Assembly: GCA_905235455.1 (NCBI GenBank)
Contig: CAJOLL010000007.1
Location: 1 to 41,902, forward strand
Source: an uncultured Clostridia bacterium
GTDB taxonomy: Bacteria > Bacillota > Clostridia > Saccharofermentanales > Saccharofermentanaceae
Direction of reading: 5' to 3'
DNA length: 41,902 nt
This document shows positions 1 through 41,902 of the stretch, one piece after another. The notes beneath the pieces were generated by a model. It saw only the letters and a list, made by a program, of their open reading frames with translations. It did no database searches and was not told the origin of the DNA. A program made the translations under genes and the position numbers. Within the stretch, counting starts at the first letter, position 1, and each line of letters starts with the position of its first letter.

Positions 1-20
1 AAGAAGGAGGATTGATCTTC

Positions 21-395
21 ATGAATCCCGAATTAGTTATTCTTTCCGTAGAAGACGGATTGAGAAAGTATGGTGTCGGAGAAGCACTCGGCGTTGCCCT
101 TTTTACATGGGCGATCGTATTCTGCGTTCTCTTCATTATCTTTGTCTGCATCCGTGTCTTCGGTGCAATTGTCGGTTCTTTTTCCAAGAAAAAGGATACT
201 GCTCCTGTAAAAGCTTCGGCAGCACCGGCAGCTGTAGCAGAGGAAACCGGCGAGGAATTTTCTTCCGGTTCCCTCAAGCTGAAGGGCTGTGATGAGAAGA
301 CGGCAGCCATGATCATGGCGATCGTCAGCGACAACACCGGTATCCCGCTCAATGAACTGATATTCAAGTCCATTTCGCTGGTGGAAGAAAAGTAA
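21..395 (+). CDS. Sodium-pump decarboxylase small membrane subunit (OadG/MmdD-like)
   Basis: A 124-residue protein with one hydrophobic span at about residues 26-50, then a KKKD cytoplasmic edge and an Ala/Val-rich linker. The C-terminal part carries a short soluble domain (KLKGCDEKTAAMIMAIVSD). This is the architecture of the small subunit (OadG, or MmdD in methylmalonyl-CoA decarboxylase) that anchors biotin-dependent sodium-pumping decarboxylases. AAGGAGG at 4-10 lies 10 bases before the ATG at 21, which is better than the TTG at 12. The biotin carrier follows 15 bases later and the beta subunit after that, so an upstream carboxyltransferase gene is expected outside the window. Which substrate is used (oxaloacetate, methylmalonyl-CoA or glutaconyl-CoA) cannot be told from here. 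Confidence 0.8.
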   Translation: MNPELVILSVEDGLRKYGVGEALGVALFTWAIVFCVLFIIFVCIRVFGAIVGSFSKKKDTAPVKASAAPAAVAEETGEEFSSGSLKLKGCDEKTAAMIMAIVSDNTGIPLNELIFKSISLVEEK

Positions 396-410
396 AGGAG
401 AGACGCCAAA

Positions 411-806
411 ATGATTTATAACGTAACGATCAACGATAAAGTATATGAAGTAGAAGTGGAGAAGGGCAAAGCAAACCTTCTTAAGACAACTGCTGTAGTA
501 GCAGCTCCGGCTGCGGCACCGGCGGCTCCTGCTGCAGTTCCTGCGGCAGCTCCGGCTCCGGCAGCGGCTGCGGCCCCGGCCGGCCCGATCTCCGGCACGC
601 CTGTCTCGGCACCGCTCCCGGGCACGATTCTGAAGATCAACGTAACAGCCGGTCAGGCTGTTAAAGAGGGTGATCTGCTGGTCGTTCTCGAAGCTATGAA
701 GATGGAAAACGAGATCTATGCTCCGTGCGCAGGTACGGTCGGACAGATCCTCACATCCAAGGGCGCGACGGTTGCCACCGGCGACGTACTCGTAACTATT
801 TCTTAA
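411..806 (+). CDS. Biotin carboxyl carrier subunit of decarboxylase (MmdC/GcdC-like)
   Basis: A 131-residue biotin carrier. Residues 1-30 form a short N-terminal segment, about 31-62 is an Ala/Pro linker, and about 63-131 is a biotinyl/lipoyl fold with the biotinylation motif EAMKMENE; the lysine between the two methionines carries biotin. Separate short carriers with an Ala/Pro linker are typical of methylmalonyl-CoA or glutaconyl-CoA decarboxylases, whereas in many oxaloacetate decarboxylases the domain is fused to the alpha subunit. It shuttles CO2 from the carboxyltransferase to the membrane beta subunit. AAAGGAGAG lies just upstream of the ATG, and the gene is translationally close to both neighbours. 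The family is secure; the substrate is inferred. Confidence 0.88.
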
Positions 807-823
807 GTTAGGAGGTCGCAAAC

Positions 824-2009
824 GTGTTTATTGATGCATTAAAGAATATATGGGAGTCGAGTGGTATTTACTCGATCACCTGGCAGCAGGGCGTAATGCT
901 CCTAGTAGCCGGTCTGTTGATCTATATGGCGATCGGCAAAAAGTGTGAACCGCTCCTTCTTCTCCCGATTGCTTTTGGCATGTTGCTGAGTAACCTTCCG
1001 ATCGCAGGTCTCTATCACGCGGAGATCTTCGCTGAAGGACATGTCCACTGGGATCTGCTCGGAGGCGCATCCGCAGAAGTCGCTCCGGGTCTTCTCGACT
1101 ACATCTATCTCGGTGTTAAGCTCGGTATTTTCCCGTGTCTGATCTTCATGGCCGTCGGTGCGATGACAGACTTCGGACCGCTGATCTCCAGACCATCGTC
1201 CCTCTTCATGGGCGCCGGCGCACAGTTCGGTATTTCTTTCGCATTCGTTGTGGCTTCCCTGATCGGATTTAATGCTTCAGAAGCTTCTTCGATCGCCATC
1301 ATCGGCGGTGCTGACGGCCCGACGGCAATCTATCTGACCACGAAGCTTGCTCCGCATCTTCTTTCGGCGATCGCCATTGCAGCTTATTCCTACATCCTAC
1401 ATGGCATTGATCCCGATTATCCAGCCGCCGATCATGAAGGCCATGGTTCCGAAAAAATTGAGAAAGATCAAGATGCAGCAGACCCGTCCGGTTTCAAAGG
1501 TCGAGAAAGTATGTTTCCCGATCATCGTTACCGTCATCTGCACACTGATCCTTCCGTCCGTCGGACCTCTTCTCGGCATGCTGATGCTGGGTAACCTCTT
1601 TAAGGAGTCCGGCGTTACCGAGCGTCTTTCCGATACTGCCCAGAATGCTCTGTGCAATATTGTTACGATCTTCCTCGGCGTTACTGTCGGCGCTACCGCA
1701 ATGGGTGAAAACTTCTTAAAGCCACAGACCCTCTATATCATCGGTCTTGGTCTGATCGCATTCGCTTTCTCCACATTCGGCGGTCTGCTGATCGGACGTA
1801 TCATGTGTGCGCTTACCAAGGGAAAGATCAACCCGCTTATCGGTTCTGCCGGTGTATCCGCTGTTCCGATGGCTGCACGTGTTTCCAACCAGGAAGGTCA
1901 GAAGGCAGATCCAGGCAACTTCCTTCTCATGCATGCCATGGGCCCGAATGTTGCAGGTGTTATCGGTTCTGCCGTAGCAGCAGGTACACTCCTTGCTCTC
2001 TTCGGCTGA
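824..2009 (+). pseudogene. Decarboxylase beta subunit (OadB/MmdB/GcdB), frameshifted by 7-bp duplication
   Basis: The beta subunit is the multi-span membrane protein that decarboxylates carboxybiotin and exports Na+. It starts at GTG 824, 8 bases after GGAGG (811-815). The first 190 codons read normally and include the family segment [21 protein letters not shown]. The frame then breaks: TCCTACA occurs twice head to tail at 1388-1394 and 1395-1401. Removing one copy restores [18 protein letters not shown] and an uninterrupted frame to the TGA at 2007-2009, giving 392 residues, a normal family length. Left as it is, translation leaves the family sequence after AAYSY and ends at 1594. Everything on both sides is intact, so the change is recent, a slippage polymorphism, or an assembly artefact. 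A duplication of this exact kind is less typical of simple sequencing error than a homopolymer indel. Confidence 0.85.
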
Positions 2010-2064
2010 TCCCGATCGAAAAGCACCGTCCCGCATTTGGACGGCGCCTGCATTTACAATTGGA

Positions 2065-3423
2065 TCAAAGAATAATGGAGATCGTAAGTTTTTTCTCCGG
2101 ATCAAAGGCCGCAGCAATGCGGCCTTTGTGTTTCTCCACGATCGCCTTGGCCATGGAAAGACCGATGCCGTACCCGCCGGTCTCGGAGTTTCTGGAACTG
2201 TCGGTCCGGTAGAAACGTTCGAAAAGGTGTTTGACGGAGTCTTCCGGGATCACTTCTTCTGTGTCATTGGTGATATCCAGGTGTACGTGGCGCTTGCCCC
2301 CGACGAGCCTGACTTCGATATTTCCGTCTTTTGGACAGTATTTTACGGCGTTGTCGAGAACGATCGAAAGAAGGGAGTCGATCGACTTTTTGTCGCCCTG
2401 GATGTGAACATCTGCTTCGATCTTTTCAGAGATTTTCTTATTTCCGGAAGCTGCCACTGCGGCAAAAGAACCGGCATGTTTTTTTGTCATCTCCGAAAGG
2501 TTAAGATCTTTCATCTCGAGCGTGGTAGTCGTTTCTTCCATTTTCGACAGCGCGATCAGATCTGCCGTGAGTTCCGAAAGTCGCTTCGTTTGTGTCCGGA
2601 TATCTGAAAGCCATTCGTTTTCGGAAGAAGGATCGAAACTTTGCAGATCCATTTCCAGGACATCGGCATCGGCAGAGATGATCGCCAGAGGTGTCTTGAT
2701 CTCGTGGCCCGCGTCAGAGATGAAGCGCTTCTGTTTCTCGTAGCTTTCTGCAACCGGGCGGACAACACGACCGGAGGCGATAAATACCAGGATCCCTACA
2801 CCGAGAAGGCAGAGGAGAGAAACGAAAATACTGATGTTTTTGAAGTTGCGGAAGTGGGCCAGGCTGGCGCCGCAGTCGCGAAAGATGACCATCGTGCAGC
2901 CGGCTTCATCTTCTTGTCCGACAAGATAGCGGTAATCCCCGATGAAGCCGGAGGAACTTCTCTTGCGAAGTGCTTTTTGCGCATATTCGACGGCCTTTGT
3001 CTCCGAAACGGCGGAGATGCGGTTGGTGTCGGCAAAGATAACGTTCTCATTCTCATCGAAAATAACGGTGAAATATCTGGTCTCATAAGCGAGCTCCGGT
3101 GAGTTCATGCGACTTTCATCAAAGCGCATGAAGGAGCGGGCTCTTCTTCCCGGTTCGTCATCAACATTGATCGTCGTTTCGAAATCGGGCATCTCGGGAA
3201 AGCCCTCGCCTGTCCTCGGATCGGTCATATCTTTCGGATCTCGTCCCGCGTTTGGTTCGGCAAAAGCACCGCCGTTGATCATGAGGAGATCTAAGATCTC
3301 GTCACTTTCGGAAACGACCTGGCGGTAGTTGCTGATATTGATGCCTCCGATCAGGATGATCATGACCAAAAGTACGGCAGCCATGGTGATCAATATGAGT
3401 CTTATCCGAAGTTTCCTGATCAT
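2065..3423 (-). CDS. Sensor histidine kinase
   Basis: A 452-residue membrane histidine kinase. A first membrane span lies at about residues 9-28, followed by an extracytoplasmic sensor region of about 160 residues and a second span near 195-215. The H box (DAGHEIKTPLAII) holds the phosphorylated histidine, the N box reads LDNAVKYC, and the G box is GGYGIGLSMAKAIVEKHKG. It overlaps the upstream response regulator by 4 bases (ATGA), so the two are translationally coupled and very likely cognate. The pair closes a VTC/DUF4956/Cthe_2159 operon, which suggests it senses an envelope or polyanion-related state; the ligand is unknown. A perfect 9-bp inverted repeat lies within its last codons (2104-2127). 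Confidence 0.92.
   Translation of the reverse strand: MIRKLRIRLILITMAAVLLVMIILIGGINISNYRQVVSESDEILDLLMINGGAFAEPNAGRDPKDMTDPRTGEGFPEMPDFETTINVDDEPGRRARSFMRFDESRMNSPELAYETRYFTVIFDENENVIFADTNRISAVSETKAVEYAQKALRKRSSSGFIGDYRYLVGQEDEAGCTMVIFRDCGASLAHFRNFKNISIFVSLLCLLGVGILVFIASGRVVRPVAESYEKQKRFISDAGHEIKTPLAIISADADVLEMDLQSFDPSSENEWLSDIRTQTKRLSELTADLIALSKMEETTTTLEMKDLNLSEMTKKHAGSFAAVAASGNKKISEKIEADVHIQGDKKSIDSLLSIVLDNAVKYCPKDGNIEVRLVGGKRHVHLDITNDTEEVIPEDSVKHLFERFYRTDSSRNSETGGYGIGLSMAKAIVEKHKGRIAAAFDPEKKLTISIIL
2104..2127 (+). terminator. Hairpin at convergent gene ends, possible terminator for decarboxylase operon
   Basis: AAAGGCCGC and GCGGCCTTT form a perfect 9-bp stem with a 6-base loop, followed on the plus strand by TGTGTTTCTCC, a moderately T-rich tail. 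It is about 95 bases after the beta-subunit stop. It lies inside the last codons of the convergent kinase gene, where the amino acids RIAAAFD are encoded, so it cannot be a strong terminator on the minus strand without cutting off the kinase message. The terminator role is inferred. Confidence 0.4.
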
Positions 3424-4094
3424 GGTTCGATCTCCAGAGAGTAGCCGGCATTTCGTGTGGCCTTGATCTTAATGTTTGCACCGATCGAGGCGAGTTTCTT
3501 TCTAAGATAGGAAAGGTTTGTCCAAACGACGTTGATGTCCGCATCGGAGTCCAATCCCCAGACCTTTTCCATGAAGCGGTCGGTGGAGATGAGTACTCCC
3601 GGATTTGCCATGAGATATTCCATTATCTGATATTCTTTGGCGGCAAGTTTGACGGAACCTTTATCGGAACTCAGTTCATAGGTGCCGCGGTTGAGGGTAA
3701 CGTTGCCGTAGGAAAGAAGATTATCTGCCGCCGTCGTTACGGATCTGGTGATGGCGCGAAGACGAGCCAGGAGCTCCCGACTCTCAAAAGGCTTGGTCAG
3801 ATAGTCGTTCGCGCCGAGGTCCAGTCCCTCGACTTTGTCATCGATCTGGGATTTTGCCGTCAGCATCATCACGGGAATGTTGATCTTTTGTTCACGGATC
3901 TTTTTCAGGACGGAAAAGCCGTCGATCTTCGGCATCATGACATCTAGGATCGCACAGTCATACGAGCCCTGGAGAAGGTAATCCAGAGCGTCCTGCCCGT
4001 CATAGACCGCGTCGACGGAATAATTATTCTTCGTCAATATGGCAGTGAGTGCCCGCGACATGGACTTTTCGTCTTCTGCCAGCAAAATACGCAT
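3420..4094 (-). CDS. OmpR-family response regulator
   Basis: A 224-residue two-domain regulator. The receiver domain (1 to about 117) has the acidic pair ED at 7-8, the phosphoacceptor Asp in ILDVMMPK near residue 51 and the conserved Lys in YLTKPF near 101. The C-terminal part (about 127-224) is a winged-helix OmpR/PhoB DNA-binding domain with the motif AAKEYQIMEYLMANPG. It is followed by its kinase with a 4-base overlap, and starts 24 bases after the preceding beta-helix gene. The direct repeat at 7011-7027, in front of the operon, has the spacing used by OmpR-family regulators and is a natural autoregulatory target; that link is inference. Confidence 0.93.
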   Translation of the reverse strand: MRILLAEDEKSMSRALTAILTKNNYSVDAVYDGQDALDYLLQGSYDCAILDVMMPKIDGFSVLKKIREQKINIPVMMLTAKSQIDDKVEGLDLGANDYLTKPFESRELLARLRAITRSVTTAADNLLSYGNVTLNRGTYELSSDKGSVKLAAKEYQIMEYLMANPGVLISTDRFMEKVWGLDSDADINVVWTNLSYLRKKLASIGANIKIKATRNAGYSLEIEP

Positions 4095-4118
4095 GACCTG
4101 CTTCTCCTTTCTTATTTT

Positions 4119-5498
4119 TCAGAATGAATTCTTTTCATCATTATACACCGATTTGTCATCAGAGGTTCTTCCGTCAGTTCCGCGGCCCTGGCGGCTGCCA
4201 TTGTCCGGCATATTCTCAGGGTCGAAGTCTTCGGGCATTTTTTCCGGGTCAAAACCCTGCAAATTGGAACGATCAGCACCGGGCATTCTGCCCGGTCCCT
4301 GCACGTTTCCTGAGCCGGTATTAGCGTTCGGATCATCTTGCATTCTGCCGCCGGGGCCGCCCATGAACTGGTTCGGAATGGTGTCGGTCGTAACCCCGTT
4401 AATGATCAGTGTGCCGCCGTTTTTCACCGCTGTCCCGTCATAGTCGATCGTCGACTGACCGGTGATATCGATCGTTCCGCCATTGATGTAGAGATCTCCG
4501 TTACTGTCGATACCGTCGGTATCTCCCTGTCCCATGGTGATCTTGATATTGCCTCCGTTAATGACCAGCGTCACCGGATAATCCTCGACCTTCTGTGCGG
4601 CATTGATGCCGTCATCACTTGCGCTGATGTTGAAAGTGCCGTCATTGATCGTGATGTATGTGCCTTCGAGGCCTTCTGCTGCGGTGATATCAAATGTTCC
4701 GTTATCGATCTGCAGGATCCCGTCGGTGTGGATCGCGTCATCGCCGGCCTTAATGACGAAAGTGCCGTTCGTGATCGCGAGCGAATCATTGGTGTTGATA
4801 GCGTCCGTTTCCGCGGTGAGATCGTAAGTTCCGCCCGTGATGACCAAATCGTCTTTACATACGATGGCGTGGCTGACTATCGCATCGATCGTCAGCGAGC
4901 CGCTTCCGTTGATCGTCAGGTCGTCTTTGGAGAAGATGACGGCATCGATGTCATTCTCGTCGATCGCCTCATACTTTCCGCCGTTACTGAGGATATTGTT
5001 TCCTTCCAGGGTGATGTAGACTTCGTCTGCAGAGAGGACGTAGATTGCGGCGGAAGATGCACTGTTGATAACAACATCTCGAAGGATCAGGCGGACATCC
5101 TCGCTTTCGCTGTCGACCTCGATAATGATCATGCCGTCATCGGTTTTTCCGGTCACGATGTAGGTGCCTTCTTCCGTGATTTTTACAGGACCTGTCGTGT
5201 CTGAAAGATCAATGAGTGTGCTTTCTGCCTCATTGTAAGTGGTCTCGTTATCTTTATCGGAAATCTTCAGTGCCATGTTGCTTACCGTGGCGTTGTCGGT
5301 TCCGGAATTTTTCGAATCTGCGCTTCCGGATTTTTCCGTATTTCCGGAAATCGAGTCGGAATTTGAGATTGTGATTGATGCGGATGAGGAGTCATTGCTC
5401 TTCCCTTTGAAGTATGCGACAGCGCCGATCGATCCGGCGAGTACCGCGCAGACGGCGATGGTCAGTACGTTTTTTTGGGTAAGGATCTTATTTTTCAT
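4119..5498 (-). CDS. Secreted beta-helix carbohydrate-binding protein (Cthe_2159/DUF4353-like)
   Basis: A 459-residue exported protein. Residues 13-30 are a signal or anchor helix, followed by a Ser/Asp-rich linker to about 75. The remainder is a long run of short repeats of the type GGTFDLTA, NGTFVIKAGDDAIHT and NGGTIDITG, as expected for a right-handed parallel beta-helix. The repeated DAI, DDGI and DGIDSNGD motifs resemble calcium-binding turns in the Cthe_2159 family, whose founding member was described as binding cellulose and acidic pectin. The last 90 residues are a disordered Gly/Pro/Asn/Asp tail. It is co-oriented between the DUF4956 gene and the two-component genes, a known association. 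The substrate is unknown; an anionic polymer is plausible. Confidence 0.85.
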   Translation of the reverse strand: MKNKILTQKNVLTIAVCAVLAGSIGAVAYFKGKSNDSSSASITISNSDSISGNTEKSGSADSKNSGTDNATVSNMALKISDKDNETTYNEAESTLIDLSDTTGPVKITEEGTYIVTGKTDDGMIIIEVDSESEDVRLILRDVVINSASSAAIYVLSADEVYITLEGNNILSNGGKYEAIDENDIDAVIFSKDDLTINGSGSLTIDAIVSHAIVCKDDLVITGGTYDLTAETDAINTNDSLAITNGTFVIKAGDDAIHTDGILQIDNGTFDITAAEGLEGTYITINDGTFNISASDDGINAAQKVEDYPVTLVINGGNIKITMGQGDTDGIDSNGDLYINGGTIDITGQSTIDYDGTAVKNGGTLIINGVTTDTIPNQFMGGPGGRMQDDPNANTGSGNVQGPGRMPGADRSNLQGFDPEKMPEDFDPENMPDNGSRQGRGTDGRTSDDKSVYNDEKNSF

Positions 5499-5550
5499 GG
5501 TCTTTCTCCTTTTTCATTTGTGTGTTCCTTTACATATCTTCTTGTATTTC

Positions 5551-6237
5551 TTAAAGCACAGGAGTTTCTTTTGGCATGACGGTCGTCGAAAGGATCGCCA
5601 GATTTCCGTTTTTGCAGCGAATTTCGTCGATCAGTGCTTTTTCCGAGGAAACATCGCGCAGATAGATCTCGTAGGTCAGCTTGAAGATGGATCCCATGTC
5701 AGCTGTCTTCGAGGAGATCAGGCGGTGAGAAGTCGTGTACCGACTGAAGGCATCGTCAAATACTTCCGTGTAATTGAGATTTTCCGGAATTACGATGCAA
5801 AGGCTTCTTCGAAGGTCGGAATTATCTGTTCCGAGGCCGAGCTGTGAAAACAGGAACATCGAGATCCCGATGATCAGCAGGAACAATGCCGCGTAGAGAA
5901 TAAAGCCCATGCCGGTCAGAAGGCCGATGGTCATGGCGATGAAGATCGCGGCGATCTCGCCGGCAGTACCCTGGGCGGAACGGAAGCGTACAAGACTGAA
6001 GGTTCCTGCTACCGCGACGCCGGCGCCGATGTTTCCGTTCACCGCCATGATGACGACACAGACGACGGTCGGAAGGATCGCGAGAGTCCCGACAAAAGAA
6101 CTGCTGGAACATCTTTTCCGCTTATATATCAGGGCAAGGAAAAGGCCGAGAAGCAGGGCGCTGAGTACCGGAAATAAAAATGAGGTGACGGAGATCGTCG
6201 TATTCCCCATCAAGGTGTCGTAAATGTTCTTAAGCAT
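5551..6237 (-). CDS. DUF4956 family membrane protein
   Basis: A 228-residue integral membrane protein with about four hydrophobic spans in residues 15-135 and a C-terminal cytoplasmic domain. The segment FSLVRFRSAQGTAGEIAAI between spans is the hallmark of DUF4956. Its start overlaps the end of the VTC-domain gene by 8 bases, so they are translationally coupled. In other bacteria DUF4956 proteins regularly sit beside VTC-domain polymerases, and a joint role in membrane translocation or assembly of a polyanion has been suggested. No biochemical function is established from the sequence. Confidence 0.88.
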   Translation of the reverse strand: MLKNIYDTLMGNTTISVTSFLFPVLSALLLGLFLALIYKRKRCSSSSFVGTLAILPTVVCVVIMAVNGNIGAGVAVAGTFSLVRFRSAQGTAGEIAAIFIAMTIGLLTGMGFILYAALFLLIIGISMFLFSQLGLGTDNSDLRRSLCIVIPENLNYTEVFDDAFSRYTTSHRLISSKTADMGSIFKLTYEIYLRDVSSEKALIDEIRCKNGNLAILSTTVMPKETPVL

Positions 6238-6961
6238 AGATTAACGCTCCTTTCATATCGTCATTGATATTGTCTTTCAAATAGTTTTTGTAGTATTCGC
6301 CGTACTTGGAAAAACTGCTGCGATGAAGATCCAGTTTATAGAGAAGCTGAACCAGCCAGAACGGCATGGCGCCGGCAAACTTGATCTCCATGAGGACCTG
6401 ATCCTGAGGGAGGATCTGCTTCCCGTAGATTCCGCTGCTGAAACTGATCTCCCGGTTCCTTCCGAGTATGTTTCTGTCGAAGGTGATCCGAAGTGAAGGA
6501 TCATCTTCTGAAAGATAGGCTGCTCTTTCGTAGGTGAGAAACACCTTCGGTTTCAAGTCTTTATAGTAATTCCGGAAGCATGTGATCTCTTTCATGATCT
6601 GCTCGTCACGCGGTGCATCTCCGCAAGAAAGAAGCCAATCCATGACATCGAAGTATGTCGCTTCTGTCCTTCTTTTGAAAACGATGCCTTCATACTTTTT
6701 CTTCAGCTCGGCGAAGATGAGATCGTCTTTTTCGGCATAACGATAACTTCTCAGGCGGAGCTTCTCCTTATAGACCGGCTTATCCAAGGAGGTCCTGATC
6801 AGGCGGAAGTCATCTGTATCGAAGTAGATGTTCCGGATCGTCGTCGGACCGTACTCGTCGATATGCATCCCGGAGGAGATTGCCTGCTTCACGGCGCCGA
6901 CCTGATCTTTGGTAAGAATGTACTTATATTCATATCTTTGGAAAACGCTTTGGTATGTCAT
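6230..6961 (-). CDS. VTC-domain polyphosphate polymerase-like protein
   Basis: A 243-residue protein covered by a VTC domain, the triphosphate-tunnel fold that in yeast Vtc4 polymerises the gamma-phosphate of ATP into polyphosphate. Charged residues expected to line the tunnel are present: RYEYKY near the start, KEKLRLRSY, AELKKKYEGIVFKRR, FLTYERAAY and LMEIKF. No membrane helix or SPX domain is seen, as is usual for bacterial members, which pair with DUF4956 membrane partners. It is the first gene of the minus-strand operon, with its ATG at 6961 about 27 bases from the predicted transcription start. Synthesis of polyphosphate itself is inferred from the family; a different nucleotide-derived polymer cannot be excluded. 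Confidence 0.87.
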   Translation of the reverse strand: MTYQSVFQRYEYKYILTKDQVGAVKQAISSGMHIDEYGPTTIRNIYFDTDDFRLIRTSLDKPVYKEKLRLRSYRYAEKDDLIFAELKKKYEGIVFKRRTEATYFDVMDWLLSCGDAPRDEQIMKEITCFRNYYKDLKPKVFLTYERAAYLSEDDPSLRITFDRNILGRNREISFSSGIYGKQILPQDQVLMEIKFAGAMPFWLVQLLYKLDLHRSSFSKYGEYYKNYLKDNINDDMKGALIYA

Positions 6962-6994
6962 TTTCTGATCTCCGATCTTTGGTTTCTTGGTGAC

Positions 6995-7027
6995 AGTCTA
7001 GCAAGCATACTTTAAGCGAACCTTAAG
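6995..7027 (-). promoter_or_regulatory. VTC operon promoter with CiaR/PmrA-like direct repeat
   Basis: The plus strand carries TTTAAG-CGAAC-CTTAAG at 7011-7027, two half-sites 11 bp apart as in CiaR (TTTAAG-N5-TTTAAG) and PmrA (YTTAAK-N5-YTTAAK) operators. Read on the minus strand it is CTTAAG-N5-CTTAAA, followed after exactly 10 bases by a -10-like TAGACT (complement of 6995-7000). That repeat-to-minus-10 spacing is the one described for activated CiaR promoters. The operon it heads encodes an OmpR-family regulator, so positive autoregulation is a reasonable hypothesis. Confidence 0.55.
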
Positions 7028-7040
7028 CCCGTGATATAAT
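7011..7040 (+). promoter_or_regulatory. Promoter of NADAR gene
   Basis: A consensus TATAAT (7035-7040) lies 18 bases after TTTAAG (7011-7016), a weak -35 that coincides with one half of the direct repeat. The same regulator may therefore act on both divergent genes. The ATG at 7086 has a GGAGG about 10 bases upstream. Confidence 0.5.
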
Positions 7041-7085
7041 ATTCACAAACACAACAGCAGTCCCGAAGAACAGGAGGACGTCACC

Positions 7086-7919
7086 ATGAGAAACGAGATC
7101 ATCGGTTTCCACCGCGAGTACGAAGACAACGGTTGCTTTTGTAACTGGTATCCTGCAGAGTTTGACTATGCGGGCCGTCACTATCTTCATTCCGAGCAGT
7201 TCATGATGTATCAGAAGGTCATGATGTTCGGTCAGCGTGCACTGGGCGATGAGATCATGCGCACCGCCGATCCCGAACAGTGCAAGATCCTGGGAAGAGA
7301 ATTCTTCGACGGATTTGATGCCGCCCTCTGGAAAAGAACTCGCTTCGTTGTCGTTAAGCGCGGTATCCGCGCGAAGTTTTCCCAGAATCCTTCCATGATG
7401 GAGACGCTTCTTGCGACGGGCAATGCGATCCTTGCCGAGTGTTCGCCACGTGATAAAGACTGGGGCATCCTTCTTTCCACATCGGATCCGGAGGTGCAGG
7501 ACATCACGAAATGGAGAGGCGAGAACCTTTTGGGCCAGGTACTGATGGAGGTCCGCGAAGAACTCCGCGAGGAGCTCCGTGTGACCGATAACGGTGAAGT
7601 CCTTCCTTATGAAGATGCCAAGGAAAAAGAACCGATCCCCGAGTGGGAACTTCTTCCGGGTGAACTGATCCGCATCCCGCAGTTTAAAAACACTGTCATT
7701 GCCTATACCGATACCATCGGTTGCGTTTCGGGAAGTGAAGAGAGCCGTCAGATCTTCTTCTTCGACCGTTCCTTCTCGGATTGGGAAGCCCTGATCAAAG
7801 GCGGGACGGCTGCTTCTCATGATCTTCCGATCGACGGCTTCTTCGAAATGAAACAGGACATTTACGACATCTCCCGCCGTCTGGACAATGCATCCGGCAC
7901 ATACGACGAGGAAGAGTAG
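7086..7919 (+). CDS. NADAR-domain protein with C-terminal extension
   Basis: A 277-residue protein. Residues 1 to about 160 are a NADAR (YbiA/DUF1768) domain with the motifs GCFCNWYPAEF, SEQFMMYQKVMMFG, KILGREF, LLATGNAILAECSPRDKDWGI and WRGENLLGQVLMEVREEL. NADAR enzymes are N-glycosidases that act on riboflavin-pathway intermediates or remove ADP-ribose adducts. Residues about 165-277 are an extension I do not recognise, acidic and with no membrane helix; it includes WELLPGELIRIPQFKNTVIAYTD and IFFFDRSFSDWEALI. The gene is monocistronic, between its own promoter and the pilus promoter. No adjacent ADP-ribosyltransferase or toxin is seen. The substrate is open. Confidence 0.82.
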   Translation: MRNEIIGFHREYEDNGCFCNWYPAEFDYAGRHYLHSEQFMMYQKVMMFGQRALGDEIMRTADPEQCKILGREFFDGFDAALWKRTRFVVVKRGIRAKFSQNPSMMETLLATGNAILAECSPRDKDWGILLSTSDPEVQDITKWRGENLLGQVLMEVREELREELRVTDNGEVLPYEDAKEKEPIPEWELLPGELIRIPQFKNTVIAYTDTIGCVSGSEESRQIFFFDRSFSDWEALIKGGTAASHDLPIDGFFEMKQDIYDISRRLDNASGTYDEEE

Positions 7920-7982
7920 AAAAAGATAAGAAAGTCAAATGTAACAAATTGTGAAATGCCAATGAATCGGGCATCGCAGTGA

Positions 7983-8031
7983 TTTTGTTAACAAAAAAAT
8001 AATATTTTTCACATTCGTTTCGCAATATAAT
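7983..8031 (+). promoter_or_regulatory. Pilus operon promoter region with 14-bp palindrome
   Basis: The 144-base gap before the pilus operon is very AT-rich. A -10 hexamer TATAAT lies at 8026-8031; no good -35 is visible at 16-18 bases, so an activator may be needed. Upstream is a perfect 14-bp palindrome, TTTTGTTAACAAAA (7983-7996), a candidate operator. The role of the palindrome is inferred from symmetry and position only. Confidence 0.4.
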
Positions 8032-8063
8032 GCTTTTACAATAACTTCAATATTATAACTCCG

Positions 8064-8651
8064 ATGGCGAGTGATCAGAGAACGGCAGAAAAGGAGAGAG
8101 AAGAGAGTTTGGCGAATAAAGGATCCGCTTCGAAACCGGAGAAGACCCGGAAGTTTCCCGGCGGGAAGTTCGGAAAAACGATCGTATCTGTAATTGTTGT
8201 TCTTGCAGCCGTAGGCGCACTGTCTGTGCTCCTGTCCTATTACATCTTCCCGGTGGTGACGATTTCCGGGAATTCGGATCCGCACTACACGGATGGTGAC
8301 GTGGTTCTTCTGATGAAGCCTTTCGCGGGAAGACGAGGTCAGCTTTGTGCCATTAAATGGCAGAATAAGCTGATCCTGCGACGGGTGATCGCCTGCTCCG
8401 GAGATACTGTCAGTATCGACGAGGACGGGAATGTTTTCCTGAATGGAGAACTTCTTTCGGAGCCTTATGTTACGGCAAAAGCACTTGGCAAGTGCGATCA
8501 GGTTTTTCCCTATCAGGTTCCGGAAGGGAAAGTGTTTGTGCTCGGAGATGATCGCGAAAATGCGGCAGATAGCAGAAATAAGGCGATGGGTGCTGTCGAT
8601 GAAGATGATATTCAGGGGTACGTGATCGGCAGGATCTGGCCATGGACATAG
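8064..8651 (+). CDS. Signal peptidase I-like protein of pilus operon (SipA-like, altered catalytic motifs)
   Basis: A 195-residue membrane protein of the S26 signal peptidase I fold: membrane span at about 39-60, then ISGNSDPHYTDGD, LILRRVIACSGD and GDDRENAADSR, matching boxes B, D and E. In active enzymes the first box reads SGxSMxPT and the second has Lys-Arg before V/I-I. Here Ser71 is kept, but the following Met is lost with a one-residue shortening, and Arg106 stands where the general-base Lys is expected. Streptococcal pilus loci contain SipA proteins that lack catalytic residues and act in pilus assembly, and this first gene of the pilus operon resembles that situation. ATG 8064 has no clear ribosome site; an in-frame TTG at 8109 behind AAGGAGAG is an alternative start. 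Confidence 0.8.
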   Translation: MASDQRTAEKEREESLANKGSASKPEKTRKFPGGKFGKTIVSVIVVLAAVGALSVLLSYYIFPVVTISGNSDPHYTDGDVVLLMKPFAGRRGQLCAIKWQNKLILRRVIACSGDTVSIDEDGNVFLNGELLSEPYVTAKALGKCDQVFPYQVPEGKVFVLGDDRENAADSRNKAMGAVDEDDIQGYVIGRIWPWT

Positions 8652-8670
8652 TGGTTGTAAAGGAGAGACT

Positions 8671-11397
8671 ATGGCCCGAAAAATGAGGAAAACAGCGAAT
8701 AAGGCACAGATGACCGGGGAACTCCGAAAAAAGCTGCTCTCGGTTTCTGTTGCGCTGTGCATGCTCCTTTCGGGAAATAGCCTGCTCCCGCTTCTTGCCT
8801 CTCCGATGCTTCGCGCGGATGATGCGCAAACTTTCTCGGAGACTGCTGCGGATGAAAGTGATACGCTGAATACTGCTGTTGAAGATACAGTGCCTGACAC
8901 CGGGCTTCCGAAGGAAAAAGATCCGGAAGAAATGACGGAGCCCCAAACTCCTGAAACCGGCAGCGAAGAAGCTCCGGAAGATGTCGGAACTTCTTCGGCG
9001 GATCCGGGTGCGAGGGATGAGGTTATGGACGGACCGGAATCTTCAGAGAGCGATGATCCGGATGGTCCTTCGGAGAAAGATGTCTCTGACGAATCGGAGA
9101 TTTCGGATACCTCTCTTACTGAAGAAACAACAGAGCCCGAGACAGAGCCGGTGTCTGACAATGACGGCGTATCCCCGTCGCAGCCGGGAAATGACGGTTC
9201 TTCCCGGCAGAAGTCCTATATCACCTATACGGCCGAGACCGAATCCGGCATCAAGGTGCAGGCAACTGCCCCGACAGGTGCTTTTGCAAAAAAAGTAACC
9301 ATGAAGGCTTCCGACGTGACGATCGATGCGGAGATGATGGCAATGGCAAATTCCTCGCTGGAAGAAAACCGGGAGGTTAAGGACGCGCTTGCCGTGGATA
9401 TCCGCTTTATCGATGATGACGGCAATGTCCTCGAACCGCTCGACGGCTGTGCTGTACAGGTAAGTATCACTCTTCCCGCGGCAAAAGCACTCGAAGGCGA
9501 TTCTTTCTCAGTCCTGCACTTGACAGATGATGGCGCCACGGAAGTGGAAGATGCGCAGCTCGATGAGAATGGCGGAAGCTTCACCACGGAGAGCTTCTCG
9601 ATATATGTGCTTACCGCCGTCGGCGAAGTGCACGGACAGCAGGTGCACGATTATCTGCCATCATTACCGTGGTTTCCGAGTACGGATGTAAATGGCGATG
9701 GCAGATTAACTATTCCAAACAGTAATCAACAACCTTATATTGTGAGAGTGGGCGACAGTATAACGCTGATAGGAAAGTCAACCAACCGGACGGATACATT
9801 TGCAATTGATACCGGATTTTCCGGAGGAAACGCTCATCTTACATTAGACGGCAGTATGAATAAAGAACTGGATGAAACGAATACCTGGAATACCACGGCG
9901 GTTTATCAAGCGGATACACCGGGTATGGTAAGACTTACGTTTGCGGACGGAAATCACGCCAATTACAATGACTTCTACATAGCTGTTGTGCCTTCTGACA
10001 CGAATACTGTGGTAGATATGCGTGACTACGGTACCTGGCAACAGTACAGTAATTCAAATAATCCGTACTGTGTTTCTGAGGGGGATTGGATCAGGTTCCT
10101 TTCCAATGAGGCTGGATTCTGGTTCCGAGACAATGACCCTCAGCTTGGACAATACAGAGGAAACGGTGTTATCCGCCGGTATAATGATACGCAAAATGGA
10201 AACGGATATAGATATAATGACGTTTACGCACAAGGACAAGGTACGAATGTCGTGAATGTGACTTGTGATGGTCAAACCAGAAGCATGTATGTACGGGTGC
10301 TTCCCGGAAAAACGCTCGACCATGCGGATATTGAGATCGCGGATGGCGGTAAATATACGTCCACCAGGATCTATATCGAAAACGGGAAACTCTATAAGCA
10401 GGTGGACTACTATTTCACCTACGTTGAAGAAGTAAACGAGTGTATCCTTTATCAATCGAACGGTGAAGCGGTCAGGTTCTTCGACGGAAATGGAAACACC
10501 CTCTGGTATGACGAAGCGAATGGAATCCCGAGAACCGGCTATAGGACGGATGATTACGATATAAATCCGACAACTACCGTAGGACAGTCTCAGTACGAGC
10601 TTACATCAAAATATAAGTTCCTTGAAAATGGTGAGCCGGATATAAGTACGATAGGAAGGGTTAAATACAGTTACAGTGAAGTAGATCATGCTTCCTTCGA
10701 TGTAAAGATGTATCGCATTCTTTCGGCATCAAGAATATATGAATATGATCCGGAGAAGCCGCAGGGGCAGGAATGGGTTTTCAGTAGTTCCACCGCCTAT
10801 GAGACAGGTTCGGGTCCGAGAACCAGTATGGATCATGTCGTATTTAATCTGACACATACACATGTAGTCGATGCTTACAATAAATGTCCGGATCATTCAG
10901 GACTGGACTTCACACTCCATTCGAATTCCGCGATGATCCAGCTGGCAGCAAGTAAGGAGCTCCTGCACGGAACACTGGGGAACGGTGATTTTCAATTTAA
11001 TCTCACGGACTCCGCAGGAAACCTTATCCAGCAGGTGGGAAATCTTGCTGACGGAACGGTGATCTTTGATGAGCTTCACTTTGAAAAAGCAGGTACATAT
11101 ACGTACTATATCTCTGAAAGAGTAGATCCGGCCAAAACAAATATTCATTACGATGAGCGAGTCTATGAAGTGAATATCCTGGTTACGGAAAAGGCAGACG
11201 GGACGATCGAGGCGGAGATCATTCTCCCGAACCGAGATCTTTCCGATGTGGACTATAAGTTTGTGAACGAGGTGATGTACACCTTGCCGGATACGGGCGG
11301 TGGCGGGACCGCCATATTCTACCAGGCAGGCGCGGTGCTCCTGATATCTGCCGCGATCCTGCTGTTCCTGAAAAAGGCCAAGGTGATGGACCTATGA
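8671..11397 (+). CDS. Large LPDTG-anchored pilus adhesin with FctA-type domain
   Basis: A 908-residue surface protein. A long signal peptide (about 1-49) is followed by a low-complexity acidic Ser/Thr/Pro/Glu stalk (about 50-188). Residues about 189-320 form a beta-rich domain (TAETESGIKVQATAPTGAF, VSITLPAAKALEG). About 330-740 is a Tyr/Asn/Gly-rich region with no recognised family. About 755-868 resembles an FctA/Spy0128-type pilin domain with isopeptide-forming potential (GDFQFNLTDSAGN, FEKAGTYTYYISE). The sorting signal LPDTG is at 872-876, with a hydrophobic helix and KKAK tail. As the largest subunit preceding the backbone pilin it is the likely tip adhesin. The middle region uses more AT-rich codons (ata, aat) than the flanks, which could reflect diversification or exchange of the ligand-binding part. 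The ligand is unknown. Confidence 0.87.
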   Translation: MARKMRKTANKAQMTGELRKKLLSVSVALCMLLSGNSLLPLLASPMLRADDAQTFSETAADESDTLNTAVEDTVPDTGLPKEKDPEEMTEPQTPETGSEEAPEDVGTSSADPGARDEVMDGPESSESDDPDGPSEKDVSDESEISDTSLTEETTEPETEPVSDNDGVSPSQPGNDGSSRQKSYITYTAETESGIKVQATAPTGAFAKKVTMKASDVTIDAEMMAMANSSLEENREVKDALAVDIRFIDDDGNVLEPLDGCAVQVSITLPAAKALEGDSFSVLHLTDDGATEVEDAQLDENGGSFTTESFSIYVLTAVGEVHGQQVHDYLPSLPWFPSTDVNGDGRLTIPNSNQQPYIVRVGDSITLIGKSTNRTDTFAIDTGFSGGNAHLTLDGSMNKELDETNTWNTTAVYQADTPGMVRLTFADGNHANYNDFYIAVVPSDTNTVVDMRDYGTWQQYSNSNNPYCVSEGDWIRFLSNEAGFWFRDNDPQLGQYRGNGVIRRYNDTQNGNGYRYNDVYAQGQGTNVVNVTCDGQTRSMYVRVLPGKTLDHADIEIADGGKYTSTRIYIENGKLYKQVDYYFTYVEEVNECILYQSNGEAVRFFDGNGNTLWYDEANGIPRTGYRTDDYDINPTTTVGQSQYELTSKYKFLENGEPDISTIGRVKYSYSEVDHASFDVKMYRILSASRIYEYDPEKPQGQEWVFSSSTAYETGSGPRTSMDHVVFNLTHTHVVDAYNKCPDHSGLDFTLHSNSAMIQLAASKELLHGTLGNGDFQFNLTDSAGNLIQQVGNLADGTVIFDELHFEKAGTYTYYISERVDPAKTNIHYDERVYEVNILVTEKADGTIEAEIILPNRDLSDVDYKFVNEVMYTLPDTGGGGTAIFYQAGAVLLISAAILLFLKKAKVMDL

Positions 11398-11450
11398 ATA
11401 CAGGATGAAATAGTGATCAATAAAATTTCAAATATATCAGAAAGGAAATC

Positions 11451-13154
11451 ATGATTATGACAAAGACAATGAGAAAATTTATCTCTGTATTCCTGAGTGT
11501 GGTAATGGTCCTCGCTTTGGGAATAACGGTAATGGCGGCGGATCCGGATCCGTATACCATTACGATCAACAAAGCCAGTGCCAATGACAAATCTGCGCAC
11601 AGCTATGAAGTGTACCAGATCTTTGATGCGAAGGTAGACAATGACAAGCTCTACGACATCACATGGGGTTCCGGTGTTGACGGTGATGCTGCACTTACAG
11701 AACTTAAGTCTGTCACGGAATTCAGCAGCTGCACTACTCTGAAGGATGTGCTTGATATTTTGGAAGAAGCGGAGGACAACTCTTCTGTAGTGGATGCTTT
11801 TGCCACGGCAGTATCGAAGCACCTCACTTCCACGAAGAAGGAAGGCGCGATGGCCGCGACAGAAACCACTGCGAATATCGGCGTTGAGAAAACCGGTTAC
11901 TATCTGGTAAAAGATACGATCACCGGTGGCGCGAACGGTCAGGAAGGCGCGGTCTCCAAGTTCATGCTCGATGTTGTCAAGACCACAACGGCCGTTACCG
12001 TGAATACGAAGGAAGTAGTTCCGGAGCTTGATAAGAAGATCGTTACCGGCTCGACCAGGGACGTGAAGAATCAGGCTTCCGTCGGTGACGCGATCACTTT
12101 CGAACTGACATCGGAAGTCCCGGATCTCCGACAATCCGGATATAACAAGTACTGCTTTGTCATGAACGATACTCTCTCTTCCGGTCTGACATATCTCGGC
12201 AATGATGCACCGACAGTTAAGATCGGAAGCACGACCCTTACGGAGAATACAGACTTTACTTTCGAAAAGACAACTGCAACCGATGGAACAACAACTCTGA
12301 AGATCGTCTTCAAGGATATGCTGACAAAAGCACAGACACTGTACGGTCAGCAGATCGTTGTTACCTATCAGGCAACACTTAATGAGAACGCAGACGTTAC
12401 CGATGCCGGTAACCCGAATACGGCAAACCTCATCTATTCGAACGATCCGAGCCACAACTATACCAGCGATGAACCCGGAAACGGCGATCCGGCAGGTAAG
12501 ACTCCGGACAAAGAAACGATTACCTATACCACAGGTGTCAGCGTCATCAAGGTCGATGAAAACGATCAGACCATGAGACTTCCGGGCGCGGAGTTTAAGA
12601 TCGAAGGAACATCTGCCGGACAGGTCATCTCGAAAACAAATGAATATACTCTGGATAATACAAACGGTACGTACTATAAGCTCAAGACCGGTGAATACAC
12701 AGATGTCGCACCAAATGCGACAACCGAAGATAATTATGCCAGCCAGACAGATAAGTACAAGCTGGTAGAGAATACCGAGCTCCTAGAGGCAACTGAGAGT
12801 ATCATAAAGAGCGCTGTAGGTACAGATGGTGAATTGACTTTTAACGGACTGGGCGCCGGTACCTATACGATTACCGAGACCAAGGCACCGGACGGATACG
12901 TACTGGATCCGACACCCCGCACGGTAGAGATTACCTGCACATTTGAAAATGATAAGCCGGTATGGAGCTATAAGCTGGATTCCAATGCAGCTGTTCCGAA
13001 TCAGCTTCAGTTTAAAGTAACGAACAAGAAGACATCTGATCTTCCGAAAACCGGTGGTATCGGTACGACCATCTTCTATGTCGGAGGTGCAGTCCTCGTT
13101 CTGGGCGGCGTCGTACTTCTGGTGCTGAAGAAGAGAAGTTCTGAAAAAGAGTAA
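11451..13154 (+). CDS. LPKTG backbone pilin, isopeptide-forming
   Basis: A 567-residue major pilin. Signal peptide to about residue 27 (ending VMAADPDP). The N-terminal domain contains the pilin-like segment HSYEVYQIFDAKV. A D2-type isopeptide domain begins around 190 (VPELDKKIVTGS, ASVGDAITFELTSEVPD). A C-terminal SpaA/Cna-B-like domain has the E box YTITETKAPDGYVL. The sorting motif LPKTG is at 531-535, followed by a membrane helix and KKRSSEKE. Class C sortases polymerise such subunits through a lysine of one and the LPxTG of the next; the gene for one follows directly. AGAAAGGA precedes the ATG at 11451; the ATG two codons later is an alternative. Confidence 0.93.
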   Translation: MIMTKTMRKFISVFLSVVMVLALGITVMAADPDPYTITINKASANDKSAHSYEVYQIFDAKVDNDKLYDITWGSGVDGDAALTELKSVTEFSSCTTLKDVLDILEEAEDNSSVVDAFATAVSKHLTSTKKEGAMAATETTANIGVEKTGYYLVKDTITGGANGQEGAVSKFMLDVVKTTTAVTVNTKEVVPELDKKIVTGSTRDVKNQASVGDAITFELTSEVPDLRQSGYNKYCFVMNDTLSSGLTYLGNDAPTVKIGSTTLTENTDFTFEKTTATDGTTTLKIVFKDMLTKAQTLYGQQIVVTYQATLNENADVTDAGNPNTANLIYSNDPSHNYTSDEPGNGDPAGKTPDKETITYTTGVSVIKVDENDQTMRLPGAEFKIEGTSAGQVISKTNEYTLDNTNGTYYKLKTGEYTDVAPNATTEDNYASQTDKYKLVENTELLEATESIIKSAVGTDGELTFNGLGAGTYTITETKAPDGYVLDPTPRTVEITCTFENDKPVWSYKLDSNAAVPNQLQFKVTNKKTSDLPKTGGIGTTIFYVGGAVLVLGGVVLLVLKKRSSEKE

Positions 13155-13163
13155 GGTAAACTT

Positions 13164-14006
13164 TTGAAGAAGTATATTCTCGACATCCTTATAGTTGTCC
13201 TGATACTGGCAGGCGTGGGGCTGCTTCTGTTTCCGATCATCAGTGATCACAGGAACCGCTCTCAGGCATCCGCCGTGATCGTCACATACAATAACGAGAT
13301 GAACCAGACGGATGCGAAGGAAAAAGAGAAGATGCTTCAGGATGCCCGGGAGTATAACCAGGTAATGGCCGGGAAAGGGATCTCCGTTCCCGGGAAAGAG
13401 ATCCCTGCATATGCGGATCAGTTGAACGTAACAGACACAGGGATCATGGGATATATCGAGATCGAGAAGATCGGAGTACAGCTCCCTATCTACCACGACG
13501 TAGATAGCGGAGTACTCCAGATCGGTGTAGGGCATATGCCGACAAGCAGCCTCCCTGTAGGCGGAGAAGACACGCACAGTGTGCTTTCGAGCCACAGAGG
13601 ACTGCCGACGGCGAAGCTCTTTACCGACCTTGACCAGATGAGAATCGGGGATACATTTACGATTACGGTGGCGGATGAGGTGCTCATCTACGAAGTGGAC
13701 CAGATCAAGACGGTTCTTCCGGAAGAGATGAGCGATCTGAACATCATCTCGGGAGAGGATCTCTGTACGCTGGTAACATGTACACCATACGGAGTGAACT
13801 CGCACCGCCTGCTGGTTCGTGGAAGCCGTATCCATTCGGATGATACACGACCGGAAACGCTCCGTGTCGCAAATGATGCGATCATGGTCGATCCTCTCGT
13901 AACAACGGCATTCCTGTCGATCGTGATGCTTGCCGTGATCAATATTGTGGCGGTCGTAAGAAGCCACGTTCGTAAAAAACGGAGAAAGGAGGTTGAACAA
14001 GCATGA
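13164..14006 (+). CDS. Class C (pilin-polymerising) sortase
   Basis: A 280-residue class C sortase with membrane helices at both ends (about 5-24 and 247-266), as usual for the class. Catalytic His144 lies in LSSHRGLP, Cys206 in TLVTCTPYG, and the arginine nine residues later in NSHRLLVRG. A lid-like segment precedes the core. It links backbone pilins covalently at the outer membrane face. The start is a TTG, ten bases after the pilin stop and behind a weak AAGG, so expression is probably coupled to the pilin. It overlaps the minor pilin by 4 bases (ATGA). Confidence 0.93.
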   Translation: MKKYILDILIVVLILAGVGLLLFPIISDHRNRSQASAVIVTYNNEMNQTDAKEKEKMLQDAREYNQVMAGKGISVPGKEIPAYADQLNVTDTGIMGYIEIEKIGVQLPIYHDVDSGVLQIGVGHMPTSSLPVGGEDTHSVLSSHRGLPTAKLFTDLDQMRIGDTFTITVADEVLIYEVDQIKTVLPEEMSDLNIISGEDLCTLVTCTPYGVNSHRLLVRGSRIHSDDTRPETLRVANDAIMVDPLVTTAFLSIVMLAVINIVAVVRSHVRKKRRKEVEQA

Positions 14007-14752
14007 GAAGAAAGAGTCTCTTTCAGATCCGGATGCTGATCGTGATCCTGATCACAGGAGCTTTCACGCATGCCGTCCGGGCAGATACCATAGAGCGCGC
14101 AGATCTGGACAGGACAAACAAGCTTGTTCTTCACCTTGAATCCGTGGTAGAAGAGGTGAAGCCGGAAGGCGGTGCGAAGGTAGAGATCTATCAGATTGCC
14201 ACGATGGAATACCGGGGAAGTGACCTCGGGTATGTCTATACCGATGATTGGAAAGAACTGACGACAGATCTTAGTAAGGAGACCTCGGAAGATGAGATCC
14301 TGCAGATGAGAGACCTTGCGGAGAGTAAGAACCTGACCGGCATCGAAAAGGCATCGGATGAAGATGGTAATGTCTGTTATCCGGATCTTCCGCAGGGCGT
14401 TTATCTCGTGGTGCAGACCGATGAAGTGCAACATTTTTCGGTCTTTGAACCATTCCTCGTTTATCTTCCGTGCATCGAGGAAAATCACTGGAAATATGAT
14501 GTGACGGCGGAACCGAAGATCGCTTATCAAGTCCGCTCCGGCGCAAGAGATCCAAACGAACCGGATCCGACGCCATCGACGGTTCCGGAAGAACCGGTAA
14601 ATCCGCCGAAAGAAGATACAACTCCGAAACTGCCTCAGACGGGCCAGCTCAACTGGCCGATCCCGGTACTGCTCGTGACAGGTACTTTTCTGGTAAGTGC
14701 AGGCATAATCGTGAGACTCGCGGGGAGAAAAGAAGATGAAGAAGAGTTATAA
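14003..14752 (+). CDS. Minor (basal) pilin, LPQTG-anchored
   Basis: A 249-residue surface protein with a signal peptide ending near VRADT (residue 28), and one pilin-like beta domain of about 150 residues containing GGAKVEIYQIATM and DLPQGVYLVVQTDE. A Pro/Glu/Asp-rich stalk (about 182-212) precedes LPQTG, a membrane helix and the charged tail RKEDEEEL. The size, the proline-rich tail and the place between the two sortase genes fit a basal, wall-anchoring FctB-like pilin. The sorting motif differs from LPKTG of the backbone and LPDTG of the adhesin, which may guide it to the second sortase. It overlaps that sortase gene by 17 bases. Confidence 0.83.
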   Translation: MRRKSLFQIRMLIVILITGAFTHAVRADTIERADLDRTNKLVLHLESVVEEVKPEGGAKVEIYQIATMEYRGSDLGYVYTDDWKELTTDLSKETSEDEILQMRDLAESKNLTGIEKASDEDGNVCYPDLPQGVYLVVQTDEVQHFSVFEPFLVYLPCIEENHWKYDVTAEPKIAYQVRSGARDPNEPDPTPSTVPEEPVNPPKEDTTPKLPQTGQLNWPIPVLLVTGTFLVSAGIIVRLAGRKEDEEEL

Positions 14753-15383
14753 GATCCTCTCCAATATCCTTCTTTCCGTCGGCGCATGTCTTATCGTCTG
14801 CGGCGCGATCCTCTACGGATTCAATGAGCACGAGGGAAACCGCGCCTACGCCATGTCGGTCGATGAGATCGTCAAGGTGAAAGATTCAATCTCCAGGATA
14901 AAGGCGGATGCGACATCTGAAACTTCTGCTGATCCGTCCGGGGATACAGATCCGGCGGAGAAACTTGAAACAGGTACGCCTGCGAAGAAGACACTTCCTG
15001 TCGTTACCATCGACGGATACCCATATAACGGTTATCTGTCGATTCCTGCGATCGACCTGGAAATGCCGATCGTCGATTCCTGCAACGAAGAATACCTGGA
15101 ATACTTCCTCTGCCGCTTCTACGGTGATCCTTACGATGGCGGGATGGTCATCGCAGGACATAACTACCGAAGGATCTTCCGTAAGATCAAAGAATTACAG
15201 GCGGGCGATCAGGTGATCTTGACAACGATGGACGGGGAACAGTTCCTCTATATCGTTTCCGAAATCGAGGTCATCGATGGAGCCGGCACTGAACAGATGC
15301 TCGACGGGAACTGGGATCTTACCCTCTTCACATGCACCTTCGGCGGCAAAGAGAGATACACCGTCCGCTGCACAAAAACCTAA
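14736..15383 (+). CDS. Second sortase of pilus operon, putative wall-anchoring
   Basis: A 215-residue sortase with a single N-terminal membrane anchor (about 8-27) and a Ser/Asp/Glu-rich linker to about 80. The catalytic domain includes GYLSIPAIDLEMPIV, His142 in VIAGHNYRRIF, Cys200 in LTLFTCTFGG and Arg in KERYTVRC. It lacks the C-terminal membrane helix of class C enzymes and is more like single-anchor class B/D/E sortases; the class is not settled by motif alone. As the last gene, immediately after the LPQTG basal pilin, it probably transfers the finished pilus to the cell wall. The family is certain; the role is inferred. Confidence 0.87.
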   Translation: MKKSYKILSNILLSVGACLIVCGAILYGFNEHEGNRAYAMSVDEIVKVKDSISRIKADATSETSADPSGDTDPAEKLETGTPAKKTLPVVTIDGYPYNGYLSIPAIDLEMPIVDSCNEEYLEYFLCRFYGDPYDGGMVIAGHNYRRIFRKIKELQAGDQVILTTMDGEQFLYIVSEIEVIDGAGTEQMLDGNWDLTLFTCTFGGKERYTVRCTKT

Positions 15384-15466
15384 AAACCTTTCTGCTATAC
15401 ATAAAGAAAAAAGAAATCCCGCCGGCGGATATCTTTCGATTACTGATCACTGCTATTTGAAAAAGA

Positions 15467-15555
15467 AAAAAGCAAAAAGAATATCTCTCCGATGGCGAGT
15501 TTTGCTTCAGCAAACTGTCTGAGCCACAAGAGAGATATTCTTTCTTTTTGCTTTT
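15467..15555. terminator. Large bidirectional terminator with nested stem
   Basis: Long inverted repeat between the convergent sortase and glutamate dehydrogenase genes. The arm at 15467-15489 (ending GAATATCTCTC) pairs with 15530-15555 (starting GAGAGATATTC) apart from a 4-base bulge. The 40-base interior folds again: TGGC (15493-15496) with GCCA (15522-15525), and AGTTTTGC-TTCA-GCAAACT. Both outer flanks end in A/T tracts, giving a U-rich tail in either direction. It is unusually elaborate for an intrinsic terminator. Confidence 0.7.
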
Positions 15556-15576
15556 ACTTAAATTCAGAAGTAGCGA

Positions 15577-16938
<1,362 letters not shown>

Positions 16939-17028
16939 TTAAATAATACTGAAATCAAATTGCCTTGTGTCCGAGGATCAGTCCTTTCGAAAAGCACTTG
17001 ACCACGAACCTCTGGCTAAACATTTGTC

Positions 17029-17056
17029 ATTATACAACCCTGATTAGCATTTGCAA
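17029..17056 (-). promoter_or_regulatory. gdhA promoter
   Basis: On the minus strand TTGCAA (complement of 17051-17056) and TATAAT (complement of 17029-17034) are separated by 16 bases, giving an RNA start near 17022 and a leader of about 100 bases. The leader contains one copy of the dispersed GTGCTTTTCG motif (16990-16997). No other operator is evident. Confidence 0.7.
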
Positions 17057-17087
17057 ATAGAAATATGCAGGATTTTGCAAGAAGAAT

Positions 17088-17118
17088 AAAAAACGTTGCA
17101 AAAAACAACACGTTTTTT
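17088..17118. terminator. AT-rich hairpin, likely nspC terminator
   Basis: AAAAAACGT and ACGTTTTTT make a perfect 9-bp stem with a 13-base loop and T tracts on either strand. It lies between the end of nspC (17284) and the gdhA promoter, so its natural role is to stop nspC transcription. It is AT-rich and may be inefficient. The rest of the 360-base gap (16924-17283) holds the gdhA promoter and leader and a second copy of the dispersed motif (17242-17249); I see no gene in it. Confidence 0.5.
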
Positions 17119-17283
17119 CACGCGGGAGATCTCGGAAAAGATGCGGATATGTGTCGGAATATGTTGATAAATACGATATCGGCGACGGACGGTGACGGAA
17201 AAGTGATTTTGAAACTTGCGATCACGAATGTTGCAAAAAGAGTGCTTTTCGAGGTGCGGATATCTTCCGAAGGGATTACTTTC

Positions 17284-18510
17284 TCACAGACGCATCTTAA
17301 AATCTTTGTAGCCGAATTCTTTAACGAGGGTACAGAGTCTGTCGTCGCCGAGGACCCAGATAGATGGAAGCGGCATACCGTTAAAGGTATTGTTCTTGAC
17401 CATCGTGTACATCGCCATGTCCGTAAAATACAGGCGTGATCCGACCTTTAACGGCGCTTCGAAAGAGTAGTCGCCGATGACATCTCCGGCCAGGCAGGTG
17501 TTGCCGCCGAGACGGTAGGTATATTCTTTTTCGTCCGCATCAAAAGAATCCTGAAGCGGCGGACGGTATGGCATTTCGATAACGTCCGGCATGTGGCATG
17601 CGGCGGAAACGTCGAGGATAGCGATCTTGATCCCGTTTTCCACGATATCCAGAACAGATCCGATAAGATATCCCGCGTCGATCGCGACGGCTTCGCCGGG
17701 CTCGAGATATACGGTGACATTGTATTTTTCGGAAAGGCGTCTGACCTCGGAGATCAGGCCGTCTCTGTCGTAGTCGTCTTTACTGATGTGATGGCCGCCG
17801 CCTAAGTTCAGCCAGGTGATCTGTGGCAGCATCAGAAGTTCTCCGAACTTTTCCTCGATGACCTTTATCGTCCGAAAAAACGGCGCAAATCCCTGTTCGC
17901 AGTGCGTGTGGAAGTGTAGTCCCGAGAGTCCTTCCAGGATCGTTCCTTCGACTTTACGTGAGGCAGGGTCCGCGGAGGAAGCATAAAAGTCCGTAAGCTC
18001 CTTGTCCAGGTCGCTCTTCCGGATGCCTAAGCGGGAGCCTGTGACGCAGGGATTATAAAGGTCGGTCTCGATCTCGGAATATTCCGGGTTGAGGCGAAGA
18101 CCGAAGGTCGGTATGCCTCCGTGTTCTTTGGAAAAAGCAACTGCCTTTTCACGATGGGTCTTCCACTGTGTGATGGAATTAAAGATGATATGGTCGCAGA
18201 TCGGAAGAAGCTTATCCATATCTTCCGATGTAAATGCGGGCGCATAAACGTGCGTTTCTTTCCCGAAAGGTTTTCCCATTTCTTCGTAGCCGAGCTGTGC
18301 TTCGAAATATCCGCTCGCGGTCGTTCCGGAAATGTACTTGGCAAGTTCCGGATATACGGAGTAAGAAGAAAACGCCTTCTGCGCAAGAAGAATGTGCGCT
18401 CCGGAATTGTCGGAGACGTACTTCAGACGCTCGCCGTTTTTACGGAGGGCGGGAAGGTCGATCACATATGCAGGTGTCGGTACCTGCTGCAAAGGAAGGC
18501 GCTTTTCCAC
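17284..18510 (-). CDS. nspC: Carboxynorspermidine/carboxyspermidine decarboxylase
   Basis: A PLP-dependent decarboxylase of the alanine-racemase/DAP-decarboxylase fold, 408 residues from the GTG at 18510. The PLP lysine lies in ILLAQKAFSSYSVYP near the N-terminus; further family motifs are GLHFHTHCEQGF, WLNLGGGHHISK and VYLEPGEAVAID. It removes the carboxyl group from carboxy(nor)spermidine as the last step of the aspartate-semialdehyde route to spermidine or norspermidine. The upstream ATG at 18633 is rejected because it overlaps the -35 element; GTG 18510 has GAGG 8 bases before it and begins right at the conserved EKRLPLQQVPTPAYVID. The partner dehydrogenase lies at 22104-23306. Confidence 0.9.
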   Translation of the reverse strand: MEKRLPLQQVPTPAYVIDLPALRKNGERLKYVSDNSGAHILLAQKAFSSYSVYPELAKYISGTTASGYFEAQLGYEEMGKPFGKETHVYAPAFTSEDMDKLLPICDHIIFNSITQWKTHREKAVAFSKEHGGIPTFGLRLNPEYSEIETDLYNPCVTGSRLGIRKSDLDKELTDFYASSADPASRKVEGTILEGLSGLHFHTHCEQGFAPFFRTIKVIEEKFGELLMLPQITWLNLGGGHHISKDDYDRDGLISEVRRLSEKYNVTVYLEPGEAVAIDAGYLIGSVLDIVENGIKIAILDVSAACHMPDVIEMPYRPPLQDSFDADEKEYTYRLGGNTCLAGDVIGDYSFEAPLKVGSRLYFTDMAMYTMVKNNTFNGMPLPSIWVLGDDRLCTLVKEFGYKDFKMRL

Positions 18511-18604
18511 GATAATACCTCGAAAAGAAATGATTTTAGGGGACCCTGTAAAGAGGTCCGGAGTTTGGGAAACGGTTTTCTCTAAAAGTCCGCTCTTATC
18601 GGAA

Positions 18605-18633
18605 ATTGTAGCATGATGAGTGGGAGAACACAA
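18605..18633 (-). promoter_or_regulatory. nspC promoter
   Basis: Minus-strand TTGTGT (complement of 18628-18633) and TACAAT (complement of 18605-18610) are 17 bases apart. The RNA would start near 18598, leaving a leader of about 88 bases before the GTG start. Confidence 0.6.
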
Positions 18634-18775
18634 TGATAAGGGGACTTATCAAATTTGCCGGGACTTCGGAAATTGGAAGCGGTAATTCGGAGCGGGGACA
18701 GTTTTTCCGAAAGCCGGTCAAATGGTAATATAGGAATAACGATTTTTTGTTTTTTGGGGAGAAAAGGAGAATAGT

Positions 18776-20027
18776 ATGGCAAGGAATTGTCCGGGCTGCG
18801 GCGCACCGCTGATCTATGACCCGGGTTTTGACTCATTGGTCTGCGAGACATGCGGGAATATTATTGACCCGAAGACGCTCGCAGATGCTGACGATTTTTA
18901 TCTGAATATGGGATCGGAGGATGAACCTGTAGCGCTCGAAGATCTTCTTGAGGAAGACGAGATCACCGGTGAGACCTACGACTGTCATGTGCATAAATGC
19001 ACGCAGTGCGGAGGTGAGGTCATCGTCTCGGGAACGGAAGTTTCGACACATTGTGTTTACTGCGGGAGCACCACACTGGTCTTTAACCGTATCTCCAAAG
19101 AAGTCCGTCCGGACTATATCATTCCGTTTAAGATCACGAAAGAAGAAGCGCTTGCGAATGTAAAGAAGAAGCTCCTTTTCGGTCCTTTTGTTCCGAAGTT
19201 TTTTAAGAAAAATAGACCCGGAATGCGTGCGCGGCATCTATGTCCCGTACTATCTTTATGACGGAGTACATGCGGATACCCAGCGCTTTATGATCGGAAA
19301 AGAACCATATATCCGCGACGGAAGCTGCGAGTTTCACGATCTTCCCGTCGAAGCCTGTAAAGTTCTGGCCGACAAAACGACGGAACTTCTCGATCCGTTT
19401 GATATGCGTGAGAAAGTCGATTTTGACACGTCGTACCTGATGGGCTTTTATTCAAACATCGCCGATCTGGACGCGCGTGGCGCGAGGGGTGCTGCGTTGC
19501 AGAAAGCAAGAAGTGTTTTTGACTGGGAGATGATGCAGCAGCCTCCGACGAGTATCCGCAAAAAGAGAGTCTCTTCTGTTCCGAAGAGCGAGATGAGAAG
19601 GACGTCCCAGGCGCTTCTTCCCGTCTGGTTCATCACCCTCGATAAGGACGGGACCCCGTATACTTTCCTGGTAAACGGACAGACGGGAAAAGTCGTCGGA
19701 ACGGTTCCGTGGAACCGTGTTCTGGCGGGTGCGATCATTACGGCGATCTTTGCGGTCCTGGCGGCTCTGATCACGATCTTCTTCTTTAAAGAAGGGTTCT
19801 ATAAAGAGATCGTCGATAAAGAAATATTTTTGTTTACGCATACAAAAAGGGGCGGAGAGAACTACCTCTATGCGGAAATCGGTATCGGTTTTCTGGCCGG
19901 CTCCGGGGCCCTTGGCTTACTGGGCCTGGGCTTTTCGAAGTTCAAACATGTGCTTGATAATCTGAACCGGACCAAGTCCGTCGTTACATTTATCTTTTCG
20001 AAAAAAAGACAGGGGGATGCCAAATGA
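18776..20027 (+). pseudogene. Zinc-ribbon membrane protein, frameshifted in an A5 run
   Basis: The N-terminal part has two zinc-ribbon pairs, CPGCG with CETCG, and CTQCGG with CVYCG, as in the TFIIB-type zinc-ribbon proteins of Firmicutes. The frame breaks in the A5 run at 19208-19212. Skipping one A joins PKFFKK to IDPECVRGIYVPYYLYDG without loss and gives a 416-residue protein, whose C-terminal third has two membrane spans (LAGAIITAIFAVLAALITIFFF and GFLAGSGALGLLGLGF). As written, translation ends at 19261. No function is assigned; some members sit with phage-shock or membrane-stress genes. AAAAGGAG precedes the ATG. A one-base homopolymer change may be real or a sequencing artefact. Confidence 0.8.
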
Positions 20028-20218
20028 TACTGGGTATATTTTTATACGGATGTGCAATCGTAGCTGCTCTCGGCATCGCTTTTTTCATAGTCGGACTGAT
20101 GCTTCAAAAATCGAATTTCTTCGGCCATGAAAAGGAATCATGTCCTTCGATGAAAAAATTCCGTTGTGATAATCCGGAAAAAAGCATCGATCAGGTGTTT
20201 AAAGGTCTCTCGCAGTAA
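20024..20218 (+). CDS. Small single-span membrane protein
   Basis: A 64-residue protein starting inside the stop of the zinc-ribbon gene (ATGA overlap) and therefore co-translated with it. Residues 3-27 are one hydrophobic helix; the rest is polar (FFGHEKESCPSMKKFRCDNPEK) with two cysteines eleven residues apart. No family is recognised. The coupling suggests a partner of the zinc-ribbon membrane protein. Confidence 0.6.
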   Translation: MILGIFLYGCAIVAALGIAFFIVGLMLQKSNFFGHEKESCPSMKKFRCDNPEKSIDQVFKGLSQ

Positions 20219-20274
20219 GATCCGTTTCCTTTGGAAAAATCACTGTGGGATCCGCTCGCTTAGGAAAAATCACT
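20219..20274. repeat. Imperfect 26-bp direct repeat
   Basis: Two 26-base units at 20219-20244 and 20249-20274 agree at 22 positions; both begin GATCCG and end GGAAAAATCACT. They fill the 51 bases between the convergent small-protein and 4Fe-4S genes, the second running into the 4Fe-4S stop codon. The function is unknown. Confidence 0.6.
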
Positions 20275-21193
20275 TTTCCTTCACGCCGATGTGAAGAGCT
20301 TTTTGCGGACATGCGCGGACACAGTCGCCACAGCGGATACACTCCATGCTGTTCGGCGTTTTGCTCGGGTCGACGTTCATCTTACAGACCCTGGCACATG
20401 CGCTGCAGTGCACGCATTTACTTTCATTTAGGTGCATGCGGAAAAATGCGAACTTATTGAAGAATCCGTAAAAAGCACCTAAGGGGCAGAGGTATTTGCA
20501 GAACGGGCGGTACACGATAAGGCCCGACACGATGATGATTCCGAGAACGATCAGTTTCCAGTTGAAAAGGAATCCGAACTGCGAGCGGATCGCCGGCTGG
20601 GTGAACCGGGAAATGATGCCCGCGATCGTCCCGGAGGGACAGACGTATTTGCAAAATGCCGGTGTCAGAGGATGCGACAGCGGAAGAAGGATCACGAGGA
20701 AAAGAAGGACGGCATACTTCAGATAGCGAAGGAATTTGTCGATCTTAAACTGATTCTTCTTATAAAACGGGATCATGTAAAGAAGATCCTGGATAAATCC
20801 GAACGGACACAGAAGGCCGCAGACGATACGGCCGAGAAGGGCACCGAAGAAGAGCAGGATGCCCAGTACGTAATAAGGGAAGCGGAACTTCAGTCCGCTT
20901 AGGAAATTCTGAAGAGAACCCACGGGGCAGGCGCCGACGGCGCCGGGACAGGAATAACAGTTCAGTCCCGGCACGCAGACTTTTTTGCTTGCGCCATTAT
21001 AGATCTTTCCCGTGAAAAAACCTTTGAAATTGGCATTCTGAAGAAGCGCTGCGACCGCCTGGATCCCCAGGTGGGCGCCTTTCGGCATGCCGGCGGCGCG
21101 GCCGCTTTTCGAGGGCTCGGACGGAGCGGCCTCTTTCACATCGGAATCCGAAGGCACGATATTCTTTTCGGTTTTTCTTTCGTCCTTATCCAA
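20270..21193 (-). CDS. Membrane 4Fe-4S ferredoxin-type protein (NapH/YccM-like)
   Basis: A 307-residue membrane iron-sulfur protein. A charged N-terminal segment is followed by CVPGLNCYSCPGAVGACPVG, about four to five membrane spans with CPFG and CPSG cytoplasmic loops and CKYLCPLGAFYGF, and a C-terminal pair of 4Fe-4S motifs, CVHCSACARVCKMNVDP and CIRCGDCVRACPQKAL. Such proteins pass electrons across or along the membrane. The start is a TTG overlapping the end of the CD1871A-like gene by 8 bases. Together with the thioredoxin-like lipoprotein it forms a redox trio; the electron acceptor is not evident. Confidence 0.88.
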   Translation of the reverse strand: MDKDERKTEKNIVPSDSDVKEAAPSEPSKSGRAAGMPKGAHLGIQAVAALLQNANFKGFFTGKIYNGASKKVCVPGLNCYSCPGAVGACPVGSLQNFLSGLKFRFPYYVLGILLFFGALLGRIVCGLLCPFGFIQDLLYMIPFYKKNQFKIDKFLRYLKYAVLLFLVILLPLSHPLTPAFCKYVCPSGTIAGIISRFTQPAIRSQFGFLFNWKLIVLGIIIVSGLIVYRPFCKYLCPLGAFYGFFNKFAFFRMHLNESKCVHCSACARVCKMNVDPSKTPNSMECIRCGDCVRACPQKALHIGVKEK

Positions 21194-21341
21194 TTCCGAT
21201 ACACTCCATGCAGACCCGCACCGCCTTATTGAGGACAGCTGTGACCTGACCGCGTGAGATACCGTACACGATCAGGGCGATCCCGACGAGCATTACGGCG
21301 ATCGCAAGGAAGTTCTTTTCGATAAGGAAGTGCTTTTTCAT
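21186..21341 (-). CDS. CD1871A-type CxxC micro-protein
   Basis: A 51-residue protein: KK-rich start, one membrane span (about 12-29), and the C-terminal signature VCMECIGIG, a CxxC at the membrane face. This matches the CD1871A family of CxxC micro-proteins found in Clostridia beside 4Fe-4S and thioredoxin-like genes. AAGGAG lies 6 bases before the ATG at 21341. It overlaps the downstream 4Fe-4S gene by 8 bases and starts 37 bases after the TlpA-like stop. Its likely role is thiol or electron relay in that trio. Codons 2-4 contain one copy of the dispersed GTGCTTTT motif. Confidence 0.85.
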   Translation of the reverse strand: MKKHFLIEKNFLAIAVMLVGIALIVYGISRGQVTAVLNKAVRVCMECIGIG

Positions 21342-21378
21342 GGGACTCCTTTTCGGGCGCGGTCTTATCTCTCAGATC

Positions 21379-22080
21379 TTACTGCATAAGCTCCAGAATG
21401 GTCTTTTCCCACTGTTCGTAGGAGGCGGATCCGACGATCACATTGTCGCCGTAGCCGTTGGAGACCGGGTAGAGTTTTCCGTTTCCGTCGACGAAGATCG
21501 TGGTCGGGACATACCCGGTCTGGAATCTGTCAAAAGCAGAATCATAGTGCGCGATCGGGTAGGTAACGCCGGCATCGGAGATGACCTGATTGACTTCGTC
21601 CATCTGGTCGGTGGAACTGAATACGCCGATGATCTGTAAGCCCTGATCCTTGTATGTCTCATAGAGCTTTTCAAGCTCCGGCATCTCGCCGACGCAAGGT
21701 CCGCACCAGGGCTCCCAGAAGTTGATCATGGTGACCTTTTTTCCGACGAAAACATTTTCCGTGATCTCGTTGCCGTTAAGATCGGTGGTCTTAAATGTCA
21801 GATCCGGATCGAAGTTTCCGTTATCGACAGTAACGGGAGTATCCTCGGAAGAAGGAGCCTCTGTCACGTCGGAAGATCCGTCAGCCGCCTGGCTTTTGGT
21901 GAGATTTCCGATATCGATCTCATCATCGATATATTCCGACACGTCGTCCGCAATATCTTCGATTTCCTTTTCAAGATTCTTCGAAAATTTATCTTTCTGT
22001 TCTTCTGCCTTTTCTTTTGAGCAGGCGACAAGCGATGTTGCCATCAGAGCGGCAAGCACGATAGACAATTTCTTTTTCAT
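21379..22080 (-). CDS. TlpA/ResA-like thioredoxin lipoprotein
   Basis: A 233-residue exported thioredoxin-fold protein. The lipobox LVAC places the lipidated Cys at residue 20, with a Lys/Glu/Asp/Ser linker to about 75. The redoxin domain has NFWEPWCGPCVGEMPELEKLY (active-site CGPC) and a cis-Pro region GYVPTTIFVDGNGKLYPV. It reduces or exchanges disulfides outside the membrane. The start at 22080 is preferred over an upstream in-frame ATG (22107) because MKKKLS begins the signal peptide and AGAGG lies 8 bases before it. It follows the dehydrogenase gene by 23 bases and precedes the CxxC micro-protein. Confidence 0.9.
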   Translation of the reverse strand: MKKKLSIVLAALMATSLVACSKEKAEEQKDKFSKNLEKEIEDIADDVSEYIDDEIDIGNLTKSQAADGSSDVTEAPSSEDTPVTVDNGNFDPDLTFKTTDLNGNEITENVFVGKKVTMINFWEPWCGPCVGEMPELEKLYETYKDQGLQIIGVFSSTDQMDEVNQVISDAGVTYPIAHYDSAFDRFQTGYVPTTIFVDGNGKLYPVSNGYGDNVIVGSASYEQWEKTILELMQ

Positions 22081-22103
22081 GCGTGATGCACCTCTTTTCG
22101 ACA

Positions 22104-23306
22104 TCACTCTACTTCAACCGGGTTGAAGTCCTCGATCCACGGAAGCCCCCACTTATTGAGAGCGTCCATGAACGGATCCGGATCGAACTCTTCGATGTTG
22201 TATACGCCCGGACGCTTCCAGGTGCCGTTCATGATGAGCATCGCGCCGATCATAGCCGGAACGCCCGTGGTGTAGGAGATGGCCTGGGAGCCGACTTCCT
22301 TGTAGCACTCCTGGTGATCGCAGACATTGTAGAGGTAATATTTCTTTTCCTTACCATCTTTCTTACCCTTGAAGATACAGCCGATATTGGTCTTGCCGAC
22401 GGTTCTCGGACCTAAGGTCGCCGGATCCGGAAGCATGAACTTCAGGAACTGGAGAGGTACGATCTCGTGGCCTTCATAGATGACCGGCTCGATGGATGTC
22501 ATGCCGACGTTTTCGAGGCACTTCAGGTGAGTCAGATAGCTCTGGCCAAAAGTCATGAAGAAGCGGATGCGCTTGATGCCCGGGATGTTCTTGCCGAGGG
22601 ACTCGAGCTCTTCGTGGTGGAGAAGATACATATCTTTTTCTCCGACCTGATCGAAGTTATAGACTCTCTTGATCTCCATCGGTTCGGTCTCGACCCACTT
22701 GCCGTCTTCCCAGTAGCTGCCCTTGGCGGATACTTCGCGGATGTTGATCTCCGGATTGAAGTTCGTAGCGAACGGATAGCCGTGGTCGCCGCCGTTACAG
22801 TCGAGGATATCGATGTAGTTGATCTCGTCGAACTGATGCTTCAGCGCATAAGCAGAGAAGACGCCCGTTACGCCCGGATCGAATCCGGAGCCGAGAAGCG
22901 CGGTGATACCGGCCTCCTTAAATCTGTCGTGGTAGGCCCACTGCCACTTATACTCGAACTTGGCAGTATCGATCGGCTCGTAGTTGGCGGTATCGACGTA
23001 AGGAGTCTTGGTCGCCAGGCACGCATCCATAATGGTCAGATCCTGGTAAGGAAGAGCGAGGTTCAGGCAGACATCCGGCTTAAACTCCTCCATGATGGCG
23101 ATAAGTTCCGGAACTTTATCCGCGTCTACCTGTCTTGTATGAATAATGGTCTTTGTTGTCGGCTGAAGTTTCTCCTTCAGTGCGTCACACTTGCTGAGCG
23201 TTCTGCTCGCGATCATGATCTCCGTAAAGACCTCGCTGTTCTGGCAGCATTTGGCGATCGCAACCGAGGCAACGCCTCCACAACCGATGATAAGTGCTTT
23301 TCCCAT
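22104..23306 (-). CDS. Carboxynorspermidine synthase-type dehydrogenase (Lys1/saccharopine dehydrogenase family)
   Basis: A 400-residue enzyme starting at ATG 23306, 8 bases after AGGAG; an upstream in-frame GTG is less likely. The N-terminal Rossmann motif is ALIIGCGGVASVAIAKC, followed by CLNLALPYQDL and LLGSGFDPGVTGVFSAYALKH, all typical of bacterial carboxynorspermidine dehydrogenases (CANSDH). It condenses aspartate semialdehyde with a diamine (putrescine, diaminopropane or agmatine) using NADPH. The product is decarboxylated by NspC, encoded 3.6 kb away. Upstream on the same strand are speB, speE, speA and speD, so this is a polyamine gene group. The exact amine substrate is undetermined. 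Confidence 0.87.
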   Translation of the reverse strand: MGKALIIGCGGVASVAIAKCCQNSEVFTEIMIASRTLSKCDALKEKLQPTTKTIIHTRQVDADKVPELIAIMEEFKPDVCLNLALPYQDLTIMDACLATKTPYVDTANYEPIDTAKFEYKWQWAYHDRFKEAGITALLGSGFDPGVTGVFSAYALKHQFDEINYIDILDCNGGDHGYPFATNFNPEINIREVSAKGSYWEDGKWVETEPMEIKRVYNFDQVGEKDMYLLHHEELESLGKNIPGIKRIRFFMTFGQSYLTHLKCLENVGMTSIEPVIYEGHEIVPLQFLKFMLPDPATLGPRTVGKTNIGCIFKGKKDGKEKKYYLYNVCDHQECYKEVGSQAISYTTGVPAMIGAMLIMNGTWKRPGVYNIEEFDPDPFMDALNKWGLPWIEDFNPVEVE

Positions 23307-23433
23307 AATGATCACTCCTCTTTTCTGTTTGTAGTTCGGCCGAAAAAGACCGTCTTCTTTTTTGTCTGTTTTATCCGGGGCGGCAGTTCCCCGATTCAGT
23401 TTTCCGTTTTGGTCCGCCGGAAGTATCCCCGAG

Positions 23434-24300
23434 TCATTTCCCGTATTTCATAATGAGCGATTCTCTTAAGATCTTCAGTGCAAGCGCCGTGCTGCAGCCG
23501 CTCTGGTCATAAGGCGGGGAGAGCTCCACGAAGTCCATGCCCACGAGGTTTATGTCTTTTAGTTGCATCAGGCAGATCCGAAGCTCCTCGAAAGAAAGCC
23601 CGCCGGCTTCCGGTGTTCCGGTTCCCGGAAATTCTCTCGGGTCGAGCACGTCGAGGTCCACCGTCAGATAGACCGGAACGGGCTTTTCGGAAAGCCTCAG
23701 AAGCGCGAGCACTTCGTCAAAATTATCAGCCCTGAAACGCTCCGTTTTAGTGTGCGTTTTTGCAAATTCAAATTCTTCTTTCGTGCCGGAGCGGATCCCG
23801 AACTGGTAGATCCTGCCATCTCCGATGATGTCGTGGATGCGGCGCAGTACGCAGGCATGCGAGAGCTTCGATCCGATGTAGTCTTCACGAAGGTCGCAAT
23901 GTGCGTCGAAGTGCAAAACGACGACGTCCGGATATTTTTCCGCCACCGCGCGGAAAGCACCGAGCGTGACCAGGTGTTCGCCGCCGAGCATGATCGGGAG
24001 TTTGCCGTCGTTTAGTATCGTTCTGGTCTCTTCTTCGATGAGGGCAAGTGCTTTTTCCGCATCACCGAAAGGAAGGTCCAGGTCACCGGAATCGCAGATC
24101 GGGGCATCCTCGAGATCCTTGTCCTGATAGGGGCTGAAGGACTCAAGTCCGATGCTCTCGTTTCGCATCGCGGAAGGACCGAATCTCGTTCCCGGGCGGA
24201 AAGAAGTGGTGCCGTCGAACGGGGCGCCGAAGAGAACCGCCTTCGAGTCATCATAAGAGCAGTTCAATGCGAAGAAGTTCTTTTCGATACGGTCGATCAT
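23434..24300 (-). CDS. speB: Agmatinase-family ureohydrolase
   Basis: A 288-residue ureohydrolase. Manganese-ligand motifs are GGEHLVTLGA, VLHFDAHCDLR and TVDLDVLDPREFPGTGTPE. It hydrolyses agmatine (or a related guanidino compound such as aminopropylagmatine) to release urea and putrescine or spermidine. The ATG overlaps the speE stop by 4 bases, so the two are coupled. The next gene downstream, the CANSDH-type dehydrogenase, begins after a gap of about 130 bases. The family is certain; substrate choice between agmatine and aminopropylagmatine is open. Confidence 0.92.
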   Translation of the reverse strand: MIDRIEKNFFALNCSYDDSKAVLFGAPFDGTTSFRPGTRFGPSAMRNESIGLESFSPYQDKDLEDAPICDSGDLDLPFGDAEKALALIEEETRTILNDGKLPIMLGGEHLVTLGAFRAVAEKYPDVVVLHFDAHCDLREDYIGSKLSHACVLRRIHDIIGDGRIYQFGIRSGTKEEFEFAKTHTKTERFRADNFDEVLALLRLSEKPVPVYLTVDLDVLDPREFPGTGTPEAGGLSFEELRICLMQLKDINLVGMDFVELSPPYDQSGCSTALALKILRESLIMKYGK

Positions 24301-25196
24301 GTTTTCTCACCTCCCAGTGTTTTTGTCGTGTCGTTATCCGGAAGCTCTTCCATCGCTTCCAGAAGTTTCTGCACGTAGTTCGGAAGCGCAAAAGCACCTC
24401 GGTGCAGGTTCGTGTTGTAGTATTTTGTCTCGATGCCGAGTTCTTTCCAATCGGCGGCATGCATATCGCGTACCGGATGGTATTTTTTCGATGCGAATCC
24501 GAACAGCCAGTGGCCGGAAGGATAGGTCGGGATGTGAGCCTGATATACGCGGCAGATCGGGAAGTTTGTGTGAATGCGCTTGTGTGCGCGCTGCATCGCA
24601 CGTGCGTCGTTGGCATAGAAGGGACTCTCGTTCTGGTTGACCATGATGCCGTCTTCCTTGAGCGCGGTAAAGCAGTTGCCGTAGAACTCCTTCGTAAAAA
24701 GGCCTTCGCCGGGACCGAACGGATCGGTGGAATCGACGAGGATCAGATCGTATTCGTTCTCGTGGTGACGGACATATTTGAGACCGTCTTCGAAGTGGCA
24801 CTGCACACGCGGGTCATCAAAACCGCAGGCGGTGAAGGGGAGATACTTCTTGGCGACCTTAACGACTTCTTCATCGATCTCGACGACATCGATGTGCCGG
24901 ATCGTTTCGTAGCGGGTGAGCTCTCTTACGACACCGCCGTCACCGGCACCGATGACCAGTACTTTTTCCACCTTCGGATGTACGCACATCGGCACATGGA
25001 CCAGCATCTCATGATAAATGAACTCATCTTTCTGCGTGAGCATCATGTAGCCGTCGAGCGTCAGGAAACGGCCGAACTCCGGCGATTCGAAAACATCGAT
25101 CTGCTGGAAGTCACTCTTGCCGCTGTAAAGCTGCTTGTCGACCTGGATCGCCAGTTTGACGTGCGGGGTATGAAATTCAGAAAACCAAAGATCCAT
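24297..25196 (-). CDS. speE: Polyamine aminopropyltransferase (spermidine synthase)
   Basis: A 299-residue aminopropyltransferase that moves the aminopropyl group from decarboxylated AdoMet to putrescine, or to agmatine in some bacteria. Seen are the N-terminal beta domain (QVDKQLYSGKSDFQQIDVFESPEFGRFLTLDG), the glycine-rich VLVIGAGDGGVVREL, and the catalytic region LILVDSTDPFGPGEGLFTKEFY. AAGGAG lies 13 bases before the ATG, a long spacing. It is translationally coupled to speB. The decarboxylated AdoMet supplier speD lies about 2.7 kb away on the same strand. Confidence 0.95.
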   Translation of the reverse strand: MDLWFSEFHTPHVKLAIQVDKQLYSGKSDFQQIDVFESPEFGRFLTLDGYMMLTQKDEFIYHEMLVHVPMCVHPKVEKVLVIGAGDGGVVRELTRYETIRHIDVVEIDEEVVKVAKKYLPFTACGFDDPRVQCHFEDGLKYVRHHENEYDLILVDSTDPFGPGEGLFTKEFYGNCFTALKEDGIMVNQNESPFYANDARAMQRAHKRIHTNFPICRVYQAHIPTYPSGHWLFGFASKKYHPVRDMHAADWKELGIETKYYNTNLHRGAFALPNYVQKLLEAMEELPDNDTTKTLGGEKT

Positions 25197-25404
25197 TTTC
25201 TATTTATTTCTCCTTAGTCTGTACCTCGATTCATTCTCGTGCCGCCGGCCGCTGATCTCGCGAAGACAGGTGCTTTTCGCGAAGTACGGCATGAAGCGAT
25301 GCGAGATGACACCTATATAATACCACTAGTGACTCGATTACACATCGAAAAGCTCTTTGATCTGCTCCCGAAAAGATTGAATATTGAAAGGGAAACTTTT
25401 TGAC

Positions 25405-25473
25405 TCCCAACTGATAAGAAGATTGTATTTGCTATGAGATATGTCATAAGCATTCCCAACTGATAAGAAGATT
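25405..25473. repeat. Exact 20-bp direct repeat, 49 bp apart
   Basis: TCCCAACTGATAAGAAGATT occurs at 25405-25424 and 25454-25473 with a 29-base spacer that contains a short ATGA...TCAT inverted repeat. Only two copies exist, so this is not a CRISPR array. It may be an operator pair or remnant of a mobile or integration site. Confidence 0.75.
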
Positions 25474-25669
25474 CTTGCCTGGGAAGATTCCGTTGTCCTC
25501 ATATAGTCGAAGCTTTCTCATGTTGCGGGCGCGATTTCGAAAACAACGGTTGCAAAAGAAAAGAGGTTTTGACCGATTTGTCCCAATAATCCACTCTATT
25601 CCCACAAAACTTCCTGATAATTTATCGAATTAATTGATTTTTGGGTAGTTTTTTTGAGAAGTGTTGTTG

Positions 25670-25675
25670 TATAAT
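25670..25675 (+). promoter_or_regulatory. -10 element for the four-helix membrane protein
   Basis: A perfect TATAAT preceded by GTTGT. No clear -35 is seen at 16-18 bases (the sequence there is T-rich). The leader would be about 32 bases to the ATG at 25713, which has GGAGGGG 9 bases upstream. Confidence 0.5.
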
Positions 25676-25712
25676 AAAGATCGTGAAATTCTCATTAGGA
25701 GGGGTATATTTT

Positions 25713-26198
25713 ATGGACTTGAAAAAAATGAAAGTCGATTTTAAAGATCCGGTAACGATCTGTGTTCTCGCAGGCAGTGTTCTTATGCTGTTCGCAAGTT
25801 TCCTGCCGCAGGCAAAAGCAAAGGTAGAGATGTTTGGTATGAGCGAATCTACATCATCTTCGCTGATGGGCGACTATGCTCACCAGGGTATTTTCCTGTT
25901 GCTCCTTGCTATCGCTACAGTTGTTATCCTAGTTCTTGGCCTGGATAAGGAAAAGTTCCTGAGCGGTGCACTCGGTGCTTCCGCTGCTTTTGGACTTTGG
26001 GGCATGATCCAAGTTATCAAGGACGTTTCCGATGCTAAGAAGGAAATGAAGGGTTATGAGGACTATATGTCTGTTTCTTATCAGATCGGTTTCTTCTTCC
26101 TGATTCTCGGCCTCATCGCTGTAGTAGGTGCTATCGTTCTTTTAACATTGAACGCTAAGAAGCAGAAAACTGCTGTTCCGGCACAGCCGCAGGTTTAA
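25713..26198 (+). CDS. Unknown four-helix membrane protein
   Basis: A 161-residue protein with four hydrophobic spans at about residues 14-31, 52-71, 79-100 and 120-143, and a short polar tail (KKQKTAVPAQPQV). The second half of span one to span two includes a Ser-rich, Met-containing loop (EMFGMSESTSSSLMGD). I do not recognise a family; size and topology resemble small stress-type or Yip1-like membrane proteins, but that is only topological. It is monocistronic between its own promoter and a strong terminator. The start at 25713 follows GGAGG; an in-frame start at 25641 would precede the promoter and is rejected. Confidence 0.75.
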   Translation: MDLKKMKVDFKDPVTICVLAGSVLMLFASFLPQAKAKVEMFGMSESTSSSLMGDYAHQGIFLLLLAIATVVILVLGLDKEKFLSGALGASAAFGLWGMIQVIKDVSDAKKEMKGYEDYMSVSYQIGFFFLILGLIAVVGAIVLLTLNAKKQKTAVPAQPQV

Positions 26199-26219
26199 TC
26201 GATTTCACCACGATTAACT

Positions 26220-26249
26220 AAAAAAGGTCCTCGTAATGAGGACCTTTTT
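26220..26249. terminator. Strong bidirectional intrinsic terminator
   Basis: GGTCCTC (26226-26232) pairs with GAGGACC (26238-26244) around a 5-base loop, with A6 before and T5 after, so the stem extends and ends in a U tract on either strand. It lies 22 bases after the membrane protein stop and also downstream of speA on the other strand. The stretch 26250-26438, between this and the speA stop, holds no gene I can support; its short reading frames look like chance. Confidence 0.9.
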
Positions 26250-26438
26250 GCATTTTCATTTATTTCTTTTTCCAAAGCTTCTGCCGTGGCAGCTTCTCTG
26301 TCAGGAGGAACTGCCGGCGGCTGCGGCAGAGGATGCGGCTACGGCGGCACAGGCAGAAGCTTCCATAAGACTTATCGCCCGGTTTTCCGGGGATGTCATC
26401 AGCCGTCTTCGACGGAGAAAACGAAAGACTTGGCGGAG

Positions 26439-27923
26439 TTACTTCACGACACGGATCGTGAGAAGACTGCTGTCCTCGGCTCCCGTGATCTGGCAGCCTT
26501 TTTCCTGCGCGAATCTTAAATATGAGAGGACATCCTCGGTGATCTTTTCGCCCGGAGCCAGGACCGGAATTCCAGGAGGATAGCACATGATGCTTTCTGC
26601 GGAGATCCTTCCGACGGAAGAATTAAAATCGACATGCTCGGTATCCGCATAGAAAGCTTCCTGCGGGGAAAGCGCTACTATCGGTGCGATATAGCTGTTT
26701 GGAATAGACACGAGCGGTTCTTTCCCGAAGCGGCGGCGAATCTCCGAAAGCGCTCCTACGAGGCGTTCGATCTCGCGGACTCGGTCACCTACGGAAAGAT
26801 ATGCCAGGCAGTTTCCGAAGTCACCGAACTCCATCTGGATATCGTATTCATCACGAAGAAGGTCATAGACCTCGATGCCGGCAAGCCCTACCGGAAGCGT
26901 GTGGATGACGAGTTTGGTCTTGTCAAAATCGCAGATCGCCTTGCCGTCGATGAGCTCCGAACCGATGGCATAGTAGCCGCCGATACTGTTGATCTCTTCT
27001 CTGGCATACTCGGCCATCTCAATCACTTTGTCGAACAGTTCTTTTCCGTGAAGAGCAAGTCTTTTACGGGAAAGATCAAGGCTCGAAAGGAAAAGGTACG
27101 AGCCGGAGGTCGTCTGTGTCAGGTTAATGATCTGGCGGACATAGGCAGGGGAGACCAGGGGAGCCCGGTTCTCCTCACTTTCCGTGCCGCCGACCAGAAG
27201 AAAAGAACTCTGCGTCAGCGATCCGCCGGACTTATGCATGGAGACGGCGGCCAGATCCGCGCCTGCTTCCATCGCGGAAACAGGGAGTTTGTCCGAGAAG
27301 GAAAGATGTGTGCCGTGCGCTTCGTCGACGATGACCTGCATGCCGTGAGAATGCGCGAGCTTCACTATGCCGCGAAGGTCACTGCAGATGCCGTAATAAG
27401 TAGGGTTATTGACGAAGACCGCTTTTGCATCGGGATTTTCGAAGATCGCTTTTTCTACGTCGGAAAGCTGCATGCCGAGAGCAATGCCCAGCTGCTCATG
27501 GGCACCCGGATCGACGTAGACCGGGATTGCACCGCAGAGCACCATGGCATAGATAACGCTTCTGTGTACATTCCGGGGGACGATGATCTTTTCGCCTCTC
27601 GCCGCGACGGTAAACACCATCGCCTGTACGGAAGAGGTCGTGCCGCCGACCATAAAGAACGCGGCTCTTGCGCCGAAAGCTTCTGCTGCGAGTTCCTCGG
27701 CTTCCTTAATGACGGAGACCGGATGGCAGAGGTTGTCTAGGGGTTTCATGGAATTGACGTCGAGCGTCATGGTGCGCTCGCCTAAGAAGTCCGTCAGTTC
27801 GGGATTTCCGCGGCCGTGCTTATGCCCGGGCACGTCAAATGGAACGACGCGTTCGGAAGTGTAATCTTCCAGCGCTTCGGCGATAGGAGCACGGCTCTGT
27901 CTTTTCAGGAAATCCTTTTCCAC
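26439..27923 (-). CDS. speA: Arginine decarboxylase (Orn/Lys/Arg decarboxylase family)
   Basis: A 494-residue PLP-dependent, aspartate-aminotransferase-fold decarboxylase of the short Gram-positive type. Motifs are VPFDVPGHKHGRGNPEL near the N-terminus, DEAHGTHLSFS, the PLP lysine in AVSMHKSGGSLTQSS, and a C-terminal domain with YPPGIPVLAPGE. Related Bacillus SpeA decarboxylates arginine to agmatine; lysine as substrate cannot be excluded, but the adjacent agmatinase and spermidine synthase favour arginine. The start is a GTG at 27923 immediately after the speD stop (TAA then GTG), with GGAGGAGG inside the end of speD, so the two are tightly coupled. Confidence 0.9.
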   Translation of the reverse strand: MEKDFLKRQSRAPIAEALEDYTSERVVPFDVPGHKHGRGNPELTDFLGERTMTLDVNSMKPLDNLCHPVSVIKEAEELAAEAFGARAAFFMVGGTTSSVQAMVFTVAARGEKIIVPRNVHRSVIYAMVLCGAIPVYVDPGAHEQLGIALGMQLSDVEKAIFENPDAKAVFVNNPTYYGICSDLRGIVKLAHSHGMQVIVDEAHGTHLSFSDKLPVSAMEAGADLAAVSMHKSGGSLTQSSFLLVGGTESEENRAPLVSPAYVRQIINLTQTTSGSYLFLSSLDLSRKRLALHGKELFDKVIEMAEYAREEINSIGGYYAIGSELIDGKAICDFDKTKLVIHTLPVGLAGIEVYDLLRDEYDIQMEFGDFGNCLAYLSVGDRVREIERLVGALSEIRRRFGKEPLVSIPNSYIAPIVALSPQEAFYADTEHVDFNSSVGRISAESIMCYPPGIPVLAPGEKITEDVLSYLRFAQEKGCQITGAEDSSLLTIRVVK

Positions 27924-28715
27924 TTAGTCGTTATCCTCCTCCGGTGCTTCAAAAACATTGGCTCCGGAGAAGATCTCGATCATTTCCTTGCGGAGATTGT
28001 TGGTGATCTCTAGTCTTGTCTTCGGCGCGATCTCATAGACATCTGTCTTAAAGAGATAGTTCTGCAGATCCACATCCTTGATGAGCATCTTGGTGTGGTA
28101 CAGATTGGCCTGATAAACATTAATGTCGATGGCATCATAACGCTCAAGTGTTTTCTTGTCGATATAGTTCTGGATCGAAACGATGTTCTTGTCACGGAAA
28201 ATCTTCTTGCCGCTTACGTCACGCGTAAAGCCGCGGACGCGGTAGTCCATCGTGATGATATCGGAATCGAAACTTCCGATCAGATAATCCAAAGTAGAAA
28301 GCGGGGAGATCTCGCCGCATGTGGCGACGTCGATGTCTACGCGGAACGTCGCAATAGCGGTATCCGGATGGTACTCCGGATATGTGTGTACGGTAACGTG
28401 GCTTTTATCGAGGTGGGCAACAACCGTCTCCGCTTCCATGTGAGGGATCATGGACTCTTCCGCGATGAGAAGAGTAACCGATGCACCCTGCGGCTCGTAG
28501 TCCTGCTTGGAAATAGAAAGGACCTTCGCACCGATCATTTCGGTGAGGTTAGTAAGGATCTTGGTGAGACGCTCGGAGTTATACTGCTCGTTAATATACG
28601 CAATATAATCTTTCTGCTCACGCGCGGTCTTTGCGTAGCATACGTCGTAGATATTGAAACTAAGGGATTTGGTCAAATTGTTAAAGCCATAGAGACGAAG
28701 TTTCTCGTGAGCCAT
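27924..28715 (-). CDS. speD: S-adenosylmethionine decarboxylase proenzyme (E. coli type)
   Basis: A 263-residue pyruvoyl enzyme of the long bacterial type. The self-cleavage site is [14 protein letters not shown], with Ser105 as the predicted pyruvoyl precursor; an [24 protein letters not shown] segment follows. It makes decarboxylated AdoMet for SpeE. ATG 28715 is chosen because AAAGGATGG lies 6 bases upstream and [18 protein letters not shown] is the usual N-terminus; two in-frame ATGs further up would put the ribosome site inside the gene. It is the first gene of a speD-speA pair. The leader region upstream is long and structured. Confidence 0.95.
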
Positions 28716-28840
28716 ATGATCCATCCTTTCCAAGATGGTCTAACTCACTGAATATTCTACACCGGGAAAACGCTACATCACGCCCACGGGCAAGAGGTCC
28801 TAAAAGCCAAAGCTTCATCGCACTCTTATTGATTATTCAC

Positions 28841-28971
28841 AAGTTATAACCAACTTATCAACATTAAGGGAATTCGAACTTCCCACTCAATAAGGCAGTA
28901 AAAAACTGCCGCTTCGCATTTGACCCGGCTGTCCGTATGGCCTACTAACCACGAAGCTCGTGGCGGTCAAA
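28841..28971. ncRNA. Possible structured RNA or leader upstream of speD
   Basis: At least five adjacent inverted repeats within 131 bases: AAGTT/AACTT (28841-28856); GGGAA/TTCCC with a 7-base TTCGAAC loop (28868-28884); GGCAGT/ACTGCC (28894-28910); an outer TTTGACC/GGTCAAA (28919-28925 with 28965-28971) enclosing CCACGA/TCGTGG (28949-28963) and GGC/GCC (28927-28942). A closed multi-branch with two internal stems is typical of a structured RNA. It could be an independent RNA or, on the minus strand, the speD leader. It matches no riboswitch that I know. Confidence 0.4.
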
Positions 28972-29172
28972 CATTGCAGGTGCTTTTCCTTCTTTGAAAA
29001 ACACTTCCACAATGAAACAAAGATATCACGGAAAGCAAGGAATTGCAATAGTTTTATGGAATATATAGCGTAAAGAAAAAGTTAGCATGAAGGGATATCC
29101 AAAGAGGGGAGCGCAGACTGATTCTTGCGGAAGTGCTTTTGAGGCGATAGAATAGTAAAGTATTTATCCTTA

Positions 29173-29185
29173 TAACCTCAGGTTA
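29173..29185 (+). promoter_or_regulatory. Palindromic operator candidate before cysK
   Basis: TAACCT-C-AGGTTA is a perfect 6-1-6 palindrome that overlaps a -10-like TATAAC (29171-29176), about 115 bases before cysK. In Firmicutes cysteine genes are often controlled by Rrf2-type regulators such as CymR, but the sequence is not a clear match to that box. Confidence 0.35.
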
Positions 29186-29301
29186 ATAGGGTAATTGATC
29201 TGCGGAGGATTCTTCGTAGAAATGGTATTAGTCTTCGGGCGGATCTTCCGGAGGAAAAAGATTAATCTTCGGGGCGGACCCCGTAGAAAGCAGGAATAGC
29301 A

Positions 29302-30231
29302 ATGGTTTACAACAATGTCTTAGAAGCAGTCGGACACACCCCGATGATCGAGCTCTCCTCCCGCATGGCGGGTGAGGATTGTGCCCGCGTGCTTGTGAAA
29401 TACGAAGGCTTAAACGTCGGGGGATCCATCAAGACCCGCACCGCGCTCAATATGATCGAGCAGGCGGAAAAGGACGGCAAGATCACCAAGGATACGATCA
29501 TTGTCGAGCCGACATCCGGAAACCAGGGCATCGGACTTGCGCTGGTCGGTGCGGTACGAGGCTATAAGACGATCATCATCATGCCGGACTCCGTGTCCTG
29601 CGAGCGCCGCTACCTCGTTGAGCACTATGGTGCCGAGGTCAAGCTCATCCACGATGACGGCGATATCGGAAAAGCGATCGACGAATGCCTGAAACTTGCC
29701 GAGAAGATGGAGAGAGAAGATCCGAATGTCTTTGTTCCGCAACAGTTTACGAACCCGGCCAACCCGATGGTTCACCGCCATCATACGGGCGTGGAGATCT
29801 TAGAGCAGGTCGCGGGCCCGATCGACGGATTCTGCGCCGGTATCGGCACGGGCGGAACTTTGTCGGGTATCGGTGAAGTCCTGAAAGCACAAAACCCCAA
29901 CATCATGATCTGGGCGGTCGAGCCGGAAAACGCGGCGATCCTTGCCGGCGGTAACATCGGTTCCCACCTGCAGATGGGCATCGGCGACGGTTTGATCCCG
30001 GACAATCTCAATACCGAGATCTTCGAGGATGTTTATGTAGTTACAGACGAGGCCGCTCTGGAGACCGCCAAGGATCTGGCAAGAAAAGAAGGCCTGATGT
30101 GCGGCATCTCTTCCGGTTCGAATGTTGCGGCGGCCATCGCCATGGCGAAGAAACTCGGTCCCGGAAAGACTGTCGTTACCGTGCTCCCGGATACTGCGGA
30201 GAGATATTTCTCCACACCGCTCTTTTCGTGA
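29302..30231 (+). CDS. cysK: Cysteine synthase-family PLP enzyme
   Basis: A 309-residue fold-type II PLP enzyme that makes cysteine from O-acetylserine and sulfide. The PLP lysine lies in NVGGSIKTRTALNMI, the substrate loop is EPTSGNQGIG (Gln in place of the usual Thr), the phosphate-cup motif is GTGGTLSGIG, and the C-terminal region is LMCGISSGSNVAAA. SIKTR replaces the more common SIKDR. These variants recur in a Clostridia subgroup, some of whose relatives have cysteine-lyase or H2S-forming activity, so the physiological direction is not certain. It is monocistronic; the ATG at 29302 follows GCAGGAAT. Confidence 0.88.
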   Translation: MVYNNVLEAVGHTPMIELSSRMAGEDCARVLVKYEGLNVGGSIKTRTALNMIEQAEKDGKITKDTIIVEPTSGNQGIGLALVGAVRGYKTIIIMPDSVSCERRYLVEHYGAEVKLIHDDGDIGKAIDECLKLAEKMEREDPNVFVPQQFTNPANPMVHRHHTGVEILEQVAGPIDGFCAGIGTGGTLSGIGEVLKAQNPNIMIWAVEPENAAILAGGNIGSHLQMGIGDGLIPDNLNTEIFEDVYVVTDEAALETAKDLARKEGLMCGISSGSNVAAAIAMAKKLGPGKTVVTVLPDTAERYFSTPLFS

Positions 30232-30307
30232 GGATTTAAGGGAGTGAGTGCGCGGGGAAGCGAAGACGCGAGTGCGCTTGTTCCATCGCGATTATTTAGA
30301 ATCTTGC

Positions 30308-30441
30308 GCGAAATAGGATCAAACTGCGTAAAAAGCTGAAATAATACAATACTGCATAAAGCGAATAGGATCAGATTGCGTAAAAAGCTAGAATAATACT
30401 ATGCTGCATAAAAGCGAATAGGATCTAACTGTTAAAAATCG
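30308..30441. repeat. 52-53-bp tandem repeat, about 2.5 copies
   Basis: Units begin at about 30308, 30361 and 30414 with GCGAATAGGATC; the first two continue with TGCGTAAAAAGCT and AATAATAC and run through a TGCATAAA segment, differing at a handful of bases. The third is cut short after about 28 bases. The period is 52 then 53 bases. Confidence 0.75.
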
Positions 30442-30534
30442 GGTTTTGATCCTACTACCCATAGGGTATGTGATGCTTTTTTGCTCGAACTCGGCTACTG
30501 AAATAGGGAAATATAAGTAGAAATTATCAGCAAG

Positions 30535-30570
30535 TAGGATCAAAACTGGGATTTCAGTGTTTTGATCCTA
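30535..30570. repeat. Long hairpin within TAGGATCAAA array
   Basis: TAGGATCAAAAC (30535-30546) and GTTTTGATCCTA (30559-30570) form a perfect 12-bp stem, extended inside by CTG/CAG. Other copies of the same element (30444-30454 and 30588-30597) can pair with either arm instead, so mutually exclusive structures are possible. Confidence 0.75.
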
Positions 30571-30637
30571 TATTGCATTTGAAAATGTAGGATCAAATCC
30601 TTCAAAACCACAATATAATCCTATCGTGACCGCTCAC

Positions 30638-30654
30638 ATACCCCCAGGGGGTAT
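30638..30654. promoter_or_regulatory. CsoR/FrmR-like palindrome
   Basis: ATACCCCC-A-GGGGGTAT is a perfect 8-1-8 palindrome with a C/G tract flanked by AT, the form of operators bound by CsoR/CstR/FrmR-family repressors. No such repressor, copper, persulfide or formaldehyde gene is adjacent and no promoter is evident around it, so the identity is by resemblance only. Confidence 0.4.
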
Positions 30655-30728
30655 ATGAATCGGAAGAAAAAGCTTGATTTGATTCTATTCGGAATGAAAA
30701 CTCTAATTTTGCCTTGCGAAAAGAACTG

Positions 30729-31505
30729 TCAGAGAAGCTTGCGGAGTTCTCTGCTGACCCGGGCGATTGGAAGCCCGACGACAGCGTAGTAGTCGCCGGC
30801 GATCGAGTCGATCAGGAGCGCGCCCTCATCCTGGATGCCGTAGGCGCCGGCCTTGTCCATCGGGGAGCCGCCTGCGATATAGCGATCGATCTCCTTTTCC
30901 TGAAGAGCATCTAGTTTGTGGAATTTCACATCTGCCAAAGCACTGAAACAGCGACTTTGAAGGTCATATGTACGGCCAATCTGATTGCTGCGACCAATCT
31001 CATTCTTGCGACCAATCTCACTGCTGCAGCCGCCCTCATTGCTACAACCACTCTCATTGCTGCCACTTCGCCCATCTCCGCCGGCGCGCTCTTTCAGTAT
31101 TGCGACCCCGGTATATACGCGGTGTGTGCGGCCGGATAGCTTTGTCAGCATGCGGCGCGCATCGGCTTCATCTTTTGGCTTTCCGAGGATTTCGTCCTCT
31201 GTGACCACGACTGTATCGGAGCCGATGACGATGATATCTTCTGCCGGGGAAACTTCAGTGTTAGTTCCCGCCGCGCTCACAATCTTTAGCACCGCTTCAG
31301 CCTTTGCCCGAGCTTGCGCGCAGGCGACGTCCTCGGCGATCTGATACATATCGGCGCGGATCGCCTCATTGCGATATTTGGCAAGCACGGAAGCTTCGAC
31401 GGCATCCTCATCGACATGCGAGGTGATGACTTCAAAAGAAAGCCCCGTCATTGAGAGAAGCTCTAAACGACGGGGAGATTTACTTGCAAGAATAATGCGT
31501 GGCAT
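30729..31505 (-). CDS. maf: Maf-family nucleotide pyrophosphatase with repeat insertion
   Basis: A 258-residue Maf protein, longer than the usual 190-200. N-terminal IILASKSPRRLELL, then IIVIGSDTVVVTEDEILGKPKDEADARRML and HRVYTGVAI are standard; the C-terminal half resumes with EIDRYIAGGSPMDKAGAYGIQDEGALLI and GDYYAVVGLP. Between them lies an inserted Gly/Ser/Asn-rich stretch made of hexapeptides (GCSNEG, GCSSEI, GRKNEI, GRSNQI), encoded by an 18-bp minisatellite at 30973-31080. Maf enzymes hydrolyse modified or non-canonical nucleoside triphosphates. The insertion sits in a loop before the EIDRYI segment and leaves the catalytic residues intact. The gene follows nadC by 12 bases on the same strand. 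Confidence 0.93.
   Translation of the reverse strand: MPRIILASKSPRRLELLSMTGLSFEVITSHVDEDAVEASVLAKYRNEAIRADMYQIAEDVACAQARAKAEAVLKIVSAAGTNTEVSPAEDIIVIGSDTVVVTEDEILGKPKDEADARRMLTKLSGRTHRVYTGVAILKERAGGDGRSGSNESGCSNEGGCSSEIGRKNEIGRSNQIGRTYDLQSRCFSALADVKFHKLDALQEKEIDRYIAGGSPMDKAGAYGIQDEGALLIDSIAGDYYAVVGLPIARVSRELRKLL
30973..31080. repeat. 18-bp minisatellite inside maf
   Basis: Six consecutive 18-base units begin at 30973, 30991, 31009, 31027, 31045 and 31063; the first five share the core CAATCTCATTGCTG with a few changes and the sixth is diverged. The period is a multiple of three, so copy-number change would keep the reading frame. Confidence 0.85.
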
Positions 31506-31517
31506 ACTGATCTTTCC

Positions 31518-32375
31518 TTACTCGATCGGCTTTAAGTTCTTCATGGAGAAGTCCAGGATCGGAGCGGAGTGGGTAAGCGCGCCGCAGGAGATGTAATCCA
31601 CGCCGATCTCGGCGAGCGCCTTGAGTCTTTCGATACTCATGTTGCCGGAAGCTTCGAGTTCTGCCTTGCCTTTAGCCATGGCGACTGCCTGTGCGGTCAT
31701 ATCATCGGTCATGTTATCAAGCATGATGATGTCGGCCTTGGCGTCGAGTGCTTCCTGAAGCATCTCCAGATTTTCAACTTCAACTTCGATCTTTCTGACG
31801 AACGGAGCGTATGCACGTGCCATTTCCACCGCCTTGGCGATAGAGCCGGCAGCACCGATGTGGTTGTCCTTGATGAGGACGCCGTCGGAAAGGTTATAGC
31901 GGTGGTTCGTGCCGCCGCCGATGCGGACGGCGTACTTTTCAAAAGGACGCATGTTCGGTGTCGTTTTACGGGTGTCGAGAAGCTTGGTATCATAGCCCTC
32001 GAGTTCTTTTGTCATGGAACGGGTAAGGGTAGCAATACCGCTCATACGCTGCAGAAAGTTGAGCGCTGTTCTTTCGCCACTGAGTACGGCGCGTCCGTCA
32101 CCGACAAGAACGCCGATGACATCTCCCTTATGAATCTCGTCGCCGTCTTTGAAGTTAGAACGGAAAGAGGAGTTGTCGCAGAGCATCTGGAAGACTCTTT
32201 CAAACACATCGATTCCGCAGAGGACGCCGTCCTGCTTGCAGATCAGGTCAACCGTGACCATAAAAGGTTCCGGCATGATGGCCTGGGTGGTCACATCATC
32301 GGAAGTGATGTCTTCGCGCAGCGCGCGCATGATATAGTCGTCCCAAAGGATCGTATTAAGTACACCATTGTTCAT
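31518..32375 (-). CDS. nadC: Nicotinate-nucleotide pyrophosphorylase (carboxylating)
   Basis: A 285-residue quinolinate phosphoribosyltransferase. Motifs are REDITSDDVTTQAIMP at the N-terminus, GERTALNFLQRMSGIATLT, LDTRKTTPNMRPFEKYAVRIGGGTNHRYNLSDGVLIKDNHI and the C-terminal ASGNMSIERLKALAEIGVDYISCGALTHS. It converts quinolinate and PRPP to nicotinate mononucleotide. The ATG at 32375 lies within the end of nadB (20-base overlap), which starts the protein at the usual place; an in-frame start further upstream would add 25 residues not typical of the family. nadA is absent nearby. Confidence 0.95.
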   Translation of the reverse strand: MNNGVLNTILWDDYIMRALREDITSDDVTTQAIMPEPFMVTVDLICKQDGVLCGIDVFERVFQMLCDNSSFRSNFKDGDEIHKGDVIGVLVGDGRAVLSGERTALNFLQRMSGIATLTRSMTKELEGYDTKLLDTRKTTPNMRPFEKYAVRIGGGTNHRYNLSDGVLIKDNHIGAAGSIAKAVEMARAYAPFVRKIEVEVENLEMLQEALDAKADIIMLDNMTDDMTAQAVAMAKGKAELEASGNMSIERLKALAEIGVDYISCGALTHSAPILDFSMKNLKPIE

Positions 32376-33663
32376 AGAAATCTTTGTCCCTTCTCTTGAT
32401 CTCTTCAAGCACGATCTCGCGGTATTCTTTCGCGAAATCTCTGTTCTCATACTGGCTGAAATCTACTTCTTCAGTCTCTGTCGGCTCGTACGGAATCGTC
32501 TCCTCGATGTTCTGCGCGGAACGCTTCGCAAATACGAGGCTTTCGAGGAGAGAATTGCTGCCGAGACGGTTCTTGCCGTGAACACCCGTGCAGGAAGTCT
32601 CGCCGATCGCATAGAGGTTGTCCATCGATGTTCTGCCCTTAAGGTCGACTTCGATACCGCCCATGAAGTAGTGCTGTGCCGGGGTTACCGGGAAAGGCTC
32701 CTTCAGGATATCGTAGCCTTCCTCTTTGCAGTGCTCGAGGATGTTCGGGAAGTGGCTCTTGACGAGTTCCGGATCGAGGTGGGTCACATCAAGCCAGACG
32801 AAGCCTCTGCCGTCGATCGCCATCTGCTTCTTGATCGCAGCCGAAACGACGTCACGCGGCTGAAGTTCGTCGGTGAAGCGCTCCATGTTCTTGTTCCGGA
32901 GCACGCCGCCCTCGCCTCTTACCGCCTCGGAGATGAGGAAGGATCTGCCCGGCTTCTCGGAATAGAGGGATGTCGGGTGGATCTGGATATAGTTGATGTC
33001 CTTAAGAAGGACGTTATGCTTCAGCGCGATCGCGAGGGCGTCGCCCGTGATGTGACGGAAAGCGGTGCTGTGCCGAAAGAGTCCGCCGATACCGCCTGTT
33101 GCAAGTACTACGGCTTTGCCGAATACCGCGTGAAAAGCACCGTCCGCATCTTGTGTGATGATGCCTTTGCAGACATTCTTTTCACAGATCAGATCGACCA
33201 TGGTCGTGTGCTCGTGAAGATCGATGTTCTTCTTTTCACGGACATTCTGCAGAAGCTTACTGGTGATCTCCTGGCCGGTGATGTCCTCGTGGTGGAGGAT
33301 ACGGGAAGCGGAGTGACCGCCTTCCTTCGTAAGATCCAGGTCGTCGCCCTTTTTATCAAAGTTGACGTGATAGTCGAGGAGTTCACGGATGATGACCGGA
33401 GACTGACGTATCATGGTATCGACGGCCTTTCTCGAGTTCTCATAGTGACCGGCACGCAGAGTATCCTCAAAGTAGTCTTCGTAATCCTCGGAGTCCTTAA
33501 GCGCCGCAATACCGCCCTGGGCGAGATAAGAAGCGCTGTTCTCGAGAGTATCCTTTGTGATCATGTAAATGGAAAGATTTTCCGGAAGATGAAGTGCGCA
33601 GAAAAGACCTGCGGCGCCGGTGCCGACGATAACGACATCAGCTGAACTAGTGGAATAGGACAT
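32356..33663 (-). CDS. nadB: L-aspartate oxidase
   Basis: A 435-residue flavoprotein that oxidises aspartate to iminoaspartate, the first step of NAD synthesis. The N-terminal FAD motif is VVIVGTGAAGLFCALHL; further motifs are SYLAQGGIAAL, EGGHSASRILHHEDITGQEI, VLATGGIGGLF, QIHPTSLYSE, FLISEAVRGEGG, PAQHYFMGGIEVD and GKNRLGSNSLLESLVFAKR. At 435 residues the C-terminal helical domain is shorter than in the roughly 530-residue enteric enzymes, as in other Clostridia. The ATG at 33663 follows AGGGGG. The quinolinate synthase gene nadA that completes the pathway is not in the window. Confidence 0.95.
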   Translation of the reverse strand: MSYSTSSADVVIVGTGAAGLFCALHLPENLSIYMITKDTLENSASYLAQGGIAALKDSEDYEDYFEDTLRAGHYENSRKAVDTMIRQSPVIIRELLDYHVNFDKKGDDLDLTKEGGHSASRILHHEDITGQEITSKLLQNVREKKNIDLHEHTTMVDLICEKNVCKGIITQDADGAFHAVFGKAVVLATGGIGGLFRHSTAFRHITGDALAIALKHNVLLKDINYIQIHPTSLYSEKPGRSFLISEAVRGEGGVLRNKNMERFTDELQPRDVVSAAIKKQMAIDGRGFVWLDVTHLDPELVKSHFPNILEHCKEEGYDILKEPFPVTPAQHYFMGGIEVDLKGRTSMDNLYAIGETSCTGVHGKNRLGSNSLLESLVFAKRSAQNIEETIPYEPTETEEVDFSQYENRDFAKEYREIVLEEIKRRDKDFYEQWCT

Positions 33664-33689
33664 ATTATGATCCCCCTAACAAAATAGCC

Positions 33690-33718
33690 TTTTTAGAAAG
33701 TGCTTTTCCCGCTGTCAA
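33690..33718 (-). promoter_or_regulatory. nadB promoter
   Basis: Minus-strand TTGACA (complement of 33713-33718), a 17-base spacer, then TAAAAA (complement of 33690-33695) as a weak -10. The spacer contains a whole copy of the dispersed motif (GAAAAGCAC, 33700-33708). The leader would be about 20 bases. Confidence 0.45.
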
Positions 33719-33779
33719 AATAGTATTAGTTTAGCAGTAAGAAAAAGGCTTTTTTCGATTTTATCACGCGTATCGGCAA

Positions 33780-33808
33780 GTGACAAGGGAAAGGGGAAGA
33801 GGTATAAT
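33780..33808 (+). promoter_or_regulatory. Promoter of the unknown membrane protein gene at 33882
   Basis: GTGACA (33780-33785) and TATAAT (33803-33808) are separated by 17 bases. The leader runs about 65 bases to the ATG at 33882. Confidence 0.7.
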
Positions 33809-33881
33809 ACATTATTGTGTGAAACTGGGCTTTTATGTCCGAAGGAAACACGAAAGATCTTTACGGAAAGGAGAATCGAAG

Positions 33882-34745
33882 ATGAAACGCGACATCATCG
33901 GGGACATTTTTCTCGGAGGAGTGCTGCTTTCTTTGCTCTTTCTGTTCTCTTTTCCCGCATATTTCTGTTACAGCCGCAATGTGCCGCGTGACATTTCCCT
34001 CGTTGAAAGGATCATGAGCGTTTGTTTTCTCCTCGGCCTGACCATGTCCATTATCTGGTCGTGCTGGAAGAAAAAAGTCTGGGCCATGCTCGGTATCTGC
34101 ACATTCGGGCTTCTGGCATATCTGCCGAAGTGGTTTTTGCCGAAGATCGACGCGCGTATCGCCAAAAACGGTAAAAATCTGATCGATTCGTTTTTCTCGA
34201 TGACCTTAAGCCGCATCCATGAACTGATACATGCCCCGTTTACCGGTCTTCTCGGAATGATGTCCGAAAAAACGGTCGAAAAGCTCCCGTATCTGATCCT
34301 TCCGGTCGCGGCGATCGCATATGTATGCACAAGGATCGTTGCTTTCTATCACGACGCTTATGTGAAGGAAAAGAAGCAGATCCACGATTTTAATCATTTC
34401 AGGAAGACCAGCGAGATCCGTACACCGGTCATGGCCTTCGATATGCCGGAAGAAGCCCCGTCGCCTCTCGGCACGATCGTTCTGAACGAAAAGGCCGAGA
34501 TCGAAAAGGAGACTTTCCCGATCAAGCCGCAGGAAAATGCGCAGACCGTGACCAATGTCCTTTCGTCGGACGAGCCGGTGAAACTGCCGGAGGGCGATGC
34601 GACAGTCGTGATCCCGCTTGCGGCCCACGCCCCTTCGTCAAAAGCACCTGAAGCGGCACCAAAAGAAGATGAGCATCTCGATTTCCCGGATGTGCACGGT
34701 GAAGCAGAGAAGATAGACGTTTTCGGCGACAGCGATCTGGACTGA
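33882..34745 (+). CDS. Unknown membrane protein with long cytoplasmic tail
   Basis: A 287-residue protein. Hydrophobic spans are at about 7-29, 38-55 and 58-73, plus one at about 130-149; the last 120 residues are polar, acidic and proline-containing (FDMPEEAPSPLGTIVLNEKAEIEKE and on to FGDSDLD), probably disordered. I do not recognise a family. GAAAGGAG lies 8 bases before the ATG at 33882, and the upstream open frame would include the promoter, so it is not used. The hemolysin-III-like gene follows after 66 bases without an evident terminator and may be co-transcribed. Confidence 0.75.
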   Translation: MKRDIIGDIFLGGVLLSLLFLFSFPAYFCYSRNVPRDISLVERIMSVCFLLGLTMSIIWSCWKKKVWAMLGICTFGLLAYLPKWFLPKIDARIAKNGKNLIDSFFSMTLSRIHELIHAPFTGLLGMMSEKTVEKLPYLILPVAAIAYVCTRIVAFYHDAYVKEKKQIHDFNHFRKTSEIRTPVMAFDMPEEAPSPLGTIVLNEKAEIEKETFPIKPQENAQTVTNVLSSDEPVKLPEGDATVVIPLAAHAPSSKAPEAAPKEDEHLDFPDVHGEAEKIDVFGDSDLD

Positions 34746-34811
34746 CCGCAAGCCGCGATAGATAAATGAAACAGGTCTTACAAAAAGGACTGAAAAATAG
34801 GAGGGATAAAC

Positions 34812-35606
34812 ATGTCAACGAACAAAGCATTCTGGCGGGTATGGCTGGAAGGTTCGAGATCACATAAGGAGACAAGGGGCGCCGACGCGGCCTCGGATCC
34901 GCTGGAGGAAGGTCTTGCCGACCTGACCTGGTCGGATGAGGAATCCGCAAAGAAAGTAAAGACCGAAGAAACTTTCGGTGAAGAGATCGGAAACGCGACG
35001 ACGCATGGTGTCATGGCGCTCTTTATGCTGGCCATACTGCCGTACGCAGCTGTCCATGCCTATCTTTCGGCAAGAAGCGGTAATGCCGTTCTGGATACGG
35101 TCGCGGTCTCGATTTTTTGCGTCGGTACGTTCCTGATGTTCCTGATGTCAACGATCGACCACACCATGATGCACGGCACCAAGCAGAAAGAAGTCTTTAA
35201 CCGCCTCGACCACATCATGATCTTCTACGCCATCGCCGGCGCGTATACGCCGATCTGCCTGACGATCATCGGCGGCAAGTGGGGCATCGGCCTTTGCGTG
35301 GCTCAGTGGATCGTCGTTATCGCGGGAACGATCATGAAGGCAATCGCTTTTTCCAAGTCGCTGATCTCGTATATTTTTTCCGCGTTGCTTTATCTTCTGA
35401 TGGGCTGGATGATCGTTTTGTGCTTCCCGATCCTGTATGCACAGGCAAATCCGGTCACTTTCTGGCTGATCCTCGCCGGCGGTATCTGCTACACGACGAG
35501 TGTCATCCTTTTCTTCATGCGCTTTAAGTTCGCGCACATGATCTTCCACCTGCTGGTCGATTTCGGCGCGATCTGCCACGTGATCGCACTTTGCTTCTTC
35601 GCATAA
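34812..35606 (+). CDS. Hemolysin III / PAQR-family membrane protein
   Basis: A 264-residue protein: a charged soluble N-terminal extension of about 55 residues, then seven hydrophobic spans. Family motifs are EEIGNATTHGVMALF, STIDHTMMHGTKQKEVFNRLDHIMIFYAIAGAYTPICL and, near the C-terminus, HMIFHLLVDFGAICHVIAL; the His and Asp residues in these motifs are the likely metal-binding set of the PAQR superfamily. Bacterial members such as TrhA influence membrane fluidity. The long N-terminus is unusual for the family. AGGAGGG lies 6 bases before the ATG. A terminator follows the gene. Confidence 0.9.
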   Translation: MSTNKAFWRVWLEGSRSHKETRGADAASDPLEEGLADLTWSDEESAKKVKTEETFGEEIGNATTHGVMALFMLAILPYAAVHAYLSARSGNAVLDTVAVSIFCVGTFLMFLMSTIDHTMMHGTKQKEVFNRLDHIMIFYAIAGAYTPICLTIIGGKWGIGLCVAQWIVVIAGTIMKAIAFSKSLISYIFSALLYLLMGWMIVLCFPILYAQANPVTFWLILAGGICYTTSVILFFMRFKFAHMIFHLLVDFGAICHVIALCFFA

Positions 35607-35640
35607 ACGCGGCGCGGATCCGCATATAAAGAAAAGTGAC

Positions 35641-35666
35641 AAATCCCTTATCCCGATAAGGGATTT
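35641..35666. terminator. Intrinsic terminator after the hemolysin-III-type gene
   Basis: AAATCCCTTATC and GATAAGGGATTT form a perfect 12-bp stem with a CC loop, followed by TTCAATTTATAATT. A TATAAT at 35673-35678 just beyond may be the -10 of the next gene, though no -35 is visible. Confidence 0.8.
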
Positions 35667-35736
35667 TCAATTTATAATTAAAGTCGATTCGTTGTGAAAC
35701 TTCCAAGGGAAAGGGAAAGGGAAAAGGAGATATCGC

Positions 35737-37434
35737 ATGAAAAAGAATCTGAAGATCATGGCGCTGGTGCTCGCGGCTTCGTTGATCGTGCCGCTTGCCG
35801 CCTGCTCGAAAAAGACAGAGGAAACCAGAAAAAAGAGAAAGACGAAGAAGACCACTTCTGTCGAAGAAACGAAAAAAACTAAAAATACCACGCAGAGAGA
35901 GACAGAAGAGCCTGTCGATACCACCGATACAAAAGTACCGTCCGCACCTACGGACACAACCTCGGATCTTCTGATCACGCTTCCGGACGAAAACTGCGCG
36001 ATCGAATACCCGACATCGGAAACCTTTCATTATTCCATGGATCTGACCCTGGATACAGAAAAGAACCAGGTCGGCGGGCATGTGGATATCGAGTTTTTCA
36101 ACTATTCTGCGGACACATGGGACGAACTGTGCTTTCGTGACTATTCCAGCCTTTTTGAAGATGGAAGCGGAGTTGCAGCTTCGGCGTACACACAGACAAA
36201 CGGCGCGCTGACCGAGATCGATAACATCACGGACGGCCGTTCCGGAGAAAAGATCGATTACAGCCGCGATACCGATGTATCTGTTGTATGGGTCAAGCTT
36301 TCTTCGCCTCTTGCTCCGAATGAAAAGATGACATTGTCTTATGATTTTACGGCCCGGATCCCGACGATCCCCGACCGCTATGGCGTGAGCGACGGCGTAT
36401 ATAATGTTACGAATTTCTATCCGATCCTTGCCGAATATACAGAGTCGGGCTGGTCGCATGAGGCGTTCTACACATTGGGCGAATGCTTCTTCTCGGAGAT
36501 CTCCCAATACGATGTCACTCTCACGGTTCCGGAAGAATATATGGTGCTTTCTACGGGAACGGAAGCTTCTTCGCGGAACAGTGACGGAAAGACCACCTAT
36601 CAGTTCGACGCGCCGAACGTCCGCGATTTCGTATTCTGCGCATGCGCGTCTTTTGAAAAGATCGAAGGAGACTATGACGGCACACATATCAATGTCGTCT
36701 ATGACAAGGCGCATCCGGCATCTGATCAGATGGATGAGTGCCTGAAGGCTTGCCTGAAGGCTTCGCAGGATTCACTTGCTGCCTTTAACGCGGCATTCGG
36801 CAAATACCCGTATCCGGAACTGGACGTTATCCTTGCACCGATCGATGCCGGAGGTATGGAGTATCCGAATCTGGTCATCATTACCGTAGATGATTTTTAC
36901 TGTTCTTCGAACCAATATGAAGCGATCCCGTTCCAGACCATTTCCGGGGTCGTGGCCCATGAGATCGGGCATCAGTGGTTTATGGGCATCGTCGGAAGTA
37001 ATTCCGGTATGGAGCCGTGGCTGGATGAGTCTTTTGCTTCTTATACGGAGATCGTCTATGCCGAGTATCTTGGTGTGGATTCGATGTATTATTACTACTC
37101 GGACACTATTGAAGATCTGAAAGATCCGGTTACGCAGAGTTCTCTGAAGGCGTCGGACTACATTCCGATCAACAGATCCTACTATTCATTCAGTAATGAC
37201 GGCGCGTATCTCATGTCCGCGTATGAGTTTGGAAAGATGGCGCTTTACCAGATGGAAGAGATCCTCGGGAGAGAGAATTTTCACGGCATCATCCGTGAAT
37301 ATGTCCGGAGAAACGCTTTTACCAATTCGACGGCACAGCGCTTCTTCGAGGTGCTTTTCGAGGCGGCGGGAACAAATAACGAAGATCTGAATAAGCTCGT
37401 CGAAGGATGCTTCGAAGGCGTCGGACCAAGCTGA
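35737..37434 (+). CDS. M1-family zinc metallopeptidase lipoprotein
   Basis: A 565-residue exported peptidase. Signal peptide with lipobox LAAC (Cys23), a Lys/Thr/Glu-rich linker to about 80, an N-terminal beta domain, then the catalytic domain: GGMEYPNLVII in place of the GAMEN aminopeptidase motif, the zinc site HEIGHQWF near residues 408-412, and the third ligand Glu in WLDESFASYTE. M1 enzymes remove N-terminal residues from peptides. GGMEY rather than GAMEN is common among bacterial lipoprotein members, so exact specificity is uncertain. AAGGAG precedes the ATG. It is monocistronic, with a strong terminator downstream. Confidence 0.9.
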   Translation: MKKNLKIMALVLAASLIVPLAACSKKTEETRKKRKTKKTTSVEETKKTKNTTQRETEEPVDTTDTKVPSAPTDTTSDLLITLPDENCAIEYPTSETFHYSMDLTLDTEKNQVGGHVDIEFFNYSADTWDELCFRDYSSLFEDGSGVAASAYTQTNGALTEIDNITDGRSGEKIDYSRDTDVSVVWVKLSSPLAPNEKMTLSYDFTARIPTIPDRYGVSDGVYNVTNFYPILAEYTESGWSHEAFYTLGECFFSEISQYDVTLTVPEEYMVLSTGTEASSRNSDGKTTYQFDAPNVRDFVFCACASFEKIEGDYDGTHINVVYDKAHPASDQMDECLKACLKASQDSLAAFNAAFGKYPYPELDVILAPIDAGGMEYPNLVIITVDDFYCSSNQYEAIPFQTISGVVAHEIGHQWFMGIVGSNSGMEPWLDESFASYTEIVYAEYLGVDSMYYYYSDTIEDLKDPVTQSSLKASDYIPINRSYYSFSNDGAYLMSAYEFGKMALYQMEEILGRENFHGIIREYVRRNAFTNSTAQRFFEVLFEAAGTNNEDLNKLVEGCFEGVGPS

Positions 37435-37459
37435 GTAAAAAAGTGCTTTTCGATAAACA

Positions 37460-37491
37460 AAAAGCGTCCCGGGGAATAACGGGGCGCTTTT
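37460..37491. terminator. Intrinsic terminator after the M1 peptidase gene
   Basis: AAAAGCGTCCCG and CGGGGCGCTTTT form a 12-bp stem with one G-U pair and an 8-base loop, ending in a T tract. A copy of the dispersed motif (37443-37450) lies between the stop codon and this stem. Confidence 0.9.
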
Positions 37492-37577
37492 AATCTTTTC
37501 TTGCATTATCGGGACTTGCGAATTATAATGTTCCGTGCTGATATTTCATAAGAATAGAAAAAAGGAAGGGCATAATT

Positions 37578-39161
37578 ATGTCTAAGCAGGATAGGTCAGG
37601 GAAAGCAAAGACCAAAAAACATATGAAAACTTCCAAGAAAAACAAGATCATCGTGATCCTCGTCGTGGTCGCGCTGGTCCTTACGAGCTTTTTGTATTTT
37701 GCTCATATCACCGGATTCTGGGCGAAGGTGATTCCGGGTGCTTCGATCAAGCATACGGTCGACGGCAAAGAGAAGACGGTCAAGAACGTCCCGATCGTGG
37801 AGATGAACTATTACTACTCCATGGCTTATAGCCAGATGATCAACAGCGGTATCATCGATTACGAATCCGATCTTGATCTGGTTATCGATGAGACATCCGG
37901 CCAGACATATCGTCAGAGGATCTGGGAAACAGCGGCGAACAACGTCCAGCAGGAATACATCCTGGCGAAGGCGGCTTCTGATGCAGGTTACGATGACAGA
38001 GCTTCCGAGAGATATGCAGAAACCCTGGTCGAAGATATGCGTTCCATGACGAACTACTACAACGCCATCCGCGGCACAAACATGACGATGGATCAGTATC
38101 TGCAGAGCACATACGGCCCGGGCATGACGGTCCAGACCTATCGTAAGATCATGCAGAGAAAAGCACTGATCGACGAGTACACCGCGTACTATAAGCTGGT
38201 TCAGTGCGCTCCGACCACAGAAGAGATCATGGCAAAGTATAACGAAGATCCTTCGTCCTACGAGAGAGTGCAGATTCAGGCATACTTCATCAGCGCTAAC
38301 CTCACTGCCGATACGACGGGAGAAGAAAAGACAAAGGCGTTGGAAGAAGCTTCCAAGAAAGCTCACGAGATCGCAGACGGATGTGTAAACGCGGTTGAGT
38401 TCCAGACAAGAGTCTCGGCGGTCTGCACGGAAGAGTACAGAAACCGTATGATCAACGGCGAAGACCCGACGACGGTCAGCGATCTTACCAAGGAGCAGGT
38501 CAAGCAGTATAACGAAGAATTTGCCGAGCTCTGTTTTGCGGAAGGCACAAAGGAAAATACGACCATGGTATTCGAGGACAGCGAGCAGCAGGGTGCTTTC
38601 GCAGTGCTTTTCGAGAAGAAGTACATCGACGAAGAGCCGACGGCGCAGCTTCGTTTCCTGCAGTTGAACGACGATCTCATGCAGGACCTTTCCAAGACGC
38701 CGGAAGAGAAGGCAGAGTCTTTTACGAAGTATCATAAGCAGGCAGAAGAGATCATGGCCGGCATTACTTCTGAGGATGAGTTCATCGCAGCCGTAAAAGA
38801 GCACTCCACAGACTCTTCTACATATATTAACGGCGGCATGATGTACGGCATCAGACAGGACAACACCAACTACTTCAAGCCGACGATCCTTGAAGAAGGC
38901 GCTGATCCGGTACTTCCGGAAGAAGATGCCAAGCTGATCGAGTGGCTCTACAGCGCAGACAGAAAGCGCGGCGACATGATCATCATCGATTGCGCAAGCT
39001 CTGTAAAGATCTTCTACTACATCGATGTCATCCCGGGTTATCAGAACGACATCCGCACGGATATGATCACAGAGAAGTACGACGATTGGTACAACGGACT
39101 GATCAACGATTCGTCCTATTCGACAGTAGTAAACAACGGTCTGATCGATTTCTTTACGTAA
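37578..39161 (+). CDS. Membrane-anchored parvulin/PrsA-like foldase, degenerate rotamase
   Basis: A 527-residue protein with a very basic cytoplasmic start (KAKTKKHMKTSKKNKI), one membrane anchor at about 25-45 and a large extracytoplasmic part. The N-terminal half is helical and resembles the SurA/PrsA chaperone region (RQRIWETAANNVQQEYILAKAA). A later segment, EDEFIAAVKEHSTDSSTYINGGMMYGI, has the spacing of the parvulin signature (S-D-S-x-x-x-GG-x-x-G). The rotamase domain is otherwise weak, so chaperone activity is more likely than isomerase activity. AAGGAAGG lies 8 bases before the ATG. It is monocistronic; the rpoB promoter follows. Confidence 0.72.
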   Translation: MSKQDRSGKAKTKKHMKTSKKNKIIVILVVVALVLTSFLYFAHITGFWAKVIPGASIKHTVDGKEKTVKNVPIVEMNYYYSMAYSQMINSGIIDYESDLDLVIDETSGQTYRQRIWETAANNVQQEYILAKAASDAGYDDRASERYAETLVEDMRSMTNYYNAIRGTNMTMDQYLQSTYGPGMTVQTYRKIMQRKALIDEYTAYYKLVQCAPTTEEIMAKYNEDPSSYERVQIQAYFISANLTADTTGEEKTKALEEASKKAHEIADGCVNAVEFQTRVSAVCTEEYRNRMINGEDPTTVSDLTKEQVKQYNEEFAELCFAEGTKENTTMVFEDSEQQGAFAVLFEKKYIDEEPTAQLRFLQLNDDLMQDLSKTPEEKAESFTKYHKQAEEIMAGITSEDEFIAAVKEHSTDSSTYINGGMMYGIRQDNTNYFKPTILEEGADPVLPEEDAKLIEWLYSADRKRGDMIIIDCASSVKIFYYIDVIPGYQNDIRTDMITEKYDDWYNGLINDSSYSTVVNNGLIDFFT

Positions 39162-39193
39162 TACAGATTCTTTTTCGATAAAGAAAATTTGCA

Positions 39194-39222
39194 TTGACAC
39201 TGGAAAAAGATCGTGATATCAT
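39194..39222 (+). promoter_or_regulatory. rpoB promoter (extended -10)
   Basis: TTGACA (39194-39199) and TATCAT (39217-39222) are 17 bases apart, and TGA immediately precedes the -10 (extended -10). The RNA should start near 39229. It is one of the best promoters in the window and shows that rpoB does not depend solely on an upstream ribosomal-protein operon. Confidence 0.85.
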
Positions 39223-39237
39223 TCTATACTGCGTTAC

Positions 39238-39264
39238 AATGGGTAGGGCTACTTTACCCATTTT
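39238..39264 (+). terminator. Promoter-proximal hairpin, possible rpoB attenuator
   Basis: AATGGGTA (39238-39245) pairs with TACCCATT (39255-39262), followed by TT; the T run at 39261-39264 is part of and just beyond the stem. It lies within the first 35 bases of the expected transcript. This may be an attenuator or an RNA-stabilising 5' hairpin. Confidence 0.5.
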
Positions 39265-39317
39265 AACGGAAAAGCACGGCGGAGCTTGCAAAGCCTGCTT
39301 TTGGAGTATATAGGAAG

Positions 39318-39358
39318 GTACGCGATCTTTTTGCGTACACGTAAACAGAGTTGTTTAC
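39318..39358 (+). promoter_or_regulatory. Two further hairpins in rpoB leader
   Basis: GTACGC/GCGTAC (39318-39323 with 39333-39338) and GTAAAC/GTTTAC (39341-39346 with 39353-39358) are adjacent stems, the second ending 21 bases before the rpoB start. With the hairpin at 39238 they make a structured leader of about 150 bases that also contains a copy of the dispersed motif (39270-39277). Confidence 0.5.
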
Positions 39359-39379
39359 GAAGTCGAGAGGTGATGTGTA

Positions 39380-41902
39380 ATGGTGCGTCCCATCAAGCAG
39401 GGAAGAGCAGAGAGAATGTCTTATTCTCATATCGACGAAGTCATCGAAGTCCCGGATCTTATTGAAGTACAGAAGAATTCCTATAAGTGGTTCCTCGACG
39501 AGGGCCTCATGGAAGTACTTGAAGAAGTATCTCCGATCAGAGACTTTTCGGGTGATATGGAATTATCCTTCGTTGGCAAGGAGTTCGATATCGATAACCC
39601 GGCAAACACAATTGAGCAGTGTAAGGAAAAGGACTGCAATTTCGCAGCTCCGCTCAAAGTAAAAGTTCGCCTTTTGAATAAACGTACCGGTAAGGTGGAA
39701 GACCAGGATGTCTTCATCGGTGATTTCCCGATCATGACCGAACATGGTACATTTATCATCAACGGTGCTGAGCGTGTTATCATCAGCCAGCTTGTCCGTT
39801 CCCCGGGTGCGTATTTTGACGTTATCCATGATAAATCCGATGCTTATCTTTATACCTCACAGGTCATCCCGAACCGTGGTGCCTGGCTGGAGTATGAGAC
39901 TGATGTCAACGGCGTTATCTACGTCCGTGTAGACCGTGCAAGAAAGTTCCCGCTGACCGTTTTCCTGCGTTCTCTGGGTATCGGCACAAACGAAGAACTC
40001 ATTGACCTTTTCGGCGACGAGAAGTTCCTGACGGAAACGATTGCGAAAGATCCTTCCCGCTCCCGTGAGGAAGGTCTTGCCGAGCTTTACCACAAGCTCC
40101 GTCCGGGTGAGCCGACATCTCTCGAAGGTGCGGAATCCCTGCTTAACGGCATGTTCTTCGATCCGAAGAGATATGATCTGGCACGCGTAGGTATTTATAA
40201 ACTGAATAAGAAGCTGTCCCTGGCTTCCCGTATCAAGGGGCACAAGGCAGTTTCCGACATCGTTACCGACGATGGCGAAGTTCTCCTTAAGGCCGGTGAG
40301 ATCATCACCTCCGACAAGGCTTGGGAGATCCAGGATGCCGGTATTAATGAAGTATATGTATATCCGATTACTAAGATCGGTGATGCGGACAGAATCTCCG
40401 ATCAGCCGTTCAAAGTCATCGGTAATGCCCGTGTGGACGCTGACAAGTTCATCCGCGCCAGTTTCTCCGCAAAAGAACTCAAGGGCTTCGATATCAACGA
40501 GACCCCTGTCAATGAAATGGTCCGCACCAAGATCCTGCGCGGTATCATCGCTGATGTCCGTTCTACTGCCAAGAAGACCGAATATGCCGAAAAGCTCATG
40601 GAAGCTCTCCGCGCCCAGGTCACAGAGCTCATGCCGAAGCACCTCGTATTCGAGGATATCGTTGCTTCCGTCAGCTACCTGCTCGGTCTGCAGTACGGTG
40701 TAGGTACCAGAGATAACATCGACCATCTCGGTAATCGTCGTATCCGTTCTGTCGGGGAACTCCTCCAGAACCAGATCCGTATCGGTTTCTCCCGTATGGA
40801 AAGAAATATCCGCGAGCGCATGAACGCCGCTTCCGACGAGGAACCGACGCATCCGAACCAGCTCGTAAATACCCGTCCGGTAAGTGCTGCCGTTAAGGAG
40901 TTCTTCGGATCCTCCCAGCTGTCCCAGTTCATGGATCAGCCGAACCCGCTGGCAGAACTTACTCATAAGCGTCGTCTGTCTGCTCTCGGTCCGGGCGGTC
41001 TTTCCCGTGACCGTGCCAACTTCGAAGTCCGTGACGTTCACTCCTCTCACTACGGCCGTATGTGCCCGATCGAGACACCTGAAGGTCCGAACATCGGTCT
41101 TATCAACTCCCTGGCCACATATGCAAAGGTTAACCACTATGGTTTCGTTGAGACACCTTACCGTGTTTACGATAAGGAGAACGGAGTAGTTACTGATGAA
41201 GTTGTTTATATGACAGCGGATAAGGAAGATAACTACAACATCGCACAGGCAAATGAGCCGATCGACGAGCAGGGCCATTTCATCAGCAAGAAGGTCGTCT
41301 GCCGTCACCTTGATCAGTTCATCGAGGTAGATCCGTCCGGTGTCGATTACATGGACGTATCTCCGAAGCAGCTCGTATCTGTTGCTACATCGCTTATCCC
41401 GTTCCTCGGAAACGACGATGCTAACCGTGCTCTCATGGGTTCCAACATGCAGCGCCAGGCAGTACCGCTCATCAAGCCGGAAGCACCGATCATCGGTACC
41501 GGTATGGAGTATCGTGCAGCGAAGGACTCCGGCGTATGTAAGGTAGCAAAAGAAGACGGTCAGGTAACATTCGTTTCCGCCGACAAGATCGTAGTTACCT
41601 CCTCTGACGGTAAGGAGCATGAATACAACCTTACCAAGTACCAGAGATCCAATCAGAGCACCTGCATCAACCAGCGCCCGATCGTAAGAATGGGTGAAGA
41701 GGTCAAGAAGGGCGATGTTATCGCGGATGGTCCTTCCACCGAGAACGGTGAGCTGGCTCTCGGTAAGAACGTTCTCATCGGATTTATGACCTGGGAAGGT
41801 TACAACTACGAGGACGCCGTTCTTATCAACGAGCGTATGGTACGTGATGATGTTTACACATCCATCCATATTGAAGAATATGAGTGTGAAGCCCGTGACA
41901 CA
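39380..41902 (+). CDS. rpoB: RNA polymerase beta subunit (3' end beyond window)
   Basis: The frame stays open from ATG 39380 to the window edge, 841 codons, roughly the first two thirds of the protein. The N-terminus reads [25 protein letters not shown]. The rifampicin-binding cluster is [20 protein letters not shown] followed by [14 protein letters not shown]; the positions usually changed in resistance (E. coli D516, H526, S531 numbering) are the sensitive residues, while PNPLAE differs from the enteric NNPLSE as in other Firmicutes. RYHVHS-type motifs such as [26 protein letters not shown] follow. GAGGTG lies about 8 bases before the ATG. Confidence 0.98.

Follow-up and report, generated by a model that had tools for sequence, protein, structure and literature searches.

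A candidate DNA uptake sequence, with a one-base dialect, in a single genus of Clostridia

The 8-mer GTGCTTTT is strongly over-represented and symmetric between strands in a genus of Clostridia (here, g1), to which it is restricted within its order; it is scarce near relaxases, has a one-base dialect and is accompanied by genes for pilus and DNA-import machinery. We consider it probable (roughly 0.65) that this word is the self-recognition DNA uptake sequence of the genus, used in pilus-mediated natural transformation.

Exact matching on both strands of the window—the whole 41,902-nt stretch of DNA analysed here—yielded 26 copies of GTGCTTTT (Table 1), as against a mean of 1.09 (sd 0.99, maximum 4) in 100 dinucleotide-shuffled windows and 3.0 expected from an order-3 Markov model, by which the word ranked first among the 8-mers of the window. 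An earlier note on this DNA had already reported these 26 strongly over-represented copies, with 25 of the 26 starts exact (the one given as 38160 is actually 38159), and our recount bears out its description of them: orientations are equal (14 copies on the + strand, 12 on the −), a purine precedes the word in 24 of 26 copies, the following base is C in 13, G in eight, T in five and never A, and the one-base variants GTGCTTTC, GTGCTTTA and GTGCTTTG occur seven times, once and once. Using our own codon-usage gene caller, we placed nine copies in 5.1 kb of intergenic DNA and 17 in 36.8 kb of called genes, a contrast of about 3.8-fold.

Table 1. Copies of GTGCTTTT in the window, with strand and location.
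Positions	Strand	Location
2019..2026	-	intergenic, convergent gap
2970..2977	+	in histidine-kinase-like gene (product by eye)
3262..3269	-	in same histidine-kinase-like gene as copy 2970..2977
5634..5641	+	within gene
8477..8484	-	in signal-peptidase-like gene (product by eye)
9278..9285	+	in surface-protein-like gene (product by eye)
9483..9490	-	in same surface-protein-like gene as copy 9278..9285
12326..12333	-	in surface-protein-like gene (product by eye)
16990..16997	-	intergenic, upstream of glutamate dehydrogenase gene
17242..17249	+	intergenic, same gap as copy 16990..16997
20471..20478	-	within gene
21330..21337	+	in small called ORF, possibly no gene
23294..23301	+	5' end of saccharopine-dehydrogenase-like gene
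24048..24055	+	in agmatinase-like gene (product by eye)
24390..24397	-	in spermidine synthase gene
25270..25277	+	intergenic, divergent gap
28980..28987	+	intergenic, divergent gap
29133..29140	+	intergenic, same divergent gap as copy 28980..28987
33133..33140	-	in nadB-like gene (product by eye)
33700..33707	+	intergenic, divergent gap
34640..34647	-	within gene
37351..37358	+	in metallopeptidase-like gene (product by eye)
37443..37450	+	intergenic, directly after metallopeptidase-like gene
38159..38166	-	within gene
38604..38611	+	in same gene as copy 38159..38166
39270..39277	-	intergenic, tandem gap

Across the 2.17-Mb source assembly, GTGCTTTT occurs 933 times (456 forward, 477 reverse) and the reversed word 84 times (42 on each strand). 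The preference for intergenic DNA proposed in the earlier note is present but was overstated, as the contrast in the window falls short of five-fold and shrinks genome-wide to 1.63-fold (0.724 copies per kb between genes, 0.443 per kb within them, in an unmasked sample of about 424 kb) or, in a larger set of T-dialect sequences, 1.79-fold. Control words gave ratios of 1.33 (GTTCTTTT) and, from just 5 and 16 copies of the reversed word, 1.96, so that the preference of the motif is not distinctive.

Biased use of codons or oligonucleotides could in principle have produced the word, and coding copies do favour the frames Gly/Ser-Ala-Phe, Val-Leu-Phe and Lys-Ala-Leu, in keeping with the earlier suggestion that codon preference may account for part of the signal. 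That part is small, since within-gene synonymous shuffling left 21.3 copies where 164 were observed in genes, and the intergenic enrichment survives modelling of composition, with 39 copies found where Markov models of orders 1 to 4 predict 2.2 to 8.5. At effects of this size, we regard bias as refuted and have set aside a codon or composition artefact.

Genomes assigned to g1 (23 in all) hold 296–1402 copies each, or 113–536 per Mb, with 18 at 220–536 per Mb and five at 113–150 per Mb; among 165 genomes from 29 other genera of the order, densities do not exceed 103 per Mb, a value close to those of the five weakest members of g1. Outside g1, the ratio to the reversed word is a poor yardstick: it reaches 24 in some genomes that have few copies of the reversed word. 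The low density in one weak member, G111, is explained by its dialect, GTGCATTT. The other four (G098, G104, G094 and G093), unexplained by dialect, have PilB, ComEA and ComEC, and no dialect of their own was recognised in samples of 80–330 kb; a G098 word, TACTGGGTAT, was rejected as a dialect because it occurs in three stretches, mostly in one tandem row, and resembles a protein repeat. Among the six nearest records by one protein (metagenome-assembled genomes such as Clostridiales bacterium RGIG2713 from goat omasum), five carry 3.1–6.3 copies per 10 kb and one (L023) 0.7.

Conservation of copies, which the earlier note had put forward as a check, speaks for the uptake reading: retention of GTGCTTTT at orthologous sites is roughly double what the identity of the flanks would give (30 of 45 copies, about 15 expected; 100 of 247, about 47 expected), compared with about 1.2-fold for 14 control words taken together, although in each comparison set two of the 14 exceeded the motif in their ratio of retained to expected copies.

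Spacing of the copies is near random (coefficient of variation 0.92 versus 0.98, sd 0.07), coding copies lie 80 on the gene strand and 84 on the opposite strand, and densities in tandem, convergent and divergent gaps are 0.66, 0.72 and 0.99 per kb. A role in termination or in pairs was discarded, as close pairs are not enriched (16 gaps below 200 bp in any orientation, versus 18.4 at random, sd 3.8) and all three kinds of gap carry copies. The motif extends to roughly [AC]-A-[AG]-GTGCTTTT-C-[GC]-C, and around intergenic copies single positions from −16 to +16 show constraint when compared with intergenic control words, at values uncorrected for the number of positions. We confined our reading of the flanks to that comparison because the pattern over all copies is partly codon context, of which the control word GTTCTTTT has a weaker version.

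DNA around conjugative relaxases is poor in the word. Within 5 kb of 11 relaxase matches, we found seven copies where genome density predicts 40.7, and the ten relaxase-bearing stretches (taken whole rather than by mapped element borders) contain 20 copies versus 63.7 expected; eight of the ten have 0–3 copies, and two (L268 and L270) are not depleted.

Three genomes of g1 use the dialect GTGCATTT, with 664 (G111), 577 (G113) and 594 (G114) copies, compared with 53–157 in the other 20. In stretches from G111 and G114, GTGCATTT is 2.77-fold denser between genes and the leftover GTGCTTTT 0.84-fold; intergenic and coding copies of the latter number 7 and 77, as against 63 and 221 in T-dialect genomes (Fisher P 0.004), and thus behave as fading relics would. 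Replacement of T by A at orthologous positions was not significant (3 of 49 versus 6 of 223); an uncorrected count of 20 in 100 was discarded as inflated by a few sites shared among many genomes. A tree built from pilB (22 members of g1) and gdh (18 members) joins G113 and G114 as sisters with support of 100, G114 being placed by gdh alone, and puts G111 elsewhere with weak support, so that one origin of the dialect and two fit alike.

Genes for the machinery, another check named in the earlier note, are nearly universal in g1: PilB and ComEA in 22 of 23 genomes each and ComEC in 21. One member, G105, has a type IVa pilus locus, pilD-B-T-C-M-N-O, plus two small pilins and two minor ones. Presence of these genes is no predictor of the word, however, as pilus and ComEC genes are equally common in sister genera that lack it: PilB-type matches occur in 88 of 92 genomes from other genera of the same family (best E <1e-80) and ComEC in 109 of 115 genomes of the family. 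The minor pilins of G105 gave no receptor-type family match; in one minor pilin, two dialect genomes have four exclusive residues in common, which ranks seventh among 120 genome pairs and is not significant.

We infer recognition at uptake, a receptor and transformation itself from these patterns. A surface DNA receptor, likeliest part of the type IV pilus whose genes lie next to pilB-pilT, would bind double-stranded DNA bearing the word; PilT-driven retraction would pass that DNA to ComEA and ComEC, and the imported strand would recombine with the chromosome. Preferential entry of word-bearing DNA would let copies build up wherever tolerated, on both strands and in genes and gaps alike, while elements that travel by conjugation would lack it. 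A one-base shift in receptor specificity would then slowly convert a genome to a new dialect.

Of the roles suggested in the earlier note, DNA uptake is favoured and a Chi-like signal, read by an AddAB-type helicase-nuclease that would shield self DNA and start RecA loading, fits less well because the word has no replication-strand polarity: the strand check found 106 leading and 89 lagging copies. Orienting sequences of the KOPS/SRS type (for FtsK/SpoIIIE), which are strongly polarised along the replichore, are unsupported for the same reason. Chi of RecBCD/AddAB is likewise an over-represented octamer, and a reader of this type may exist, given AddA-like matches in all 23 g1 genomes (E 2.2e-118 or better, the curated cut-off being passed by G113 alone); scarcity of the word near relaxases also parallels Chi, which is described as rarer in recently acquired genes and, in E. 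coli, as leading-strand polarised (PMC8022716). We nevertheless consider a Chi role unlikely, as coding copies too lack polarity, successive copies lean towards opposite strands (110, versus 73 on the same strand), constraint spans about 30 bp and AddA-like matches extend across the family while the word is confined to g1.

Slightly less likely again is a site for an intracellular protein that organises or marks the chromosome—a nucleoid protein, a DNA methylase or the reader of a HIP1-like oligonucleotide—that would be under selection in the resident chromosome and absent as yet from new elements. The many copies dispersed over both strands, in their hundreds, the restriction to a genus and conservation above the flanks would all suit such a site; near-random spacing speaks against it, and replacing one base at several hundred places together would be hard to achieve without biased transfer. 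Cyanobacterial HIP1 is similarly a very over-represented short oligonucleotide, but it is a palindrome containing a methylase site, and a methylated palindrome of that kind was rejected here since GTGCTTTT itself is not palindromic. The HIP1 palindrome is listed in PMC1939737.

An uptake role has closer parallels, in two Gram-negative families. The DUS of Neisseriaceae, whose receptor is ComP, are also short non-palindromic words in hundreds to thousands of copies, lineage-restricted, divided into dialects and tied to type IV pilus machinery; they differ in host (Betaproteobacteria rather than Clostridia), in letters, which are unrelated, in a receptor family that the minor pilins of G105 do not match and in paired close copies, a feature of Neisseria DUS that is not universal, and the function of GTGCTTTT is here predicted from sequence. 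Simonsiella muelleri is described as having two DUS dialects in one genome, an A/T transversion apart (PMC3630211), and DUS as atypically distributed in conjugative elements (PMC7371117). The USS of Pasteurellaceae share with our word a core with an extended motif and two dialects, and differ in phylum and remaining letters; the USS receptor is itself a prediction, and the uptake role of GTGCTTTT is putative. The letters AAGTGC are common to the region of GTGCTTTT and the core of Hin-USS, maybe by coincidence. A 2025 paper distinguishes Hin-USS and Apl-USS dialects and names Neisseriaceae and Pasteurellaceae as the sole families known to have DNA uptake signals (PMC12616744).

We lean, by a little over even odds, towards the view that sequence-specific uptake of self DNA arose independently a third time, in Clostridia, and involves a retractable type IV pilus, a one-base dialect change, relics of the old dialect and dialects acting as barriers to gene flow. 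If so, the biased-uptake model could be tested by comparison with a third system from a distant phylum, and the receptor could be sought anew. Such a case would also suggest natural transformation in the genus and would let foreign DNA in its members be recognised from genome sequence alone, with the dialect genomes as a natural experiment on change of recognition.

A GTGC-type word was not found in sister genera g2 to g5 (100 kb from one genome each). Two of these four samples (G006 and G013) have other standout words, including a palindrome in G006, TTTTCGAAAA, at 24 versus 2.7, and these genera may have signals of their own.

Of the kinds of signal tested, a DNA uptake sequence is the best match for the octamer GTGCTTTT; on the evidence of its distribution, we put the probability that it belongs to this class at roughly 0.65. 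All 26 copies that the earlier note had counted in the window were recovered by pattern search, one of them starting one base earlier, and the claimed over-representation was borne out: shuffled versions of the window averaged 1.09 copies, and the word ranked first among the window's 8-mers under an order-3 Markov model. The window's own assembly (2.17 Mb in 161 contigs) contained 933 copies, 456 on one strand and 477 on the other, and 84 copies of the same word read backwards, used as a control. Mild over-representation was also seen for other words in stretches sampled from this genome (GGTGTCGG, 48 against 16; GCGATCGC, 68 against 30).

Codon use does not account for the word. Gene calling on the sampled DNA gave 354 genes, which contained 164 copies. 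These were divided between the gene strand (80) and the opposite strand (84), and within-gene shuffling of synonymous codons left a mean of 21.3 copies over 60 shuffles (per-strand maxima 19 and 21). In intergenic DNA, the Markov comparison proposed by the earlier note gave 39 copies against 2.2 to 8.5 expected (orders 1 to 4). Its claim of enrichment between genes stood only in part: after removal of masked N, density in the own-genome sample was 0.724 per kb between genes and 0.443 per kb within them (1.63-fold), but control words gave ratios of 1.33 and 1.96 (the latter from 21 copies), so an intergenic preference as such is not established for this form of the word.

Across the 23 genomes of the genus, the octamer occurred 296 to 1402 times per genome (113 to 536 copies per Mb, median 380), with 18 genomes at 220 per Mb or above. 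The remaining members, G094, G093, G111, G104 and G098, had 113–150 per Mb; the low density of G111 is accounted for by its use of a variant word, while those of the other four are not. Outside the genus, no genome exceeded 103 per Mb (G007), either among the family's other 92 or among 73 from 25 further genera of the order. One outside genome, G044, had 120 copies against 5 of the reversed word (ratio 24), yet just 57 per Mb, so the reversed word is a poor control beyond the genus. In 100 kb from one genome of each of four sister genera (g2 to g5), GTGCTTTT was not enriched beyond 7 copies against 4.2. The g4 representative (G006, L176–L180) carried 24 copies of a palindrome, TTTTCGAAAA, in 100 kb against 2.7 expected, distributed over all five stretches, perhaps a different signal belonging to that genus. 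In the g5 representative (G013, L171–L175), words bearing TTTTCG were over-represented, with TTAGTACGTA and its relatives concentrated in two stretches. A repeated word in G098 (L112, L115, L125), TACTGGGTAT, lay mainly in rows on one strand and resembles protein-coding repeats rather than a dispersed signal.

Word counts in stretches of G111 picked out a one-base T-to-A variant, GTGCATTT, present genome-wide in 664 copies in G111, 577 in G113 and 594 in G114; the remaining 20 genomes of the genus have 53 to 157 each. The old word persists in all three (354, 739 and 662 copies, respectively). In the stretches of G111 and G114, the variant was 2.77-fold denser between genes than within them and the old word 0.84-fold, so leftover copies of GTGCTTTT look like relics maintained by coding constraint. 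This placement of the old word differed from that in T-dialect genomes (Fisher P 0.004) and from that of GTGCATTT in the same genomes (P 0.008), with sites taken as independent. Of 49 distinct orthologous positions, 3 showed T-to-A replacement; in the control the figure was 6 of 223 (P 0.21). A two-gene tree placed G113 and G114 as sisters and G111 separately, with weak support. The Neisseriaceae offer a case much like that of G113 and G114, with two dialects, an A/T transversion apart, in a single genome (PMC3630211). A further word, CTATAACG, reached 24 copies against 3.9 in G111 stretches and 17 against 2.3 in those of G114, and GCGATCGC 64 against 22 in G111.

In a comparison with five of the six closest named relatives (L023, with one copy, was left out), 30 of 45 copies were kept at orthologous sites, against ~15 predicted by flank identity. 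In 45 non-independent pairs among ten T-dialect pilus loci, excluding weak and A-dialect members, 100 of 247 were kept against ~47. Fourteen control words, pooled, gave 50 of 126 (~41 expected) and 240 of 912 (~196) in the two sets; individual control words exceeded the motif's ratio in the first (CTGCTTTC, GGATCTTT) and in the second (TTGCTTTT, GCTGTTTT).

Copies were scarce near conjugative relaxases. Fourteen matches were found in eight genomes, of which 11, on ten stretches of six genomes (G096, G099, G100, G103, G107, G110), were used; the matches in the copy-poor genomes G094 and G098 were omitted, as was a partial one in G100. Counting by distance or whole stretch rather than by element border, 7 copies lay within 5 kb of a match, where the densities of the respective genomes predict 40.7, and 20 against 63.7 over the whole stretches. 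Two stretches showed no depletion (L268, 6 copies against 5.3; L270, 4 against 2.4). The expectation from composition by itself is 5.2 to 7.2.

The flanks of 91 intergenic copies, drawn from both dialects, were set against those of eleven control words (174 copies, likewise between genes). Chi-square values, uncorrected for the number of positions, exceeded 15 upstream at −16, −14 and −13 (A), −8 (C/G), −3 (A/C), −2 (A) and −1 (A/G), and downstream at +8 C, +9 G, +10 C, +11 G, +14 G, +16 A and +24 G, so the word seems embedded in a site of ~30 bp. With replication strand assigned from GC skew per stretch (one skewless stretch with 8 copies omitted), 106 copies were leading and 89 lagging. Chi sites of E. 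coli are polarised to the leading strand. Spacing was near random. Neighbouring copies in the window's own genome lay more often on opposite strands (110) than on the same strand (73; P 0.008); for the A dialect the figures were 50 and 48.

A pilus locus in G105 combines pilD-pilB-pilT-pilC-pilM-pilN-pilO with genes for two small and two minor pilins and for a large protein that matched no family. The run from pilD to the second minor pilin, itself a weak, below-cut-off match to ComGD, was matched in 15 other members of the genus (in G100 the locus is cut off near its end); the large protein had no match in three of these 15. In the window's own genome, the contig with this locus carries only pilD, pilB and the first part of the gene that follows. 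A PilB-type ATPase and ComEA were each found in 22 of 23 genus genomes and ComEC in 21; PilB-type and ComEC matches were as common in the family's other genera (88 of 92 each), so the machinery permits the uptake reading without explaining why the word is confined to this genus. One review assigns the early step in competent monoderms to a competence pseudopilus and not to type IV pili, with Micrococcus as an exception (PMC6916266). A 2025 paper names the Neisseriaceae and Pasteurellaceae as the only families in which an uptake-sequence system is known. Among the matches listed, titles and abstract openings in the open-access literature held no description of such a word in Clostridia. Veillonella parvula is another member of the Firmicutes. 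In this species a bias towards genomic DNA over PCR product was reported, and the authors of that study considered an uptake sequence unlikely (PMC5397411).

Other features of the window are listed below.

Coordinates of other features in the window
Feature	Positions	Detail
Sodium-pumping oxaloacetate decarboxylase beta subunit	824-2009	Divided between two overlapping frames
First frame of split beta subunit	824-1594	PF03977 positions 2-149
Second frame of split beta subunit	1347-2009	PF03977 positions 143-349
Large surface proteins	8064-15383	Sorting-signal-like C-termini; adjoin sortase-like and signal-peptidase-like genes (by eye)
Polyamine cluster	17284-28733	Decarboxylase, saccharopine-dehydrogenase-like, spermidine synthase, Orn/Lys/Arg decarboxylase and S-adenosylmethionine decarboxylase genes; agmatinase-like gene (by eye)

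The split beta subunit stems either from a true frameshift in the organism's genome or from faulty assembly. By eye, the region of large surface proteins resembles a sortase-assembled pilus locus.
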